NCBI RefSeq assembly: GCF_024723255.1
Contig: NZ_JANIAC010000001.1
Location: 1,565,548 to 1,629,547, forward strand
From: Aestuariibaculum sp. M13
GTDB lineage: Bacteria; Bacteroidota; Bacteroidia; Flavobacteriales; Flavobacteriaceae
Direction: 5' to 3'
DNA: 64,000 nucleotides
In this document: positions 1 through 64,000 of the stretch, piece after piece
Layout of the letters: each line of letters starts with the position of its first letter
How positions within the stretch are numbered: the stretch's first letter is position 1
Made by a program: the position numbers and the translations under genes
The notes under the pieces: generated by a model
The model's input: only the letters and a program-made list of their open reading frames with translations
The model's database searches: none
Told to the model about the DNA's origin: nothing

Positions 1-578
1 GCAACCTGTTCAGAGGCTTTTACTTTTTTAAGGGAATTAAATCTGTTTTCTGTGTAGAAGTATGAAGAATCTACAATATGTAAACCTTGTTCGGTTGCAA
101 ATTGCTCCGCGCCCTCTCCGGATAACATTACGTGGGGAGAATGTTCCATAATCGCTCGAGCTAAATCTATCGGATTTTTAACGGTTTTAGTTCCCGCTGA
201 TGCTCCGGCATTTAATGTTTTTCCATCCATAATGGAGGCATCGTGTTCGTTAGTTCCTGCGTTAGTAAAAACTGCTCCCTTTCCAGCGTTAAATAAAGGT
301 GAGTCTTCTAAAACATTAATTGTTTTTTGTACGGCATCTAAACTACTGCCTCCGTTTTTTAAAATTTGATAACCAACTTTAATAGCTTCCTCCAGCTTCG
401 CTTTATATAACGCTTCTTTTTCAGGCGTCATATTTTTCTTTAAAATCGTTCCTGCTCCACCGTGAATAACGATGGCGAAAGTTGGTTCCTTAGTTGTTAA
501 GGCTTCAATACTTTTAGTTTCATTTTTACATGAAAGACAAATTATAAATGAGCAAAAGGCTAAAATAAATCGAGACAT
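1..578 (-). CDS. Isoaspartyl peptidase / L-asparaginase, lipoprotein (partial, 5' part)
   Basis: The start codon lies at 576-578 and the frame runs open off the left edge, giving about 192 residues. The N-terminus is a lipoprotein signal with lipobox LSC (Cys17), so the enzyme probably sits at the periplasmic face of a membrane. The motif VIHGGAGT about 23 residues later, and the downstream LNAGASAGTKTVKNPIDLARAIME and MLSGEGAEQFA segments, are typical of the alpha chain of plant-type Ntn-hydrolase asparaginases, which remove isoaspartyl residues from peptides. The autoprocessing Thr that starts the beta chain would lie beyond the window edge, so activity cannot be judged. The next gene (nhaA) is divergent. 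Family assignment is firm; lipoprotein location is inferred from the signal. Confidence 0.88.
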   Translation of the reverse strand, partial: MSRFILAFCSFIICLSCKNETKSIEALTTKEPTFAIVIHGGAGTILKKNMTPEKEALYKAKLEEAIKVGYQILKNGGSSLDAVQKTINVLEDSPLFNAGKGAVFTNAGTNEHDASIMDGKTLNAGASAGTKTVKNPIDLARAIMEHSPHVMLSGEGAEQFATEQGLHIVDSSYFYTENRFNSLKKVKASEQV

Positions 579-727
579 GAGATATGGATTTTTGGTTGTT
601 TTAAAGGTAGGTGTTTTTTATAAAATTTAGATTTCATATAAGTGCTTCATTCTAAACTTGATAATTGTCATATTTTACAGGGGTTGTTATTTGTATCTTG
701 GAATCCGAAACAGATTTTTTTTGAAAA

Positions 728-2092
728 ATGAATAAGATATTAGACCCTATAAACCGCTTTATAAAGTCTTCAAACTCAGGAAGCTTTTTATTGTTGTTTA
801 CTACAGCTTTGGCATTAATTGTAGCGAACTCTCCTTGGAGTTCTATGTATCACGATTTATTAAAAAGTGAATTTACCTTTGGATTTGTGCATAATGGATT
901 TGAGTTAACCGAACCCTTTTATCTTTGGATTAACGATGGTTTAATGGCTATCTTCTTTTTTCACGTAGGGCTTGAAATTAAACGAGAAATATTAGACGGG
1001 GAGTTATCGTCCATCAGAAAAGCATCATTGCCTGTAATAGCCGCTTTGGGAGGCGTTATTGTTCCTATTATCATATATATAACAATGATTTCAAATCCGG
1101 AATTGAAATCAGGTTGGGGGGTACCAATGGCGACCGATATTGCATTTTCACTTGGTGTTTTAAAGTTATTTGGTAAACGAGTACCATTAGGATTAAAGGT
1201 CTTTTTAACAGCTTTCGCTATTGTAGATGATTTGGCAGCGGTTGTTGTTATTGGGGTGTTTTATGTCACCGACATCAATTTAATGCTTATTCTGTATTCG
1301 GCTGTTATTTTACTTTTCATGACAATTTTAGGAATGAAAAAATACTTCTCTAAATTTATTTTCTTCCCATTAAGTGTTGTTGTTTGGATTTTGTTTTTAA
1401 AATCGGGAATACATCCAACCATTGCAGGAGTATTGCTGGCGTTTACTATTCCGGCAACAAGAACCACAACTTTAGATGGTTTCTTTGAAAAAATTAAAGC
1501 GTCTTTAAAAAGATTTTCTGAAGAACGCGAGCATATTACAACACACCATATTTTAAAAGAAGAGCATGTTCATGCGGCTATCGATATTAGAATGGCTTCA
1601 GAAAGCATTAATTCACCATTGCAGAAAATAGAACATGATTTACACCCATGGATTGTCTTTTTTATCATGCCGGTATTTGCTTTTGCCAATGCTGGAGTGA
1701 GTCTAGCTAGTGATTCGGAGATTAATTTTGGTTTAGCTGTTCCGATAGCTATTGCATTGATTTTAGGTAAATTTATAGGTATAAGTTTGGCTTCCTGGTT
1801 GGCTGTTAAAGCCAAGATAGCATACTTACCTGTTGGGGTTGATTTCAAATATATTTTAGGAGCAGCTTTACTCGGCGGACTTGGTTTTACCATGTCTTTA
1901 TTCATTGCCAATTTAGCATTTGCAGATGAAGTGTTGTTGAGTTCGGCTAAAGTCGGAATTTTAGGGGGTTCCCTCATTTCAGGTATTTTAGGCTATTTGG
2001 TTATTCGAAGTTTAGTTAATAAAAAGCATAAAGAAGAAAAAGAAGTTCCAGTGAAATCTTCTGAATATCTGTTCGAGAAAACCGTTATTTAA
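728..2092 (+). CDS. nhaA: Na+/H+ antiporter NhaA
   Basis: A 454-residue inner-membrane protein matching the NhaA family, which exchanges external protons for internal Na+ or Li+ for pH and salt homeostasis. The paired aspartates of the transport site are seen in FAIVDDLAAV (Asp167/Asp168), and a further conserved Asp is in ATDIAF (Asp137). There are about twelve hydrophobic segments. A hydrophilic, His/Glu-rich stretch at about residues 255-305 lies between helices; longer loops here are usual in Bacteroidota homologues. The charged C-terminal tail after about residue 430 is cytoplasmic by prediction. It is a single gene divergent from the peptidase. The ATG at 728 leaves the first helix intact and no better start is seen. 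Confidence 0.95.
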   Translation: MNKILDPINRFIKSSNSGSFLLLFTTALALIVANSPWSSMYHDLLKSEFTFGFVHNGFELTEPFYLWINDGLMAIFFFHVGLEIKREILDGELSSIRKASLPVIAALGGVIVPIIIYITMISNPELKSGWGVPMATDIAFSLGVLKLFGKRVPLGLKVFLTAFAIVDDLAAVVVIGVFYVTDINLMLILYSAVILLFMTILGMKKYFSKFIFFPLSVVVWILFLKSGIHPTIAGVLLAFTIPATRTTTLDGFFEKIKASLKRFSEEREHITTHHILKEEHVHAAIDIRMASESINSPLQKIEHDLHPWIVFFIMPVFAFANAGVSLASDSEINFGLAVPIAIALILGKFIGISLASWLAVKAKIAYLPVGVDFKYILGAALLGGLGFTMSLFIANLAFADEVLLSSAKVGILGGSLISGILGYLVIRSLVNKKHKEEKEVPVKSSEYLFEKTVI

Positions 2093-2140
2093 TTGTTATA
2101 TTCGTAAAGAATATTAAAATTAATAATAAATCGATAAAAT

Positions 2141-3694
2141 ATGCAGGCAGAAACTGTAAGTTTTGGTATAGATAAAGCTCTTGAAATTTTAGGGGTTAAA
2201 GATATAAATGAAGGAACATCAACAGGGGCGGATAATTTTGGTTCGGGAGATTTAATCGGAAGTTATTCTCCTGTTGATGGACAACTTATTGCTCAGGTAA
2301 AATCAACTACAAAAGCCGATTATGAACAGGTTTTAGAAACAGCAACAATGGCATTTAAAACCTGGCGATTAATGCCTGCACCGCAGCGTGGTGAAATAGT
2401 GCGTCAGTTTGGTGAAAAACTTCGCGAGAAGAAAGAAGCTCTGGGTAAGCTGGTTTCTTACGAAATGGGAAAATCTTATCAAGAGGGTCTTGGCGAAGTT
2501 CAGGAAATGATTGATATCTGCGATTTTGCTGTGGGACTATCGCGTCAGCTTCACGGTTTAACGATGCATTCAGAGCGTCCGGGGCATCGTATGTATGAGC
2601 AGTACCATCCGCTTGGTGTGGTTGGTATTATTTCAGCCTTTAATTTTCCAGTAGCAGTATGGTCGTGGAATACGGCATTAGCATGGATTTGTGGAGATGT
2701 ATGTGTGTGGAAACCAAGTGAAAAAACACCGCTTTGTGGTATTGCTTGTCAGAATATTGCAGCCGAAGTTTTTAAAGCGAATAATTTACCTGAAGGGATT
2801 TCGTGTTTAGTAAATGGCGATTATCAGGTTGGGGAGTTAATTACTAAAGATAAACGCATACCTCTGGTTTCGGCAACCGGTTCTATTAGAATGGGTAAGA
2901 TTGTGGCTCAGGAAGTTGCTGCACGTTTAGGAAAAAGTTTGCTCGAATTGGGAGGTAATAATGCTATTATTGTAACTCCGGATGCCGATATAAAAATGAC
3001 GGTTATTGGAGCTGTTTTTGGAGCTGTCGGAACAGCAGGACAGCGTTGTACCAGTACACGTCGATTAATCATTCATGACAGTATTTACGATAAAGTAAAA
3101 TCGGCTATTGTCGATGCCTATAAACAATTACGTATTGGTAATCCGCTGGATGAAAAAAATCATGTTGGACCATTAATTGATACCGATGCTGTTAAGAATT
3201 ACCAAAATGCATTAGTTAAAGTTGTGAAAGAAGGTGGTAAGATAATTGTTGAAGGCGGTGTTTTATCAGGGGAAGGTTTTGAAAGTGGTTGTTATGTGAA
3301 ACCAGCAATTGCCGAAGCGCAACCTCATTTCGATATTGTTCAGCATGAAACATTTGCACCAGTACTGTATTTGTTGAAATATTCAGGTGATGTGGAAAAA
3401 GCCATTGAGATTCAAAATGGCGTGGTTCAAGGGTTGTCATCGGCAATTATGACCAATAATTTACGTGAAGCCGAACGCTTTTTATCTGTTGCAGGATCAG
3501 ATTGCGGCATTGCTAATGTAAATATAGGAACTTCGGGAGCTGAAATTGGTGGTGCTTTTGGTGGTGAAAAAGAAACTGGCGGAGGACGTGAATCAGGCTC
3601 TGATGCATGGAAAGTCTATATGCGCCGTCAAACCAATACCATTAATTATACGACTGAATTACCTTTAGCTCAAGGTATAAAATTCGATTTGTAA
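2141..3694 (+). CDS. Aldehyde dehydrogenase, ALDH7 (aminoadipate-semialdehyde dehydrogenase) type
   Basis: A 517-residue NAD(P)-dependent aldehyde dehydrogenase. The active site is complete: the oxyanion-hole Asn in SAFNFP (Asn168), general base Glu269 in LELGGNN and nucleophile Cys303 in GQRCTSTRR. The GTAGQRCT(S/T)TRR form and GGAFGGEKETGGGRESGSDAWK near the C-terminus are characteristic of the ALDH7/antiquitin branch, which oxidises 2-aminoadipate-6-semialdehyde (piperideine-6-carboxylate) in lysine breakdown. Substrate is inferred from the branch, since no other lysine-catabolic gene is adjacent. It lies 48 bp after nhaA on the same strand and is followed by a stem-loop, so it may be co-transcribed or have its own promoter. 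Cytosolic. Confidence 0.9.
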   Translation: MQAETVSFGIDKALEILGVKDINEGTSTGADNFGSGDLIGSYSPVDGQLIAQVKSTTKADYEQVLETATMAFKTWRLMPAPQRGEIVRQFGEKLREKKEALGKLVSYEMGKSYQEGLGEVQEMIDICDFAVGLSRQLHGLTMHSERPGHRMYEQYHPLGVVGIISAFNFPVAVWSWNTALAWICGDVCVWKPSEKTPLCGIACQNIAAEVFKANNLPEGISCLVNGDYQVGELITKDKRIPLVSATGSIRMGKIVAQEVAARLGKSLLELGGNNAIIVTPDADIKMTVIGAVFGAVGTAGQRCTSTRRLIIHDSIYDKVKSAIVDAYKQLRIGNPLDEKNHVGPLIDTDAVKNYQNALVKVVKEGGKIIVEGGVLSGEGFESGCYVKPAIAEAQPHFDIVQHETFAPVLYLLKYSGDVEKAIEIQNGVVQGLSSAIMTNNLREAERFLSVAGSDCGIANVNIGTSGAEIGGAFGGEKETGGGRESGSDAWKVYMRRQTNTINYTTELPLAQGIKFDL

Positions 3695-3710
3695 TTGCAG
3701 AAAACTAAAA

Positions 3711-3752
3711 GACCTTGTTTCAGTTTGAGCAAGCTCGATTAGAAACAAGGTC
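3711..3752 (+). terminator. Stem-loop after aldehyde dehydrogenase gene
   Basis: A perfect 11-bp stem is formed by GACCTTGTTTC (3711-3721) and GAAACAAGGTC (3742-3752), with a second small palindrome GAGCAAGCTC in the loop. It begins 17 bases after the stop codon. There is no strong T-run behind it, so it may be a weak terminator or an mRNA-stabilising hairpin. Confidence 0.55.
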
Positions 3753-3845
3753 ATATCTTAAAAAGATTAATAGCAGTTCAAATATAATGAATTTTCCTAT
3801 ATGGTGTGAATATTTTATATTAAATTAAAATTAAGAAACTTTTTA

Positions 3846-4979
3846 TCAACTATATTTTACTTTTCTTAAAATTCTGATGGTTTCTTTATAAAGTTGGTAT
3901 AGCGATTCACTATAATTTCTTAAATAAGGTTTTGCTTCATTAAGTTTATCGATGGCATCGTGAAACGAATTAAAGTAGCATATTAAGTAGGTAACCGGTA
4001 AATTTTTTAAATCGGCTTCTTCATTTGGGGTAAACGAAAGCCCTTTCTTCAGCTTCTCTAAAATAGTGTTATTGGTATTGTAAATATGATATAGTACCTT
4101 TTTATCGTATTGTGGTGGCTCGAAAAGTAATTTGGTATCAATGTTATAACTGGCGTTATTTTCAAATTGAATAATTGTTTCTTCAAGTTGGTAATACTTG
4201 TTTGCGTTTTGAAATCCAAGATTTACATATTCAACAATTTTAAAAGAATCGTCGTTTATGGTTATGGCAACTTCATCTAAAGCTGAAAAAAACAGTAGTA
4301 CCTGTTCGTTGATGAGTTTGATATCTACTCGAGAGTAAAAAGTTTCATCTTTTACAACTTTCTTCTGACCTGACCAACAGACTACAAAATACTCCTTAAA
4401 AACTTTATACTGTGGATTGTAATCTTTATGAAGATTCATAAAGTCGAAAACGCCGTTTAAGGTGTGTTCAATATTGTTTTGTGCATTGTTTTCAATGGCT
4501 TCAACAATTTTAGAGTTGATATCCTTTATTTCAATATCAAACACTTTAGGCATACTCATACTGCCATCTCTAAAGAAAACAGATCCTCCGTAATATTTCC
4601 AGATATTTTTTCGGAGTGAGGTTATTTTTCCTGTAGGACGTATGGTAACCAATCCAACAACTTTGTCGTCGGGTAAATGTGGAAACGAGATGTTTTCATA
4701 CTGCACAATTGGGGGATTGGTTAAATACGCATTAATCAGGTTTTGAATTTTACTATCGTCAAAAAAGTCGACACCAACAATCTGGTTGTCGTGATCTTCG
4801 ACGCCAATTAGAATATACGAATTGTTTTTAGGATTACTATTTGATAGCGCACAAACATGTTTTAAAAACTTTGCCTTACCTTCTTTAAAACTAATATCAA
4901 CCTTGCGCTTTTTGTCGTAAAAGCTGTTTTCGTCATTATGGGCTAATAAATGTTTTATAAGCAGGCGTTTGTTAATCAT
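3846..4979 (-). CDS. AlbA_2 (Schlafen-type) domain protein
   Basis: 377 residues. About residues 15-115 (EGKAKFLKHVCALSNS, then ILIGVEDHDNQIVGVD and VGLVTIRPT) match the AlbA_2 domain, a putative nucleic-acid-binding fold often annotated as an ATP-binding or Schlafen AlbA_2 protein in Bacteroidota. The rest (about 130-377) is not recognised; it is rich in Tyr, Asn and Lys and has no membrane segment. A cytosolic nucleic-acid-binding or regulatory role is inferred only from the domain. It follows the SDR gene with only a 3-base gap, so the two are probably one minus-strand operon. Confidence 0.7.
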   Translation of the reverse strand: MINKRLLIKHLLAHNDENSFYDKKRKVDISFKEGKAKFLKHVCALSNSNPKNNSYILIGVEDHDNQIVGVDFFDDSKIQNLINAYLTNPPIVQYENISFPHLPDDKVVGLVTIRPTGKITSLRKNIWKYYGGSVFFRDGSMSMPKVFDIEIKDINSKIVEAIENNAQNNIEHTLNGVFDFMNLHKDYNPQYKVFKEYFVVCWSGQKKVVKDETFYSRVDIKLINEQVLLFFSALDEVAITINDDSFKIVEYVNLGFQNANKYYQLEETIIQFENNASYNIDTKLLFEPPQYDKKVLYHIYNTNNTILEKLKKGLSFTPNEEADLKNLPVTYLICYFNSFHDAIDKLNEAKPYLRNYSESLYQLYKETIRILRKVKYS

Positions 4980-4982
4980 AAA

Positions 4983-5735
4983 TTATAATTCTTTTTTCAC
5001 GGTAGTACTATTGGCTTGCGCTGTTGGAAATACCAGTAAATCGGCAATATTAACATGGATGGGACGCGATACTACAAAATAGATAATTTCTGCAATATCT
5101 TCGGCTTGCAAAGCTTTGAATCCTTTATATACATCTTTGGCTTTTTCATCGCCTTTAAAACGGACTTGTGAAAATTCAGTCTCAACCAATCCCGGATTTA
5201 CAGCACTAACTTTTATGCCAAACGGATTTAAATCAATGCGCATACCTTCAGTTACTGCTAATACTGCATGTTTGCTGGCACAGTATACATTGCCCTTTGG
5301 GTATACTTCTTTTCCTGCCGATGAACCAATATTAATAATGTGTCCGGATTGACGCTCAGTCATTTGTGGAATAATGGCTTTACTTACATAAAGCAGTCCT
5401 TTTACATTTATGTCCATCATGGCATCCCAATCGTCGATACTGCCGTCTTGAATAGGATCTAGACCATGCGCATTTCCCGCATTATTTATTAAAATATCTA
5501 TGGTTTTAAAATCTTCGGGTAGATTTTCAAGGGCTTTAAACGTTTCGGTTTTGTTACTTACATCAAAGTTTAAAATATGAACTTTAGTTAAAGTGTTTAA
5601 TTCATTTTTCAGCATTTCCAGGCGCTCTAAACGTCTGCCGCATAACACCAATTTAATACCGTGTTTAGCAAATTCGTATGCCGTTGCTTTTCCAATTCCG
5701 CTCGTTGCTCCGGTTATTAAGGCTGTTTTTGTCAT
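4983..5735 (-). CDS. Short-chain dehydrogenase/reductase, YdfG-like
   Basis: 250 residues, the usual size of a classical SDR. The Rossmann cofactor motif is TGATSGIG (residues 8-15), followed by LCGRRLERL, where the Arg pair suggests NADP(H). NNAG is at about 86-89, and the active site has Ser (NIGSSAGK) and the Tyr-x-x-x-Lys of YCASK. Overall it resembles the YdfG/3-hydroxy-acid dehydrogenase group (serine/3-hydroxypropionate-type oxidation), but the true substrate cannot be read from the sequence. It is the first gene of a two-gene minus operon with the AlbA_2 protein. Confidence 0.88.
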   Translation of the reverse strand: MTKTALITGATSGIGKATAYEFAKHGIKLVLCGRRLERLEMLKNELNTLTKVHILNFDVSNKTETFKALENLPEDFKTIDILINNAGNAHGLDPIQDGSIDDWDAMMDINVKGLLYVSKAIIPQMTERQSGHIINIGSSAGKEVYPKGNVYCASKHAVLAVTEGMRIDLNPFGIKVSAVNPGLVETEFSQVRFKGDEKAKDVYKGFKALQAEDIAEIIYFVVSRPIHVNIADLLVFPTAQANSTTVKKEL

Positions 5736-5832
5736 CAGTAATTTTAGTAATAAAATTTAAAGGTCAAGTATTTTGCAGTTCATATCAATTTATCTGCAAT
5801 TCATATATAAAAGTACTTAAAAACAAGTTTAA

Positions 5833-5949
5833 ATGGGTAAATTGATTCTCCGAATTTTAAAATTGAAAAAGAAATTAAACTTTATTTTGTTGATAGCCTT
5901 TGCCGCTTTTATAGTGGTTTTGGATTCAGTAAATAGAGGTTGTATATAG
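5833..5949 (+). CDS. Possible 38-aa membrane peptide
   Basis: A short ORF: an ATG, a basic N-terminus (MGKLILRILKLKKKL), then one hydrophobic helix (NFILLIAFAAFIVVL) and a short tail ending in TAG. The positive-inside then hydrophobic pattern looks like a small single-pass membrane protein. It sits in the divergent gap between the SDR gene and the DUF4382 lipoprotein gene, 57 bp before the latter. No family is recognised and the gene may not be real. Confidence 0.3.
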   Translation: MGKLILRILKLKKKLNFILLIAFAAFIVVLDSVNRGCI

Positions 5950-6006
5950 TCCGTATTCTATTTTGCTGCGTATATATACAATAGTTAATCTAAAAAAAAT
6001 TACCCT

Positions 6007-7146
6007 ATGAAAACTTTAAAACAGCTAAAATTTATTTTACCACTGTTATTATTAACTTTTGTTTTCGGTTGTAAAGACTCTGATTCTGATGGAGTAAGCG
6101 CCGAAGCACCAAAAATTTCAGTTAGACTTGTTGATGCCCCTGGCGATTATGCTGCCGTAAATGTAAACATTGTTGATGTGATGATTAAAATGAACGATAA
6201 CAGCGATAGTGAGAGCGGATGGATTTCTCTTGAAGCTAACGGCGGAATGGTTAATTTATTAGACTTTACAGGAGGTTTTAGTAAAGTATTGGTTGATCAA
6301 TACCAGATTCCAGCCGGAACCTTAAGCCAAATGCGTTTAGTGTTAGGTGATGGAAACAATATCGATATTGCCATAGACGAAGAAGGAACTATTGAAAATT
6401 ACCCGTTAAAAACTCCAAGTGCGCAGCAATCAGGATTAAAAATGAAAATTGACGCGGTTTTAGAAGAAGGTTTCACTTACGATTACGTGTTAGATTTCGA
6501 TGTTGAGAAATCTATTGTAATGGCTGGAAATTCAGATAATATTATTTTAAAGCCTGTAATTTACGCAAGTGCAGAGGTAAATTCTGGTATTATTGAAGGT
6601 ACTGTAGAACCAATGGAAGCACTTCCTGCGATGGTTTCAGTATTAGTAGATGATATGGGAACAGAAGAGACTGAAGACGATTTTGTTATTTCTGCCTATA
6701 CAGACGAGAATGGTGGTTTTGCATTATGGGGAGTGCCAGCAGGAACTTATGAAGTGATAGCTACTCCAGAAAATGAATCATCAGATTATGGAAGTGCAAG
6801 TGCTTTGGATGTCGTTGTTATAAATGGTGAAATTACGACTATAGCACAGCCTATTGTTTTAGCATTAAAACCGGGTTCTGTATCTGGTACGGTTTCAGGT
6901 TTGGCAGAGGGCATTAATGCTGCAGCCTCAATTCTTGTTGACGATATGGGAGATGAAGATGCATCTAACGATGTTGTTATTTCGGTTGAGACAGTTGAAG
7001 GCGCTTTCCTTTTAGAAGATGTGCCTGCGGGAACCTATACCTTAACGGTTTCTGCTGAAGGTTATGATGGTGTAACTATTGAAGTAACAGTTAATCCGGG
7101 TGCAGATACTGCAGTTGGTGAAGTTGCTTTAACAGCTTCTGCATAA
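6007..7146 (+). CDS. DUF4382 lipoprotein with two carboxypeptidase-regulatory-like repeats
   Basis: 379 residues. A lipoprotein signal ends in FVFGC (Cys22). Residues about 36-190 match the DUF4382 domain (ISVRLVDAPGDYAAVNVNIV, then GWISL, NLLDFTGG and IPAGTLSQMRLVLG). Two tandem beta-sandwich repeats follow, at about 197-285 and 290-378. Each has a VLVDDMG or ILVDDMG(T/D)E segment and a (G/D)VPAGTY turn, as in carboxypeptidase regulatory-like (CarboxypepD_reg/SpaA-like) domains. It is probably anchored in the outer membrane; function is unknown. It is monocistronic, closed by the terminator at 7173-7204. Confidence 0.82.
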   Translation: MKTLKQLKFILPLLLLTFVFGCKDSDSDGVSAEAPKISVRLVDAPGDYAAVNVNIVDVMIKMNDNSDSESGWISLEANGGMVNLLDFTGGFSKVLVDQYQIPAGTLSQMRLVLGDGNNIDIAIDEEGTIENYPLKTPSAQQSGLKMKIDAVLEEGFTYDYVLDFDVEKSIVMAGNSDNIILKPVIYASAEVNSGIIEGTVEPMEALPAMVSVLVDDMGTEETEDDFVISAYTDENGGFALWGVPAGTYEVIATPENESSDYGSASALDVVVINGEITTIAQPIVLALKPGSVSGTVSGLAEGINAAASILVDDMGDEDASNDVVISVETVEGAFLLEDVPAGTYTLTVSAEGYDGVTIEVTVNPGADTAVGEVALTASA

Positions 7147-7172
7147 TAATTAATAAAATCCTTAAAATTTTA

Positions 7173-7204
7173 AAAGCAATGCAATTCGCATTGCTTTTTT
7201 TTGT
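7173..7204 (+). terminator. Rho-independent terminator after DUF4382 lipoprotein
   Basis: AGCAATGC (7175-7182) pairs with GCATTGCT (7188-7195) around a 5-base loop and is followed by a run of eight or more T. It separates the lipoprotein gene from the Bat operon. Confidence 0.85.
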
Positions 7205-7279
7205 TTTAACCTATTATTAACTTCTTAAAATATTTATTTTAACCAATTGTTAACAGGCTTCGAAGAAAAAAATTAACAA

Positions 7280-7311
7280 TTTGCATTGCTCGAATAAGCG
7301 TATTATATTCG
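7280..7311 (+). promoter_or_regulatory. Candidate Bacteroidota promoter of the Bat operon
   Basis: TTTG at 7280-7283 is followed after 20 bases by TATATTCG at 7304-7311, one mismatch from the TAnnTTTG minus-7 box. It is placed 20 bp before the moxR start and just behind the previous terminator. Confidence 0.4.
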
Positions 7312-7330
7312 GCTTTTAAAAATTCTAATA

Positions 7331-8335
7331 ATGATGGAAGATACAGGTACAATTGATATTAAGACAATTAACGAAAAAATTGAAAAAGAAAGTGCTTTTG
7401 TAGACTTACTAATGCTTGAGATGAATAAGGTTATCGTAGGGCAAAAGTACATGGTTGAAAGATTGCTTATCGGATTACTTGGTCAAGGGCATATTTTATT
7501 AGAGGGGGTTCCGGGTCTGGCAAAAACCTTAGCTATTAATACCTTGTCGCAAGCGGTTCACGGTAGTTTTAGCCGTATTCAGTTTACACCAGATTTATTA
7601 CCTGCCGATGTTACTGGTACTTTAATCTATAACATGAAGGTCAATGATTTCTCTATCAAAAAAGGACCTATTTTTGCAAACTTCGTCTTAGCCGATGAGA
7701 TTAACAGAGCGCCTGCAAAAGTTCAGGCGGCGTTACTTGAGGCGATGCAGGAAAAGCAGGTAACTATTGGAGATGATACCTTTCCGTTAGATAAACCATT
7801 CTTAGTAATGGCAACACAAAACCCGGTAGAGCAAGAAGGAACCTATCCGTTACCGGAAGCTCAGGTAGACCGTTTTATGTTAAAAACCGTTATCGACTAC
7901 CCTAAAATAGCAGAAGAGCAGTTAATTATGCGCGCGAATTTAAAAGGGGCTTGGGAGAAAGTAAATCCTGTAGTATCTATTGAACAGATTTTAAATGCAC
8001 AAAAAGCGGTGCGTGAGGTTTATATGGATGAGAAAATCGAGAAGTACATTCTTGATATCATTTTTGCAACACGTTATCCTGAAAAATATAAACTTGCCGA
8101 TTTAAAACCATTAATATCATTCGGAGCATCACCACGTGGTAGTATTAACTTAGCAACAGCTGCTAAATGTTACGCCTTTATTAAACGTCGTGGATATGTG
8201 ATTCCAGAAGATGTGCGAGCTGTGGTTTACGATGTGTTAAGACACAGAATTGGTATTACTTACGAAGCTGAGGCAGAAAATGTAACTTCAGTAGACATCA
8301 TCAATAAAATTGTAAACGAAATAGAAGTGCCTTAA
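7331..8335 (+). CDS. MoxR-family AAA+ ATPase
   Basis: 334 residues. Walker A GVPGLAKT is at 59-66, Walker B FVLADE at 118-123, and sensor-1-like ATQNPVEQEGTYPLPEAQ is clear. MoxR ATPases act as chaperones that activate von Willebrand factor A (VWA) proteins; here the partners are the DUF58, BatA and BatB products encoded next. It is the first gene of an eight-gene operon reaching 16602. ATG codons at 7331 and 7334 are both possible. Cytosolic, probably working at the inner membrane with the VWA proteins. Confidence 0.93.
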   Translation: MMEDTGTIDIKTINEKIEKESAFVDLLMLEMNKVIVGQKYMVERLLIGLLGQGHILLEGVPGLAKTLAINTLSQAVHGSFSRIQFTPDLLPADVTGTLIYNMKVNDFSIKKGPIFANFVLADEINRAPAKVQAALLEAMQEKQVTIGDDTFPLDKPFLVMATQNPVEQEGTYPLPEAQVDRFMLKTVIDYPKIAEEQLIMRANLKGAWEKVNPVVSIEQILNAQKAVREVYMDEKIEKYILDIIFATRYPEKYKLADLKPLISFGASPRGSINLATAAKCYAFIKRRGYVIPEDVRAVVYDVLRHRIGITYEAEAENVTSVDIINKIVNEIEVP

Positions 8336-8379
8336 TAGTATCTGTTGCAGTTTGCTTGTTTATTAATGATGATTGAAAA

Positions 8380-9246
8380 ATGGATACAAAAGATTTACTA
8401 AAAAAAGTACGAAAAATAGAGATTAAGACACGTCGTTTGTCTGATCATATCTTCGGAGGAGAATACCATTCTACCTTTAAAGGGCGTGGTATGACGTTTA
8501 GTGAAGTTCGTCAGTATCATTTTGGTGACGATGTCCGTAATATCGATTGGAACGTTACTGCACGTTATAACGAACCCTTTGTAAAAGTGTTTGAGGAAGA
8601 GCGCGAACTCACCATGATGCTTATGGTCGATGTGTCGGGTTCAGAACTATTTGGTACCGATCAGCAATTTAAAAATGAAGTGGTTACCGAAATTGCTGCA
8701 ACGTTGGCCTTTTCGGCAACACAGAATAACGATAAAATCGGATTAATCTTATTTTCCGATAAGGTCGAGCTTTATATTCCGCCTAAAAAAGGACGTTCTC
8801 ATGTTCTTCGTATTATTCGGGAGTTAATTGAATTTGAACCGGAAAGCAAACAAACCAATTTAGCAGAAGCATTAAAATTCATGCAAAACGTCATGAAGAA
8901 AAAGGCAATTGTGTTTGTGTTGTCAGATTTTATTGCCGACGATTATCATCATACCATGAAAATTGTCGCAGGCAAGCACGATGTAACCGGAATTCGTGTG
9001 TATGATAAACGTGAGGAAGAGATTCCAAACTTAGGCGTTGTACAAATGCAGGATGAGGAAACTGGTGAATATATGCTGGTAAATACATCGTCTAAAAAAG
9101 TACGTTTAAACTACGCGAAGTACTATCAGGAAAAAGTAAATTATTATAAAGAAAGCTTTAACAAGGCTGGAGCAGGAACTATAGATTGTCGTGTTGATGA
9201 GAGCTATGTTAAAAAAATGTTGGGCTATTTTAAACGAAGAGGATAA
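8380..9246 (+). CDS. DUF58 domain protein (VWA-like), Bat operon
   Basis: 288 residues without membrane helices. The DUF58 signature GRGMTFSEVRQYHFGDDVRNIDW is split over about residues 36-58, and a MIDAS-like Asp-x-Ser-x-Ser occurs in VDVSGS (about residue 84). DUF58 proteins are regular partners of MoxR ATPases. It lies 44 bp after moxR and just ahead of a BatD-like membrane protein, so it is probably recruited to the Bat complex. It ends with TAA at 9244-9246. Confidence 0.9.
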   Translation: MDTKDLLKKVRKIEIKTRRLSDHIFGGEYHSTFKGRGMTFSEVRQYHFGDDVRNIDWNVTARYNEPFVKVFEEERELTMMLMVDVSGSELFGTDQQFKNEVVTEIAATLAFSATQNNDKIGLILFSDKVELYIPPKKGRSHVLRIIRELIEFEPESKQTNLAEALKFMQNVMKKKAIVFVLSDFIADDYHHTMKIVAGKHDVTGIRVYDKREEEIPNLGVVQMQDEETGEYMLVNTSSKKVRLNYAKYYQEKVNYYKESFNKAGAGTIDCRVDESYVKKMLGYFKRRG

Positions 9247-9253
9247 ACCATAT

Positions 9254-10930
9254 ATGAGTTACAAAATGAACATTATGAATCAAAAATCTAAAGGTCAAAA
9301 CCTTCCGATTTCAATCTTGTTTTCTGTATGTTTTGTATTGTTTTCGTTTGTTGCCGGTGCGCAGGTTAAATCGACTATCGATTCTACGTCTATTAAAATC
9401 GGACAACAAATTACCTATACGGTTTCTGTGGAAACCGATTCTACGAATCTGGTTGTTTTTCCTGAAGGACAAACCTTCAATCCGTTAGAGGTTATTGATT
9501 CATACGATGTAGATACCTTGAAGAATAAAGAGAAATTCAACCTGATTAAAAAATACGGATTAACGCAGTTCGATTCAGGGGCTTATACTATTCCGAGACA
9601 AAAAATTATTGTTGGTGATAAAACCTTTTTTACCGATTCGTTACAGGTTGAGGTAAGAAATGTGGTTATAGATACTACAAAACAAGGGCTTTACGATATT
9701 AAACCTATTATTGAAGTTGAAAAACCAGCGAGTAATTGGTGGAAATATGCGTTGGTAGCTTTGTTGATTGTAGGCGCTATTGCATTCCTGATTTATTGGT
9801 TTATCTGGAGAAAGAAACCGTTAACAGAAGAAGAGGAAATAGCTTTGTTGCCTCCCTACGACCGTGCAAAACTAGCTTTAAAAAAATTAGATGAAAGTCA
9901 TTATTTAGAGAATGATGAAATTAAAGATTACTATTCAGAGTTAACCTTTATCATTAGAAAATATCTCGACGAAAAAGTTTACGATCGTGCATTAGAAAGT
10001 ACAACTGATGAGTTAATTAGCCGATTAAAATTACTGAAAGATGGTAATCAGGTTGATATTAGTCAGGAAGACATTAAAAATCTTGAAAGCATTTTAAAAC
10101 GTGCCGATTTAGTAAAGTTCGCGAAGTCTGCGGTAGACGTAGAATTGGCTAAATTAGATAGAAAAACCATCGACTTAGAAATCGATCACGTAAAAGAAGC
10201 TCTTCCAGAACCAAGTGAAGAAGAAAAGCTTCTGGATGAAAAATATAGAGCCGAGCAGGAACGTAAAAAGAAACGAAACAAAATCATTTTAACGGTAGTT
10301 ATTAGTTTATTCCTGTTAACGGCAACCTTTGTTGGTTTCGGAATTAAATATGGTTTTGGTTATGTAAAGGATACCATTATTGGTCACGAAACGAAGGAAC
10401 TTTTAGAAGGCGAATGGGTAACCAGTGATTATGGTGTACCACCGGTAACCATTTCTACGCCTAAAGTGTTAAGACGTACAACGCCTGAATTACCAGAAGA
10501 TATTGCACAACAAATAGATTTAACTCAGTTTACTTATGGTAGTTTAATTGATCGTTTTTATGTTGTTGTAACGACAACTAAAATTAAAAATTTAAGTCAA
10601 AATCAAGGGCAGGAGAATAAAATCGATTTGCAAAAAGCCTTAGATAACAGTTTGAAGGTTTTAGAACAAGCCGGAGCTCAAAATATAGTTACAAAAAGCG
10701 AAAAGTTTACCACACCTAACGGTGCTGAAGGATTAAAAGTATTCGGAACTTTAGATATGCCTGTGCCAAATACCGATAAATTTGAAACAGCTAATTATGC
10801 TATTTTAGGTTTTACATCCGGAAGTGTTATTCAGCAAATTAGTTTAACATGGAAAAAGAATGATACTTATGCAGATCAGATGGTAGAGCGTATTTTAAAC
10901 TCAGTTGAACTTAATAAATCAGAAAAGTAA
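9254..10930 (+). CDS. Bat-operon membrane protein with BatD-like N-terminal domain
   Basis: About 558 residues from the ATG at 9254, 7 bases after the previous stop. In-frame ATGs at 9266 and 9275 are alternatives; an upstream extension to 9191 would overlap DUF58 and is rejected. The order is: signal peptide (FVAGAQ); a BatD-like beta domain starting STIDSTSIKIGQQITYTVSV; a membrane helix (YALVALLIVGAIAFLIYWFIW); a helical cytoplasmic part resembling the BatD tail (ALKKLDESHYLENDEIKDYYSELTF split by loops); a second helix (KIILTVVISLFLLTATFVGF); and a C-terminal domain of unknown type. It may link the periplasm to the VWA proteins. Its stop overlaps the batA start (TAATG), which suggests coupled translation. 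Confidence 0.75.
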   Translation: MSYKMNIMNQKSKGQNLPISILFSVCFVLFSFVAGAQVKSTIDSTSIKIGQQITYTVSVETDSTNLVVFPEGQTFNPLEVIDSYDVDTLKNKEKFNLIKKYGLTQFDSGAYTIPRQKIIVGDKTFFTDSLQVEVRNVVIDTTKQGLYDIKPIIEVEKPASNWWKYALVALLIVGAIAFLIYWFIWRKKPLTEEEEIALLPPYDRAKLALKKLDESHYLENDEIKDYYSELTFIIRKYLDEKVYDRALESTTDELISRLKLLKDGNQVDISQEDIKNLESILKRADLVKFAKSAVDVELAKLDRKTIDLEIDHVKEALPEPSEEEKLLDEKYRAEQERKKKRNKIILTVVISLFLLTATFVGFGIKYGFGYVKDTIIGHETKELLEGEWVTSDYGVPPVTISTPKVLRRTTPELPEDIAQQIDLTQFTYGSLIDRFYVVVTTTKIKNLSQNQGQENKIDLQKALDNSLKVLEQAGAQNIVTKSEKFTTPNGAEGLKVFGTLDMPVPNTDKFETANYAILGFTSGSVIQQISLTWKKNDTYADQMVERILNSVELNKSEK

Positions 10931-11937
10931 TGTTTGAAGGAATAGAGTTTTTAAACAAAGAATTTTTCTGGTTACTGTTATTGTTACCATTCGCTATTTT
11001 GTGGTATGTGTTTAAACATAATAAGCAAACTGCCGAGTTAAAAATATCAAGCATTAAAGGGTTTAAGGTGACCAATTCGGTATTGCCGAAATTTAAACAC
11101 CTGCTTTTTGCACTACGATTATTGGTTTTAGGTTTATTAATTACAGCTTTAGCCAGACCACGCACGGTTGATGTATCGACGAAAACAAAAACAACACGTG
11201 GTATCGATATTGTTATGGCGATTGACGTATCGGCAAGTATGTTGGCGAAAGATTTACGTCCAAACCGACTTGAAGCTTTAAAAAATGTCGCAGCCGAATT
11301 TATTAAAGGAAGACCAAACGATCGTATTGGTTTGGTGGAATACGCCGGAGAAAGTTATACCAAAACGCCAATTACTAGCGATAAAACCATTGTATTACGT
11401 TCGTTAAAGGAGATTGAATATAATACCGTTATTGAAGGCGGAACTGCCATTGGTATGGGATTGGCCACTTCGGTTAACCGTTTAAAAGATAGTAAAGCCA
11501 AGAGTAAAGTGATTATTCTGTTAACCGATGGAGTGAATAATTCAGGTTTTATAGACCCTAAAATAGCCAGTGAGTTAGCTGTTGAATATGGAATTAAAGT
11601 CTACACCATTGGGTTAGGAACAAATGGTATGGCGCTGTCACCGGTGGCTATAGACCCAAGAACCGGTGAGTTTCAATATGGCCGTATTCAGGTTGAAATT
11701 GATGAGGTTTTGTTAAAGGAAATTGCTAAGGTGACAGGGGGCGTGTATTTTAGAGCGACAGACAACAAAAAGCTTGAGGATATTTACGAGGAAATTAATA
11801 AACTGGAAAAAACAGAAATAGAAGAATTTAAATATTACAACTACGACGAAAAATATCGTCCGTTAGTTATTTTAGCAGGTTTCATGCTACTTTTAGAATT
11901 CTTGCTACGTAACACTATTTTTAGAAGTTTTGTTTAA
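10930..11937 (+). CDS. batA: BatA, VWA-domain inner-membrane protein
   Basis: 335 residues. An N-terminal aerotolerance-regulator segment with two helices (about 11-27 and 58-76) precedes a VWA domain (about 92-290). The domain carries the MIDAS motif Asp-x-Ser-x-Ser at Asp99, Ser101 and Ser103 (IDVSASM) and the later LLTDGVNNSG. A C-terminal helix (PLVILAGFMLLLEFLL) anchors the end. In Bacteroides the Bat proteins are linked to aerotolerance and, in Leptospira, to stress responses; the molecular task is unsettled. The start overlaps the previous stop by one base. Confidence 0.92.
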   Translation: MFEGIEFLNKEFFWLLLLLPFAILWYVFKHNKQTAELKISSIKGFKVTNSVLPKFKHLLFALRLLVLGLLITALARPRTVDVSTKTKTTRGIDIVMAIDVSASMLAKDLRPNRLEALKNVAAEFIKGRPNDRIGLVEYAGESYTKTPITSDKTIVLRSLKEIEYNTVIEGGTAIGMGLATSVNRLKDSKAKSKVIILLTDGVNNSGFIDPKIASELAVEYGIKVYTIGLGTNGMALSPVAIDPRTGEFQYGRIQVEIDEVLLKEIAKVTGGVYFRATDNKKLEDIYEEINKLEKTEIEEFKYYNYDEKYRPLVILAGFMLLLEFLLRNTIFRSFV

Positions 11938-11974
11938 TTCAATTAAACAATTCCAAGAAAGATAAAGAGAGAAT

Positions 11975-13012
11975 ATGTATCAATTAGAAGAGAAAATATG
12001 GTTTTGGGTATTAGGTGTTATTCCGGTAATAATCCTATTCTTTTTGGTGCTTCAAATATGGAAACACAGGGCACAACGTAAATTTGCCGATAAAGCTTTA
12101 CTTAAGCGATTAAGTCCTAATACATCATTGTTTAAATCGGTATTAAAGGTTATTGTTTTAAGTCTGGCTTTTGCATGTTTGGCTATTGCTTTGGTAAATC
12201 CAAAAGTAGGTTCTAAATTGGAAACTGTAAAGCGTGAAGGTGTAGATGTGGTTTTTGCTGTCGATGTTTCTAAAAGTATGTTAGCCGAAGATATTGCACC
12301 AAACCGATTGGAAAAAGCAAAGCAGCTGGTAACACAAATTATTAATAATCTGGCAAGCGACCGTGTGGGTATTATCGCATACGCGGGAAAAGCATTTCCG
12401 CAGTTACCAATTACAACCGATTATGCGTCTGCAAAAATGTTTTTGCAAGGCATGAATACCGATATGTTATCGTCGCAAGGAACAGCAATCAATGAAGCCA
12501 TTAAATTAGCAACCACTTATTTTGATGATGAAGAACAAACCAATCGTGTTTTAATCATTATTTCTGATGGGGAAGATCACAGTGAGCAAGCCGCTGCTGT
12601 AGCTGAGCAAGCTAACGAACAGGGCATTCGTATTTTTACAATTGGTGTTGGAGATGTAAAAGGTGGTCCTATTCCAGAGAAGCGAAATGGTGTGCTTTTA
12701 AACTACAAGAAAGATAGTAACGGCGAAACGGTTATTACAAAATTAAATGAAGAAACACTTAAAACCATTGCCAGCGAGGCTAATGGAGTTTATATAAATG
12801 GAAGGAATACTAACGAGGTTGTAGAAAGTATTCGAGACATTTTAAACAATATGGATAAAAAGGAATTTGAAACCAAACAGTTTGCCGATTTTAAAGATCA
12901 GTTTCAGTGGTTTTTAGGCTTCGCTATTTTCTTTTTATTGCTTGATATTTTCTTATTAGACCGTAAAACCGCCTGGTTAAAGAAATTGAATTTATTTAAT
13001 GAAAACCTATAA
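11975..13012 (+). CDS. batB: BatB, VWA-domain inner-membrane protein
   Basis: 345 residues, with the same layout as BatA and clearly paralogous. Two N-terminal helices (about 10-28 and 56-75) precede a VWA domain with the MIDAS Asp97-x-Ser99-x-Ser101 (VDVSKSM) and ISDGEDHSEQA, and a C-terminal helix follows (FQWFLGFAIFFLLLDIFLL). It probably forms a complex with BatA and is a MoxR client. It lies 37 bp after batA. The stop codon overlaps the base of a stable hairpin (13012-13031) that sits ahead of batC. Confidence 0.92.
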   Translation: MYQLEEKIWFWVLGVIPVIILFFLVLQIWKHRAQRKFADKALLKRLSPNTSLFKSVLKVIVLSLAFACLAIALVNPKVGSKLETVKREGVDVVFAVDVSKSMLAEDIAPNRLEKAKQLVTQIINNLASDRVGIIAYAGKAFPQLPITTDYASAKMFLQGMNTDMLSSQGTAINEAIKLATTYFDDEEQTNRVLIIISDGEDHSEQAAAVAEQANEQGIRIFTIGVGDVKGGPIPEKRNGVLLNYKKDSNGETVITKLNEETLKTIASEANGVYINGRNTNEVVESIRDILNNMDKKEFETKQFADFKDQFQWFLGFAIFFLLLDIFLLDRKTAWLKKLNLFNENL

Positions 13013-13031
13013 TTTCCGCGAAAGCGGAAAT
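13012..13031 (+). other. GAAA-tetraloop hairpin between batB and batC
   Basis: ATTTCCGC (13012-13019) pairs perfectly with GCGGAAAT (13024-13031) around a GAAA tetraloop, starting on the last base of the batB stop. Only a short T-run follows, so it may be an mRNA processing or stability element or a partial attenuator inside the operon rather than an end point. Confidence 0.5.
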
Positions 13032-13120
13032 CTTATTAAAGGGATTTAAAAAGAATATTTTATATAATTTTTAACTATCAAAAATATAGGGTTTTATATC
13101 TTAGAATTATAAAATTAGTG

Positions 13121-13996
13121 ATGAAAAACTTAGTATTAATCATATTATCATTATTTGTTTGTAATGCTTTTGCTCAGGATGAAGAAGCGCAAAAGCTTGC
13201 TTTGTTGGCACAAAAAAAGGCCGATGGTTATGTTTATGAAGCTAATAATTTAATCGAGGATGACGATTTTGTTTCAGCAGAGATGGCTTACAGAAAAGCA
13301 GTTTCAGAACAACCATCATCTGTTGCAGGAATTTATAATTTAGGGAATTCCTATATTAAAAAAGGAAATATAGATGAAGCCTTGTACCGTTTAGAGCAGG
13401 CTACTAAAACCGCGACTTCAAAATCTGAAAAGCATAAGGCATTCCATAATATTGGGAATGTATTAATGGAGAATAAGAAGTGTAAGGAAGCTGTTGAAGC
13501 TTATAAAAATGCTTTAAGGAATGATCCTTCAGATGAAGAAACCCGTTACAATTTAGGGTTGGCTAAAGTATGTGCTGAGCAACAAAAAGATCAGGATCAG
13601 CAGGATCAGGACGAAAATAATAAGGATAATAAAGATAATCAGGATCAGCAGAAGGACAAGGATCAGGAGAATAAGGAAGATCAGCAAAACAAAGACGATA
13701 AAGATCAGGGCGACGACAAAGACGATCAGAATAAAGATAATAAAGACGAAGGCGACCAGGATAAGAAGGATGGTGATGATAAAGAAAATGAAGATGGTAA
13801 GCCTAAAGACGAAAAAGATGATAAAGGACAGGGCGATGAGAAAGAACAGCCTCAGCAACCTAGACAAGGGCAAATGTCACCTCAGCAAATAAAGAATTTA
13901 TTAGAAGCCATGAATAACCAGGAGCAAAAAGTTCAGGAAAAAATGAACGCAGAAAAGGTTAAAGGCGTAAAAATAAAAACAGAAAAAGACTGGTAA
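13121..13996 (+). CDS. batC: BatC, TPR protein with long acidic/basic low-complexity tail
   Basis: 291 residues from the ATG at 13121 (a GTG sits directly before it). A signal peptide ends near NAFAQ. Two to three TPR units follow at about 35-150 (AYRKAVSEQPSSVAGIYNLG, and NALRNDPSDEETRYNLGLAK). The region at about 158-250 is extreme low complexity in Asp, Lys, Gln, Asn and Glu. A helical end (MSPQQIKNLLEAMNNQEQKVQ) follows, as in other BatC proteins. It is periplasmic by prediction, with the TPRs mediating Bat complex assembly. Open frames in the low-complexity part on both strands are artefacts of its composition. Confidence 0.88.
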   Translation: MKNLVLIILSLFVCNAFAQDEEAQKLALLAQKKADGYVYEANNLIEDDDFVSAEMAYRKAVSEQPSSVAGIYNLGNSYIKKGNIDEALYRLEQATKTATSKSEKHKAFHNIGNVLMENKKCKEAVEAYKNALRNDPSDEETRYNLGLAKVCAEQQKDQDQQDQDENNKDNKDNQDQQKDKDQENKEDQQNKDDKDQGDDKDDQNKDNKDEGDQDKKDGDDKENEDGKPKDEKDDKGQGDEKEQPQQPRQGQMSPQQIKNLLEAMNNQEQKVQEKMNAEKVKGVKIKTEKDW

Positions 13997-14075
13997 ACGG
14001 ATAGACGATTTTCAGTTTACAAATTGCAATTTCAAACGAAATCCTATGGGTAAACAAAAGATCTAATGTCGTAAT

Positions 14076-15851
14076 ATGATGAAACTTATAAAACACATAA
14101 CCTTTCTGTTAGCTATACTATTTACAAGTATTTTAACAGCACAAGTAACCTTTGAAGCAAAAGTAAGCAAGCAAACTTTAGGTGTTAACGAGCGCCTGCG
14201 CATAGACTTTGAAATGAATCAGGATGGCGATAATTTTAATCCTCCCGATTTTTCAAATTTTACTGTTGTTGGTGGGCCAAATCAGTCGGTTAGTAATTCC
14301 TGGATTAATGGTGTGCGCACCTTTAAAAAAACATACAGTTATTTTTTAGCTCCTAAAAGCCGTGGATTATTTACCATAAACCAGGCGTCTATAACTATAG
14401 ATGGGGAAGTATATAAAACAGTGCCTGTTAAAATTGAAGTGACTGCAGCAGTCGATATTCCGAAGGATCCTAATAATCCGGATTATATAGCATCGGAAAG
14501 TGTGCACTTGGTGGCTGAGGTCTCAAAGGAAGATCCGTATTTAAATGAAGCGATTACTGTGGTTTATAAACTTTATGTGTCGCCTACAGTTGCTGTCGAT
14601 AACTGGAATGAAATTGACACGCCTCGTTTTAATGATTTCTGGAGTCAGAATATAGATACCCAAGGACAAAAAGTACAAAACGGAACCTACAAAGGTGAAA
14701 ATTATCGCTTCTTAGTATTACGTAAAACCGTGTTATATCCGCAGAAAACAGGTGAATTAACTATTGAACCTTTAACATTGGATATTGCTTTACGCGTACC
14801 TACAAACCGTCGCGATATTTTTGGAGGGGTGTTAATGACGCGAACTAACAGAACGGTTTCAGCAGGAAACAGAACGATTCATGTAAAAGCCTTGCCAGAA
14901 GCCGGTAAACCATCGGATTTTACCGGTGCTGTGGGAGATTTTATTTTCGATGTTACCGCCTCTAAAAAGGAGTTAAGTGCGGCAGAATCGCTTCAGCTTA
15001 AAGTTACAGTAAAAGGTAACGGTAATTTAAAACTATTCAAGTTGCCAAAGGTATCTTTACCAAGTTCATTGGAGGTTTACGAACCGGAATACAATGAAGA
15101 GGTGAGGACTAATTTATCGGGCATGCAGGGAAGTATTTCCGATAGTTATACGGTAGTGCCGCAGTATAAAGGTAAATACCCGATTCCGAGTATTTCATTT
15201 TCATATTTCGATTTAAAAACGAAAACCTATAAACGTTTGTCGTCGGAGGAAATGGTTATTGATGTTTTAGAAGGTCCTACCAATAATACTTCTGCAAATA
15301 ACGTAGGAACTGCAAGTACGGTAAAACAAGCCGTGACACTAAATAACGATCAATTTGCGTTTATAAAAACAGATACGGCATTTGAGAGCATGAAACGTTC
15401 TCAGTTTTTCAAGACTAATATATTCTGGAGTTTATTATTATTACCGTTTTTAGTAATCCCGGTAGCTATTGTTATTAGAAAACAAAAAGCCGTTCGCGAT
15501 GCCGATGTTTACGGAAATAAAATTCGTAAGGCAGATAAACTGGCAAGAAAGTATTTAGGTCATGCCAAGAAATCTTTAGGTAAAAAAGAAGAGTTTTATA
15601 TTGCTTTAGAGAAAGCATTACATAATTATCTAAAAGCAAAACTGCATATCGAAACCAGTGATTTAAGTAAAGAGAATATTACTGAATTACTAACTGAAAA
15701 GCAAGTAGAACATGATGTGGTTAAAGATTTTAAAAGCATATTAGAGAGCTGCGAATTGGCACGATATACGCCAATGGATATTGCGACCATGCAGGAGGAT
15801 TACGATAAGGCGGCGAAGACCATTTCTTTAATAGATAAACAGGCACGATAA
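14076..15851 (+). CDS. batD: BatD, aerotolerance protein
   Basis: 591 residues. A signal peptide (LLAILFTSILTAQ) starts the protein. Three to four beta-sandwich repeats cover about 22-430, beginning with VTFEAKVSKQTLGVNERLRI and the FTVVGGPNQS and TVLYPQKTGELTI segments typical of BatD. One membrane helix (IFWSLLLLPFLVIPVAIVI, about 450-470) and a helical cytoplasmic tail with a BatD C-terminal pattern (FYIALEKALHNYLKAKL) follow. The bulk is periplasmic. The gene ends 1 base before batE. ATG codons at 14076 and 14079 are equivalent choices. Confidence 0.92.
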   Translation: MMKLIKHITFLLAILFTSILTAQVTFEAKVSKQTLGVNERLRIDFEMNQDGDNFNPPDFSNFTVVGGPNQSVSNSWINGVRTFKKTYSYFLAPKSRGLFTINQASITIDGEVYKTVPVKIEVTAAVDIPKDPNNPDYIASESVHLVAEVSKEDPYLNEAITVVYKLYVSPTVAVDNWNEIDTPRFNDFWSQNIDTQGQKVQNGTYKGENYRFLVLRKTVLYPQKTGELTIEPLTLDIALRVPTNRRDIFGGVLMTRTNRTVSAGNRTIHVKALPEAGKPSDFTGAVGDFIFDVTASKKELSAAESLQLKVTVKGNGNLKLFKLPKVSLPSSLEVYEPEYNEEVRTNLSGMQGSISDSYTVVPQYKGKYPIPSISFSYFDLKTKTYKRLSSEEMVIDVLEGPTNNTSANNVGTASTVKQAVTLNNDQFAFIKTDTAFESMKRSQFFKTNIFWSLLLLPFLVIPVAIVIRKQKAVRDADVYGNKIRKADKLARKYLGHAKKSLGKKEEFYIALEKALHNYLKAKLHIETSDLSKENITELLTEKQVEHDVVKDFKSILESCELARYTPMDIATMQEDYDKAAKTISLIDKQAR

Positions 15852-15852
15852 G

Positions 15853-16602
15853 ATGAAAAGGTTATTATTTACACTTTTAGTTTTGGTAAGTTTTGGAGTG
15901 TTTGCTCAAAATCAGACGCTTTTTGAAAAAGCAAATGCACTTTATAACGACGGAAAATATGCTGAAGCTATAGATAAGTATGAAGCAATCTTAGCTACTA
16001 AAAATGAATCGGCAGAATTGTATTTCAACTTAGGAAATGCCAATTATAAACTTAATAATATCGCGCCAAGTATTTATTATTTCGAAAAGGCTTTACAATT
16101 AGCGCCTAACGATGCCGATATTAAAAATAATTTAAGTTTCGCAAGAAACATGACCATTGATGCCATTGATGTATTGCCTGAAGGTGGTATTGCTAAATTC
16201 GTTAAAAAGCTTACCAACACTATGAGTTTTGATGGATGGGCTAAATTAGCGGTAGCTTTCGTTTTCAGTTTTGTTGTTCTGTTTTTAGCTTATTACTTTG
16301 CGTATTCAACCATTAGAAAGCGTATGGCATTTATTGGGAGTTTAGCCGCTTTGGTATTAATTTGTGTAAGTTTATCATTGGCTTTTCATAAATATAATTT
16401 AGATAAAAGAGACCGACCTGCCATAGTGTTTGTTCAGGAGAGTAAAGTAAAGAGTGAGCCGAATAATAGAAGTGAGGAAGCCTTCAGACTTCATGAAGGT
16501 ACGAAGGTTCAAATTCTCGATACCGTTGAAGACTGGAAAAAAATAAAACTCGCCGATGGAAAATCGGGCTGGATTGCCAAGCAAGATATTAAAGCCTTGT
16601 AA
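15853..16602 (+). CDS. batE: BatE, TPR and SH3-like protein
   Basis: 249 residues. A signal peptide (VLVSFGVFAQ) precedes TPRs at about 20-105 (LFEKANALYNDGKYAEAIDK, LYFNLGNANYKLNN). Two membrane helices follow, at about 137-155 and 163-177. A bacterial SH3-like domain at about 190-249 (KVKSEPNNRSEEAFRLHEGT, GWIAKQDI) ends the protein. This is the standard BatE build, with the SH3 domain likely periplasmic. It is the last gene of the Bat operon; carbonic anhydrase follows 39 bp later and may be read through. Confidence 0.9.
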   Translation: MKRLLFTLLVLVSFGVFAQNQTLFEKANALYNDGKYAEAIDKYEAILATKNESAELYFNLGNANYKLNNIAPSIYYFEKALQLAPNDADIKNNLSFARNMTIDAIDVLPEGGIAKFVKKLTNTMSFDGWAKLAVAFVFSFVVLFLAYYFAYSTIRKRMAFIGSLAALVLICVSLSLAFHKYNLDKRDRPAIVFVQESKVKSEPNNRSEEAFRLHEGTKVQILDTVEDWKKIKLADGKSGWIAKQDIKAL

Positions 16603-16641
16603 TGTTTTTTAGCTTACCTTTAAATTCGTAATTTTTGTACT

Positions 16642-17268
16642 ATGAATTTAGAGCGCGTATTTGAAAACAATAAGAAATGGATTGAAAGTAAACTCGAAGT
16701 CGATCCTGATTATTTTGAAGCCTTAGGCGAAGGTCAAAATCCCGATTTATTATTTATTGGATGTTCCGACAGCCGTGTGACGGCCGAAGAACTTATGGGC
16801 TTAGGGCCAGGCGAAGCCTTTGTACACCGTAACATCGCCAACATGGTTATTGCAACCGATTTAAATGTCATGTCGGTTATAGAATATGCCGTAATGCATT
16901 TAAAAGTAAATCATGTGGTAGTATGCGGGCATTATGCCTGTGGAGGAGTAAAAGCAGCTATGCAATCGGCCGATTTGGGAATTTTAAATCCATGGTTACG
17001 AAACATTCGTGATGTTTACCGACTTCATAAAAGGGAATTGAATGCCATTGAGAATGAAGAGAAAAAGTATGAACGTCTTGTAGAACTTAATGTTCAGGAA
17101 CAGTGTGTAAATCTTATTAAAACCTCTGCGGTACAAAAAGCAGTGCGCGAACGCGGATTAAAAGTACATGGTTGGGTATTCGATATTCACACAGGAGAAC
17201 TCATCGATTTAAAAATAGATTTTGAAGCTATTCTTGAAAAAATACGGGAGATTTACCATTTAGATTAA
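16642..17268 (+). CDS. can: Beta-class carbonic anhydrase
   Basis: 208 residues, usual for the beta class. The zinc ligands are Cys41 (in GCSDSRV), His97 and Cys100 (CGHYACGG), and the Asp43-Arg45 gating pair is intact, so it should reversibly hydrate CO2 to bicarbonate in the cytosol. It lies close behind batE on the same strand. Its stop is immediately next to the end of convergent cvpA (17268/17269), with no terminator between them, so the two transcripts must overlap. Confidence 0.95.
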   Translation: MNLERVFENNKKWIESKLEVDPDYFEALGEGQNPDLLFIGCSDSRVTAEELMGLGPGEAFVHRNIANMVIATDLNVMSVIEYAVMHLKVNHVVVCGHYACGGVKAAMQSADLGILNPWLRNIRDVYRLHKRELNAIENEEKKYERLVELNVQEQCVNLIKTSAVQKAVRERGLKVHGWVFDIHTGELIDLKIDFEAILEKIREIYHLD

Positions 17269-17811
17269 TTAAATAGATTGGGTTTCCATACTTGGTTCAG
17301 CCTCATTTTCTTCATCGTCTAAAATATTCTTTTTGTTTAAAATACTTGGGAAAATCATAGGTGCTAAAGACTTTACTGGTTCGTAAAGTACCGAGTCTTC
17401 TAAGTTTTCTTCACTGGCAAACGGCAGGGTTTTATTCATCGAATCGAAAACGATTAAAATCACACTTAAAATCAAACCTATTTTTAGAGCTCCGAAAATG
17501 CCTCCCAGAGCTTTATTGATAATGCCCAATGCCGCAAAATCGGCAAGTTTTGTAAGAGCCTTTCCAGCAAGAGCAATAACTAAAACAATAACAATAAAGG
17601 TAATGGCGAACGATACAATATTCACGTATTTTTCATCCCAGTCTACATTATCTTCAACAAAAGATCCAGCATAATCACTAAAGTGAATCGCACCGTAAAC
17701 CCCGGCAATTAATGCAACTAAAGAGGCAACTTCTACAAATAACCCTTTTGAGAATCCTCTAATTAGTCCAAATAACAGTAAGGCCAGTAAAACGATGTCT
17801 AATACACTCAT
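17269..17811 (-). CDS. CvpA family membrane protein
   Basis: 180 residues with four hydrophobic segments (about 3-19, 25-45, 62-83 and 100-120). It starts with VLDIVLLALLLFGLIRGFSKG, the signature of the CvpA/colicin V production family, and has an acidic C-terminal tail. Family members are inner-membrane proteins tied to colicin V export, biofilm or envelope stress; the task here is not known. It is divergent from the small gene at 17885, a neighbour arrangement shared with pheS in many Bacteroidota as far as I recall. Confidence 0.88.
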   Translation of the reverse strand: MSVLDIVLLALLLFGLIRGFSKGLFVEVASLVALIAGVYGAIHFSDYAGSFVEDNVDWDEKYVNIVSFAITFIVIVLVIALAGKALTKLADFAALGIINKALGGIFGALKIGLILSVILIVFDSMNKTLPFASEENLEDSVLYEPVKSLAPMIFPSILNKKNILDDEENEAEPSMETQSI

Positions 17812-17884
17812 ATTCTATAAGATTTTTAACAAATATAAATTAACTTTGCGACTTCGCAGGCATGGTCTGCAAAACACAATATAA

Positions 17885-18241
17885 ATGGCAAGAGACGAAC
17901 AATTAAAAGAGCGCTGGGAATTAGTGGTAGAGAAACTTTCTTCACAGTTTGCCGATGGCGATAGGTTAGATTTAGATGCTATTATTTATCTTATTGGCGT
18001 TCAGGAATTGGGCCAACCGCACCTGAAATTTAAAAAAGATCACAAGTTAGATTTAATGCACATTGCTATTTGTCGCCTTTTAGAACCTTACGGATATTAC
18101 GAATTCGATTATTTCGACGACGATAAATGGCCGCACTACAAGGTAAAGGCCCAGTTGCCACATTTAAAAGCTGGTGAGCAAAGTGTATTAATGAAAGAGG
18201 CTATTGTAAATTACTTCCTCGAAGCCGAATATATCGATTAA
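17885..18241 (+). CDS. Conserved hypothetical protein upstream of pheS
   Basis: 118 residues, soluble, with no signal peptide or membrane helix. The start MARDEQLKERWELVVEKLS and the Tyr/Asp/Phe-rich middle (YGYYEFDYFDDDKWPHYK) resemble a short conserved protein family of unknown function in Bacteroidota. It lies divergent from cvpA and ahead of pheS. Function is not recognised. The compact, clean frame and context make the gene itself convincing. Confidence 0.75.
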   Translation: MARDEQLKERWELVVEKLSSQFADGDRLDLDAIIYLIGVQELGQPHLKFKKDHKLDLMHIAICRLLEPYGYYEFDYFDDDKWPHYKVKAQLPHLKAGEQSVLMKEAIVNYFLEAEYID

Positions 18242-18246
18242 ATTTT

Positions 18247-18325
18247 GGGCGTTACCCTTAAGGGTCGGGCTTTGCGTTTCAATCTTTTGTAAAAACAAAA
18301 GGATTTACACTACAATCCCTAACGC
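18247..18325. repeat. REP-like intergenic palindromic element
   Basis: Inverted ends GCGTTA (18249-18254) and TAACGC (18320-18325) enclose CCCTTAAGGG (18255-18264) and a CTTTTG/CAAAAG hairpin around 18284-18301. The phrasing GGGCGTTACCC...GGGTCGGGC...ACAATCCCTAACGC is one I recall as recurring between genes in flavobacterial genomes. No second copy was noticed in this window. Confidence 0.4.
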
Positions 18326-18342
18326 AACTAAACAAAAAATAG

Positions 18343-18350
18343 TAAATTTG
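18343..18350 (+). promoter_or_regulatory. Minus-7 promoter box of pheS
   Basis: TAAATTTG is an exact TAnnTTTG match 19 bases before the pheS ATG, which would give a very short leader. No convincing minus-33 TTTG is seen at the right distance. Confidence 0.5.
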
Positions 18351-18369
18351 CCATCATTTTAAGGATGTT

Positions 18370-19389
18370 ATGATAGATAAGATAAAAGAACTTATAGCCG
18401 AAGCAGATGCGTTTAAAGCGCAAACTAAGGAAGAGGTAGAGGCTTTCAGAATTCAATATTTAGGAAAAAAAGGATTATTAAACCAGTATTTTGCCGAGTT
18501 TAAAAATGTAGCAAACGAGCAAAAGAAAGAGTTTGGTCAGGCCGTTAATGCCCTAAAGAAAGCAGCTGAAGAAAAAGTAAATGCCTTAAAAGAGGAGTTA
18601 GAAAGTAAAGAGGAAGTAAAAGGTGTTTACGGTGATTTATCGCGTCCGGGAGCCCCAATTAATTTAGGAGCTCGTCACCCGATTTCTATCGTTAAAAATC
18701 AAATTATTGATATCTTTTCAAACATTGGGTTTAACGTTAGTGAAGGTCCGGAGATTGAAGATGACTGGCATAACTTTACTGCATTAAACTTACCGGAATA
18801 CCATCCGGCACGCGATATGCAGGATACCTTCTTCATTCAAACGAATCCAGACGTATTATTACGTACACACACCAGTTCGGTACAGGTGCGCTATATGGAA
18901 AAAAATCAGCCGCCAATTCGTACCATTTCACCAGGACGTGTGTATAGAAACGAAGCTATTTCGGCACGTTCGCACTGTTTTTTCCATCAAATTGAAGGAT
19001 TGTATATTGACAAAGAAGTAAGTTTTGCCGATTTAAAACAAACATTACAATATTTCACAACGCAGTTATTTGGGAAATCTAAAATCCGATTACGTCCGTC
19101 CTATTTTCCATTTACCGAGCCAAGTGCAGAAATTGATGTGTACTGGGGGTTAGAAACAGAATCTGATTACCGTATTACTAAAGGAACCGGTTGGTTAGAA
19201 ATCGGTGGTTGTGGTATGGTAGACCCAAATGTTCTTGAAAACTGTAATATCGATTCTAAAGAATATTCAGGTTTTGCATTTGGTGTGGGTATCGATCGTA
19301 TTGCGATGTTATTACATCAGATTAACGATATTCGTTTATTAAGTGAAAACGATGTGCGTTTCTTAGAGCAGTTTAAATCAGCTTTATAA
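18370..19389 (+). CDS. pheS: Phenylalanyl-tRNA synthetase alpha subunit
   Basis: 339 residues, the normal PheS length. An N-terminal coiled coil (about 1-85) that contacts tRNA precedes the class II catalytic core. That core carries motif 2 ([21 protein letters not shown], with the central Arg) and motif 3 ([15 protein letters not shown]). With PheT, encoded elsewhere, it charges tRNA-Phe in the cytosol. It is closed by a terminator at 19412-19440. Confidence 0.96.
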
Positions 19390-19411
19390 AAGCATCAAAA
19401 TATATAGAATT

Positions 19412-19440
19412 AAGCCGGTGAGAAATCATCGGCTTTTTTT
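19412..19440 (+). terminator. Rho-independent terminator after pheS
   Basis: AAGCCGGTGA (19412-19421) pairs with TCATCGGCTT (19426-19435), with one G-T pair and a GAAA loop, followed by T residues to 19440. Confidence 0.9.
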
Positions 19441-19460
19441 ATTTAACAAAAATTAACTTC

Positions 19461-19498
19461 GTTTAGTTCGGTTTGTTCCGAACTAAACAGTATATTTG
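19461..19498 (+). promoter_or_regulatory. Palindromic operator overlapping TATATTTG promoter of the efflux operon
   Basis: A perfect 11-bp inverted repeat, GTTTAGTTCGG (19461-19471) and CCGAACTAAAC (19478-19488) with a 6-base spacer, lies two bases before the exact minus-7 box TATATTTG (19491-19498). A winged-helix dimer bound here would cover the minus-33 region. The likely ligand is the GbsR/MarR-type regulator encoded 18 bases further on, so autorepression is inferred. Confidence 0.7.
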
Positions 19499-19516
19499 CG
19501 CAAAATTTTTGAAGAA

Positions 19517-20008
19517 ATGATGACGTGTAAAGAAAGAAGTACCTTAATTGAAAAGTTAGGCGTATTTTTAGAGAACAAAGAGCAGCTTGCCCCAGTTGCA
19601 GCCCGTATTATGGCTTATGCCATTCTAAAAGGAAAAACAGGAACAACCTTCGAAGATCTGGTTATCGACTTATGTGCCAGTAAAAGCACCATATCTACTC
19701 ATCTGAATCATCTACAGGATTTAAAGAAGATTGAATATTTTACTAAACCCGGAGATAGAAAAAAGTACTTTATAATAAAAAGAGATACCATTTTAATTAG
19801 CATTGACCAAATGGTAGAGAGCTGGAATACAGAGAAAGATGTTCACCTGGAAATTCGTGATTATAAAGAAAAGGTAAATATGTCGGGAAGATTAAGTCAA
19901 GAAGAAGCCTTCGATTTAGATTTTCACGACGATTACCTTCAGTATTTAGAAGAAGCAACCAATTCCATATTAAGATTAAAATCAAAAATAATAGAGAGAA
20001 CCAATTAG
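19517..20008 (+). CDS. GbsR/MarR-type winged-helix transcriptional regulator
   Basis: 163 residues from the ATG at 19517. A TTG at 19496 in the same frame lies inside the promoter box and is rejected. The fold is that of GbsR/MarR-like regulators: helix KLGVFLENKEQLAPVAARIM, then helix-turn-helix FEDLVIDLCASKSTISTHLNHL (about residues 46-67), a wing with KPGDRKKYF, and a C-terminal dimer helix. It heads the RND efflux operon (20 bp before the adaptor gene) and lies behind a strong palindrome, so it probably represses the pump and itself in answer to a small molecule. Confidence 0.85.
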   Translation: MMTCKERSTLIEKLGVFLENKEQLAPVAARIMAYAILKGKTGTTFEDLVIDLCASKSTISTHLNHLQDLKKIEYFTKPGDRKKYFIIKRDTILISIDQMVESWNTEKDVHLEIRDYKEKVNMSGRLSQEEAFDLDFHDDYLQYLEEATNSILRLKSKIIERTN

Positions 20009-20027
20009 AAAAATCAATACACTGAAA

Positions 20028-21155
20028 ATGATAAAACAGAATTATTTTATACTATCGTTGATGTTATCAACGATGTTATTCGTAGCCTGCGGAAACGATA
20101 AAAATCAGGCAGCTCAAGGGCAATCACAGGCATTACCGTTTGCGGTAACTACATTAACTCAAAAAGATGTGACTTCGTTTATAAAATACCCTACAACTAT
20201 TGAAGGAACCATAAGTAGTGAGGTTCGTGCAAAAGTGTCAGGATACATTCAAAAAGTATTAATTGACGAAGGGCAGAAAGTTAAAAAAGGGCAGCCTTTA
20301 TTTAAATTGGAAACGCAATCCTTAAGTCAGGATGCAGAAGCAGCAAAAGCTAATGTGAATGCGGCTCAGGTTGAGGTTGATAAATTAGTGCCTCTAGTTG
20401 AAAAGAATATTATTAGTGAAGTACAGTTAGAAACTGCAAAAGCCCAGTTATTACAGGCTAAAAGTAACTACAACAGTATTGTGGCAAATATAGGTTACGC
20501 GACTGTAACCAGCCCTGTTGATGGTTATGTGGGTGCTATTCCTTACCGTGAAGGTGCGTTAGTAAGCGCTACAAGTGCTAAACCGTTAACTACCGTGGCG
20601 AGTATAGACAATGTTTATGCGTTCTTCGCAATGAATGAAACCGAATATTTAAACTTCATTCAAAAAACGGAAGGTAAAACCCTTCAGGATAAAGTAAACA
20701 ACTTCCCGAAAGTTAATTTACTATTAGCAAATGGACAAGAATATGAAGAGCAGGGAGCCATTCAAACCGTAACAGGCCAAATCGATCCAACTACCGGAAC
20801 AGTAAGCTTTAGAGCTATGTTTGGAAACCCGAATTTATTAATAGCTAACGGAAATAGCGGAACTGTGGAAATTCCTACCAATTACAATCAGGTTGTTGTG
20901 GTACCACAATCGGCTACTTACGAGCAACAAGGACAAACATTTGTTTACAAGGTTAACCAAGACAATACCGTGTCGGCAACATTAATAACTGTAAAAGATA
21001 AAACTGATGCACTTTATGTTGTATCATCAGGTGTTAATGCAGGCGATAAAATTGTAGTGAAAGGTATTGGTAAATTAAGAAATCAAATGCCAATTATTCC
21101 ACAAGAAGTGGATTTCGATAGTGTTGCGAAGCCTATTAAACCATTATTCCAATAA
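20028..21155 (+). CDS. RND efflux periplasmic adaptor (membrane fusion lipoprotein)
   Basis: 375 residues. The lipobox is LFVAC (Cys21). A lipoyl/barrel-sandwich half precedes a coiled-coil hairpin (about 95-150, KANVNAAQVEVDKLVPLVEK), and the second half has VTSPVDGYVGAIPYREGALV. Beta-barrel and membrane-proximal domains follow. This is the AcrA/MexA family, which bridges inner-membrane pump and outer-membrane channel. It is the second gene of the operon, 21 bp before the pump. The transported substrates cannot be inferred from the sequence. Confidence 0.93.
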   Translation: MIKQNYFILSLMLSTMLFVACGNDKNQAAQGQSQALPFAVTTLTQKDVTSFIKYPTTIEGTISSEVRAKVSGYIQKVLIDEGQKVKKGQPLFKLETQSLSQDAEAAKANVNAAQVEVDKLVPLVEKNIISEVQLETAKAQLLQAKSNYNSIVANIGYATVTSPVDGYVGAIPYREGALVSATSAKPLTTVASIDNVYAFFAMNETEYLNFIQKTEGKTLQDKVNNFPKVNLLLANGQEYEEQGAIQTVTGQIDPTTGTVSFRAMFGNPNLLIANGNSGTVEIPTNYNQVVVVPQSATYEQQGQTFVYKVNQDNTVSATLITVKDKTDALYVVSSGVNAGDKIVVKGIGKLRNQMPIIPQEVDFDSVAKPIKPLFQ

Positions 21156-21176
21156 CGGTTAGAAACGAAAAATATT

Positions 21177-24100
21177 ATGTTAAAAACATTTATAGAAAGA
21201 CCGGTTTTATCGACCGTAATTTCCATTATCATAGTTATTTTGGGAATTTTAGGCTATGCGGCCTTACCGGTTGAGCAGTACCCAGATATTGCTCCACCAA
21301 CTATTCAGGTAACAGCATCTTACCCAGGTGCTAGTGCCGAAACCATTTTAGAGAGTGTTATTATTCCTATTGAAGAGCAGATTAATGGAGTTGAAGGAAT
21401 GACCTACATGACCTCTTCTGCCGATAATAATGGTTCTGCAAATATCACTGTATTCTTTAATCAAAATACAGACCCGGATATTGCTGCGGTAAACGTGCAA
21501 AACCGTGTAGCAAGAGCGAATCCTTTATTACCACAAGAGGTAAAACAAACAGGGGTATTAACGCAAAAGCAACAAACATCGGCGTTAATGTTCTTTTCGG
21601 TGTATTCTGAAAATGAAGATTACAATGCGACTTATGTTCAGAATTACTTAAAGATTAATGTAATTCCTGCAATTCAACGTGTCGATGGTGTAGGTAACGT
21701 AAACGTATTTTCTAATCAGGATTACGCGATGCGTATCTGGTTGAAACCAGAAAAATTAGCCGCTTATAATTTAATTCCAGCTGAAGTTACTGAGGCTTTA
21801 AAAGAGCAGAGTTTAGAGGCTTCTGCAGGGGCTTTAGGTCAAAATGATGGACAGTCGTTTACCTATAATATTAAGTATAGCGGGCGTTTTAAAACGGAAG
21901 AGCAATATGAAGATATCATCATTAAAGCTTTAGATAATGGTGAGTATTTAAGATTAAAAGATGTAGCTACTGTGCAAATGGATGCTCAGGGTTATGAGTC
22001 TTTTGGATTTACCGAAGGTTACCCGAGTGTGAACATGGGTATTTACCAAACGGCAGGATCGAATGCACAGGAAATTATTAAAGAAATTAAGTCGGAATTA
22101 GAGCGTTTATCAGCCGATTTCCCTGATGGTGTAAAGTACGTGATTAACTACGATACCAACGATTTCTTAACGGCATCGATGAACAAAGTAAAACACACCT
22201 TAATAGAAGCCTTTTTACTGGTATTCTTAGTGGTGTTTATCTTCCTTCAGGATTTCCGTTCTACCTTAATTCCAGCGATAGCTGTGCCGGTAGCGATTGT
22301 AGGTACCTTCTTTTTCCTGAATCTTTTCGGTTACTCGATTAACTTATTAACCTTATTCGCTTTAGTTTTAGCTATTGGTATTGTGGTAGATGATGCGATT
22401 GTGGTTGTTGAAGCGGTTCACGCGAAAATCGATCAGGGAGAAAAAAATGCAAAGCAGGCTACTTTAGGAGCTATGCACGAAATATCGGGTGCGATAATTT
22501 CCATTACCTTAGTTATGGCGGCGGTATTTATTCCAGTAACCTTTATTCAAGGTCCAACAGGGGTATTTTACGAGCAGTTTGGGGTAACATTAATTGTGGC
22601 CATTTTAATTTCGGCGGTTAACGCTTTAACGCTTAGTCCGGCATTGTGTGCGTTATTTTTAAAATCTCACGATGAAGAACATAAAAGTAAAAGTTTCTTA
22701 CAACGTTTTTATGATGCCTTCAATGCAGCTTTCGAAGCAACTACCGAGCGTTACGGACGATCATTAAAGTTTTTATCGCATAACAAATGGATTACTGTAT
22801 TTATCCTTGTTTTGGCTAGTGTTGGAATCTGGTGGACATCTCAAACAACACCTACAGGATTTGTACCTTCAGAAGATAGAGGTATCATTTTCATGAATGT
22901 AGAGTTACCGGCAGGTTCTTCTATGGACCGCACTAATATTGTAACACAGGAAATTTACAATAAAGCAAAACAAATTCCAGGAGTAAGAGGTGTAACTGTA
23001 ATTAACGGTAGAAGTTTAATTAGTGGTGCAGGTACTAACTACGGTTTAGGATTCGTCAAGTTAGATGATTGGGAAGAACGTGAAGGAGAAAGCGTATCGG
23101 CGAATGCCATTATTGGTCAGTTATTCGGTATTGCTGCAACTATTCCTGATGCTAATATCATATTCTTTGCGCCACCAAGTATTCCTGGTTTCGGATTGTC
23201 GGGAGGTTTTGAGGTAAACTTATTAGATAAATCGGGAGGAAGTTTTGAAGAGCTTGATAAAACCACTCAGGAGTTTATAGGTAGTTTAATGAAGCATCCT
23301 GAAATTCAGTACGGACAGTCGTCATTCAATACAAAATACCCACAGTATGAAATGGAAATTAATGTACCGTTAGCTAAAAAATATGGCGTTTCGGTGAGTA
23401 GTATTTTCTCAACTATGCAAGGCTATATTGGTGGGGTTTATGCGGCAGATTTTTCAAGATTCGGAAAGCAATATCGTGTATATGTTCAGGCACTTCCAAA
23501 TAATCGTTCAGATAAAAGTTCATTAAACGAATTATATATTAAAACAGGAAGCGGTGAGATGACGCCTATTACACAGTTTGTCGATTTAAAACGTGTATAT
23601 GGTCCGCAGTCGGTTACACGTTTCAATTTATATAACTCGGCAAAAATTAGTGGAGCTTCAAATCCAGGTTACAGTACCGGTGATGCGATTGCTATTGTAA
23701 ACGACGAAATTAAAAACTTACCAAGTAATTACGAGGTGGCTTATTCAGGTTTATCGCGTGAAGAGGTAAATGCAGGAAACCAGACTGTAATGATTTTTAT
23801 TTTGGTAATTATTTTCGTTTACTTCTTGTTATCGGCGCAATATGAGAGTTATTTATTGCCACTTTCGGTAATATTCTCTCTGCCATTAGGGGTGTTCGGA
23901 GCCTTTTTCTCAACAAAAATGATGGGACTTGAAAATAACATCTATTTCCAGATTGCATTAATTATGCTTGTAGGATTACTGGCAAAGAACGCTATTTTAA
24001 TTGTTGAGTTCGCCTTGCAGCGTAGACGTAACGGCGAAAGTTTAATCGATGCGGCAATTCATGGATCGAAAGCACGTTTACGACCAATTTTAATGACATC

Positions 24101-24308
24101 GTTTGCTTTCATATTAGGATTAATGCCTTTGGTATTGGCTAAGGGAGTAGGTGCCGAAGGAAATAATTCTATTGGTACTGGTGCCGCGGGAGGTATGTTG
24201 ATAGGAACCATTTTAGGGGTGTTTATTATTCCAGTACTGTTTATCGTGTTCCAGTGGTTACAGGAAAAAGTATCGAGTAAACCTGTTGTTGAAACTAAAG
24301 TAGATTAA
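21177..24308 (+). CDS. RND multidrug efflux permease, HAE1 family (AcrB/MexB type)
   Basis: 1043 residues, the standard length. It has twelve membrane helices in the usual one-plus-five, one-plus-five layout with two large periplasmic loops. The proton-relay Asp pair is seen in LAIGIVVDDAIVVVEAVH of helix 4, and the conserved GLLAKNAILIVEFA of helix 10-11 is present. The N-terminal FIERPVLSTVISIIIV and PVEQYPDIAPPTI are typical of hydrophobic-amphiphilic exporters. It should form the trimeric pump that passes drugs, detergents or bile-like compounds through the adaptor to the TolC-like channel. It ends 2 bases before the channel gene. Confidence 0.96.
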   Translation: MLKTFIERPVLSTVISIIIVILGILGYAALPVEQYPDIAPPTIQVTASYPGASAETILESVIIPIEEQINGVEGMTYMTSSADNNGSANITVFFNQNTDPDIAAVNVQNRVARANPLLPQEVKQTGVLTQKQQTSALMFFSVYSENEDYNATYVQNYLKINVIPAIQRVDGVGNVNVFSNQDYAMRIWLKPEKLAAYNLIPAEVTEALKEQSLEASAGALGQNDGQSFTYNIKYSGRFKTEEQYEDIIIKALDNGEYLRLKDVATVQMDAQGYESFGFTEGYPSVNMGIYQTAGSNAQEIIKEIKSELERLSADFPDGVKYVINYDTNDFLTASMNKVKHTLIEAFLLVFLVVFIFLQDFRSTLIPAIAVPVAIVGTFFFLNLFGYSINLLTLFALVLAIGIVVDDAIVVVEAVHAKIDQGEKNAKQATLGAMHEISGAIISITLVMAAVFIPVTFIQGPTGVFYEQFGVTLIVAILISAVNALTLSPALCALFLKSHDEEHKSKSFLQRFYDAFNAAFEATTERYGRSLKFLSHNKWITVFILVLASVGIWWTSQTTPTGFVPSEDRGIIFMNVELPAGSSMDRTNIVTQEIYNKAKQIPGVRGVTVINGRSLISGAGTNYGLGFVKLDDWEEREGESVSANAIIGQLFGIAATIPDANIIFFAPPSIPGFGLSGGFEVNLLDKSGGSFEELDKTTQEFIGSLMKHPEIQYGQSSFNTKYPQYEMEINVPLAKKYGVSVSSIFSTMQGYIGGVYAADFSRFGKQYRVYVQALPNNRSDKSSLNELYIKTGSGEMTPITQFVDLKRVYGPQSVTRFNLYNSAKISGASNPGYSTGDAIAIVNDEIKNLPSNYEVAYSGLSREEVNAGNQTVMIFILVIIFVYFLLSAQYESYLLPLSVIFSLPLGVFGAFFSTKMMGLENNIYFQIALIMLVGLLAKNAILIVEFALQRRRNGESLIDAAIHGSKARLRPILMTSFAFILGLMPLVLAKGVGAEGNNSIGTGAAGGMLIGTILGVFIIPVLFIVFQWLQEKVSSKPVVETKVD

Positions 24309-24310
24309 TT

Positions 24311-25726
24311 ATGAAATTATACATAAAAAATACCATGGTACAAAAAGCTTTGGTTTTAGCTGTGGCAGCAACATTTTTACAGAGTTGTTTTGTGGCTAAA
24401 AATTACGACAGACCAGAGTTTGAAGAAACCGAAAACTTATATAGAACTGATAATTTGCCTACAGATAGCTTGTCGTTGGCAGATGTATCGTGGTCAGATA
24501 TGTTTACCGACTCTTACCTGAATCAATACATTCAGGAGGGTTTAGAAAATAACCTGGATATTCGAGTAGCTATTCAGCAAATGGCTGCGGCCGAAGCATA
24601 TTATAAGCAAGGTAAAGCTGGTTATTTTCCAACGTTAGGAGCTAGAGCATCTATGACACATCAGGAATTGGCAAAAAACAGTCAGTTCGGGTCATTCTTT
24701 AATGGATCTTTAGAGCAGTTTGAAATCTCAGGAAATCTATCTTGGGAAGCCGATATCTGGGGGAAAATTAGAAGTAATAAACGTGCTGGAGAAGCCAGCT
24801 ATTTACAAACTGTTGCTGCACATCAGGCAGTAAAAACCCAATTGGTATCAAGTATTGCTTCAGTTTACTATCAGTTATTAGCTTTAGATGCGCAGTTAGA
24901 TGTAACAAGAAAGACTATTGAAACCAGAGAAAGCAGTGTTGAAACGATTAAAGCGCTTAAAGATGCAGGTCAGGTTACTCAGGTGGCAGTCGATCAAAAC
25001 ATCGCGCAGTATAACAATGCAAAGGCACTTGAAGTCGATTTAAGAGCGGCCGTTTTCACAACTGAAAACACGCTTAATCTATTATTAGGGCGTACTTCGG
25101 TTGTTATTGAACGTAGCGAATTGGATAGTCAGCATTTAGATTCTGAAATTAAACTTGGTGTACCATCATTATTATTAAGTAACAGACCCGATGTAATGGC
25201 GGCAGAGTTCGGCTTAATTCAGTCGTTTGAAATGACTAACGTGGCGCGAAGTAATTTCTACCCGTCGTTAACCATAACGGCTACAGGAGGTTTACAAAGT
25301 TTACAGTTGGACCAGCTAATAAATACAAACTCGTTATTTGCTAATATTGTTGGTGGATTAACACAGCCAATCTTCAATCAGCGTCAAATAAGAACGCAAA
25401 AAGAAGTTGCTGAAGCGCAGCAGGAACAGGCCTTGTTAAACTTTAAGAAAGCGTTATTAACGGCAGGAAACGAAGTGTCTAATGCGCTTTATTCCTATAA
25501 CGCTGAAACCGAAAAGTTTGAATACAGACAAAAAGAAGTTGAGGCTTTACGTAATGCCGAAACCAATTCTGAAGAGTTATTACAAAACGGTTATGCCACG
25601 TATTTAGACCTGTTAACGGCAAGACAAAGTGCGTTAAACGCAGAGCTAAATGTGATTGACAATAAACTTCAGCAGCTTTTAAGTGTTGTAAATATTTATG
25701 AAGCTTTAGGTGGCGGTTGGAAATAA
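24311..25726 (+). CDS. RND efflux outer-membrane factor (OprM/NodT-type lipoprotein)
   Basis: 471 residues. The lipobox FLQSC is at about residues 22-26. Two outer-membrane efflux (OEP) repeats follow, each with long helices (DAGQVTQVAVDQNIAQY, NGYATYLDLLTARQSALNAE) and SNRPDVMAAEFGLIQS. It forms the trimeric TolC-like exit duct for the pump encoded upstream. It starts 2 bases after the permease and ends 4 bases before the DUF3861 gene, so all belong to one operon. Confidence 0.94.
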   Translation: MKLYIKNTMVQKALVLAVAATFLQSCFVAKNYDRPEFEETENLYRTDNLPTDSLSLADVSWSDMFTDSYLNQYIQEGLENNLDIRVAIQQMAAAEAYYKQGKAGYFPTLGARASMTHQELAKNSQFGSFFNGSLEQFEISGNLSWEADIWGKIRSNKRAGEASYLQTVAAHQAVKTQLVSSIASVYYQLLALDAQLDVTRKTIETRESSVETIKALKDAGQVTQVAVDQNIAQYNNAKALEVDLRAAVFTTENTLNLLLGRTSVVIERSELDSQHLDSEIKLGVPSLLLSNRPDVMAAEFGLIQSFEMTNVARSNFYPSLTITATGGLQSLQLDQLINTNSLFANIVGGLTQPIFNQRQIRTQKEVAEAQQEQALLNFKKALLTAGNEVSNALYSYNAETEKFEYRQKEVEALRNAETNSEELLQNGYATYLDLLTARQSALNAELNVIDNKLQQLLSVVNIYEALGGGWK

Positions 25727-25730
25727 TATC

Positions 25731-26024
25731 ATGAAAAAGAAGAACAATAAGTACCGGTTGACGTTGGCAGAAGTATCTTTAAAAGATGCTTCTGTTCCAA
25801 CACAATCTTTAGAATTGGATTTTGAAAACCACGATAATATTTTTGATATTATTGAAAGAGTAAAGTCAAAAAGTATCTTTGAAAATACTAACGATGCGAA
25901 GGAATTGGCCATAGGTTTAAAATTATTCAGTGAAGTTCTTCTTAAAAATAGGAATCACGATATTTTTTCAGATTTTAATCCACATTTTAAAGATTTTATG
26001 GTTAAACTAAAATCTTATAATTAG
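25731..26024 (+). CDS. DUF3861 domain protein
   Basis: 97 residues from the ATG at 25731, four bases after the channel gene; an upstream GTG extension would overlap that gene and is rejected. The pattern YRLTLAEVSL, then FENHDNIFDIIERVKS, ELAIGLKLFSEVLLKNR and PHFKDFMVKLK matches DUF3861, a small soluble family of unknown function. Being inside an efflux operon just ahead of a TetR gene is the only hint to its role. Confidence 0.75.
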   Translation: MKKKNNKYRLTLAEVSLKDASVPTQSLELDFENHDNIFDIIERVKSKSIFENTNDAKELAIGLKLFSEVLLKNRNHDIFSDFNPHFKDFMVKLKSYN

Positions 26025-26033
26025 TTAAAGGCA

Positions 26034-26612
26034 ATGACTACAAAGCAGGAGGTTTTAGAGTGTTCGGTTTCAAATTTCACGAAATTTGGGAGTAAGCGTT
26101 TTACAATGGATGAGCTGGCTTCAGAGCTTGGAATTTCAAAAAAAACAATTTATAAGTTTTTCGATAGTAAAGAAGATTTAGTTATTCAATGTGTCGAGTT
26201 ATTGATTAAGAATTACAAAAATGAAATAACAAGTATTGATGGCAATCCTATTTCCTCCATCATTTTGATCTACAAAAAGGCTTTTCAGCATATAGCTCAT
26301 TTTAAGCCATCGTTTATTTTTGGTCTAAAAAAATATTATCCTAAAGCTAATTTGGTTTTCGATGAGTTTAGGGATTATATCTTAAACACCATTATTTATC
26401 CGTTTTTATTAATAGCGCAAACAGATGGTATTATTAGGCCTGAGGTTAATTTAAGGCTGTTTTGCGATTTGTATTTTGTTCGTTTCGAGGAGATAGCACT
26501 TAAGAACAATACCTTTTTTGATAATTATACCAATGAAGAACTTTTAAATCATTTTATCGTTTTTAATTTACAGGGAATTACTGTTGAAGGTTATAAAATA
26601 GATTTTGAATAG
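26034..26612 (+). CDS. TetR/AcrR family transcriptional regulator
   Basis: 192 residues. The N-terminal TetR helix-turn-helix is clear (FTMDELASELGISKKTIYKFFDSKEDLV, about residues 23-50); the C-terminal two-thirds is a variable ligand-binding and dimer domain. It is the last gene of the RND operon, which is unusual because the operon also starts with a GbsR/MarR-type regulator. It probably senses a pump substrate, or regulates a target elsewhere. It begins 9 bases after the DUF3861 stop. Confidence 0.9.
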   Translation: MTTKQEVLECSVSNFTKFGSKRFTMDELASELGISKKTIYKFFDSKEDLVIQCVELLIKNYKNEITSIDGNPISSIILIYKKAFQHIAHFKPSFIFGLKKYYPKANLVFDEFRDYILNTIIYPFLLIAQTDGIIRPEVNLRLFCDLYFVRFEEIALKNNTFFDNYTNEELLNHFIVFNLQGITVEGYKIDFE

Positions 26613-26617
26613 TTTAT

Positions 26618-26625
26618 TACTTTTG
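26618..26625 (+). promoter_or_regulatory. Minus-7 promoter box of the 131-aa gene
   Basis: TACTTTTG, an exact TAnnTTTG match, is placed 26 bases before the next start and directly after the TetR stop. This suggests the following gene is transcribed on its own. Confidence 0.45.
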
Positions 26626-26651
26626 CAACATAAAATTAGAGTGATAAACCG

Positions 26652-27047
26652 ATGAAAAAAGATATTGAAATTCCAAAAGTAGAAGGTGTTTATGTAGCCG
26701 TAGTAAATGAGTATAACGATATTTATAAAACTCAGGATTGGAATGCTTACATAATTAATGATAAAGACGTTGATTTAGATGTTGTGCTTATCGTAACAAA
26801 CGGATATAGTGATCAAAAAATAACGTCAACTTTTAGAAAGAAATTAGATAAACTTCCGGCGAAAAGTTATGCTAAAATAGAATTAATTCAGGAAGAACTT
26901 TTTGCTTTGAATAATCAGTTTAAAGTCACGTTTTTTGAAGGGAACCAAATGTTTGAAAAGACCTATCTGTTCAGAAAAAATACGATTAACCTAAAGGCTT
27001 TACAATCGGTACCATTAATGAAAGTAAAAGGTGTAGTTGTAAAGTAG
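26652..27047 (+). CDS. Conserved hypothetical protein, 131 aa
   Basis: A soluble protein with no signal peptide. The sequence (IPKVEGVYVAVVNEYNDIYK, then DWNAYIINDKDVDLDVVLIV) predicts a compact beta-rich fold. I know similar short proteins as conserved hypotheticals in flavobacteria but can give no function. It has its own probable promoter (26618-26625) and ends at a strong bidirectional terminator shared with gpsA. Confidence 0.7.
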   Translation: MKKDIEIPKVEGVYVAVVNEYNDIYKTQDWNAYIINDKDVDLDVVLIVTNGYSDQKITSTFRKKLDKLPAKSYAKIELIQEELFALNNQFKVTFFEGNQMFEKTYLFRKNTINLKALQSVPLMKVKGVVVK

Positions 27048-27066
27048 TTTGGAATAATAAAATAGA

Positions 27067-27092
27067 AAAGGCATCAAATATTTGATGCCTTT
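27067..27092. terminator. Bidirectional terminator between 131-aa gene and gpsA
   Basis: A perfect 26-base palindrome, AAAGGCATCAAAT with its complement, sits between two converging genes. It has T-rich flanks on the plus side (TTATGTTTT) and A-rich ones on the other (AATAAAATAG). Confidence 0.8.
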
Positions 27093-27110
27093 ATGTTTTA
27101 AATTTTTATT

Positions 27111-28112
27111 CTAATCCAGTTTCTCGGTTAACTTCTTAAATACCTTTTTAGGGTCTTTGTTTTCGTAAAGCACTTCGTAAACCGCATTTATAATGGGTAA
27201 CTTTGTTTTGCTTTTGTTTTTTTCGTTTAGTAAGTGTGCACTTTTTGTAGCGTAGTATCCTTCAGCCACCATACTCATTTCCATTTGAGCCGATTTTACG
27301 GTGTAACCTTTTCCAATCATATTACCAAACATGCGGTTTCTGGAAAAAATAGAATACCCGGTTACCAGTAAATCGCCGAGGTAAGCTGAGTTGTTAATGT
27401 TACGTTTCATTTTGTGCATCTTTTTAATAAAACGTTTCATCTCTCTAATCGAGTTACTCATTAAAACAGACTGAAAGTTGTCTCCATATCCCAAGCCATG
27501 CGCAATACCTGCAGCAATGGCGTAAATGTTTTTCAGCATAACTGCATATTCAACTCCAACAACATCGTCGTTAACCTTTGTTTTTATATAATCGCTAGAT
27601 AGGTTTTTTGCAATGGATTTTGCTTTACCAGTATCTGCACAAGAAATGGTTAAGTACGATAAACGCTCCAGAGCGACTTCTTCGGCGTGGCAAGGTCCAG
27701 CAATAACAGCGATGTTTTCAAAAGGAATATTATAGACATCATGAAAATGTTCACCAACCAGTAATCCGCTTTCAGGCATAATTCCTTTAACAGCAGAAAC
27801 AATAATTTTCTTTGAAATATCGATGTTTAATTTTTCAAGTTCACTGTGCATAAATGCAGATGGAATAGCGAAGATTAATACATCGGCAAAAGCAGCAATT
27901 TCATTAATGTCGTTACTTATTTTTAACTGCTCTAAATGAAATTCAACCGAACTTAAATAATTAGGATTATGTTGCTCTTTTAGTAAGTGTTCTTTGGTGT
28001 ACACGCTACGCATATACCAACCAATTTCATCTAAATTTTCGCAAAGCATTTTAACAATAGCCGTTGCCCAGCTTCCAGCGCCAAACACCGCGTATTTTAA
28101 AGGTTTTTCCAT
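27111..28112 (-). CDS. gpsA: Glycerol-3-phosphate dehydrogenase [NAD(P)+]
   Basis: 333 residues, usual GpsA length. The Rossmann motif VFGAGSWATA (residues 9-18), substrate-site Lys in SAVKGIMPE, AGPCHAEEV, and VEYAVMLKNIYAIAAGIAHGLG are all present. It reduces dihydroxyacetone phosphate to sn-glycerol-3-phosphate for phospholipid synthesis in the cytosol. It is a single gene with a TAnnTTTG box (28139-28146, minus strand) just upstream. Confidence 0.95.
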   Translation of the reverse strand: MEKPLKYAVFGAGSWATAIVKMLCENLDEIGWYMRSVYTKEHLLKEQHNPNYLSSVEFHLEQLKISNDINEIAAFADVLIFAIPSAFMHSELEKLNIDISKKIIVSAVKGIMPESGLLVGEHFHDVYNIPFENIAVIAGPCHAEEVALERLSYLTISCADTGKAKSIAKNLSSDYIKTKVNDDVVGVEYAVMLKNIYAIAAGIAHGLGYGDNFQSVLMSNSIREMKRFIKKMHKMKRNINNSAYLGDLLVTGYSIFSRNRMFGNMIGKGYTVKSAQMEMSMVAEGYYATKSAHLLNEKNKSKTKLPIINAVYEVLYENKDPKKVFKKLTEKLD

Positions 28113-28138
28113 GAAAAGTTTAAATGTTTAATACTGAG

Positions 28139-28146
28139 CAAAAGTA
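28139..28146 (-). promoter_or_regulatory. Minus-7 promoter box of gpsA
   Basis: On the minus strand the sequence reads TACTTTTG, an exact TAnnTTTG match, 26 bases before the gpsA start. Confidence 0.5.
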
Positions 28147-28239
28147 CACAAAATATTCATTGTAGGGATGTGAAGAAATTATTAAACAATTTTTTTGGCA
28201 CGCGTTTTGAAACTCTAAAGTCAGTAACTCAAAAAACGA

Positions 28240-29190
28240 ATGACTATGAAGACTGTAAAATTACTTTTAAGCTTTGCGCTAATATCAACACTTTTCACAT
28301 CCTGTTATCAGGAAACAGTAATAGTGGAAGAAGAACCAGGAATATCGTTAAATCAATTATTAAATTCTTACGAATTATGGTATGTCGATATCAATAGTAC
28401 TGCTGGTTACGGTACGACACCGTTTTTACAAAAAGCATTTACCATATCGTTTAGAAATGGCGTAGTGTATGCCAATAATAATATTGTAGGTTTAGGTGAA
28501 AGCGGAAATGGCTTCGGAATTGATATTGGAGAATATGATACTTATGATATGATTTTAGATGTGAATCATGATATTGATGGTTTTGAAACTTTTGATGTCT
28601 ATCAAATAGATAACAATACTATAGAATTGTATAACCCGAATAATAAAACCTCTTATTTTTTAGATGGCTATCAACGAAGCAATTTCGATTACGATTTTGT
28701 GTTCTACGATAACATTCATTATTTTTTACAGGAATACGATGCCTGGGAAAAGACGTATACCAGTGATTTCGGAGCTTTAAATGAATTTGATAATGAAAAC
28801 TTTTTACAATTTTTAGCAGGAGGTAATGATTCAGAATTTAGAAGTTCGCAAGATAACTCAGGTACTAGTGTCAATAATTTAATCTGGGATTACACCGGTA
28901 TCTATGGTGTAGGTGATGTTGCCGGAGATATGTACCTTAAAACTTTAACATTAGATTATGATTATTTCGACAATGAATATTTCGAATTGAGCGTTATAAA
29001 TGACAGTAAGATAGAGTTGTATCATCCATCTTCGCAATCGGTTTACCAATTCACAGGGCGTGGATACATTCAATATTTAAAAACAGCAGACACAAAAGGC
29101 AAAACGACAACAACTTCTGAAACCTCAGAAAAAATGCGTAAGCCTAGAAAAGATAAGGTAGAAAACCCGAGAACAAGTACAAGGGGATAA
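28240..29190 (+). CDS. Hypothetical lipoprotein, Asp/Tyr-rich
   Basis: 316 residues; ATGs at 28240 and 28246 are both possible, the second giving a tidier signal MKTVKLLLSFALISTLFTSC. After the lipobox Cys (about residue 22) come two similar halves. Each has a SxELWYVD or DAWEKTYTSD opening, a FTISFRNGVVYANN or FLQFLAGGNDSEF middle, and an (I/S)KIELY(N/H)P(N/S)xxxxYxF segment; this suggests an internal duplication with lipocalin-like beta strands. The C-terminus is low-complexity Thr/Ser/Lys. It is divergent from gpsA. Function is unknown. Confidence 0.75.
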   Translation: MTMKTVKLLLSFALISTLFTSCYQETVIVEEEPGISLNQLLNSYELWYVDINSTAGYGTTPFLQKAFTISFRNGVVYANNNIVGLGESGNGFGIDIGEYDTYDMILDVNHDIDGFETFDVYQIDNNTIELYNPNNKTSYFLDGYQRSNFDYDFVFYDNIHYFLQEYDAWEKTYTSDFGALNEFDNENFLQFLAGGNDSEFRSSQDNSGTSVNNLIWDYTGIYGVGDVAGDMYLKTLTLDYDYFDNEYFELSVINDSKIELYHPSSQSVYQFTGRGYIQYLKTADTKGKTTTTSETSEKMRKPRKDKVENPRTSTRG

Positions 29191-29220
29191 AAATTTTGGT
29201 TGGTTATTTAGTAGTAAGAG

Positions 29221-29250
29221 ACCGCTTTAAAGAGACTTTCTTTAAGCGGT
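29221..29250. terminator. Terminator between converging lipoprotein and 253-aa genes
   Basis: ACCGCTTTAAAG (29221-29232) pairs with CTTTAAGCGGT (29240-29250), with one bulged base, followed by a T-rich run (TTCTTTGTTTTTT) on the plus side. The stem overlaps the last codons of the minus-strand gene, so it serves the plus-strand transcript best. Confidence 0.65.
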
Positions 29251-30003
29251 TTCTTTGTTTTTTAGCAGTAATTTCAAATATTTTAATTTGGCCTCAGTTA
29301 ACGGAGAATGTGTATCGATGTTTAAGTTGCAATTTTTCAATTTGATGTTTAAGGAATTAATTTCTTGAACTAAATTTTTTAATGCAGTATAATATGCGGA
29401 AATTATATTCATTATTAGTTTTTTATAGAATTCATTAAGTTTCTCATCATAACTTGTAAGAATTTCATTTAAGGAAGGCTCATTTCCGATTTTGTGAATA
29501 AAAAGTTTCGCTTTTTTTAATCCATTCCGTTTAGGATATTCTTCTATTTGTTTATCTAAATATTCGTTGAAAAAAAAGGTGTTAAATGACTCAAATCTTT
29601 TTTGTTCAAGTTGGTTATATTTTAATTTAGAAATTAGAGGTATATGGTCTTGATGGACTAAGTAGTTTCTTAATTCCTTCATAAAGCAATGAAAATCATT
29701 TTCTAAAAAAGACTTTTCTTTATCAAAGTATTCTAAAAATGATCTCGCACTTGTTATTGTATTATGTAAATCTTTGATTATCTTTTTTTGAAAGTGAGCT
29801 CTTTTTTGATTATTACTGGTGATAGTTTCAATATCGTTATAATTTGATTTTAGATTTCTTTTTAAAAGGCGATAGTTTTCTCTATAAATAAAAAATGAAA
29901 TTTGAATATTAAAAATACCCTGAACGATTTTGAGTTCGTTTGACGATTCTCGAAAATCTTCAGTTTCTCTGAGAATTGTTAATATTTGGCGTGAAGAACA
30001 CAT
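29242..30003 (-). CDS. Hypothetical protein, 253 aa, behind nadD
   Basis: The ATG at 30001-30003 is 1 base past the nadD stop; an earlier in-frame ATG at 30030 would overlap nadD and is less likely. The protein is soluble and strongly helical, rich in Lys, Asn, Leu and Phe (KKIIKDLHNTITSARSFLEY, LRNYLVHQDHIPLI). The helical pattern with R-N-Y-x-x-H recalls HEPN-like or AbiV-type helical proteins only faintly, so no family is claimed. Its AT-richer codons and position at the end of a housekeeping operon suggest a recent arrival. It is probably translated by coupling to nadD. Confidence 0.65.
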   Translation of the reverse strand: MCSSRQILTILRETEDFRESSNELKIVQGIFNIQISFFIYRENYRLLKRNLKSNYNDIETITSNNQKRAHFQKKIIKDLHNTITSARSFLEYFDKEKSFLENDFHCFMKELRNYLVHQDHIPLISKLKYNQLEQKRFESFNTFFFNEYLDKQIEEYPKRNGLKKAKLFIHKIGNEPSLNEILTSYDEKLNEFYKKLIMNIISAYYTALKNLVQEINSLNIKLKNCNLNIDTHSPLTEAKLKYLKLLLKNKETA

Positions 30004-30004
30004 T

Positions 30005-30583
30005 TTACCTGTAAAAAAGCATATCATCAATATGTTCCCAAACGTGTGTCGGTAACATAGGCTTTACATTTTTGCCTTCTTTTATAGACTTTCTAATAAA
30101 GGTTGAAGATAATTCCATTACCGGGGCATCGATATGATGAATTTTAGGGTGGTTATCGAAAATTGTCGTTTGCTGTTCGCCCGAAATTCTTGGGTACACA
30201 TAAATGTGATGGTTCTCTAAAATAACCTGATAGTTTTTCCACTTATGGAAGCTTTTTAAATTGTCTTCACCCATAAGTAAAGCAAATTCATGCTTCGGAT
30301 ATTTTTCCTGTAAGTGTACCAGTGTGTTTACGGTATAATTGGGTTGAGGTAGATTGAACTCAATATCGCAAGGTTTAAGTTTGTCGTAATCTTTAGTGGC
30401 ACGATGCACCAGTTCTAACCGATCGAAGTTATCGAGTAAACTACTTTTGTTTTTAAAAGGATTGTGGGGTGTTACTACAAACCAGACTTCATCTAAATCG
30501 CTGTGTTCTGCAATGTGGTTGGCAATAATTAAATGTCCGACGTGTATAGGGTTAAACGATCCAAAATACAATCCGATTTTCAT
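30005..30583 (-). CDS. nadD: Nicotinate-nucleotide adenylyltransferase
   Basis: 192 residues. The nucleotidyltransferase motif GSFNPIHVGHLIIA (residues 8-21, with the HxGH signature) and the late SSTFIRKSIKEG (ISSTxIR-like) are complete. It converts nicotinate mononucleotide and ATP to deamido-NAD in NAD biosynthesis. It lies downstream of gmk, but a terminator at 30617-30645 separates them, so it may have its own promoter. Confidence 0.95.
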   Translation of the reverse strand: MKIGLYFGSFNPIHVGHLIIANHIAEHSDLDEVWFVVTPHNPFKNKSSLLDNFDRLELVHRATKDYDKLKPCDIEFNLPQPNYTVNTLVHLQEKYPKHEFALLMGEDNLKSFHKWKNYQVILENHHIYVYPRISGEQQTTIFDNHPKIHHIDAPVMELSSTFIRKSIKEGKNVKPMLPTHVWEHIDDMLFYR

Positions 30584-30616
30584 AGTGTAAGTACTGTGTT
30601 TTTTATGGTTTTAAAA

Positions 30617-30645
30617 ACGCCATAACTACAGGGTAATTATGGCGT
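30617..30645 (-). terminator. Rho-independent terminator after gmk
   Basis: ACGCCATAA (30617-30625) and TTATGGCGT (30637-30645) form a perfect 9-bp stem. Read on the minus strand it is followed directly by TTTTT, so it ends transcripts coming from gmk. Confidence 0.8.
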
Positions 30646-30654
30646 GATATTGTT

Positions 30655-31227
30655 TTACGATTTAATGAAGTCTCTAACCAGTTTTTCGGCTTCTTCTAGA
30701 GCGTGCTCCAAGGTGTCGTTAACTACTATTTTATCGAAAAGTGGTGCGGTTGCCAATTCAGCAGAAGCTTTCGAAACGCGCATGCTTATCTTTTCTTCAC
30801 TTTCGGTTTTACGGTTTTTTAAACGAATTTTTAATTCGTCGATGCTTGGCGGTTTTACGAAAAGTGCTAAAGTTTGCTCAGGGAATTTTCGTTTTATGCG
30901 TAATCCACCTGATACATCGATATCGAAAATAACGTGTTTACCCATAGCCCAGATACGCTCGACTTCACTTTTTAAAGTCCCGTAAAAATTATCGCGGTAT
31001 ACTTCTTCCCACTCTAAAAAATCTTCGTTTTTAATGTGTTTTTTAAAGTCTTCAAGCGATAAAAAGTAGTAGTCTTTGCCATCTACTTCGTTGCCTCGTC
31101 TTTCACGGGATGTTGCCGATATTGAAAATTCTAAATTTAAATCTTCAATACCTAATAAGTGTTTTACTATGGTTGTTTTTCCTGAACCCGATGGTGCAGA
31201 AAATACAATAAGTTTACCTTGATTCAA
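30655..31227 (-). CDS. gmk: Guanylate kinase
   Basis: 190 residues. P-loop FSAPSGSGKTTIV is at about residues 8-20. The GMP-binding region SATSRERRGNEVDGKDYYFL and FDIDVSGGLRIKRKFP are typical. It phosphorylates GMP to GDP in the cytosol. It is located between YicC and nadD on the same strand, an order common in Bacteroidota; the gap to YicC is 21 bp. Confidence 0.96.
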   Translation of the reverse strand: MNQGKLIVFSAPSGSGKTTIVKHLLGIEDLNLEFSISATSRERRGNEVDGKDYYFLSLEDFKKHIKNEDFLEWEEVYRDNFYGTLKSEVERIWAMGKHVIFDIDVSGGLRIKRKFPEQTLALFVKPPSIDELKIRLKNRKTESEEKISMRVSKASAELATAPLFDKIVVNDTLEHALEEAEKLVRDFIKS

Positions 31228-31248
31228 TGTTATTGTGTTTAGGTATTA

Positions 31249-32106
31249 TTATAATACGTTTAATAATTGTTCTTTAATTTTTTCCAGTTCGTCTTTCATC
31301 TGTACGACTAACTGCTGCATTGGTGCATAGTTACTTTTTGAACCAATAGTATTGATTTCACGGCCCATTTCCTGAGAGATGAAGCCTAATTTTTTTCCGT
31401 TGGAGTCTTCGGAATTGATAGATTCTGTAAAGTAGTTTAAGTGGTTTTTTAAACGTACTTTTTCTTCGGTAATGTCGAATTTCTCAATGTAATACACCAA
31501 TTCCTGTTCGAAACGGTTTTCATCGTATTTCTCTTTTAATTCTTCAACACCTTTTAATAAACGTTCACGAACCCCTTGAACACGCTCCGGATCCATCGCT
31601 ATTACCTGTTCAAGAATACTATCTATAGTTGCTACCCTAGAGTTAAAATCCTGTTCTAAAACTTTTCCTTCGTCTAGTCTGTGATTGTTTAAATCGTCTA
31701 CCGCTTTATGAATTTCAGCTTCTATTAGTTGCCATTCGTTTTCGTCAATTTCTTCACGCACGGTATTTAAAGCATCAGGAAAACGCACCGCCATTTTAAG
31801 TAATTCAATGTCGTTACCATCAACCACTTGTCGTAGTTGTTCCATATATTGTTTAACAACAGGTGTATTGATTTGCGTTGAAGTGTCTTCGGCAGTGGCT
31901 TCTACATATATAGAGAAATCTACTTTACCGCGTTCTAACTTATCAGCCAGAAGTTTTCTAATAGACAATTCTTTTTCTCTATATATAGATGGCATTCTTG
32001 CGTTTAAATCTAAATTTTTGCTGTTAAGAGATTTTAACTCAATAGTTACCTTTTTTGTAGGCAATTGCAAAACCGATTTACCGTAGCCTGTCATTGAATA
32101 TATCAT
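31249..32106 (-). CDS. YicC/YloC-family endoribonuclease
   Basis: 285 residues from the ATG at 32104-32106; a TTG two codons earlier is less likely. The hallmark start MIYSMTGYGKS, the middle LKSLNSKNLDLNARMPSIYR, and the C-terminal KKLGFISQEMGREINTIGSK are family-diagnostic. E. coli YicC is an RNase acting on a small RNA; the role here is inferred from that. It is first in a cluster with gmk. Confidence 0.92.
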   Translation of the reverse strand: MIYSMTGYGKSVLQLPTKKVTIELKSLNSKNLDLNARMPSIYREKELSIRKLLADKLERGKVDFSIYVEATAEDTSTQINTPVVKQYMEQLRQVVDGNDIELLKMAVRFPDALNTVREEIDENEWQLIEAEIHKAVDDLNNHRLDEGKVLEQDFNSRVATIDSILEQVIAMDPERVQGVRERLLKGVEELKEKYDENRFEQELVYYIEKFDITEEKVRLKNHLNYFTESINSEDSNGKKLGFISQEMGREINTIGSKSNYAPMQQLVVQMKDELEKIKEQLLNVL

Positions 32107-32277
32107 AAACAAAGTGTTTTAAAGGGTACAAAGGTATGTAATTTAACTTTTAGATGTTTAAATTGTGTTTGCAGTAAAATTGGTTTTATGCAGTTGTGTA
32201 AAACTGAGGGTTTAATTAATCTTGATTTTTCGTATCTTTAGTAGGAAAGCCCCTTGTGAATTTTTTATTCATAATTC

Positions 32278-34182
32278 ATGAAAACTAATAATATTAAAGC
32301 AGTTTCTAGAGAAGAGGGTTTTGTAAATAAGCTCAAAGGTATAGTATTAGATAACTTGAAAAATGAGCAATTTGGAGTTGAAGATTTATCAAAGGAATCG
32401 GGTTATAGTCGTTCTCAGCTTTATCGTAAAATTAAATTGATTAATGGTAAATCCATTAGCAAATTTGTTCGTGATATACGTTTAGAGGAAGCTTTGAAAC
32501 TTATAGTTAAAAGCGCTTTGAGTATTTCTGAAATTGCTTATGAAGTGGGATTTAGTAGTCCGAATTATTTCAGCCGATGTTTTCATGAAAAATATAATTA
32601 TACGCCTTTGGAAGTGCGGTATATGGCAGATAATGAAGGTAAGAATAAAATTCTGCAAAAGTTTATTGCTCCTAAAAGAGGACAGATTAGAAAGAAGAAG
32701 GTTTATTATCTTCCAATTACAAAAAGACATTATATTGTTTGGATTATATTTTCATTAATTGTTGTGTTTGTTTTTACTGCTCTTGTAAAGGATAATAGTA
32801 AGAACCAATTGCATAAACCAGTATTGAAACATGCTTACACCTTTGAAAATGGAGTAGCTAATGATGTTGTTGGAGATGCAGACGGAATTATTAGAGGTGA
32901 TGGTGAGATTGTAAATGGATTATTTATAACAGATGAACAGGGGGAGTATTTAGAACTGCCTGGTAAAAAAATAAGAATTAATGAATACTCAGCGATAACT
33001 TTAGAGGCTTATGTAATTGCAGGAAAGGGTAATGGAACCTGGACAATGGTATCATACTTTGGTGATAGACAGAATGAAATTGGTGTTAATTATATTTATC
33101 AAACTTTAGTCAATAATGGGAACAGTGGATCTACCATTTCATGCTTAAATTATAAGGATCCATGGGCAACAGGGAGCAATATTTACTCGCCGAGTATTGA
33201 GGATGATGAGTTTCATCATATTGTAACAACTTATGATAACAATGAGATGAAATATTATTTAGATGGAAGTGTAGTCAGTATTCGTCCTTCCCTAAATTCA
33301 GATAACCTCATAAAAAATTTAAGTAACAAGCTTGCTTATTTAGGTAAATCAGGATTCTCACAAGACCAAACATGGTTCGGCGCTATAGATACATTCAATA
33401 TTTATGAGGGTATACTTGATGAGGAAACTATTAGAAATTCAGCAAAAAAATATGTAAACCGCATATTGCAAGACAATAGTGTTCATGTTCCGAAACCTGT
33501 GTTAAAGCATTCGTATACGTTTGAAGACGGAACAACCAATGATGTTATTGGGAATGCTAATGGAATAATTAAAGGAGATGTAGAGATTATAGATGGTTTG
33601 TTTGTTACAAATTCTTCAGGAGAATATTTAGAACTACCTGGAGAGGAATTAAAGATTAATGAATATGCTTCGATTACATTGGAGACTTTTATTTTAGCAG
33701 GTAAAAATAATAATGCACTCTACACTACACTAGCTTACTTTGGAAATGTAAGGGGGAATAATGGGGTTGATTATATAGGGATGACAGCAAAGCATAATCA
33801 AAGGAGTGGCGTAGTTTTGTCATGTAAAAATTATTCATCCCGACCATGGTTAACGACTATTGGGATATTATCTGATGAATTAATAGATGGTAAATATCAT
33901 CATATGGTGATTACATTTGATAATAATTTTCTGAAATTTTACATTGATGGGGTTTTAGAGGATGCACGAATAAACCTTCGTAAAAAATCTAACATCATTG
34001 CAAATATTAGTGATAAACTTGCCTATTTGTGTTATTCGGGATATAGTAATCCAGGAGATCAAACTTGGTTTGGAGCTATTGATACATTTAATATCTACGA
34101 AGGTGTTTTAGATGCTGAAACTATTGCAAATACAGCAAAGCAATATTTAAAGGATTCGAAAAGAAAAGAACAGCTAAAGTAA
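32278..34182 (+). CDS. Membrane-bound AraC-type regulator with two LamG-like periplasmic domains
   Basis: 634 residues. Residues about 15-115 are a full AraC DNA-binding domain with both helix-turn-helices (FGVEDLSKESGYSRSQLYRK and LSISEIAYEVGFSSPNYFSR). A basic linker (about 134-150) and one membrane helix (HYIVWIIFSLIVVFVFTALV, about 151-170) follow. Two homologous concanavalin/LamG-like jelly-roll domains come next (about 182-395 and 405-622), each starting KPVLKH(A/S)YTFE and ending DQTWFGAIDTFNIYEG. The predicted topology puts DNA binding in the cytoplasm and the lectin-like domains in the periplasm. This is a one-component transmembrane regulator, possibly of glycan sensing; the ligand is unknown. 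Monocistronic. Confidence 0.85.
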   Translation: MKTNNIKAVSREEGFVNKLKGIVLDNLKNEQFGVEDLSKESGYSRSQLYRKIKLINGKSISKFVRDIRLEEALKLIVKSALSISEIAYEVGFSSPNYFSRCFHEKYNYTPLEVRYMADNEGKNKILQKFIAPKRGQIRKKKVYYLPITKRHYIVWIIFSLIVVFVFTALVKDNSKNQLHKPVLKHAYTFENGVANDVVGDADGIIRGDGEIVNGLFITDEQGEYLELPGKKIRINEYSAITLEAYVIAGKGNGTWTMVSYFGDRQNEIGVNYIYQTLVNNGNSGSTISCLNYKDPWATGSNIYSPSIEDDEFHHIVTTYDNNEMKYYLDGSVVSIRPSLNSDNLIKNLSNKLAYLGKSGFSQDQTWFGAIDTFNIYEGILDEETIRNSAKKYVNRILQDNSVHVPKPVLKHSYTFEDGTTNDVIGNANGIIKGDVEIIDGLFVTNSSGEYLELPGEELKINEYASITLETFILAGKNNNALYTTLAYFGNVRGNNGVDYIGMTAKHNQRSGVVLSCKNYSSRPWLTTIGILSDELIDGKYHHMVITFDNNFLKFYIDGVLEDARINLRKKSNIIANISDKLAYLCYSGYSNPGDQTWFGAIDTFNIYEGVLDAETIANTAKQYLKDSKRKEQLK

Positions 34183-34250
34183 TGATTGACGATATATAGC
34201 TTAGGCAATAAGCATTACTGCTGTTCTCTTGTTTTATAAAAAGTTTTTCT

Positions 34251-34682
34251 TTACTTTATTCTTATGTATTCTTCATAAATTTTCCATACTGGTTTTTCTT
34301 CTCCTTCATTTTCAATAGGGCCTTCAATAGTCCAGATATCTCCTTTTATGGTGCTTTTAAAAGAAAATGATTTACCGATAAGAGAAGGGTCCGAAAAGTA
34401 TTTTAGATGTTCTGTATAAATGTTTCCTCTAAACGTGTATTCGCCACCGTTAAACATGCTGTTTTGAATAGAGTCTGCCTGAACAATGGTGGCAAAGTGT
34501 GTTTTGTTTATTATTTTCACCATGTTTATCATGTCGTCTCCTGTAGCTGTATAGGTTGTGTCTGGAAGGATATATAATTGCTTAACCGATTTCCAAGTGC
34601 CTTCTAAGGAAGGTTGAGCAAATGCGAATGTTAGGAATCCTAATGAGAATATAAGGGTGATTATAGCTGATTTCGATTTCAT
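34251..34682 (-). CDS. Small secreted protein, lipocalin-like
   Basis: 143 residues. The signal peptide ends at FAFAQ (about residue 22). The mature part begins SLEGTWKSVKQLYI and predicts a beta-barrel of the lipocalin-like kind often found in Bacteroidota (GxW at the start, SFSFKSTIKGDIWTIEG near the end). No specific family or ligand can be named. It is 46 bp downstream of the 190-aa gene on the same strand, so they are probably one operon. Confidence 0.65.
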   Translation of the reverse strand: MKSKSAIITLIFSLGFLTFAFAQPSLEGTWKSVKQLYILPDTTYTATGDDMINMVKIINKTHFATIVQADSIQNSMFNGGEYTFRGNIYTEHLKYFSDPSLIGKSFSFKSTIKGDIWTIEGPIENEGEEKPVWKIYEEYIRIK

Positions 34683-34728
34683 AATGTTTTGTTTTAGAGT
34701 GAAATAGATTTTGATTTTTGTAAAAAAA

Positions 34729-35301
34729 TTAATCAGATAAATTAAAAGTTAGTTTTTGAGAATTGTCAGCATTTATCAAATCAACCATATATCTAGATCG
34801 TGGTTTGTTTTCACTTTTTTCATAAATAAACAGAAGTGATGATTTTGAGGTAGACCAATTAGGGTGTGTAGAAAGTAATTTATCTTTAACATCTAGCGGA
34901 GGATAAATGTTTTTATATGTTTCATAGGTTTCAATTATTTGTCCATCTTTATTAAAAACGATTACAGCTTTCGAGTCTTTTAAACCTTGGACTATAGCTT
35001 TAAATTTATCACAACTAGGGCAGTCACTTTTTAATTTTTTAATGTCGTATTGGGCGATTAAACGTTGCACATCTATAATATTTTCGGGAATGTTATCTCC
35101 AAATATGAATGATAAATATTCCGTGGATTTATCTAAATACAGATTGTTTATAATTAAAGCTGATTTAGCATTTGAAATTTCTACTTCAGATAAAATGATA
35201 GCCTCCGCTATGGTTTCTGGGATAGCATCTTTAAAAAGAATAGTTTGAGAATAGGCAAGATTAGTAAGGCCTATAAACCAAATTAAAATTAATGTTTTCA
35301 T
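34729..35301 (-). CDS. Hypothetical secreted protein, 190 aa
   Basis: The signal peptide LIWFIGLTNLAYSQ is cleaved near residue 19. The mature protein has a CPSC motif (SDCPSCDKF, about residues 94-102) that could be a redox or metal pair, then AVIVFNKDGQIIETY. No family is recognised. It is the last host gene before the left boundary repeat of the integrated element, and a palindrome at 35334-35356 lies in its upstream region. Confidence 0.6.
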   Translation of the reverse strand: MKTLILIWFIGLTNLAYSQTILFKDAIPETIAEAIILSEVEISNAKSALIINNLYLDKSTEYLSFIFGDNIPENIIDVQRLIAQYDIKKLKSDCPSCDKFKAIVQGLKDSKAVIVFNKDGQIIETYETYKNIYPPLDVKDKLLSTHPNWSTSKSSLLFIYEKSENKPRSRYMVDLINADNSQKLTFNLSD

Positions 35302-35333
35302 GAGTTGATGTTTTTAGATTAGACGAATTGTGG

Positions 35334-35356
35334 TTGTACCATTTAAAGTGGTACAA
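35334..35356. promoter_or_regulatory. Perfect inverted repeat upstream of the 190-aa secreted protein gene
   Basis: TTGTACCA (35334-35341) and TGGTACAA (35349-35356) are separated by 7 bases, 33-55 bases before the minus-strand start. The spacing suits an operator or a leader hairpin; the binding protein is unknown. Confidence 0.4.
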
Positions 35357-35556
35357 TTTACTTTTATAAAAAGTGTTTGCAGTCCTAAATTGTCCATGAT
35401 AGAAAACATCGGATATATATTCTTAAGTTTTCAAAGAAAGGGTTTTGTAAAGTTTGTGAAAATTAACTTTCCTTGTTAGTACTTATGTTGCAAAAACATA
35501 TAATTTTTTTGTTGATTGGAGAAGTTAAAAAAAAAAGGAGTTTAGGAATGAAATAA

Positions 35557-35586
35557 AAAAACCTTTGAAAATATTTTCAAAGGTTT
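35557..35586 (-). terminator. Terminator next to the left att repeat (probably the ancestral tRNA-Leu terminator)
   Basis: A perfect 30-base palindrome (AAAACCTTTGAAAAT and its complement) followed on the minus strand by a T-rich run. It lies 4 bases from the left copy of the tRNA-Leu 3' end, in the same orientation as the terminator beyond the intact tRNA at 55634-55669. No gene here needs it, so it is best explained as the tRNA terminator displaced by insertion. Confidence 0.65.
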
Positions 35587-35590
35587 TTAA

Positions 35591-35607
35591 GTACTCAAGG
35601 TGGGAAT
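35591..35607. repeat. Left attachment-site repeat (copy of tRNA-Leu 3' end)
   Basis: GTACTCAAGGTGGGAAT is identical to 55672-55688, the 3' end of tRNA-Leu. The base after the repeat differs between the copies (T here, C in the tRNA). It lies 134 bp from the integrase start and bounds a 20.1-kb element. Confidence 0.85.
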
Positions 35608-35741
35608 TTTTAAGTTTAGAAGGGAAAAAATGAACCAACTAAAAGTTAATAATATCAAGGCTTTCCGGAGGTTTTTAATTTTGTTTTTTCCTTTTTTTAG
35701 TTAAATTTATCACATATTTGTTACTATTTTGTTACTGATTT

Positions 35742-36821
35742 ATGAGTGTAAAACTTAGAGAAAGAAAGTTAGCTAAAGGGGCTGTAAAATACTATTTAGA
35801 CATTTATGTGAACGGCGAGCGTTCGTATGAGTTTTTAGACGTTAGAATTGAGCCAAACGACACAAAGTCTGCTAAAGCTGAAAAGAAGGACATAGCAAAC
35901 TTAATGAGATCTAACAGAGAGTTGGAACTTCTTACCAAAAATACCAATTACTTACCTAAGCATTTAAAGAATTTAAACTTTTTTGATTTTGCTGAAGATT
36001 ATGTAGAAGACTACCTTAAAAAGGATGTTCGAATGGTAAGTGCAGCATTAAAGCAATTTCAAGCTTATGTAAATAACCCAAAATTAAAGTTGGTTGATGT
36101 AACACCAAATTTAATGATTGGGTTCAAGGATTATTTAAATGATGATGCTGGTTTGTCTGGAGAATCTCCTCATAATTATTTTACTCGATTTAAGAAAATA
36201 TTAAAGCATGCTGAGCTTGAGGGATTGATTAGGGAAAATCCAACTAAGAATATCAAATTTCAAAGAAAAAATGGCAAGGATGAACTTAGAAAACAGGTTT
36301 TAACTTCAGAAGAATTACAGACCTTAGCCAAAACTGAATGTGGTAATCAAGAATTAAAAAAGGCCTTTCTCTTTGCTTGTTATACAGGGTTAGGTTATGC
36401 CGAAATAAAGAACCTTAAATGGTGTAATCTTATAGATAATCGACTATCTACGCGTCGAGAGAAAACAAATTTAAAAGTAGAATTAAAAATTCGTGAAAGC
36501 ATGCTTCAAATATTAGGGGAGAGAGGTTAGAAGGAAGAGTTGATTTTTAATCTTGTTAACGAAAAAGGTAATTCGATTTCAGATAACGGGGTAAATAAAT
36601 GTTTGAAGAATTGGGTTCAAAGAGCTAAAATAGATAAACATATTACATTTTATTGTGCAAGACATACTTTTGCAACTCAGTTGTTACTATATGGGGCAAA
36701 TTTGAAAACCGTAGCAGATGCTTTAGGTCATGCTGATACAAGAAACACAATAAAGTATTTAAATTATATTGATAGCTTAAAGGATGATGCTGTTGATAAT
36801 TTACCAGAAATAGTATTTTAA
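35742..36821 (+). pseudogene. Tyrosine recombinase/integrase split by an in-frame TAG
   Basis: Two open parts in the same frame (35742-36530 and on to 36821) are separated only by TAG at 36528-36530; read through, they give about 359 residues, a normal integrase length. The N-terminal arm-binding part (KLRERKLAKGAVKYYLDIYV) and the SAM-like core-binding domain (about 85-185) are intact. In the catalytic domain the box I region reads CYTGLGYAEIKNLKW, with Gly where Arg is canonical. Box II reads FYCARHTFATQLL (Arg-His present, Tyr at the usual His), and LGH plus the TIKYLNY tyrosine are present. Loss of box I Arg also occurs in active Bacteroidota integrases such as IntDOT, so the stop codon is the main defect. 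Confidence 0.85.
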
Positions 36822-36830
36822 AAAGAATTA

Positions 36831-37751
36831 ATGATAGATTACATTGAGTTATATACATCTAACTTTAATAAATTTAGGTTAGATGGTACAGAGAGAATAA
36901 AAAATCAATTAATTGACTATAAAAATAATTATTCTAGCTTTTATAACGCTTTCAACACAATATTAAAAGAGAATTATGTTAAAGGCCAAGATTCCTTTAT
37001 AAATAAAGAGGAACCATATAGGGGTCTCTATAACCTATTCCAGGATAGGTTTCGATTATTTGAAGCGGAACACAATTTGAAAATTATAGAGCTAGTCATA
37101 TTAGAAAAATACAATAGTTTAAAGATCTCTATTGATTATACATTTGATGAATTTATTTTAGAGTTGGCTAAAGTTGAGGCTTTAAAAGAAAATAATAGGC
37201 TTTTTCATTTGTATTCCACTATTTATAAGTTGATGTATCAAGTTGGGGTTTTTGATGATTTTGAGCTGGTGGAATATAATATGGTTGAGGAAAATGTTCC
37301 CTTGTTTAAAAAATATCACGCTTTAATCTATGGGGTGAAAAGTAAATCTTTATCACTATTAGAAAACAATAGGCAAGAAGAAATCAATTTTAAAATAAAG
37401 AGTAAATTTTTGAAGAGGTTTAAAGAGTCCTATTATGAGTTTACCGGTTATTATATTGACGAAAATAAAACGTCCTATGATGATTTTTGTAAGGTGTTTT
37501 TGAATGATATTGGAACTCATAAATCAGAGATACATTTTCATTGCGACACAAAATTAGCGTCTTTGCTATTGAACAATTTAAACGAAGAAATATTTGATAA
37601 TCTTTCACAGGTAAATATAGCTAAGTCAAAGTTGTTTAAAAGTCAAGGCGGGAAACCTCTTTCACAATCTACTTTATCTAGAACAAAGTTAAATGCGTCA
37701 CATTCAGATCATGATATTGTTGCTTCTACACTTCAGTTTTTAAAACAATAA
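36831..37751 (+). CDS. Hypothetical protein of the integrative element, 306 aa
   Basis: A soluble, mostly helical protein rich in Lys, Asn, Leu and Phe with no signal or membrane segment. The C-terminal part (HFHCDTKLASLLLNNLNEEIF, then SKLFKSQGGKPLSQSTLSRT) looks like a small DNA-contacting or partner-binding domain. Proteins of this size and place, between integrase and excisionase-like gene, are frequent in Bacteroidota elements, but I know no function. It starts 9 bases after the integrase stop, so it is co-transcribed. Confidence 0.65.
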   Translation: MIDYIELYTSNFNKFRLDGTERIKNQLIDYKNNYSSFYNAFNTILKENYVKGQDSFINKEEPYRGLYNLFQDRFRLFEAEHNLKIIELVILEKYNSLKISIDYTFDEFILELAKVEALKENNRLFHLYSTIYKLMYQVGVFDDFELVEYNMVEENVPLFKKYHALIYGVKSKSLSLLENNRQEEINFKIKSKFLKRFKESYYEFTGYYIDENKTSYDDFCKVFLNDIGTHKSEIHFHCDTKLASLLLNNLNEEIFDNLSQVNIAKSKLFKSQGGKPLSQSTLSRTKLNASHSDHDIVASTLQFLKQ

Positions 37752-37897
37752 TTCATCTCAAAAGTTAAAATTCATGCATATATGCATGTGAAATGTATAT
37801 ATGTATTTCTCTTTTTAAAATGTAGTACATATTTGTGCCTGTATACAAACAGGTACTAGATCTAGGCCATAAATCATTAACGAATAAAATCGAATTT

Positions 37898-38194
37898 ATG
37901 GAACATATACAAGATGTCCTACATAGAATTGAAAGAAATCAATTTCTATTCAAAACAGTATTAACCTTTGAAGAAGGTTGTGAATACTGTGGTATTTCAA
38001 AAAGTAAGATGTATAAGCATACGTCTTCAAATAATGTCCCTTATTATAAGCCGGAGGGTAAACTGATCTTTTTTAAACGAGAAGAATTAGATGAGTGGCT
38101 ATTGCGAAATAGGCAATCAACTATGCAAGAGCGTGAACAAGAAGCTGTAAAATATAGCTTGAAGTCAAGAAAGTCTGACCGTCAAAAAAGATAG
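37898..38194 (+). CDS. Excisionase-like helix-turn-helix protein
   Basis: 98 residues from the ATG at 37898; a GTG at 37835 would add 21 residues and is less likely. The core is a MerR/Xis-type winged helix: LTFEEGCEYCGISKSKMYKHTSSNNVPYYKP, then KLIFFKREELDEWLL, as in DNA-bending excisionases and the HTH_17 family. The basic C-terminus (SLKSRKSDRQKR) may add DNA contacts. It probably directs excision with the integrase or regulates the replication genes. It ends 3 bases before the next gene. Confidence 0.8.
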   Translation: MEHIQDVLHRIERNQFLFKTVLTFEEGCEYCGISKSKMYKHTSSNNVPYYKPEGKLIFFKREELDEWLLRNRQSTMQEREQEAVKYSLKSRKSDRQKR

Positions 38195-38197
38195 TTT

Positions 38198-38686
38198 ATG
38201 AAAAAGAAGAAATTAAACCTTCGTATAGAGGAAGAGCTAGTTAATGGATTAGATCAATTAGCTTATCTTGAGAATAAAACAGTATCTGCTGTTGTTAGAG
38301 AAGCGGTTGTTAATCATTTAAGACAACATGAATTAAAGCAGTTGCCTGAACATTATAATCCTTTAGAATTACTTCAATCATTAGGTTTTTCAGAGCTCAT
38401 ATTTTGGGTTTATGAAAAGCGTTTTGAGCCAGCAAATACTGACGAAATGTTTTTATATTGGAATCTTATCGATATAATTGAAGAAATTCAAATTAACCCA
38501 ATTTTTCCAGACACTCTAAAGGCGGAGTTTAGAAAAGTTGGAAGGGAATTAAAGGTTTTAACTGATGAAAGTGATTATATCTTAGATTTTAGTTTTCCGG
38601 AGAGTTTAAATTATAGTGAATTAGCTTACTTCATGTATACTTTGAGGTTTGGAGATTTAGGCGAAGTAGAAATCGCTATAAAATAG
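38198..38686 (+). CDS. Ribbon-helix-helix (CopG-like) protein
   Basis: 162 residues. The N-terminal 50 residues (KKKLNLRIEEELVNGLDQLA and VSAVVREAVVNHLRQH) form a ribbon-helix-helix DNA-binding domain. The C-terminal 110 residues are not recognised. It is likely a copy-number, replication or transcription regulator for the element, judging by its place directly ahead of the DUF3987 gene (6 bases). No toxin partner is seen, so it is not called an antitoxin. Confidence 0.7.
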   Translation: MKKKKLNLRIEEELVNGLDQLAYLENKTVSAVVREAVVNHLRQHELKQLPEHYNPLELLQSLGFSELIFWVYEKRFEPANTDEMFLYWNLIDIIEEIQINPIFPDTLKAEFRKVGRELKVLTDESDYILDFSFPESLNYSELAYFMYTLRFGDLGEVEIAIK

Positions 38687-38692
38687 TTGGCA

Positions 38693-39967
38693 ATGGATTA
38701 TACCAATAAAGATCGGTTAAAAGATAAGCTTGACAGTCTTTTTGAGTGCAGTCCGAAGGTTTTAACAGGGAAATTAGATAAAATAATTTCCCTGTTGCCA
38801 TTGGAATATTCTACGCTTATTGATCAGGCTTTTTTATGCAAAAGGGTTCCTAAGGAATATTTGCTAGGTTCTATTTTGTTTACGGTAAGTACTTCTGTAG
38901 GTTTGACTTTTTACATAGAACAGTTAGGTTATAAAAATTATGGTAATTGTTATTTTACAATAGTTGGAAGCCGTGGTGATGCGAAGTCCGAAGCAATAAA
39001 AATTGCTACAAAGCCCATAAAAAAAATCGACGATCAAGACTACGAAGATTATAATGAGCAGAAAAATTACGGAGAAGAAGATGGTGTAAAAAGAAAACAA
39101 ATACTTGTTCAAAATGCATCGATTGAAGCGGCGCATAAAATCCATTTCGAAAATCCGAATTCAGTCGGTATAGCAATTGATGAAGTTTATGGGCTTGTAG
39201 AAAAAATGTCTAACCCGAACAGTAGGGATGGAATCGCTTGGCGGAATTTTTTTTTAGAAGGTTACACAAATAGCTATATTGATGTTTCAAGGAAAACTAC
39301 TGAAAGCTTTAGAATAAAAGAGTCGTATCCAACACTAATAGGAGGGTTACAGCATCAATTTTTACCTCAATTATTTGCTAATGGAAATTTAGAAAGCGGT
39401 TTTATAGATAGACAGTTTTTTACTTTAAAATTAACTCAAAATTCTACGTTGAGTCAGGCTCAAATTAAAGCGGAAGTTTTAGAAAACTACGAAAAGGCGA
39501 TAAATAATATTCTGGCCTATAAAAGACAAAGTGAAAGACTAGATGAAAGCATAAAGCAGTTTGAAATTAAAGTCTCTAATAGAGCTTCTGAAACCTTGTT
39601 TAATTATGCTCAGACATTAATTAATCGGCAATTAGAAGCAAAGCCGATACTTAAGGAATATATGTCTAAGATGCAGATATCAATTCAAAAGTTATGTGTA
39701 CTTATTTTTATAATGAAGCAGTCGGTTAATTCTACTTTTAAAACCGAATTAACTATAGATGTAGTGGATCTTGCTATAGAATTAAATGAATTTTATTTCT
39801 TAAATTTTCAATCAATTGTTGAAGACAATATTAAAACAAAACCCTTAGAGCCTACATTGGAGCAAATCATTCGAGTTGCTAAAAGGAATAAAGCAAGTCA
39901 AAAGGCCGTGGCAGAGATTACCGGATTACATAAAGGTACGGTTTCAAAAAAGTGGAATAAAAAGTAA
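38693..39967 (+). CDS. DUF3987 helicase-like protein
   Basis: 424 residues from the ATG at 38693; a TTG two codons earlier is a weaker choice. YLLGSILFTVSTSVGLTFYI, the P-loop-like GSRGDAKSEA and AIDEVYGLVEKM (Walker B-like acidic pair) match DUF3987 proteins, predicted primase/helicase-associated ATPases of mobile elements. The C-terminus has a helix-turn-helix (KASQKAVAEITGLHKGTVSKKW). It probably unwinds or loads at the replication origin of the excised element, together with the TOPRIM protein encoded next. Confidence 0.78.
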   Translation: MDYTNKDRLKDKLDSLFECSPKVLTGKLDKIISLLPLEYSTLIDQAFLCKRVPKEYLLGSILFTVSTSVGLTFYIEQLGYKNYGNCYFTIVGSRGDAKSEAIKIATKPIKKIDDQDYEDYNEQKNYGEEDGVKRKQILVQNASIEAAHKIHFENPNSVGIAIDEVYGLVEKMSNPNSRDGIAWRNFFLEGYTNSYIDVSRKTTESFRIKESYPTLIGGLQHQFLPQLFANGNLESGFIDRQFFTLKLTQNSTLSQAQIKAEVLENYEKAINNILAYKRQSERLDESIKQFEIKVSNRASETLFNYAQTLINRQLEAKPILKEYMSKMQISIQKLCVLIFIMKQSVNSTFKTELTIDVVDLAIELNEFYFLNFQSIVEDNIKTKPLEPTLEQIIRVAKRNKASQKAVAEITGLHKGTVSKKWNKK

Positions 39968-39970
39968 TTT

Positions 39971-40069
39971 GTAACTGGCAACTTGAAACTATTTGGTTGC
40001 TCGAGTTTAATGTGTTTTAATTCAGTTGATTACAAGGGTTGCGTGCCAAGGTTGTAAGTTGCCGGTTAC
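39971..40069. repeat. Imperfect inverted repeat between DUF3987 and TOPRIM genes
   Basis: GTAACTGGCAACTT (39971-39984) and AAGTTGCCGGTTAC (40056-40069) pair at 13 of 14 positions with about 71 bases between. The location between two replication genes suggests an origin-like or regulatory structure, but this is inference. Confidence 0.5.
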
Positions 40070-40085
40070 TTAAAAGCAAATAGAA

Positions 40086-41039
40086 ATGTTACAAAAATTA
40101 GAAAATAATTTACAGTTTGAAGTAAAGCGCAATAAAAAGCTCGTGACTCCTTGCTGCAACAGAAGTAATAAGGATGGTAAATTTGCTAATTTTAAAGGTT
40201 TTCCAGAGGTTTATGGTTATTGTCATTCTTGTGGGACTTCAACTTTGCCACCGACACTATATCGAAATGATTTAGGAGCTGAATTTGTATGGAACGAAGA
40301 GCAAGAAAAATTTGTAGAAGCAGATAATAATACCATTTCATGTGTTTTAAACAGTCTTTCCGTTTCTGATGTCAATACTACTGTAGAGAAGATAAATAAA
40401 CAATTTATAGAAAATGACATTGTGCAAATGTTTCTTGAAAACTCAAAAGAAAATAATTTGCTAACATATTTAAGGAATCGATATGGAGATTTGCTAATTG
40501 ATGAAATAAAGTTAAAGTATTTAATAGGAACTAGCAGAAAAGGAGGAACTGTATTTTGGAATATAAATGTTGAAGGGAAGGCTCAAAAGGCTAAAGTAGT
40601 TTATTATACAAATGACGGTAAACGAACTGATTATTTTCAGGTTCCATACAAAAATCAGGATGGATACTATAGTTGCTTGTTTGGAGAACATTTAATTAAA
40701 AAGAGCAAAAATCGAGGTAAAACCTTAGTGTTGGTTGAAAGTGAAAAAACAGCTCTTGTGTGCTCTTTGCATTTACCAGAATATGTTTGGTTGGCATATG
40801 GTGGAATTAATGGGCTAACTACCGATAAACTAAATGTTTTAGTTGGTTATGATGTTATTTTGGTTCCAGATATGAGTAATAATGCTGTCTCGATAATGGA
40901 AAACAAGTTAGATCTAATGAAGGATTTAGGTGTAAAAGTGAAGATATGGGACATGACAAAAGGGAAAACTGATGATCAATTAAAGGAAGAAGGATGGTAT
41001 AATTGCGACCTAGAGGATGTTTTTAGATACTTTAATTAG
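40086..41039 (+). CDS. Zinc-finger/TOPRIM primase-like protein (DUF6371-like)
   Basis: 317 residues. An N-terminal zinc ribbon is formed by CCNRSNKDGKF and YCHSCG (about residues 19-52), as in CHC2-type primase fingers. A linker follows (about 60-200). A TOPRIM-type fold is then suggested by LVLVESEKTALVCS (with the acidic Glu) and DVILVPDMSN (with the Asp pair position). It resembles Bacteroidota element proteins annotated as DUF6371/TOPRIM. It probably primes replication of the excised element. It is the last gene before a 480-bp repeat-rich non-coding stretch. Confidence 0.75.
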   Translation: MLQKLENNLQFEVKRNKKLVTPCCNRSNKDGKFANFKGFPEVYGYCHSCGTSTLPPTLYRNDLGAEFVWNEEQEKFVEADNNTISCVLNSLSVSDVNTTVEKINKQFIENDIVQMFLENSKENNLLTYLRNRYGDLLIDEIKLKYLIGTSRKGGTVFWNINVEGKAQKAKVVYYTNDGKRTDYFQVPYKNQDGYYSCLFGEHLIKKSKNRGKTLVLVESEKTALVCSLHLPEYVWLAYGGINGLTTDKLNVLVGYDVILVPDMSNNAVSIMENKLDLMKDLGVKVKIWDMTKGKTDDQLKEEGWYNCDLEDVFRYFN

Positions 41040-41049
41040 AGTTGTGTTT

Positions 41050-41456
41050 AGCCTAGATATAACAGATTGTTAGGTATGCAGGGGTGCACTGAGATGTACT
41101 ATTGTGTGGTGTTTTTGTGGCATTTTAAGGTGTTTTAGCCTGGATATAATAGATTGTATGGTGCGCAGGGGTGTACAGAGGTGTGCTATTTTGTGGTATT
41201 TCATGAGTGTTTTCATGGTGTAATTGTGGCGTTTTTGTGGTGTTTTAGTGGTATTTTATGTTGTTCAGCCTAGATGTAATGGATTGTTTGGTGTGCAGGG
41301 GTGTACTGAGGTGTGCTATTGTGTGGTGTTTCATGGGGTTTTCATGGTGTAATTGTGACGTTTTGGTTGAAGTGTGGTGTAGTATTGTGTGGTTTTGGTG
41401 GTATTTTATGATTTTTTTAGCATAGATGCAGTGAATGGGTGGTGTGTTGTTCCGTG
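41050..41456. repeat. GT-rich long direct repeats, four imperfect copies
   Basis: A conserved core beginning AGCCTAGATRTAAYRGATTG and running through GCAGGGGTGYAC to GTGCTATT starts at 41050, 41137 and 41277, with a shorter fourth copy at 41419 (AGCATAGATGCAG). Spacings are 87, 140 and 142 bases. Between cores lie further shared blocks (TTTCATG, GTTTTCATGGTGTAATTGTG). The plus strand is strikingly G+T rich and C poor. No open frame is supported. It may be an iteron-like origin, transfer site or structured RNA. It fills most of the 484-bp gap 41040-41523. Confidence 0.75.
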
Positions 41457-41523
41457 TTTAAAGCATAAATTGGAAATGACAAGTAAATAAAGTAACTTCA
41501 TGAAGACAAACTAAACCTAATTA

Positions 41524-42384
41524 ATGAAGACATTTACTGATTTTAAAACTTTTAACAACTACTTTGGAACAGAGCCACCTTTAAATGAGCATATAGATGT
41601 TGGAATTTATGGCGACACGTATATAATGCAATCGGATGAAGTTTGTTTAGATTATCATAGAATATCATTAAAGCAACGTATACATTTCCCTAAAGGACAT
41701 GAATACGAGCATCTAAATGAAGATTCAGTAAGTGCCTTTTTTTACAGTAGCCCAAAGGATGTCAATGCTTGGTATATAGAAAAACGATTTAAAGGATATT
41801 ATATTCAATTTTCAAAAGAAATTATAAGTAAAAACAAACATGTTTTTAAAAGATTGATGGACTTTGGAAAACATGAACCCTTGTTTCTTAATCAAGAAGA
41901 GGAGGAGGAGATTGAAAACGTTTATAAGGCTTTATATAAACATTATATAGATAATCCAGATGAGCAAGAGATTTTATTAGCTTATGCAAACGTTTTATTT
42001 AGTCTTGTAGAGCGTTTTTATAAAAGACATTTGCAAAAAAATGTACAAAACTATAATGCAACCATAGTTGAGTTTCAAACGTTGTTAAATAGTTATTACG
42101 CGAGAGAAAAGGAACATGTAGAACTTCCTACTGTTGCCTATTTTTCGGAAATATTAAATGTAACACCAAACTACTTAGGTGATATTAATAAAAAATACAC
42201 AGGTTTATCTGCTATAGACCATATTCAAGCCTATATTATAGAAGAGGCTAAATTAAAATTACAGAAATCTAATAAACCAATCAAAAAGATTGCCTTGGAA
42301 TTAGGTTTTGAATATCAAACATACTTCACTCGATTCTTCAAGTCAAAAGTAGGAGTCACCCCATCTTCTTATAGAAAACAGTAA
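41524..42384 (+). CDS. AraC family transcriptional regulator (copy 1)
   Basis: 286 residues. The N-terminal part (about 1-175) is a variable sensor half. The AraC domain at about 185-286 has VAYFSEILNVTPNYLGDINK, then IKKIALELGFEYQTYFTRFF and GVTPSSYRK. It is clearly paralogous to the next gene (shared openings MKTFTDFKTFNNYF and MNTFKNFESFNEYI, and VTPNYLGD/LTPNYLGD). It probably controls the redox and hydrolase cargo genes downstream. Cytosolic. Confidence 0.88.
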   Translation: MKTFTDFKTFNNYFGTEPPLNEHIDVGIYGDTYIMQSDEVCLDYHRISLKQRIHFPKGHEYEHLNEDSVSAFFYSSPKDVNAWYIEKRFKGYYIQFSKEIISKNKHVFKRLMDFGKHEPLFLNQEEEEEIENVYKALYKHYIDNPDEQEILLAYANVLFSLVERFYKRHLQKNVQNYNATIVEFQTLLNSYYAREKEHVELPTVAYFSEILNVTPNYLGDINKKYTGLSAIDHIQAYIIEEAKLKLQKSNKPIKKIALELGFEYQTYFTRFFKSKVGVTPSSYRKQ

Positions 42385-42489
42385 TTTGTTTCAAAATACA
42401 AAGTAATTCGTTTTAATATCACCCTATTTCTTATTGCTAACTTTAACGAAGATGACCAAGCTGTTTTATCCCTATTAAAACGTCCTTTA

Positions 42490-43359
42490 ATGAATACATT
42501 TAAGAATTTTGAGTCTTTTAATGAGTACATAGGGTTAGAAAGGCCCATTGATAATAACATTGATGTTGGAGTTTATCCGGATAAAACCAAATTAAAATCT
42601 GAAAGCATTTATATCGATTTTTATAGAGTTTCTTTCAAAACAAACTATATAAACCCGGAGTTACCAGATTATGATCCTGAAAACCCTAAGCCAATAACAG
42701 CTGTTTTTTTTAATAACCCAGGAAGTGCTTATGAATGGGATTTAGACGATAAGTTCGAAGGTTATTATCTACATCTATCTAAGGATTTAATAGATAAGCA
42801 TCGGTATTTATTTCAGAACTATTTGGAATATGGTTATCATGAAGCTTTATTTTTAACAAAGGATGAAGAAACAGAAGTTATCAATCTGTATCAGTTTCTT
42901 ATAAAGCACTACCGAAACAATTTAGAAAACTATAATGTTCTTTTAGCGTCTATAAATCTTATTTTAAATATGGTTGAGTCATACTATAGACGTCAATTTA
43001 AAACAGATGTAAAAGTTTATAGTCCTATAGTTAGTGAATTTCAACAATTATTAAGAGACTATTATCAAGGACCAATAGAGGGTATACCTACGGTTCATTA
43101 TTTTGCTGAAAAAATGCATCTAACTCCTAATTATTTAGGTGATGTTATTAAAACTTATACCCATAAGTCTACAATCGAAACTATTCACGAACATGTTGCC
43201 GAAAGAGCGAAGACCTTACTTAAGGAAAGTACCCTAAGTAATACTGAAATTGCTTTTGAACTAGGTTTTGATTACCCAAACTATTTCGCCAAGTTTTTTA
43301 AAAAACAAACGCAACTAACCCCAAAGCAATTTAGAGCAAAATTTAAGCTTGTAGATTGA
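42490..43359 (+). CDS. AraC family transcriptional regulator (copy 2)
   Basis: 289 residues, a tandem paralogue of the previous gene over its whole length. The AraC domain has VHYFAEKMHLTPNYLGDVIK, LSNTEIAFELGFDYPNYFAKFF and LTPKQFRAKF. Both sensor halves keep NIDVGVY/HIDVGIY and a YYLHLSKDLIDKH/YYIQFSKEIISKN segment, suggesting related ligands. It lies 105 bp after copy 1 and 117 bp before the alpha/beta hydrolase gene, whose promoter box at 43432-43439 is a natural target. Confidence 0.88.
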   Translation: MNTFKNFESFNEYIGLERPIDNNIDVGVYPDKTKLKSESIYIDFYRVSFKTNYINPELPDYDPENPKPITAVFFNNPGSAYEWDLDDKFEGYYLHLSKDLIDKHRYLFQNYLEYGYHEALFLTKDEETEVINLYQFLIKHYRNNLENYNVLLASINLILNMVESYYRRQFKTDVKVYSPIVSEFQQLLRDYYQGPIEGIPTVHYFAEKMHLTPNYLGDVIKTYTHKSTIETIHEHVAERAKTLLKESTLSNTEIAFELGFDYPNYFAKFFKKQTQLTPKQFRAKFKLVD

Positions 43360-43431
43360 TAAATGTTCGGATTCAGTAAAATGTTTCCTTTTTTGAAGTG
43401 AATCTTATCCTGTAAAACTCTAGTTGTCAAG

Positions 43432-43439
43432 TAATTTTG
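43432..43439 (+). promoter_or_regulatory. Minus-7 promoter box of the cargo operon
   Basis: TAATTTTG is an exact TAnnTTTG match, 37 bases before the hydrolase ATG, in the gap behind the AraC pair. No minus-33 TTTG at proper distance is obvious, which would fit an activator-dependent promoter. Confidence 0.45.
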
Positions 43440-43476
43440 TCTTGTAGAATTTTATTAATCATTAAAACTAAATATT

Positions 43477-44418
43477 ATGTCACAACAAAAAATTTCTTAC
43501 AAAAACACAAATAACGGAATTTTAATGTCTGCTTATTTGGATTTACCGAATGATTTCGACGAAAACAAACAATACCCTGCACTTGTAATTACTCACCCAG
43601 GCGGTGGAGTAAAAGAGCAAACAGCAGGTATTTACGGTAGAAAGTTTTCAGAACATGGATTTGTCACTATTGTAACTGATGCTTCATACCAAGGAGAAAG
43701 CGGTGGAGAACCACGTCAGTTAGAGAACCCTTATATAAGAACAGAAGATATAAGTTCTGCTGTAGATTATCTAACAACCTTACCTTATGTTGATAATGAA
43801 AGAATTGGGGCATGGGGTATTTGTGCCGGAGGTGGATATACTGTAAATGCTGCTATTAATGATAAGCGCATTAAGGCTCTTGGAACAGTTAGTGCTGTTA
43901 ATATAGGTCATATGATTAGCAAAGGTTGGTTGGGTGACCAAGATATGAAAGATGCCATGGGGTCTTTACAATTTGGAGCTCAAGCCAGAACTATAGAAGC
44001 TAATGGTGGTGATATTGTTCAAATGCCAATGGCACCATTAAATGAGGATGATACACCTTATACAGATTTAAAAGAAGCTTGGGAATATTACCATACAGAT
44101 AGAGCACAATGTTCAACATCACCTGGTTATGGAACCGCACGTAGCTTAACGCAACTGGTAACATACGATGCATTCAACATGGCCGAAATTTATTTAACAC
44201 AACCATTATTCGTGGTTGCAGGAAGTGTAGCGGAATCAAAATGGATGAGTGATGATTTGATGGAGCGTGCAGCTTCAGAAAACAAACAAATGTACATTGT
44301 TGAAGGAGCAAACCACATGAAGTTATATGATATTCCTCAATATTTAGATGAGGCTGTAGCTCAATTAGCACTTTTCTTTAAAGAGCATTTAGGTGTTGCA
44401 GAACTTGTTGAAGCTTAA
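43477..44418 (+). CDS. Alpha/beta hydrolase, dienelactone-hydrolase/YcjY-like
   Basis: 313 residues. The oxyanion region VITHPGGGVKEQTAG is followed by the nucleophile elbow GWGICAGGGY, where Cys takes the place of the usual Ser as in dienelactone hydrolase and YcjY-type proteins. An Asp and a final His (EGANHMKLYD) can complete the triad. It is cytosolic with unknown substrate, probably an ester, lactone or acyl compound. It is the first gene behind the AraC pair and followed by an internal terminator (44436-44466), so it may be made in larger amounts than the later genes. Confidence 0.85.
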   Translation: MSQQKISYKNTNNGILMSAYLDLPNDFDENKQYPALVITHPGGGVKEQTAGIYGRKFSEHGFVTIVTDASYQGESGGEPRQLENPYIRTEDISSAVDYLTTLPYVDNERIGAWGICAGGGYTVNAAINDKRIKALGTVSAVNIGHMISKGWLGDQDMKDAMGSLQFGAQARTIEANGGDIVQMPMAPLNEDDTPYTDLKEAWEYYHTDRAQCSTSPGYGTARSLTQLVTYDAFNMAEIYLTQPLFVVAGSVAESKWMSDDLMERAASENKQMYIVEGANHMKLYDIPQYLDEAVAQLALFFKEHLGVAELVEA

Positions 44419-44435
44419 TACAGATTTAATTATAT

Positions 44436-44466
44436 AAGCCAAAGTATCAATATGCTTTGGCTTTTT
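44436..44466 (+). terminator. Terminator-like hairpin inside the cargo operon
   Basis: AAGCCAAAG (44436-44444) pairs perfectly with CTTTGGCTT (44455-44463) and is followed by further T residues. It ends only about 11 bases before the next start, leaving no room for a separate promoter, so partial read-through is likely. Confidence 0.8.
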
Positions 44467-44477
44467 AACTGATTAAA

Positions 44478-45251
44478 ATGAAACAATTATTAAAAAATAA
44501 AACAGCTGTTATTACTGGAGCAAGCAAAGGCATTGGTTTGGCTACAGCACAATTATTCGCTCAAGAAGGTGCAAATGTTGTTTTAACAGCCAGAAAACAG
44601 GAAGAATTAGACGAAGCTGTTAAAAGCATCATCGATAATGGAGGCAATGCCATCGGAATTATTGCAGATTCAGGAGACCCTAAAGCACCTAAAGAAGTAT
44701 TTCAAAATGCGATTAAAACATTTGGGCAAGTAGATATTTTAGTCAATAATGCTGGTTATGGTGATATGGTTTCCATTGAAGAATGCTCTGATGAGCATTT
44801 CGAAATGGTTGCACAAATAAATTATTTCGGGGTGTTCCGATTTTGCAGAGAAGCCATTCACCATTTTATGCCAAAAAATCAAGGTGTCATTGTCAATGTA
44901 ACTTCCATAAATGGATCACTTCCAGTTGGAGGTGTTGCATATACATCAACTAAAGCAGCGGTAAACACGATGACTACTAATATTGCAGTACGTTTTTCGG
45001 GAACAGGTATTAGGTGTAATGCAGTTGCTCCAGGAAATACAGACACCCCTATGGCAAAGGCCTGGGCAGCCGGAGAGCTTTCTGGAGGCACAAAAATGGT
45101 GGAGTATGCTGGTAAGTATGCAAATCAAGAACTACCCTTTACAGAAGCTCTAGATCAAGCTAATGCAATCCTATATTTTGCTAGTGATTTAAGTAAAGCA
45201 GTTACAGGTAGAGTTCTGGTGGTTGATAATGGAGCATATATAGGTGCTTAA
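44478..45251 (+). CDS. Short-chain dehydrogenase/reductase (classical)
   Basis: 257 residues. TGASKGIG is at about 13-20, ARK follows beta-2 (NADP-leaning), NNAGYGD is at about 90-96, and the active site has Ser in VTSINGS and Tyr-x-x-x-Lys in YTSTK. It resembles glucose/3-oxoacyl-type SDRs; the substrate is not readable. It is followed 14 bases later by a second, more distant SDR. The two probably work on the same class of carbonyl or alcohol compound within the AraC-linked operon. Confidence 0.85.
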   Translation: MKQLLKNKTAVITGASKGIGLATAQLFAQEGANVVLTARKQEELDEAVKSIIDNGGNAIGIIADSGDPKAPKEVFQNAIKTFGQVDILVNNAGYGDMVSIEECSDEHFEMVAQINYFGVFRFCREAIHHFMPKNQGVIVNVTSINGSLPVGGVAYTSTKAAVNTMTTNIAVRFSGTGIRCNAVAPGNTDTPMAKAWAAGELSGGTKMVEYAGKYANQELPFTEALDQANAILYFASDLSKAVTGRVLVVDNGAYIGA

Positions 45252-45265
45252 GAATACAAAATTAA

Positions 45266-46063
45266 ATGAAAACAATATTTATAACCGGTGCATCAACCGG
45301 ATTAGGAAAGGCGGCGGCACTTTTATTTCAGTCTAATGGATGGAAAGTTTATGCAACAATGCGTAGTACGGAGAAAGGAAAGGAGTTAATGGATTTAGAT
45401 AATATCAATGTTCTTGAACTTGATGTGACCAAACCAGAACAAATTAACGAGGTTGCTGCAAAAGTAATTGCCGATGGTGGCGTTGATGTAGTATTGAATA
45501 ACGCTGGCTATGGTTTAGCAGGACCCGCAGAAAGCCTGGAAGATGAGCAGATAGTTGAGCAGCTGAATACTAATTTGTTGGGTGTTATCCGGGTAACCAA
45601 AGCCTTTATTCCGTATTTCAGAGAGAAAAAGGATGGTTTGTTTATTGCGGTTACCTCCTTAGCAGGGCTAATCCCTGTTCCGGTAAACTCAATTTATAAT
45701 ACCGCAAAAACGGGAGTAGAAGCATTTTATGAAAGTCTTGCATTTGAATTGGACAATTTTAATATAGTAACTAAAACCGTTTCTCCTGGTATCATTAAAT
45801 CTGCTTTTAGGGACAATGTGCAAGTCGGTTTGATGGATGAATATATGTCAACCTTTCAGCGTGGAATGCAGGCAATGGCATTTGATACTTTTGACTCTAC
45901 TTCGGAAGAAATTGCAGCTATTGTTTATGAAGCTGTTACTGATGGTAAAAGGCAGTTGAATTATGTGGCAGGAGCCGATGCACAAAGGCATTATGAACAC
46001 CGTTTAAGCCTTGGAAGACAAGGTTATGTTGATTACCTGAACGATTATGATCCGGAGGGATAG
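45266..46063 (+). CDS. Short-chain dehydrogenase/reductase, 17-beta-HSD-like
   Basis: 265 residues. The cofactor motif is TGASTGLGKA, NNAGYGLAGPAE is at about 76-87, catalytic Ser lies in AVTSLAG, and Tyr-x-x-x-Lys in YNTAKTG. The NAGYGxxGPxE form and LAFELDNFNI are typical of the group often annotated as 17-beta-hydroxysteroid-dehydrogenase-like SDRs. Substrate unknown. It sits between the other SDR and the NmrA-like gene with 14- and 25-base gaps. Confidence 0.85.
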   Translation: MKTIFITGASTGLGKAAALLFQSNGWKVYATMRSTEKGKELMDLDNINVLELDVTKPEQINEVAAKVIADGGVDVVLNNAGYGLAGPAESLEDEQIVEQLNTNLLGVIRVTKAFIPYFREKKDGLFIAVTSLAGLIPVPVNSIYNTAKTGVEAFYESLAFELDNFNIVTKTVSPGIIKSAFRDNVQVGLMDEYMSTFQRGMQAMAFDTFDSTSEEIAAIVYEAVTDGKRQLNYVAGADAQRHYEHRLSLGRQGYVDYLNDYDPEG

Positions 46064-46088
46064 AATTATAAAAATAGATTATTAAGAA

Positions 46089-46724
46089 ATGAAAGAAAAA
46101 GTTTTAGTAATAGGTGCCAATGGTGCCATTGCACAACATGTAATAAAAAATCTTGCTGGTAATGAAAATATGAATTTAACATTATTTGCAAGGAAAGCAA
46201 ACGGGTTATCGTTGAAAGCACCCAACGCAGAAATACTTCAAGGAGATGTATTTATAAAAGAAGATTTAGATAAGGCTATAGAAGGAAAAGATGTGGTTTA
46301 CGCAAACCTTTCAGGGCCTATGGATTCATTAGCTAAATCTATTGTTGATACTATGGAAGATAAGGGAGTTAAGCGATTAATTTTTGTTACTTCTTTAGGG
46401 ATATATGATGAGATTCCTGGGAAGTTTGGAGAATGGAATAATAGAATGATAGGTGGTGCTCTAAAGACTTATAGAAGAGCAGCCGATACGATTGAAACTT
46501 CTGAACTTGATTACACGGTGGTAAGGCCTTCGTGGTTAACAGATAAAGATGAAGTTGCTTATGAAACTACCCAAAAGGGAGAGCCGTTTATTGGTACTGA
46601 AGTTTCAAGAAAAGCCGTTGCAGAATATATAACAGATTTAATTCAACATCCAGATAAAGATGTTAAAGCAAGTGTAGGAGTAAATAAACCTGGAGTTTAT
46701 GGAGATAAACCTGCATTTTATTAA
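46089..46724 (+). CDS. NAD(P)-binding NmrA/atypical SDR protein
   Basis: 211 residues. The dinucleotide motif is VIGANGAIAQHV (atypical GxxGxxG), followed by LFARK, then LQGDVF and VVYANLSGPMDS. The protein lacks the classical Tyr-x-x-x-Lys but has VTSLGIYDE and YTVVRPSWLTD, as in NmrA-like or SDR_a5 proteins. These can be quinone reductases (QorB-like) or redox-sensing regulators. It lies in an operon with the MdaB-like gene, which fits quinone or electrophile handling. Confidence 0.82.
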   Translation: MKEKVLVIGANGAIAQHVIKNLAGNENMNLTLFARKANGLSLKAPNAEILQGDVFIKEDLDKAIEGKDVVYANLSGPMDSLAKSIVDTMEDKGVKRLIFVTSLGIYDEIPGKFGEWNNRMIGGALKTYRRAADTIETSELDYTVVRPSWLTDKDEVAYETTQKGEPFIGTEVSRKAVAEYITDLIQHPDKDVKASVGVNKPGVYGDKPAFY

Positions 46725-46739
46725 AATAAAATAATAGCT

Positions 46740-47366
46740 ATGAGTGATAAAAGAAAAGTACTATTGATAAATACGCATTTATCTTATCAAAATTGGTCAG
46801 AAGGAAATCTTAATGCTGCCTTTCAGCAGAAAGCTAAAGAGTATTTTCTAAGTAAAGATTTTGAAGTTTTAGAAACTAAAATTGAGGATGGATATACACC
46901 GGCAGAAGAAGTGGAAAAACATATGCTTGCAGACTTGGTGATATTACAAACACCAGTGAATTGGTTCGGAGCCCCATGGATTTACAAAAAATATGTCGAT
47001 GAAGTATTCAACGAAGGTCTGTTTAGTAAAAGATTTCAAGTAGATGATGGAAGAACTAAGGAAGACCCGTCAAAACAATATGGTACTGGAGGTAAAATGT
47101 ATGGTAAAAAATTTATGATATCTGCCACATGGAATGCTCCAAGAGCTGCTTTCGGAGATGAATCACAAGCTTTAATGCGAGGAAAGACGACATCAGATTT
47201 GTTTTTAAATATTTCAAGCAGCTATCGTTTTGTAGGATATGATATTTTGCCTGATTATAACTGTTTTGATATTTACAAAGGAGGAAACCCATCTTTAGAT
47301 TTAGATAATTATCCGAAATATATAGAAGCAGTATTAGAAGAATCAGAAGAGATATTGGTTGTCTGA
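46740..47366 (+). CDS. NAD(P)H-dependent flavin oxidoreductase, MdaB/NQO-like
   Basis: 208 residues of the flavodoxin-like fold. The FMN/FAD-binding INTHLSYQNWSEGNLNAAF, substrate-side QTPVNWFGAPWIYKKYVDEVF and FMISATWNAPRAAFGDE match MdaB/modulator-of-drug-activity quinone reductases. These give two-electron reduction of quinones and protect against redox cycling. Cytosolic. It starts 15 bases after the NmrA-like gene. Confidence 0.85.
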   Translation: MSDKRKVLLINTHLSYQNWSEGNLNAAFQQKAKEYFLSKDFEVLETKIEDGYTPAEEVEKHMLADLVILQTPVNWFGAPWIYKKYVDEVFNEGLFSKRFQVDDGRTKEDPSKQYGTGGKMYGKKFMISATWNAPRAAFGDESQALMRGKTTSDLFLNISSSYRFVGYDILPDYNCFDIYKGGNPSLDLDNYPKYIEAVLEESEEILVV

Positions 47367-47392
47367 TAAGGGAAAATTGATGTAAAAAACAT

Positions 47393-48037
47393 GTGAATAA
47401 GTTGGGGTGTAAAAAATATTGGAGAATAATTAGAGTGATTTTAATAGCTGGAGTCTTTGCGGTAATATGTTTTGTTTGTGTAATTGTAGGGATAGACTCT
47501 TATCAGTATCATAGAAATAAAGAAATAATAAAATCATTTCAGGAGAATGAAGAGCCTAGTAGTACACTAGTTGTGTTTTATTCACGTTCGGGAAACACTG
47601 AGTTAATGGCTAGAAAAATAGCCGAAGTAAAAAAGGCTCATGTTTTACCTATTAAGACTACTAGAGATGATGTTGGGTTTTGGGGATGGTTACAAGCTTT
47701 AAATGATGCAAGAAAAACTGAAGCCGAGATTACTCCTGATAAAATTGATTTAACTAAATACGATACAATTTATATAGGTTCTCCAATTTGGTTATATAGC
47801 CCAGCACCACCTGTTTTTGAGTTCGTTGGAAACAATGATTTTTCAGAAAAAAAGGTGGTCCTATTCAACTCAATGAACAGCAAATTTGAGCAAGAATATA
47901 TTGATAGATTTAAAAATATAGTAGTGCAAAATGGAGGTGAATTTTTAAAACACATATATATCATTCGAGGACGTATGACACAGCAAATGGAAGTCAGCAC
48001 ATTCTTAAATGAAGTAGAACAAGAACTAATTAATTAA
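47393..48037 (+). CDS. Membrane-anchored flavodoxin-like protein
   Basis: 214 residues with a GTG start; no suitable ATG exists before the fold. An N-terminal membrane helix (IIRVILIAGVFAVICFVCVIV, about 11-31) precedes a flavodoxin fold with the FMN phosphate loop YSRSGNTELM (about 63-72) and GSPIWLYSPAPPVFEF. An anchored flavodoxin could pass electrons at the membrane face. It belongs to the same operon (26-base gap before, 14 after). Why the anchor exists is unknown. Confidence 0.8.
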   Translation: MNKLGCKKYWRIIRVILIAGVFAVICFVCVIVGIDSYQYHRNKEIIKSFQENEEPSSTLVVFYSRSGNTELMARKIAEVKKAHVLPIKTTRDDVGFWGWLQALNDARKTEAEITPDKIDLTKYDTIYIGSPIWLYSPAPPVFEFVGNNDFSEKKVVLFNSMNSKFEQEYIDRFKNIVVQNGGEFLKHIYIIRGRMTQQMEVSTFLNEVEQELIN

Positions 48038-48051
48038 CTATAACTATTATT

Positions 48052-48951
48052 ATGGCTTTAGAAGTAATCAAATCGAAAATAGGTGATGTAGAAATTATCC
48101 AAGTTGTAGAGCAACCACTTGACCAATATTATTCAATGTTCCTACCAATGGCAACACCAGAGGAAATAGAAAAAATAGATTGGCTAAAAACATCACACCA
48201 TGTAAACAAAGACCTTTCTTTAAAAGGAAGTTCGCAAATGTTTGTTGTCAAAGTGAACAAACGTGTTTTTGTAATCGACACATGTATAGGTAATGAAAAG
48301 CAACTATTGGAATTTCCGTTTTGGGCAAACCAAAAATTTGAGTTTTTAGAAACTTTAGATGAAATAGGTTTCGATAAAAATTCAGTTACAGATGTCTTGT
48401 GTACACATTTACATTTAGACCACGTGGGTTGGAACACTTATTATAAAGATGGTATTTGGCATCCTACGTTTCCAAAGGCAAAGTACCATTTTGCCAAAGA
48501 TGAATACGATTGGTGGCATGAAGTAGCACCAGTAGATGATTTTTTGATTACCCATAAAGATGTTTTGATGCAATCGGTTTATCCAGTTATACGTGCAGGA
48601 TTGGCAAATTTTGTTGCAAGAGATGCCGATTTAGGCGATGGTATTTCTTTGATTTCTACACCTGGACATACAGTAGCTCATATTTCAGTTCAAGTTAAAA
48701 ATGGCGACCAAACTTTTATTATTGGTGGAGATATGTGTCATCACCCTTGCCAAATAGCCAAACCAGATTGGGCAATGGCTGCTGATTTTAGCCAAGATCA
48801 ATCGACTGAAAGTCGTCAAAAAATGTTTGAAAATATAGCAGATACCGAAACACTTTACACGTGTACACACTTTAAAAGTCCGTCCTTTGGAAAAGTCAAA
48901 AAGAACGAAAATGGTGAGTATGTATATAACAGTATCGATTATTCCAAATAG
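48052..48951 (+). CDS. Metallo-beta-lactamase-fold hydrolase
   Basis: 299 residues without a signal peptide. The metal motif is HLHLDH (His119, His121, Asp123, His124), with further ligands in STPGHTVAH and GGDMCHHP and a closing His (CTHFKSP). The layout is that of the lactonase / methyl-parathion-hydrolase branch (AHL lactonase-like), so a lactone or ester substrate is likely but not proven. It adds a second hydrolase to the operon beside the dienelactone-hydrolase-like gene. Confidence 0.87.
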   Translation: MALEVIKSKIGDVEIIQVVEQPLDQYYSMFLPMATPEEIEKIDWLKTSHHVNKDLSLKGSSQMFVVKVNKRVFVIDTCIGNEKQLLEFPFWANQKFEFLETLDEIGFDKNSVTDVLCTHLHLDHVGWNTYYKDGIWHPTFPKAKYHFAKDEYDWWHEVAPVDDFLITHKDVLMQSVYPVIRAGLANFVARDADLGDGISLISTPGHTVAHISVQVKNGDQTFIIGGDMCHHPCQIAKPDWAMAADFSQDQSTESRQKMFENIADTETLYTCTHFKSPSFGKVKKNENGEYVYNSIDYSK

Positions 48952-48954
48952 CCT

Positions 48955-49638
48955 ATGATTGTTATTAAACACTGTAAAGTATATGTTTTACTAATCTTAT
49001 TAGTGCTTTCCTTTTCTGTATCGGCACAAGTTGCAGCAGAAAAAGAAGGCACGTATTTATATACGGGATTTTCTTCAGCTCTTCCAGGTAATAATAGTTT
49101 CGTGTTTTACTATGGTTATAGTCCCTCTGATGATTTTCAATCCCTAATTGCTTTACCATTTTTTAAAATCACAAATAATATTCAGTTCATGCCTGGATAC
49201 ATGATGACTAAGGCTGATGGATATAGAATGTTTACCAATGTCCAACATCATTTATTGCCAAGTGTTATTTTGAATTTTAAACTAAGTGAAAGATTTTCAA
49301 TAACCGACAGAAATATGTTTTATCATTTGTTTAGAGAAGATACTAAAGATGTCAACCTTTATAGGAATAGATTGGGCCTTATTTATCACACCAAGCTATT
49401 TAAGAAAGCAACAAACTTATTTATTCATGATGCAATGTTCTGGAATCTAAATAATGGAAAATTTTTTAGAAATAGGATAATACTCGGAGGTTCCATAAAA
49501 GCTGCTAAATGGATGACACCACAAATTTGGTATGCCTATCAAGCTGAAAATGGTCTATTGCCACAACATCAATTTTATCTTATCTTAACTGTGCCATTAG
49601 AAAATTTTGGAGTATTTAAGTCAAAAACAAATAATTAA
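48955..49638 (+). CDS. Predicted outer-membrane beta-barrel protein
   Basis: 227 residues. The signal peptide LLILLVLSFSVSAQ is cleaved at about residue 25. The mature part alternates aromatic and polar residues in strand-like stretches (GTYLYTGFSSALP, SFVFYYGYSP, RFSITDRNMFYHLF, NRLGLIYHTKLF, QFYLILTVPL), which suggests a small barrel of the DUF2490 kind, though that family is not certain. It starts 3 bases after the MBL gene. It may admit or export the operon's substrate. Confidence 0.65.
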   Translation: MIVIKHCKVYVLLILLVLSFSVSAQVAAEKEGTYLYTGFSSALPGNNSFVFYYGYSPSDDFQSLIALPFFKITNNIQFMPGYMMTKADGYRMFTNVQHHLLPSVILNFKLSERFSITDRNMFYHLFREDTKDVNLYRNRLGLIYHTKLFKKATNLFIHDAMFWNLNNGKFFRNRIILGGSIKAAKWMTPQIWYAYQAENGLLPQHQFYLILTVPLENFGVFKSKTNN

Positions 49639-49663
49639 CTAACCTTTATTAACCTAAAACTTA

Positions 49664-50221
49664 ATGAAAAAAGAACGTTTTGAAGCAATTACTGATGCCG
49701 TAATGGCCATTATTATTACTATCATGGCATTAGAAATAGAGCTACCGAATTTCGATGAAGAAGGTATCAATGAGTTTATAATGCAAATTGGAATATATAT
49801 TCTTAGTTATGCATTTATAGCGATTCTTTGGATCAATCATCATAACATATTTAGGCATGTAAAGATGGTAGATCATACTACATTATGGCTTAACTTTTTA
49901 CTGTTGTTTTCAACGTCTTTGATTCCTTTAGCTACCAGAACAATAGATAAGGCATATTTTGATAACAAGAGCCATATTTTATTTGCCTTGATTTTCGGTT
50001 CTGCTACACTTTTGTATTTTTTGTTAGATGAAAGAGCTATTAAATTATCGGAGAATAAAAGGGTTGCTGACACTCGAAAAATGAATATTATTGCCACGTT
50101 GCTTTTCTTTCTAGCAATACCTTTTAGTTATTTAAGCATTTATATATCATCCGCAATATTTGTTTTAGTCCCAACAGCATATTTTTTATTGCCACGTAAG
50201 CAAATTAAGAGTGTCATTTAA
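49664..50221 (+). CDS. TMEM175-like (DUF1211) membrane protein
   Basis: 185 residues with about five to six helices. The N-terminal signature ERFEAITDAVMAIIITIMALEIELP corresponds to the R-x-x-x-FSD motif of TMEM175 potassium channels but reads ITD rather than FSD. LIPLATRTIDKAYFDNKSH is also typical. Bacterial members conduct K+ with low selectivity. The altered motif lies in the pore helix, so conduction is uncertain. Inner membrane. It heads a membrane-protein block in the cargo operon. Confidence 0.82.
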   Translation: MKKERFEAITDAVMAIIITIMALEIELPNFDEEGINEFIMQIGIYILSYAFIAILWINHHNIFRHVKMVDHTTLWLNFLLLFSTSLIPLATRTIDKAYFDNKSHILFALIFGSATLLYFLLDERAIKLSENKRVADTRKMNIIATLLFFLAIPFSYLSIYISSAIFVLVPTAYFLLPRKQIKSVI

Positions 50222-50232
50222 TATCAAACTAT

Positions 50233-50817
50233 ATGGAAGAAAATTACCTTAAGGACGAATTATTCCATTCTAAAAAGGAGCCTCGTAAGGCACTACAAAC
50301 CTTTTTAAGAAACCAAAATAAGTTGGTCATTAATTCATTTAATATGATTGATAGAAAGGCAGCAATCATGATTAGAATTAATGCAACAATAATATCTGTA
50401 ATAATAGTGTTTTTCGACTATGTGAAGGATATTAAAATGGGGAACTACATAGGAGGTATTATGGTAGTTGCTTCCTTCATTTCATTGATATTGGCTATTA
50501 ATGCTTCGAGGCCTCATATTTTTAAGTTGTACCGAAGATTTAAAAACAAAATAGGTGGGAAATATTTAGGTCTAGAGCATAAGGTTTTTTCTGTTGGTAT
50601 GTTTGATCGAGAACCTTTGGAAGATTATTTAAAGGCATATGACAAAGTTTTAAAAAGTCAGGAACTACAAGTAGGTAATCAGATAAGAACCATGTATTTA
50701 CTAGAAAAATACACGAAGGATGCCTTTTTACATCTCGAATTATCTTATTGGGCTTTTATTATAGGCTTTTCATCAATGGTCTTTTTGTTTATAGTTGGAA
50801 CAATAATAAACGTTTAA
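50233..50817 (+). CDS. Pycsar effector-family (PycTM/DUF5706-like) membrane protein, no cyclase nearby
   Basis: 194 residues. The hallmark IDRKAAIMIRINATIISVIIVF (helix 1, about 38-62), a second helix followed by INASRPH, the FSVGMFDREPLEDYLKAYDKV segment, and the C-terminal IRTMYLLEKYTKDAFLHLEL plus a last helix fit the Pycsar effector family (PycTM). In defence systems such proteins damage the membrane on binding cCMP or cUMP. No pyrimidine cyclase gene is found in the window. It sits 11 bases after the TMEM175-like gene within a redox operon, so a non-defence role is possible. Confidence 0.7.
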   Translation: MEENYLKDELFHSKKEPRKALQTFLRNQNKLVINSFNMIDRKAAIMIRINATIISVIIVFFDYVKDIKMGNYIGGIMVVASFISLILAINASRPHIFKLYRRFKNKIGGKYLGLEHKVFSVGMFDREPLEDYLKAYDKVLKSQELQVGNQIRTMYLLEKYTKDAFLHLELSYWAFIIGFSSMVFLFIVGTIINV

Positions 50818-50827
50818 TAATAATAAA

Positions 50828-51505
50828 ATGATGAAAAAAGTTATAATAACAGGAGCTTCTGGTATGTTGGGTAAAGCAGTTTTACAAGAGTGCTTAGAAC
50901 ATTCAGAAATAGTAAAGGTTTTAATAATTAACAGAAAATCAATAGGGGTTTCTCATGATAAGTTAGAAGAGTTGATTTTAAAGGATTTTTCAGGGATTGA
51001 GTTAGAAAGGGAGCATTTAAAAGGTTATGATGCGTGCTTTTATTGTATGGGAGTTTCAGCTGTAGGTATGAATGAAGAAACCTATGTAAATATAACCTAT
51101 AACATCACTAAAATGTTTGCCGATGTTTTATTTGATATAAATCCTAATATTGTATTTAATTATATATCTGGGGCAGGAACTGATACTTCGGAAAGCGGAA
51201 AAGTTATGTGGGCTAGAGTAAAAGGTAAAACGGAAAATTACATTCTTAATAAAGGATTTAAAAAGGCTTTAATGTTCAGACCTGGTTTAATAATCCCAGA
51301 AAAAGGTACTAAATCCAGAACAGGGTGGCTAAATACGACGTATACAATAATGAGTCCGCTTTTTCCTTTATTAAAAAAATCAAGTAGTATAACAACATCA
51401 ACTAATATTGGTTTAGCCATGATTAACTCACTGTTAGTCGATGCAAATTCGAAATACCTTTCCAACAAGGAGATTAATTTGCTTGCTAAAAAAGAAGTAG
51501 TTTAG
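50828..51505 (+). CDS. NAD-dependent epimerase/dehydratase-like protein
   Basis: 225 residues. The Rossmann motif TGASGMLGKAVLQE (residues 7-20) is followed by CFYCMGVSAVGMNEETY and ISGAGTDTSESGKVMWARVKGKTE (Ser and a Lys at the YxxxK position but no clear Tyr), then LMFRPGLIIPEKG. It resembles short atypical SDRs related to HTATIP2/oxidoreductase-like proteins. Function unknown. It is the third atypical SDR in this operon. It lies 10 bases after the Pycsar-effector-family gene. Confidence 0.78.
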   Translation: MMKKVIITGASGMLGKAVLQECLEHSEIVKVLIINRKSIGVSHDKLEELILKDFSGIELEREHLKGYDACFYCMGVSAVGMNEETYVNITYNITKMFADVLFDINPNIVFNYISGAGTDTSESGKVMWARVKGKTENYILNKGFKKALMFRPGLIIPEKGTKSRTGWLNTTYTIMSPLFPLLKKSSSITTSTNIGLAMINSLLVDANSKYLSNKEINLLAKKEVV

Positions 51506-51537
51506 AAAGTATGTCTAAATAACCTATTTTCACAAAT

Positions 51538-52572
51538 ATGATAGTAACAAAAAGCATAAGCTTTAAACGCTTAATGAAAACAACGGGTCATCACTTCCTG
51601 TGGCTTCTTCCGTTAATGGGGAGTATTGCTGCCTTATATCATTTTGATATAATCACTTTCAAAATACCTTGGGTTCCTGTATCGGTTATTGGTACCGCTG
51701 TAGCATTTTATGTAGGTTTTAAAAACAATCAATCGTATGATAGATTATGGGAAGCACGTAAAATATGGGGAGGTATTGTGAACGATAGTCGTGCCTGGGG
51801 GATGATGGTTGATGGCTTTATTACAAATCAATTTACAAATAAGGTTATTTCGGAAGATGAATTAAAAAAAATAAAGAAAAGGCTAGTTTATCGTCATATA
51901 GCTTGGTTGTATGCACATCGAAGTCAATTATTAGTTCCAACGTCCTGGGAGCATAGTTCGCAATCAGGTCATATTGGTAAATCAGCACAGAAAAACCAAG
52001 AAAAATTTGGAGTAGGTCTGATAGATGATGAAGAAACGAGAAGTAGTCTAGATACCTTTTTATTACCAGACGAGCATGAACGTTTAGTAAATGCAGCTAA
52101 TACAGCAACACAAATAATTAATGAGCAATCAAGGGACTTAACACAGTTAAGAAAAGACTATATCATTGATGATTTTAGACATATGGAGATGGAAAGTGTC
52201 TTGAGAACGTTTTATGAGTTACAAGGTAAAAATGAACGTATTAAGAAATTCCCTTTGCCAAGACAATATGCAAATATGAGTCGTTACTTCGTGGGTATAT
52301 TTATTGCGTTTTTGCCATTTAGTATGGTTCCAGAAATGATGCATGTGGGTCAATTAGGCTTTTGGCTGTCTGTACCAGTTGTTGCATTAATAGGTTGGAT
52401 ATATGTCACCATGGAATTAGTTGGTGATTATTCCGAAAACCCATTTTCAAGTATGGCAAATGACATTCCAATGCTCTCTTTATGTAGAGTAATAGAAATT
52501 GACCTACGGGAAATGTTAGGTGAAACAGATCTACCTCCAGCTATTGAAGCTAAAAAAGGAGTGTTGATGTAG
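51538..52572 (+). CDS. Bestrophin-family anion channel
   Basis: 344 residues. The bestrophin/UPF0187 pattern is clear: an N-terminal helix (HHFLWLLPLMGSIAALYHF), VSVIGTAVAFYVGFKNNQSYDRLWEARKIWGGIVNDSR, and the C-terminal LGFWLSVPVVALIGWIYVTMELVGDYSENPF with NDIPM. Bacterial bestrophins form pentameric ion channels. Last plus-strand gene of the cargo operon, ending 3 bases before the end of the convergent 70-aa gene. Confidence 0.9.
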   Translation: MIVTKSISFKRLMKTTGHHFLWLLPLMGSIAALYHFDIITFKIPWVPVSVIGTAVAFYVGFKNNQSYDRLWEARKIWGGIVNDSRAWGMMVDGFITNQFTNKVISEDELKKIKKRLVYRHIAWLYAHRSQLLVPTSWEHSSQSGHIGKSAQKNQEKFGVGLIDDEETRSSLDTFLLPDEHERLVNAANTATQIINEQSRDLTQLRKDYIIDDFRHMEMESVLRTFYELQGKNERIKKFPLPRQYANMSRYFVGIFIAFLPFSMVPEMMHVGQLGFWLSVPVVALIGWIYVTMELVGDYSENPFSSMANDIPMLSLCRVIEIDLREMLGETDLPPAIEAKKGVLM

Positions 52573-52575
52573 TTT

Positions 52576-52788
52576 TTAATTATTCGAATGAACAATATAA
52601 AGGTCAGATTGTGCTTCTTGAGATTCTGTTAAAAAAAGTTCAGAAGAGTCGCTTGTAGTTTGGTCAATATTTTCGTAATCGAATTTTGGAATCTTAAATT
52701 CACTTTGGGATATAACACTATTTTCTATGTGTTCAATAAATTCGTTCGAATAGTTCAACTCTTTTAATTTCTCGATTAATTCTTTCAT
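52576..52788 (-). CDS. Small hypothetical protein, 70 aa
   Basis: Its ATG overlaps the last 4 bases of the protease gene (52785-52788), a strong sign of translational coupling and that the frame is real. The protein is acidic and soluble (MKELIEKLKELNYSNEFIEH, then a Ser/Glu-rich tail). No family is recognised. The overlap suggests it is a partner, adaptor or inhibitor of the protease. Confidence 0.65.
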   Translation of the reverse strand: MKELIEKLKELNYSNEFIEHIENSVISQSEFKIPKFDYENIDQTTSDSSELFLTESQEAQSDLYIVHSNN

Positions 52789-53852
52789 TTCGCTGTGTTG
52801 TTAGTTTGTATGTCATTTCGGATTAAACAATAATAATCTGAAACAAATATTTTAGCCATAGATGTATTTTCAAAAGCCCAATAAAATAATGCCCACATTC
52901 TTCTCATTGATTTATCTAATCCAATGGATTCAGCGTGAGTTATTTTAAGTTGACAAACATCCCAAGCATCTTCTCTAGTAATTGCGTGACCGTGATTGTT
53001 CCATTCAGAATGATTTGCTAATAATTTAGCAATGTCTTTAGAACGTTTACGTTTTTCCTCATCAGTTACTGTATTTCCGTTGCTACTGTGTTTTGTCCAA
53101 GTTTTAAATTTGTAGTTGTAAAGATAATCTTCAACTAACTTTTCTGAGTATTTTGTACCACTAATTGCATAACCAATCTCTTTTGGGTCAATATTTTTTA
53201 ACAAAGTCAAATCTGTCCAATTTGGATTAGTTCCAGCTTTTATTGCTTTGTCTCCACGTTCTTTTATTTCTTCAACTAAATTTAAAATTGATTGAGCAGG
53301 GACAAATTGTCCATCAGGTTTTCGAATTTGTGGGTCAATAGGTCCGATGTTTGCAGAATGAGTCATTATAATTTCGTCACCTGAAAGTGCAAATATAGTT
53401 CCAGCTGACATAGCCATATTTAATAAAATAAAATTTACTCGTTCAAATCTGGGTCTTAATTTAGATACAAATTTCACTACTTGGTTTGATAAACCACCGG
53501 GTGAAACCAAGATGACATCTAGTTCTTTTGTGTTTGTGGGTAAAGTATTTATTAATTCCGTAAAAGGTAAGTCATCTTGATAATCAATAGAAACGGAAAC
53601 TTTAGTTTGTTTAACTACATTTGCTACATAACATACAACTTCATTTCCTCTAACGGCTTTAATTTCAGCTATACTTCTGCGAATCTCATCTAAAATATTG
53701 ACATTAGTGAATCTGTGAGAAAGTAAGCTTTCAAATTCACGTCCGTCAATCATTTTGTCCAGTACGGACTGTTTTGCGACCGGGTTTACAATTATTTGTT
53801 TTTGATTTGGGATGAAGTTTTTTTGTCCGCGATTTCTTCCACCTTTACTCAT
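52785..53852 (-). CDS. SDH_sah family serine protease-like protein (ClpP/SppA class)
   Basis: 355 residues. The ClpP-fold signature is ILVSPGG, then FILLNMAMSAGTIFALSGDEI with the catalytic Ser149 in MSAGT, and ANIGPIDPQI. This is the SDH_sah (serine dehydrogenase proteinase) group, related to signal-peptide peptidase SppA. The N-terminus is basic and disordered (SKGGRNRGQKNFIPNQKQ), with no signal peptide or clear membrane helix, so it is probably cytosolic or peripheral. Its substrate is unknown. It lies behind the attC-like site (53905-54038). Confidence 0.82.
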   Translation of the reverse strand: MSKGGRNRGQKNFIPNQKQIIVNPVAKQSVLDKMIDGREFESLLSHRFTNVNILDEIRRSIAEIKAVRGNEVVCYVANVVKQTKVSVSIDYQDDLPFTELINTLPTNTKELDVILVSPGGLSNQVVKFVSKLRPRFERVNFILLNMAMSAGTIFALSGDEIIMTHSANIGPIDPQIRKPDGQFVPAQSILNLVEEIKERGDKAIKAGTNPNWTDLTLLKNIDPKEIGYAISGTKYSEKLVEDYLYNYKFKTWTKHSSNGNTVTDEEKRKRSKDIAKLLANHSEWNNHGHAITREDAWDVCQLKITHAESIGLDKSMRRMWALFYWAFENTSMAKIFVSDYYCLIRNDIQTNNTAK

Positions 53853-53904
53853 ACACCTTATTTAATTTATGCAAATTTACTATTATTTATATTTTCCCAA
53901 TTAC

Positions 53905-54038
53905 GCCCAACTGTTGGGCTATGATTTCGGCGTGGAATCGTCCGCAGGACTATTCCGCGTAAGAAATCAGTTTAAATATTATGGTTTACTTTTGGTTTTT
54001 GCACTGTTGCCACGCTGAATTATAGCCGTTGTTAGGGC
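53905..54038 (-). repeat. Integron attC-like folded site
   Basis: The outer core sites are GCCCAAC (53905-53911) and GTTAGGGC (54031-54038). An internal arm GGCTATGATTTCGGCGTGG (from 53917) pairs imperfectly with CCACGCTGAATTATAGCC (54010-54027), and a central hairpin GGAATCGTCC/GGACTATTCC is at 53934-53955. On the minus strand the site begins at the stop codon of the 406-aa gene, as attC sites do in cassettes. No integron integrase gene is present. Confidence 0.6.
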
Positions 54039-55252
54039 AAGTTTATTTTATTAATTACTTCCTTTAGGATACTGAATTGTTCCTTGTGGTCTATAAGGCT
54101 TTTATCTTTGTCACTACTCACAGATATATTAAATTCTTGCTCTGAAATATGATCGAATAACTTATCAATATCAAGATTTTTCTCCTCTTTGGTTAATTTA
54201 TATAGTTCAAGAATTTTTAATTTTTCTTGATATATTCTGTAAAAATATTTATAATCTGAAATTATTTTCCTGTATTGTTTTAATAAAAACCAAGATATAC
54301 TTTCAATAAATATTAATATTGTGAGAGGTCTAATCCCTTTAATCAAGAACGAAGTGTAGTCATTCTTTTTGAAGTCATAATCTGGCAAGTTTATATAGAA
54401 AAAAATAACAGCTGTAAATGACATTAATATTCCAGAAATCAACATAAAGTTTGCTCTATTTTTTGTTTCTGTTGTTAATTTTTCAATATTGTCAATATTC
54501 AATTTCATAAAACTTTCAAGTTCATCCTTGATGATAAGTTTATTAACTTTTGCTTGAAGTTTTTTTAATTCAGAAGATTCTATTGAGTCATTTTTATCTT
54601 TTTTAAGGTTTTCTTCTAATTCCTTTTTTTCGTTATTGATTTTTTCTTTTTCTTCAGAGCTGACAGTTAAGTCATTGTTTGTTTTAATGAATATTAAAGG
54701 AAGTATATAAAGTATCAAATTAATTATTATCCAGCTTATTAGAATTATTAAAAACTTGTTTAATCTAAATTCCTTATTGATTGTCTTGTTAATATTGATA
54801 TAATCTGAATATTTTAATTGTTCAATAAATTCTTTTTTGTTTTTAACTCTTTTTTTTATTTCATTTAATTTAAATTCATCAATAGTCAATAAATATTTTA
54901 TAGAACTATATTTAAATATAAATGATGTGGGGATATCTTCAATTGTAGAAATGTCAATCTGATGTTCTTTTGAGTTGTCAATTTTTTCATAGTTCATCAA
55001 CTGATAATCAAAAGGCAGTGGTGATATACTATCAGACTGCTTAAAATTTGATTCAAATTCAGAAATAATTTCCTCTCTGAATTTTAACTGTTGTTTAAAT
55101 TCTAAAGAAGAAAGAGAAGGAGTGTTTTTATCAATATATTGTGGTACTGAGCCAATTTTTTCTGAATAATCCGCGAATAAAAGAATTATAAAAATGACTA
55201 AAATTATATTGATAAGGTAACGTATGATTTTAAACCAATCGTATTCGTTCAT
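54032..55252 (-). CDS. Hypothetical membrane protein with coiled coil, 406 aa
   Basis: One N-terminal helix (IIRYLINIILVIFIILLFA, about 8-26) precedes an extracytoplasmic-looking stretch (about 27-165). A second helix follows (FLIILISWIIINLILYILPLIF, about 170-192), then a charged coiled coil (about 198-250, EEKEKINNEKKELEENLKKD). Two more helices (about 268-287 and 302-320) and a helical tail end it. No family is recognised. The gene is very AT-rich. It is enclosed by inverted GTTGTTAGGGCAA-type ends (55271-55283 upstream and 54028-54040 at its stop), like an integron cassette. Confidence 0.7.
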   Translation of the reverse strand: MNEYDWFKIIRYLINIILVIFIILLFADYSEKIGSVPQYIDKNTPSLSSLEFKQQLKFREEIISEFESNFKQSDSISPLPFDYQLMNYEKIDNSKEHQIDISTIEDIPTSFIFKYSSIKYLLTIDEFKLNEIKKRVKNKKEFIEQLKYSDYININKTINKEFRLNKFLIILISWIIINLILYILPLIFIKTNNDLTVSSEEKEKINNEKKELEENLKKDKNDSIESSELKKLQAKVNKLIIKDELESFMKLNIDNIEKLTTETKNRANFMLISGILMSFTAVIFFYINLPDYDFKKNDYTSFLIKGIRPLTILIFIESISWFLLKQYRKIISDYKYFYRIYQEKLKILELYKLTKEEKNLDIDKLFDHISEQEFNISVSSDKDKSLIDHKEQFSILKEVINKINLP

Positions 55253-55270
55253 TTATATTTGTTTTAATTT

Positions 55271-55304
55271 GCCCTAACAACTGGATAGGCGCAATTACGT
55301 CTAT
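55271..55304 (-). repeat. Half attC-like sequence upstream of the 406-aa gene
   Basis: GCCCTAACAACTGG at 55271-55284 continues into ATAGGCGCAATTACGTC. On the minus strand it ends in GTTGTTAGGGC, matching the core at the far end of the 406-aa gene in inverted orientation. The pairing left arm is not found further right, so the site is probably truncated by the element boundary. The rest of the gap 55305-55630 shows no gene. Confidence 0.5.
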
Positions 55305-55633
55305 CTATATTATATTTATTTGGATAAATATAAATATTATTCTTACAAACATATAGTGGAAATCGAAATATTAAATAAATTAATTCAAGTAGTTTAGCTT
55401 TTAGTTAAAGAAATATTTTTACCACATTACTAATACCGGTATTTGGCCAATTTATTTTTGGTATATGTTAAAAAGACTATTACTGTTTGGGAAAGAGTAA
55501 GCATAAAGGGGTAAACTGTTGTTTAATGTGCTTTTTTTATGCTTTGTTGTAAAATGAATTTTTAATTAATATTTGTTCTTGATGGTTAAATTGAACCTGT
55601 TTTTGTGTTACTAGTTTGTTGCTATATAAATTG

Positions 55634-55669
55634 AAAACCCTTGTAAATCAAATGATTAACAAGGGTTTT
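55634..55669 (-). terminator. Terminator downstream of tRNA-Leu (element-borne)
   Basis: AAAACCCTTGT (55634-55644) pairs with ACAAGGGTTTT (55659-55669). Read on the minus strand it follows the tRNA 3' end by 3 bases. It resembles in position and sequence the palindrome beside the left repeat (35557-35586). Confidence 0.75.
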
Positions 55670-55671
55670 AT

Positions 55672-55688
55672 GTACTCAAGGTGGGAAT
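55672..55688. repeat. Right attachment-site repeat within tRNA-Leu
   Basis: GTACTCAAGGTGGGAAT, the second copy of the 17-bp repeat, covers the acceptor-stem 3' half and part of the T arm of tRNA-Leu. Insertion here restores a complete tRNA gene. Confidence 0.85.
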
Positions 55689-55752
55689 CGAACCCACACT
55701 CCGAAGAATCGGATTTTGAATCCGACGCGTCTACCAATTCCGCCACTTGAGC
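55673..55752 (-). tRNA. tRNA-Leu (anticodon CAA)
   Basis: On the minus strand the acceptor GCTCAAG pairs with CTTGAGT. The D arm GGCGGAATTGGTAGACGC and the anticodon stem-loop with loop TTCAAAA, anticodon CAA, precede a class II long variable arm around TTCTTCGGA. The T arm is GTGGGTTCGATTCCCAC. The first acceptor pair is G-U. CCA is not encoded. It is the insertion target of the 20-kb element. Confidence 0.95.
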
Positions 55753-55838
55753 GTTTTAGCGAGAGCAAAAATATATAAATTTTTCATAATTATGATAAAA
55801 ATACTGGGTATTATACTTTTTAGGTAAAAATAAATGTC

Positions 55839-55846
55839 TAAATTTG
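55839..55846 (+). promoter_or_regulatory. Minus-7 promoter box of prs
   Basis: TAAATTTG, an exact TAnnTTTG match, is 53 bases before the prs ATG; the leader contains a small hairpin AGCTGCGC/GCGCT around 55863-55880. Confidence 0.55.
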
Positions 55847-55899
55847 CACCTCGTTAAAAAACAAGCTGCGCTTTTGCGCTAAAAAACAACAAGTTAGCT

Positions 55900-56841
55900 A
55901 TGCCGACAATTGTAACTGAAGCCAAAATTTTTGCATGTACCCAAAGCCAGGTACTGGGAGAGAAAATCGCTAAGGCTTTTGGAACCGAATTAGGAAAAGT
56001 AAAAATGTCGACTTACAGTGATGGGGAGTTTCAACCATCATATGAAGAGTCGATTAGAGGTACTCGTATCTTTATTATTGGTTCGACAAATCCAGGACCG
56101 GAAAACTTAATGGAAATGTTGTTAATGATTGATGCCGCTAAGCGTGCATCAGCAAGACACATTACTGCTGTTTTACCATATTATGGATGGGCAAGACAAG
56201 ATAGAAAAGATAAGCCAAGAGTGCCTATTGCTGCAAAACTTGTTGCTAAAACTTTAGAAGCTGCCGGAGCTACCAGAATTATCACCATGGATTTACATGC
56301 TGATCAAATTCAAGGCTTCTTCGAGAAACCAGTTGACCATTTATTTGCTTCAACTATTTTCTTACCGTATTTACAAAGCTTAGGGTTAGATAATTTAACT
56401 ATCGCATCTCCTGATATGGGTGGTTCTAAGCGTGCTTATGCTTATGCAAAAACCTTAGGAAGTGATGTAGTTATTTGTTATAAGCAACGAGCAAAAGCCA
56501 ATGTGATTTCTCACATGGAATTAATTGGTGATGTAACAGGTAAGAATGTGGTATTAGTTGATGATATGGTTGATACCGCAGGAACCTTAACTAAAGCAGC
56601 CGATTTAATGATGGAGCGTGGTGCATTAAGCGTTAGAGCAATATGTACACATGCGTTATTGTCTGGTAATGCTTACGATAATTTAAATAATTCAAATTTA
56701 GAAGAACTTATAGTAACAGACTCTATTCCTGTTAAGCCATTAAGCGATAAGATTAGAGTATTAAGTTGTGCCGATTTATTCGCTGAGGTGATGGAAAAAG
56801 TACACAACAACCAATCTATAGCTTCTAAATTTGTAATGTAA
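55900..56841 (+). CDS. prs: Ribose-phosphate pyrophosphokinase
   Basis: 313 residues, the usual size. TYSDGEFQPSYEESIRG, the ATP-site YYGWARQDRKDKPRVPI, the MDLHADQIQGFF ribose-phosphate region, and the PRPP loop VVLVDDMVDTAGTL are complete. It makes PRPP from ribose 5-phosphate and ATP for nucleotide, His and Trp synthesis. It lies upstream of rplY, an order common in Bacteroidota, with a 60-base gap holding only a weak hairpin, so they are probably co-transcribed. Confidence 0.96.
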   Translation: MPTIVTEAKIFACTQSQVLGEKIAKAFGTELGKVKMSTYSDGEFQPSYEESIRGTRIFIIGSTNPGPENLMEMLLMIDAAKRASARHITAVLPYYGWARQDRKDKPRVPIAAKLVAKTLEAAGATRIITMDLHADQIQGFFEKPVDHLFASTIFLPYLQSLGLDNLTIASPDMGGSKRAYAYAKTLGSDVVICYKQRAKANVISHMELIGDVTGKNVVLVDDMVDTAGTLTKAADLMMERGALSVRAICTHALLSGNAYDNLNNSNLEELIVTDSIPVKPLSDKIRVLSCADLFAEVMEKVHNNQSIASKFVM

Positions 56842-56901
56842 AAAAGACTTGAAAGTACATTAGTACTTCCAATATAAACAAGTAATAATAAATAAATAAT
56901 T

Positions 56902-57507
56902 ATGAAATCAATTACAATCAACGGATCTCAAAGAGAAAGCGTGGGCAAAAAAGCAACTAAAGCCTTACGTAATGCTGGTCAGGTTCCTTGCGTATTATAC
57001 GGAGGAGATAAGCCAGTTCATTTCTCAGCAGAAGAATTAGCTTTCTCAAAACTAGTATACACGCCTAATGCGCATACAGTTGTGATTGCTTTAGAAAATG
57101 GTGAAACTTACAACGCGGTATTACAAGATATCCAATTTCACCCGGTAACCGATGCTATCATGCACATCGACTTCTACCAATTATTCGAAGACAAAGAAAT
57201 TACTATGGAAATTCCTGTAGTATTAATTGGTAACTCTCGTGGTGTTAAAAATGGTGGTGTTTTACGTAAAAACAAACGTAGCTTAAGAGTTAAAGCTCTT
57301 CCAGCTAACTTACCAGATTTTATCGAAGCAGATATCACGCCATTAAGAATTGGTGGTAAATTATACATCACTACTTTAGAAAACGATGCATACAAATTTA
57401 TGCACCCAGATAATACTGTAGTGTGTCAAGTAAGACGTTCTAGAAACTCAGTTGCTGATACTGATGAGGACGAAGAAGAAGAAGTTGAAGCAGCTGCAGC
57501 TGAATAA
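56902..57507 (+). CDS. rplY: 50S ribosomal protein L25/general stress protein Ctc
   Basis: 201 residues, the long Ctc form. The N-terminal L25 domain ([33 protein letters not shown]) binds 5S rRNA, and the C-terminal TL5/Ctc beta domain starts at about 95 ([16 protein letters not shown], then [14 protein letters not shown]). An acidic tail ([14 protein letters not shown]) ends it, typical for Bacteroidota. It ends at the terminator 57531-57558. Confidence 0.95.
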
Positions 57508-57530
57508 GACTAGTCTTAAATTAAATATGA

Positions 57531-57558
57531 AAGCATCCTGTATTCGGGATGCTTTTTT
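57531..57558 (+). terminator. Rho-independent terminator after rplY
   Basis: AAGCATCC (57531-57538) and GGATGCTT (57547-57554) form a perfect stem followed by T residues, closing the prs-rplY unit. Confidence 0.9.
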
Positions 57559-57594
57559 ATTTTTACAAAAGATTACAATTTACGATAACATGTT

Positions 57595-58161
57595 ATGAAG
57601 AAGTACTTAATCGTTGGTTTAGGAAATATAGGAGACAATTATGAACATACCCGTCATAATATTGGGTTTAAAATTTTAGATTATTTCGCTAAAGCGGAAG
57701 ATGTTACTTTTACAACTCAAAAATTAGGGGACGTCGCTGAATATAAATTAAAAGGAAGAACTTTTATTTTGTTGAAGCCAAATACCTATATGAATTTAAG
57801 TGGAAAGGCTGTATTATATTGGTTGACTAAGGAAAAAATTCCTTTAGAAAACTTATTAGTTATTACCGATGATTTAAATCTTCCATTTGGAAGCATTCGA
57901 GTAAAAGCTAAAGGAAGCGATGGTGGGCATAACGGATTAAAAGACATACAAGCTAAACTGAACACTACCAATTATAATCGTTATAGATTCGGAATTAGTG
58001 ATACTTTTAATAAAGGTCAGCAGGTCGATTATGTGCTTGGTGAGTGGACCGACGAAGAAAACGATAAGCTAAAAGAACGTTTGGAAAAATCGGTTGAATT
58101 AATAAAATCCTTTGGGTTAGCAGGATTATCAAATACGATGAATAGTTTTAATGGGAAATAA
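57595..58161 (+). CDS. pth: Peptidyl-tRNA hydrolase
   Basis: 188 residues. VGLGNIGDNYEHTRHNIGF carries the conserved Asn and catalytic His (His20). LLKPNTYMNLSGKAV and DDLNLPFGSIRVKAKGSDGGHNGLKD are family hallmarks. It releases peptides from stalled peptidyl-tRNA in the cytosol. Placement after the Ctc-type L25 gene is widely seen in bacteria. It ends at a strong bidirectional terminator. Confidence 0.96.
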   Translation: MKKYLIVGLGNIGDNYEHTRHNIGFKILDYFAKAEDVTFTTQKLGDVAEYKLKGRTFILLKPNTYMNLSGKAVLYWLTKEKIPLENLLVITDDLNLPFGSIRVKAKGSDGGHNGLKDIQAKLNTTNYNRYRFGISDTFNKGQQVDYVLGEWTDEENDKLKERLEKSVELIKSFGLAGLSNTMNSFNGK

Positions 58162-58191
58162 GGAAAGCAGAACCTAGGTTCTGCTTTCCTT
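58160..58191. terminator. Bidirectional terminator between pth and the secreted protease gene
   Basis: A perfect 32-base palindrome (AAGGAAAGCAGAACCT and its complement) between two converging genes. It touches the pth stop on one side and lies 1 base from the protease stop on the other. Confidence 0.85.
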
Positions 58192-58192
58192 A

Positions 58193-61100
58193 TTATTTAA
58201 TGATAATTTTTTTTGTTGATTTTCGAATTCCATCACTAACCTTTAAAAGGTAAAGACCAGTTTGGACTTGATTTAAATTGATTATCTGTTCAAAGTCACC
58301 AGGGTTTTTATATACGTTTTTAAAAATTAATCTTCCTCCTAAGTCGCAAACATCTACAGATATGTTGCCTTCTAAAGATCCATTCAATTTAATAGTAAAT
58401 GTTCCGTTATTCGGATTAGGGAAAACGTTGAAATTATCAAATCCAAATTGTTCTATGCTTAGTGTAGGAATGATATTTAAGCTGTAATCTTCAACTTCTC
58501 CATCAAAACCATTTTCGCAAAGTATTGGAGAACCTTCACCCGCAAACTTGGTAGATATTCTCATAATGGTATTGCCTAATATGGCATTACTCGGAACTGT
58601 AATAGAAAACGGAGAATTACTTGTAGGACCATTAACAACATTGGTTGCCGACCCTAAGGTATAGGTTTCGCCATCATCATCAAAACTACAATTTTGATTC
58701 CAGTCAATCCAAACAACTGTATTGGTGCTGTAATCACCATCTGTATTTACATTAACCGTTAAGTCAAATGTGTTAGATCGATTAACATCTGTAGAAAGAT
58801 TGGTGTAATCTGAATAGCCCGAGGGTTTTCCATTATTTAGATTATTGATGGTGTTAAAAATAACTCCTGTGGTACTGGTTTCGTAGTTGTCGTTTGCAAT
58901 AGATTTACAAACACCATTGTAAAATGGAAATTCAAATACTTTATCTTTGGTTAGGGAGTTAGAGGTTCCGGTAACAGTGATGGTATAGTCATCATTAGCG
59001 ATGTTGTCTAGGTTGTTAATTGTCATTGTTACAGTGCCATCTGAATCTAAACTTGTTGGAGAAAATGATACCGATGATCCTGCTGGGTTGCCTGTTGCGC
59101 TAAATGTTGTATTGTCTGTATAACCGTTAGCAGTGGCAAAGTTAAAATGAAAAATAGCAGAAGTGCTCTTGCAAGCTATTGGGTCCAGAGTTTCACCTAC
59201 CATAAAGAATTCTGGCTCATTTGATATCGAGAAATCAAAGTCTGAAACATCATAAAAAATATTGTCGGCAGCTTCAATTAATATTCTAGCAGTTGTTGTA
59301 TTGGTTAGGTTGGGTACAGTGTAATTGTATGACCCATTATTCGGTACATTTGAGGCTATAGTTGTATTAAAAGTAAGTCCGCTATCAGTAGATAACTTTA
59401 TATTTACATTTTGACAGTTAATAGTACCATTATTAGTTTCACCGACTTCCCATGTTATTTCTTGTGAAGTTCCCTGAGCCCAGGATATAGGATTGGTAAC
59501 AGTAAATGGAGTAACGTCTTCAACGGTTATTTGCATTGTGTCGTAACTGGACTGTCCAATACTGCCATCACCGGGCGATCTGTCACGTACCGTTAGAGCC
59601 CAGTTTAGCGTTCTGCCTACGTTAGAAACTGTTTCCCAGTCGCTAAAAATATTAGGGTCCGTTTGAGTAATTTTTCCTTCTAAAACACTACTGAAATTAG
59701 GGATATACCGATCACTTGAATTTGAAGGTGGTAATGAGCGATTCATAGAACCCGTAGCTAAATCGGGTCCGAAATTTAAATAGTTTGTTGTGCCGCTATC
59801 TATTTGTTCCCAACAAAAGGTTAAGTTATCTGCTCTATTGGAGTCTGTCGCATTTCCTTTTAAAATATAAGCGGTACCCGCAGGTATAAAATAATCAGGA
59901 CCGGCATCGGCAGTAGGTGGAAGGTTATTAATGTTTTCAGTAGTTTGGCATTTACCAATAATATTATCTAGAATTTGTTTTATACTGTGATAGTGAAAAT
60001 AAGCATCACTGTTATTTTCTACATTGTCTGGACCTACAATTCCAGCATACCCCATAATTGTCGATCCGCTTCCTGGTTCCGAGTTTACTCCAGTACCTTC
60101 AGATTCAAATGCGAAGGTGTGGTTTGCTCCCATTTGGTGACCAATTTCGTGAACAACAAAATCTATATCAAAAGTATCGCCTTCTGGAATTCCGTTAGAG
60201 GGAGAGGTAAAGCCACTGCCTTTATGCATATCGTTTGATGCGGGAGTGTCGTCTTCACAAACACAACCTATGCAACCTGCATTTCCGCCCCCACCAGTAG
60301 CACCAAATAAATGTCCTATATCATAGGCGCTGTTTTCTATTACAGATGTTAAAGTGTTTTGTAGCTGTAAATTCCAGCCTTCTGGCTCACCGGCATAATC
60401 TTCACTTGCCCCTATATTGGCATCGGAATAAGGATCGGTAGTTGCATTGGTATAAATAAGTTGGGGCGCATCAACCAATTCGAAAGTAATAGCCATATCG
60501 GTTTCAAAAATTTCATTAACACGACCAATGGTTGTGTTTATTGCTGCTAAGGCATCGGCAACGGCATTTCCGTTGGCAGAAATGCCATCGTTATGGTAAG
60601 CGGTATATTCAGCAGTGGTAGAAATAGCTATTCTAAATTTTTGAAGGGTTTGATTATTAGCGCCGCCTTCGTCTACGGTTGTTTTTAAAGATGAAGTGCT
60701 TTTTAAAGATAATTTATCGAGGTTCTCAAGTGTTTTACATAGAAATTCATATTTCAAATCATTTTTATCAGCTTTATGGTAAAGAACATACTCGTCTGAG
60801 TTTTTCTCTACCGGCTGCATAAAAATCATTCCTTTGTTCATGGATGTAACCATGGTGTATACACCCTGTGGAGAAATAGACATTCTTAATTTTTTACCGG
60901 AATTAGTCAAGGAATAGCCTACATAGGTTTTTATATCAGGGTATTTATTTGCTAACGATGGAGCAAAAACAGAAGATTCATAAATTTTGAATGTTTCAAT
61001 GGTTCCATTATGTGATGGAATGTCTACTAAGGTTTCCGTTTTTTTAGATTTAGCGTATCTCGATGTTGCTGGACCTATATTCTTTTTAAGAGATGTTATG

Positions 61101-61264
61101 TCTAGTTTAAAAAAATGAACTTTAGATCTATCTAAATGCAGTTTTGATAGTTTTTTAGAATCTTTAACACGTTCTAGTTTTTTCCATGAAGAATTTTGAC
61201 CAAAAGCTGAAAAGATAAATAAAAGCATTGTTATTGATAAAACATAATGTAGTTTTGCTTTCAT
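58193..61264 (-). CDS. Secreted reprolysin-like metalloprotease with T9SS sorting domain
   Basis: 1023 residues. A signal peptide (LSITMLLFIFSAFGQ) and a propeptide of about 180 residues lead to a metzincin domain (about 207-440), with zinc motif HEIGHQMGANH at 372-382 and the Met-turn GSTIMGYAG. Beta-sandwich domains follow, then a GEVTS-type segment (IDWNQNCSFDDDGE, GEVEDYSLNI). The C-terminus is a type A sorting domain (FNVFPNPNNGTFTI ending STKKIIIK), which targets the protein through the type IX secretion system to the cell surface or medium. Proteolysis of external protein is likely. Confidence 0.93.
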   Translation of the reverse strand: MKAKLHYVLSITMLLFIFSAFGQNSSWKKLERVKDSKKLSKLHLDRSKVHFFKLDITSLKKNIGPATSRYAKSKKTETLVDIPSHNGTIETFKIYESSVFAPSLANKYPDIKTYVGYSLTNSGKKLRMSISPQGVYTMVTSMNKGMIFMQPVEKNSDEYVLYHKADKNDLKYEFLCKTLENLDKLSLKSTSSLKTTVDEGGANNQTLQKFRIAISTTAEYTAYHNDGISANGNAVADALAAINTTIGRVNEIFETDMAITFELVDAPQLIYTNATTDPYSDANIGASEDYAGEPEGWNLQLQNTLTSVIENSAYDIGHLFGATGGGGNAGCIGCVCEDDTPASNDMHKGSGFTSPSNGIPEGDTFDIDFVVHEIGHQMGANHTFAFESEGTGVNSEPGSGSTIMGYAGIVGPDNVENNSDAYFHYHSIKQILDNIIGKCQTTENINNLPPTADAGPDYFIPAGTAYILKGNATDSNRADNLTFCWEQIDSGTTNYLNFGPDLATGSMNRSLPPSNSSDRYIPNFSSVLEGKITQTDPNIFSDWETVSNVGRTLNWALTVRDRSPGDGSIGQSSYDTMQITVEDVTPFTVTNPISWAQGTSQEITWEVGETNNGTINCQNVNIKLSTDSGLTFNTTIASNVPNNGSYNYTVPNLTNTTTARILIEAADNIFYDVSDFDFSISNEPEFFMVGETLDPIACKSTSAIFHFNFATANGYTDNTTFSATGNPAGSSVSFSPTSLDSDGTVTMTINNLDNIANDDYTITVTGTSNSLTKDKVFEFPFYNGVCKSIANDNYETSTTGVIFNTINNLNNGKPSGYSDYTNLSTDVNRSNTFDLTVNVNTDGDYSTNTVVWIDWNQNCSFDDDGETYTLGSATNVVNGPTSNSPFSITVPSNAILGNTIMRISTKFAGEGSPILCENGFDGEVEDYSLNIIPTLSIEQFGFDNFNVFPNPNNGTFTIKLNGSLEGNISVDVCDLGGRLIFKNVYKNPGDFEQIINLNQVQTGLYLLKVSDGIRKSTKKIIIK

Positions 61265-61345
61265 AAAACTGATTTAGAACGAGATTATTAAAACGCTAAT
61301 AACAAATCTAACTTTTTTAAATCAAATTAGCAATTAATAGCTTTT

Positions 61346-62278
61346 ATGTGCAAGATTGAAAATATTACGGCTTACAGCTCTGATACACCATCAGTTGTTA
61401 CCATAGGAACTTTCGACGGAGTTCATATTGGGCATCGAAAAATAATTAACCGTTTAATTAATACAGGGAAGCTATCGCACTTAAAATCGGTAATCCTTAC
61501 GTTCTTTCCGCATCCGCGAATGGTGTTGCAAAAGGATTCTAATATTAAGTTGATTAATACCATAAATGAACGCCGTGCCATTTTAGATGGCTTAGGTTTA
61601 GATTATTTACTTATTAAAAAATTTACCAAAGAATTTTCACGTTTAACTGCTGAAGAGTTTGTTAAAGAAATTCTTGTTGATACGCTTCACGCTAAAAAAG
61701 TAATTATTGGTTATGATCATCGTTTTGGTCGAAACAGGAATGCCGATATTAATGATCTTAGAAAGTATGGCGAACTTTACGGGTTTGATGTCGAAGAGAT
61801 TTCGGCTCAGGATATTGACGATGTTTCAGTAAGTTCTACTAAAATTAGAGCAGCCCTTGAAGAAGGCGATATTGATAAAACGAATGCTTATCTTGGTTAT
61901 AACTTTATGCTTACAGGAACTGTGGTTGAAGGGAAAGCCTTAGGGAGGCAAATAGAGTATCCAACGGCAAATATTCAAATAGAAGAAGATTATAAGTTAA
62001 TACCGAAACAAGGTTCTTATGTTGTTAAATCTGTTATTGATGGAGAGAAGGTTTTCGGTATGATGAATATTGGTACAAACCCAACCGTTAAAGGGAATAA
62101 AGAAACCATTGAAGTTCATTTTTTCAACTTCAACAAAGATATCTACGGACAGCAAATTCAAATAGACCTGTTACACCGCATTCGCGATGAGAAAAAATTC
62201 GAATCAGTAACAGCTTTAAAAGAACAATTACAAAAAGATAAAGAAACTTCATTAACATATATTGCATCGCACTTTTAA
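61346..62278 (+). CDS. ribF: Bifunctional riboflavin kinase/FAD synthetase
   Basis: 310 residues. The N-terminal FMN adenylyltransferase half has TIGTFDGVHIGHRKII and the SSTKIRAALEEGD signature. The C-terminal riboflavin kinase half has GRQIEYPTANIQIEED, MMNIGTNPTV and the catalytic Glu in EVHFFNF. It converts riboflavin to FMN and then FAD. Divergent from the protease gene and 73 bp ahead of serS. Confidence 0.95.
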   Translation: MCKIENITAYSSDTPSVVTIGTFDGVHIGHRKIINRLINTGKLSHLKSVILTFFPHPRMVLQKDSNIKLINTINERRAILDGLGLDYLLIKKFTKEFSRLTAEEFVKEILVDTLHAKKVIIGYDHRFGRNRNADINDLRKYGELYGFDVEEISAQDIDDVSVSSTKIRAALEEGDIDKTNAYLGYNFMLTGTVVEGKALGRQIEYPTANIQIEEDYKLIPKQGSYVVKSVIDGEKVFGMMNIGTNPTVKGNKETIEVHFFNFNKDIYGQQIQIDLLHRIRDEKKFESVTALKEQLQKDKETSLTYIASHF

Positions 62279-62324
62279 TTGGATTTTTAGGTTTAAAAAG
62301 CAATCTTAATATTTTGCAATTCAT

Positions 62325-62332
62325 TAAATTTG
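62325..62332 (+). promoter_or_regulatory. Minus-7 promoter box of serS
   Basis: TAAATTTG, an exact TAnnTTTG match, is 19 bases before the serS ATG, so serS need not depend on the ribF promoter. Confidence 0.5.
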
Positions 62333-62351
62333 TCGCTTAAATTTTATACTC

Positions 62352-63623
62352 ATGTTACAAGTCCCTTTTATTAGAGAAAACAAAGATTTGGTAATTAATC
62401 GCTTAGCAAAACGTAATATCGATGCGACTGAGATGATTAACAACGTTATTGTATTTGATGAAGACAGACGTCGAATTCAAACAGAATTAGATAACACCTT
62501 AGCTGAATCGAATGCGTTATCCAAAGAAATTGGAAACTTGTACAAGTCCGGAAAAGCTCAGGAAGCAAATGAGCTAAAGGAAAAAACAAGCGAGTTAAAA
62601 GAGCTTTCAAAAGAACTTACTGAGGCATTAAATACTAAATCAACCGAGTTGAATGAGTTGCTTTATAAAATTCCTAATGTACCTAATGATATTGTTCCGG
62701 CAGGTTCAAGCGAAGAAGATAATTTAGAGGTTTTCAGCGAAGGTGATATTCCAACATTATACGAAGGGGCTTTACCACACTGGGAACTGGCTAAGAAATA
62801 CGATATTATCGATTTTGAATTAGGAAATAAAATTACCGGAGCAGGCTTTCCGGTTTATAAAGGTAAAGGCGCGCGTTTACAACGTGCATTAATTGCATAC
62901 TTTTTAGATAAAAATACAGAAGCAGGTTACACAGAATTTCAGTTGCCGCATTTAGTGAATGAGGCTTCAGGTTTCGGTACAGGTCAGTTACCAGATAAAG
63001 AAGGACAAATGTATCATGTAACCGCCGATAATTTATATTTAATTCCAACGGCTGAGGTTCCTGGAACAAACATTTTTAGAGATGTGGTGCTTAATGAAAG
63101 CGAGTTGCCAATTGGAATTACTGGATATACACCATGTTTCCGTCGTGAGGCTGGAAGTTACGGAGCGCATGTAAGAGGGTTAAACCGTTTACATCAGTTC
63201 GATAAAGTTGAAATTTTACGTGTGGAGCACCCAAGTAAATCTTACGAGGCTTTAGATGGTATGGTAGAGCATGTAAAAACCATTTTACAGGAACTTAAAT
63301 TACCATACAGAATTCTAAGATTATGCGGAGGTGATTTAGGGTTTACTTCGGCGTTGACTTACGATTTTGAAGTGTTTTCTACAGCGCAGGATCGTTGGTT
63401 AGAAATTTCATCGGTGTCTAATTTTGAAACCTTCCAGGCAAACCGTTTAAAACTACGCTTTAAAAACAGTGAAGGTAAAAACGAATTGGCACATACTTTA
63501 AATGGAAGTTCGTTAGCTTTACCACGTGTTTTAGCAGGAATTTTAGAGAATTATCAAACCGAAGAAGGCATCGTAATTCCTGAAGTTTTACAACCGTATA
63601 CAGGTTTTAAAATCATTGATTAA
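62352..63623 (+). CDS. serS: Seryl-tRNA synthetase
   Basis: 423 residues, the usual SerS size. The N-terminal antiparallel coiled coil (about 25-105) grips the tRNA-Ser variable arm. The class II core follows: motif 1 around YTEFQLPHLVNEASGFGTGQ, motif 2 TPCFRREAGSYG, and motif 3 LNGSSLALPRVLAGILEN. It charges tRNA-Ser in the cytosol. The start MLQVPFIRENKDLVINRLAK is standard. Confidence 0.96.
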   Translation: MLQVPFIRENKDLVINRLAKRNIDATEMINNVIVFDEDRRRIQTELDNTLAESNALSKEIGNLYKSGKAQEANELKEKTSELKELSKELTEALNTKSTELNELLYKIPNVPNDIVPAGSSEEDNLEVFSEGDIPTLYEGALPHWELAKKYDIIDFELGNKITGAGFPVYKGKGARLQRALIAYFLDKNTEAGYTEFQLPHLVNEASGFGTGQLPDKEGQMYHVTADNLYLIPTAEVPGTNIFRDVVLNESELPIGITGYTPCFRREAGSYGAHVRGLNRLHQFDKVEILRVEHPSKSYEALDGMVEHVKTILQELKLPYRILRLCGGDLGFTSALTYDFEVFSTAQDRWLEISSVSNFETFQANRLKLRFKNSEGKNELAHTLNGSSLALPRVLAGILENYQTEEGIVIPEVLQPYTGFKIID

Positions 63624-63793
63624 CAGAATAACAAAAATAGAGTAAAAAACTTACAAATTACTCGATTTTTTTGTTTTTAAATCGATAAAGTGTTAATTAG
63701 TGACGTTTTTTAACGATTAATTACCTTATTTCTTGGTGTTTATGATTTATTTTTCGAAGTTAGAAGTTCCAAAACTAAAAAATCTAACCTACC

Positions 63794-63919
63794 ATGAAAA
63801 ATGTTAAGCGCCTACTTATTCTTATCACGTTAATTTTTGTCGCTTCTAAAGTTTTATTTTCAGATGTTGATATTTTTCACTCTGAACATAAAACCGAGAG
63901 CGTTGCTAACTTAAAATAG
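63794..63919 (+). CDS. Possible 41-aa membrane or secreted peptide
   Basis: A short ORF with a basic start (MKNVKRLL), a hydrophobic stretch (LILITLIFVASKVLF) and a polar tail with His, Asp and Glu. It looks like a signal-anchor peptide. No family is known to me, and the ORF could be chance; the clean start-hydrophobic-tail pattern and 170-base distance from serS are the only support. Confidence 0.35.
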   Translation: MKNVKRLLILITLIFVASKVLFSDVDIFHSEHKTESVANLK

Positions 63920-64000
63920 CAGTTAACGGTTAGATTTCAATATTCTAAATATTTTTATAATTAAGTGTTCAATCTAAACTGTCTATCATCACTTATGTGG

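Follow-up and report, generated by a model that had tools for sequence, protein, structure and literature searches.

A 20.1-kb integrative element in the 3′ end of a flavobacterial tRNA-Leu gene, with a distant, interrupted integrase and a hairpin in place of the host terminator

Results

A mobile element inserted in tRNA-Leu(CAA)

In the window (the whole stretch of 64,000 nucleotides of Aestuariibaculum sp. M13 DNA that was analysed), the 17-bp repeat GTACTCAAGGTGGGAAT occurs at 35591–35607 and again, with no mismatch between the copies, at 55672–55688. These were the only two matches in the window when up to three mismatches were allowed (0.12 expected from shuffles) and the only two in the genome itself (9 contigs, 4.16 Mb) at up to one mismatch. 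Because ARAGORN places a tRNA-Leu(CAA) gene at 55672–55752 on the minus strand, the right copy is the 3′ end of this tRNA gene, which the insertion restored; the left copy is the displaced 3′ fragment, in the same orientation. An intact tRNA gene at one end, such a fragment at the other and a tyrosine integrase gene inside (by Pfam, though interrupted by a stop codon) are the features by which Islander-type islands are recognized.

In a genome of the same species (locus L016 of G001), sequence matching the window ends at 35607 on the left side and resumes at 55661 on the right, with a single copy of the repeat; by sequence comparison this is a clean empty site beside tRNA-Leu(CAA). Another genome, of the same genus (G003), likewise has a single copy, beside tRNA-Leu(CAA) and prs. 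The preliminary description of this DNA had proposed an element in tRNA-Leu(CAA) bounded by 17-bp direct repeats, to be checked against an empty site and abandoned if the repeat proved frequent elsewhere; the proposal is borne out by the same-species genome, in which both boundaries fall within the repeat, and by the uniqueness of the repeat. On this comparison, the tRNA-Leu(CAA) gene upstream of prs has a 20.1-kb mobile element in its 3′ end, and base composition alone would not have set the element apart from its surroundings. It is very improbable that the two repeats instead record unrelated events, such as a tandem remnant followed by a later insertion. Tandem accretion does occur at such sites in two relatives (G175 and G009), but here the two flanks of the empty site meet at the repeat, further repeat pairs match at both ends (see below), and a tandem or composite origin was rejected because the interval holds no third, inner copy.

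A mobility and replication core followed by cargo

The integrase gene starts 134 bp past the left repeat copy, at the tRNA-distal end of the element. Its N-terminal part (35742–36530, plus strand; Pfam Arm-DNA-bind_5 and Phage_int_SAM_5) ends at an in-frame TAG at 36528–36530, residue 263, and its catalytic C-terminal part (36540–36821, plus strand; Phage_integrase) continues in the same frame and is still 83–86% identical to three close relatives. The in-frame stop had not figured in the preliminary description. The gene is broken as sequenced, although the TAG may be a sequencing error; with a broken integrase, this copy of the element is probably fixed in place unless another integrase acts in trans. 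Intact integrases of relatives occur in Aestuariibaculum suncheonense SC17 and Psychroserpens burtonensis DSM 12212. At the alignment columns that we take to be Arg I and His II, the integrase and all 13 of its aligned relatives have Gly and Tyr, respectively, and thus depart from the canonical tyrosine recombinase set.

The next gene, which adjoins the integrase gene in the closest relatives as well, encodes a 306-aa protein (36831–37751, plus strand) that could be assigned to no family. Its relatives are 28–37% identical; searches returned no match in Pfam (limit 0.001), NCBIfam or PHROGs (limit 0.1 for both), and allowing E values up to 10 added only a spurious-looking match at 0.011, the best among four members of this family reaching 5e-4 to a phycobilisome linker. 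A structure prediction built on 4 sequences was of low quality (pLDDT 59.5) and all helical. Four plus-strand genes with assigned domains follow, encoding an HTH_17/excisionase-type DNA-binding protein (37835–38194; PF12728, 2.1e-11; TIGR01764, 9.9e-10), a ribbon-helix-helix protein (38198–38686; PF01402, 2e-4), a DUF3987 helicase/primase-type replication protein (38687–39967; PF13148, 1.3e-29; phrog_2373 DNA helicase, 3.5e-22) and a DUF6371 protein (40086–41039; PF19898, 5.1e-38) that, from its position and type, is probably the primase part. Beyond them, three copies of an 89-nt GT-rich direct repeat, spaced 87 and 130 (41037–41415), lie almost entirely in a non-coding gap with no ORF of at least 70 aa. 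Repeats were computed for this gap and those of two related loci (L066 and L061), and because none were seen by eye in the other 8 of the 11 gaps, we regard the array as a candidate replication origin only. The earlier view that everything between the attachment repeats is accessory therefore holds broadly but not for the left part, where the integrase, HTH_17, ribbon-helix-helix, DUF3987 and DUF6371 genes make up a core for mobility and replication that has relatives in other genomes.

The remainder is cargo. Domain scans of a plus-strand block extending from 41524 to 51505 identified two AraC regulators, an alpha/beta hydrolase, two SDRs, NAD-binding proteins, two flavodoxin-type proteins, a metallo-beta-lactamase-fold hydrolase, a DUF2490 protein, a TMEM175-type protein and a PycTM-like protein. 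The block is followed by a bestrophin-type channel gene (51538–52572, plus strand; PF25539, 4.7e-45), two overlapping minus-strand genes encoding a 70-aa protein and a ClpP-like SDH-type protease (52576–53852; PF01972, 4.1e-14; phrog_11747, 1.4e-45), and a minus-strand gene of 24% G+C whose 406-aa product has no assigned function (54032–55252). Pfam found no relaxase or conjugation apparatus and no capsid, portal, terminase or tail genes among all 24 element proteins, and we therefore rejected identification of the element as a prophage or an ICE; by the same token it lacks the relaxase expected of an integrative mobilizable element. PHROGs, run on 10 of the 24 proteins, gave matches in structural categories to the ClpP-like protein (head maturation protease, 3.7e-5) and the PycTM-like protein (head-tail adaptor, 0.042) only. 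A known defence system was considered and rejected as well: PADLOC, run on 8 of the 24, returned only PycTM/2TM-effector-type matches for the protein at 50233–50817 (6e-6 at best) and a weak bestrophin match (0.023).

A displaced terminator, a hairpin in its place and matched repeat pairs

At the left end of the element lies a terminator-like site on the minus strand (35557–35588; fold −14.2 kcal/mol, z −5.1), which by comparison is the original tRNA-Leu terminator of the host, because the same terminator directly follows the tRNA gene in the empty-site genome G001. Its former place, next to the tRNA 3′ end and now within the element, is taken by a different hairpin (55634–55669, minus strand; fold −17.4 kcal/mol, z −5.85), which a simple terminator scan did not call and which has a short T run. 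At all 14 right ends that were read, a palindrome stands within a few bases of the attachment site, in the position left by the tRNA terminator of the host, which in these elements lies on the integrase side. In 12 hand-centred right ends (G755 and G245, read later, being left out of this count and of the repeat test below), 142 of 156 pair cells were paired, compared with 124.6 ± 2.5 in shuffles, none of 5000 of which reached that value, although shuffles, like the permutations below, leave shared ancestry in. The stem also has two-sided, covarying changes in relatives. Together with its position, these sequence features suggest that the hairpin is probably a replacement terminator for tRNA-Leu.

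Just before the integrase start codon lies a pair of direct repeats, TTTGTTACT (35717–35736), and a matching pair lies near the right end (55604–55623). These matched pairs are probably arm sites for the integrase (Int), and they agree within elements: across the 12 elements the summed score of the best 20-mers shared by left and right ends was 206, compared with 179.8 ± 5.0 when ends were permuted (0 of 20,000 reached it). The repeat varies jointly at both ends, reading, for example, GTCACT in G352 and G230, GCTACT in G166 and TGTACT in G362. For two of the 12 (G009 and G352) the 20-mer pair with the best score was a different one from the repeat pair; the repeats of G090 have the opposite orientation. 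As a control, 30 tRNA-Leu(CAA) sites were fetched from those in 199 genomes of the family, of which 29 were readable and one lay at a contig end. The repeat pair was present at 3 of the 29, all in genomes bearing the integrase, and at none of the other 26, which come from outside the 13 integrase-bearing genomes and are each presumed to fall within the set searched for the integrase.

The hairpin separates the right repeat pair from the core; lambda-type attP sites have IHF sites in that position, and in many members its centre fits what we take to be the IHF consensus, that of E. coli. The hairpin may for this reason serve recombination as well, and one could go further and read it as a recombination signal, bound by a bending protein or by Int, that happens to resemble a terminator. 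We consider this unlikely, as the diverged members G331, G362, G090 and G245 retain the stem while the sequence of its centre differs, and a hairpin also closes ordinary tRNA-Leu sites (folds of −9 kcal/mol or lower at 28 of the 29 readable sites, counting the three with an integrase).

A tRNA-distal integrase is the rule in this integrase lineage

Fourteen elements with a related integrase were found, all in tRNA-Leu genes (CAA in 11, TAA in two and GAG in one). The integrase is tRNA-distal in all 13 whose two ends lie on one contig; the ends of the 14th (G245) lie on two contigs, and it is counted as fitting, not as proven. The integrase had already been described as lying far from the tRNA gene, and by these sequence comparisons that arrangement is the rule in its lineage. 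It does not extend beyond the lineage, since the one new integrase from an order-wide search of 395 genomes (G618, 37% identity) adjoins tRNA-Glu. None of the matches listed in our literature search concerned this lineage or a tRNA-distal integrase.

The related elements variously encode a relaxase, a terminase, defence systems or nitrogen-metabolism proteins. It is possible, though we hold this only tentatively, that the element is a phage satellite resembling the PICMI of Vibrionaceae, excised upon phage infection, replicated by DUF3987/DUF6371, packaged in helper capsids and carrying a cargo hotspot between primase and attachment site. Three of the four genes of the PICMI model, as given in excerpts of PMC10803314, were found (integrase, HTH_17 of PF12728, and DUF3987 of PF13148), and the order of integrase, AlpA-type gene, primase, defence or cargo genes and attachment site is common to both. 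The type I R-M, PrrC and Dnd-like genes that relatives have at the cargo position, between primase and attachment site, point the same way, as does the large terminase of G090. Against this, the site is tRNA-Leu and not fis, the host lies outside the Vibrionaceae, and 20 kb is large for a minimal satellite, being above that size class. Relatives of the DUF3987 protein were absent from viral contigs; among 50,697 phage records the sole match was a distant one (21% identity), in a phage-labelled 6.0-kb faecal record, and three Bacteroides/Parabacteroides plasmids match the protein at a like distance. Neither circle junctions nor satellites were found in viral contigs.

It is equally conceivable, if doubtful, that the element belongs, or once belonged, to the integrative mobilizable elements and moved by the conjugation of another element, its relaxase lost or provided in trans. 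The combination of integrase, HTH_17 and primase genes is also known in mobilizable elements of Bacteroidetes, and G331 encodes a MobA/VirD2-type relaxase (PF03432, 9.4e-26). However, besides the lack of a relaxase among the element's own proteins, none was seen in protein clusters 0–11, which are common to at least three of the 22 core loci and were scanned with Pfam in part.

Discussion

The reading that best explains the locus, to which we assign a probability of roughly 0.85, is an integrative element with an attP module, a replacement terminator and an insulated integrase gene that is now broken. Comparison of sequences gives its boundaries, the empty site, the restored tRNA, the displaced host terminator, the different hairpin on the tRNA side, the matched repeat pairs and the broken integrase. 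We propose that a Flavobacteriaceae-type integrative element entered the 3′ end of tRNA-Leu(CAA) by site-specific recombination catalysed by its tyrosine recombinase. In the excised circle its ends would join as one attP module, consisting of repeat pair, hairpin, core, repeat pair and int; Int would bind the repeat pairs through its Arm domain and the core through its other domains, the HTH_17 protein would act as the excisionase, and the DUF3987 and DUF6371 proteins would replicate the circle. After integration the tRNA transcript would stop at the hairpin, and int, at the far end and past the displaced host terminator, would be beyond the reach of the tRNA promoter. Because the left repeat pair directly precedes its start codon, Int may also repress its own synthesis. 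Its transfer between cells would depend either on a helper phage, with the element as a satellite, or on conjugation borrowed from another element.

As in PICMI (PMC10803314, in excerpts), which have an integrase, an AlpA-type HTH_17 protein and a DUF3987 primase followed by accessory or defence genes and the attachment gene fis, the window's element has all three core genes and places its accessory genes between primase and attachment gene. It differs in its tRNA-Leu(CAA) site, its host phylum, its 20-kb size, its additional ribbon-helix-helix, DUF6371 and 306-aa genes and its broken integrase, and any packaging of it is putative. Like ICEKp1, as far as the excerpted account in PMC13023037 goes, it integrates into the 3′ end of a tRNA gene and moves the host's terminator away from that gene. 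The int of ICEKp1 lies 161 bp from the tRNA gene and is driven by the tRNA promoter, whereas the window's element mirrors that arrangement, with int at the far end and the hairpin directly at the tRNA gene. Stem-loops in the int 5′-UTR of ICEKp1 form a potential terminator, so element-side stem-loops at a tRNA gene are not new. The 10K genomic island of Riemerella anatipestifer, also of the Bacteroidota and with demonstrated integration and excision, likewise combines a tyrosine integrase with direct repeats at a tRNA gene, but according to excerpts of PMC6764341 its repeat is 53 bp long and lies in tRNA-Arg, and its integrase adjoins the tRNA gene. Islander islands share the restored tRNA gene, the displaced 3′ fragment as the other end and the occurrence of tandem arrays; in the parts of PMC4383910 consulted, those with an integrase are kept as putatively active, in contrast to the premature stop here.

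On a broader and more speculative reading, for which the sequences give us rather little confidence, an integration module dedicated to tRNA-Leu and insulating its int would form a lineage taken up by several kinds of flavobacterial element, with the DUF3987 members being PICMI-like satellites of Bacteroidota. If so, DUF3987 islands would use the module, as would an element with a relaxase, one with a terminase and one of 5 kb with a G2P-like Rep. By supplying its own tRNA terminator, placing int past the displaced terminator of the host and keeping Int arm sites in the leader of int, the module would shield int from the tRNA promoter, reversing the ICEKp1 scheme.

Integration at a tRNA 3′ end displaces the terminator, which allows ICEKp1 to express int from the tRNA promoter (PMC13023037, in excerpts). 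The lineage described here, in 14 genomes, has the opposite geometry, with int distant and a hairpin in the place of the terminator. These would be two contrasting, testable designs by which an element may control its own integrase, and the comparison supplies base-exact ends, attachment sites and putative arm sites for islands that carry phage-defence or metabolic genes.

Boundaries of the element and its empty site

The 17-bp direct repeats that the preliminary description had placed at the ends of the element (35591-55688, 20.1 kb) were present as exact copies at 35591-35607 and 55672-55688, the latter forming the 3′ end of tRNA-Leu(CAA) (55672-55752, minus strand). No further match was found in the window at up to three mismatches (0.12 expected), and a search of the strain's own genome at up to one mismatch found no copy besides the two ends. 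The same description had called for a relative with an empty site carrying one repeat copy, and we found this site in a genome of the same species (G001), where the gene for the 190-aa protein (96% identical) adjoins prs (100% identical). When this locus was compared with the window using blast, the matches ended at 35607 and restarted at 55661 (98.0 and 98.6% identity), with a single repeat copy between. Another genome of the genus (G003) also had a single copy, adjoining tRNA-Leu(CAA) and prs, and in G004 this site was occupied by a 14-kb element related to that of the window. A different 3.3-kb insertion was observed at the same tRNA-Leu in G002 (locus L022, C43:23315-26587); its longer tRNA fragment (~50 bp) suggests insertion at this site by an integrase of another class.

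Integrase position across the lineage

Searching 397 genomes of the family with the intact Psychroserpens burtonensis integrase (L053; E ≤1e-70) yielded matches in 13, which together with the query's own genome (G755) gave 14 elements. Both ends lay on a single contig in 12 of the 13 and in G755, and in all of these elements (13 of 14) the integrase was at the tRNA-distal end; G245, whose second end lies on another contig, fits the same arrangement. The target was tRNA-Leu(CAA) beside prs in 11 elements (the window's, nine others and that of G755), tRNA-Leu(TAA) beside tRNA-Gly in two, and tRNA-Leu(GAG) beside tRNA-Lys in one, and repeat-to-repeat length ranged from 4.9 to 53.6 kb (G245 left out). 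Because two loci that combine the DUF3987-DUF6371 core with another integrase (L045 and L060) adjoin tRNA-Asp with the integrase proximal, the geometry goes with the integrase and not with the core. A 37%-identical integrase in a genome of another family (G618) adjoins tRNA-Glu(TTC). Locus L049, whose integrase is only ~24% identical, is again at tRNA-Leu(CAA) with the integrase distal and a 13-bp repeat.

Elements of the lineage also occur in tandem, at tRNA-Leu(TAA) in G175 (locus L092; positions 4795, 8533 and 20029 in the retrieved sequence). Two repeat copies lie left of the integrase element there, each with the lineage's palindrome before it, and the palindrome before the left repeat is a sign of a tandem element. 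G009 has an additional repeat copy ~24 kb past its integrase end.

Hairpins and paired repeats at the element ends

All 14 right ends read carried a palindrome within a few bases of the attachment repeat. The window's (55634..55669, minus strand), a probable replacement terminator, folds on the tRNA strand at -17.4 kcal/mol (z -5.85), and in a set of 12 right ends pairing held in 142 of the 156 cells, versus 124.6 ± 2.5 in shuffles (0/5000), with two-sided changes at several pairs. A terminator scan did not call the element's right-end hairpin. The left ends differ in sequence from the right-end hairpin, and the window's is the original host terminator (35557..35588, minus strand). With the host terminator at the left end and the palindrome at the right, insertion, as judged from sequence, exchanges the hairpins, such that the tRNA is now followed by the element's hairpin and int is preceded by the host's. 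The integrative element ICEKp1 likewise displaces the tRNA terminator, but its int adjoins the tRNA and is driven by the tRNA promoter, and stem-loops in the int leader attenuate this transcription (PMC13023037). Our lineage is its mirror image, int being far from the tRNA here and next to it in ICEKp1.

Short direct repeat pairs spaced ~11 bp apart lie at both ends of the element (TTTGTTACT in the window). In 10 of 12 elements the right pair, beside the hairpin, ends 45-60 bp short of the right attachment repeat and the left pair begins 106-116 bp past the left one; the exceptions were G009 and G352, in which the best left-right match was located elsewhere. The left-right match within elements was 206, compared with 179.8 ± 5.0 in permuted pairings (0/20,000), and the pair sequence varies in step at the two ends of an element. 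The pairs of G090 are oriented the opposite way. We read these pairs as putative Int arm sites, given the analogy to lambda-type integrases and the Arm domain that Pfam detected. The left pair of the window, like those of its closest relatives, stops a few bases upstream of the int start codon. TAnnTTTG, which we take to be the Bacteroidetes -7 motif, occurs in the int leader of seven of the 14 elements and overlaps a repeat in five of those seven, the window not among them.

As a control, we located tRNA-Leu(CAA) by pattern in 93 of 199 family genomes and fetched 30 sites, of which 29 were readable. The repeat pair was present at three (G000, G004 and G166), all int-bearing, and at none of the remaining 26. 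The palindrome centre AATCA[AT]..[AG]ATTA was found in G000 and G004 only, that of G166 having diverged, and ordinary sites ended in their own, different hairpins.

Gene content and kind of element

The left part of the window's element encodes, in order, the integrase, an unknown 306-aa protein, HTH_17, RHH, DUF3987 and DUF6371, followed by a gap holding three 89-nt repeats. Relatives of the DUF3987 protein (E ≤1e-20) occurred in 16 of 299 family genomes, and 18 named loci were identified. Besides two AraC regulators, the cargo encodes a series of oxidoreductases and hydrolases, including a metallo-hydrolase with a relative (E ≤1e-60) in just one other of 249 family genomes and an alpha/beta hydrolase with numerous plasmid relatives (314 of 72,556 records). 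A 70-aa gene and the overlapping gene of a ClpP-like SDH-type protease occupy 52576-53852, with a match to an unnamed phage family (phrog_11747, 1.4e-45); the two could be a defence pair. A PycTM-like membrane protein is encoded at 50233-50817 (PADLOC 6e-6), and Pfam recognised no cyclase among its neighbours.

Integrase, AlpA or HTH_17, a DUF3987 or DUF5906 primase, and insertion at fis make up the published model of PICMI, phage satellites of Vibrionaceae (PMC10803314), and the window's core agrees with that model except in insertion site. The element may be a phage satellite, or it may be a mobilizable element; Pfam found no relaxase, packaging or structural gene among its proteins (24 of 24 searched), and searches of viral contigs gave no match. 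In a phage collection, an unannotated 5,996-bp faecal record labelled 'Bacteriophage sp.' (MT837912.1) encodes a DUF3987 protein 21% identical over 91% of the query.

Among 22 loci including the window, the integrase cluster and DUF6371 each occurred in 18, and three clusters of type I R-M type were present in 8, 7 and 7 loci, respectively. Not all of the latter are located downstream of the core, and contig ends truncate several of the loci. A defence scan of eight proteins from two relatives identified type I R-M, PrrC and PDC-S05 in the A. suncheonense element (L051) and DndD/PbeC and DndH-like proteins in that of G009 (L055). A 22-kb element in G331 (L087/L088) encodes domains of nitrite reductase and molybdopterin oxidoreductase together with a relaxase of the MobA/VirD2 type, and a 12.3-kb element of the lineage in G090 (L086) a large terminase (5549-6829; phrog_2, 4.5e-30). 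The elements of G166 and G234 are ~5 kb; that of G166 (L095, 1889-6778; 4.9 kb), with an integrase, HTH_17 and a G2P-like Rep (PF05144, 1.7e-15), is possibly a small replicon or a relative of filamentous phages.

A broken integrase

The window's integrase frame starts at 35742, is interrupted at codon 263 of 360 by a TAG (36528-36530; codon 360 is the natural stop) and resumes to 36821. A stop was reported in four of the 13 integrase-bearing genomes, mid-gene in the window only; in the other three the match extends beyond the natural end. The TAG looks recent, because the catalytic part beyond it is still 83-86% identical to three close relatives, compared with 70-74% for the N-terminal part; sequencing error is another possible source. 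In the window's integrase and all 13 aligned relatives, Gly and Tyr occupy the columns that we take to be those of the usual Arg I and His II of tyrosine recombinases. IntDOT of CTnDOT likewise lacks Arg I. The window's element is real, well bounded and of a known general kind, its integrase is broken, and the design of its ends is unusual and consistent.
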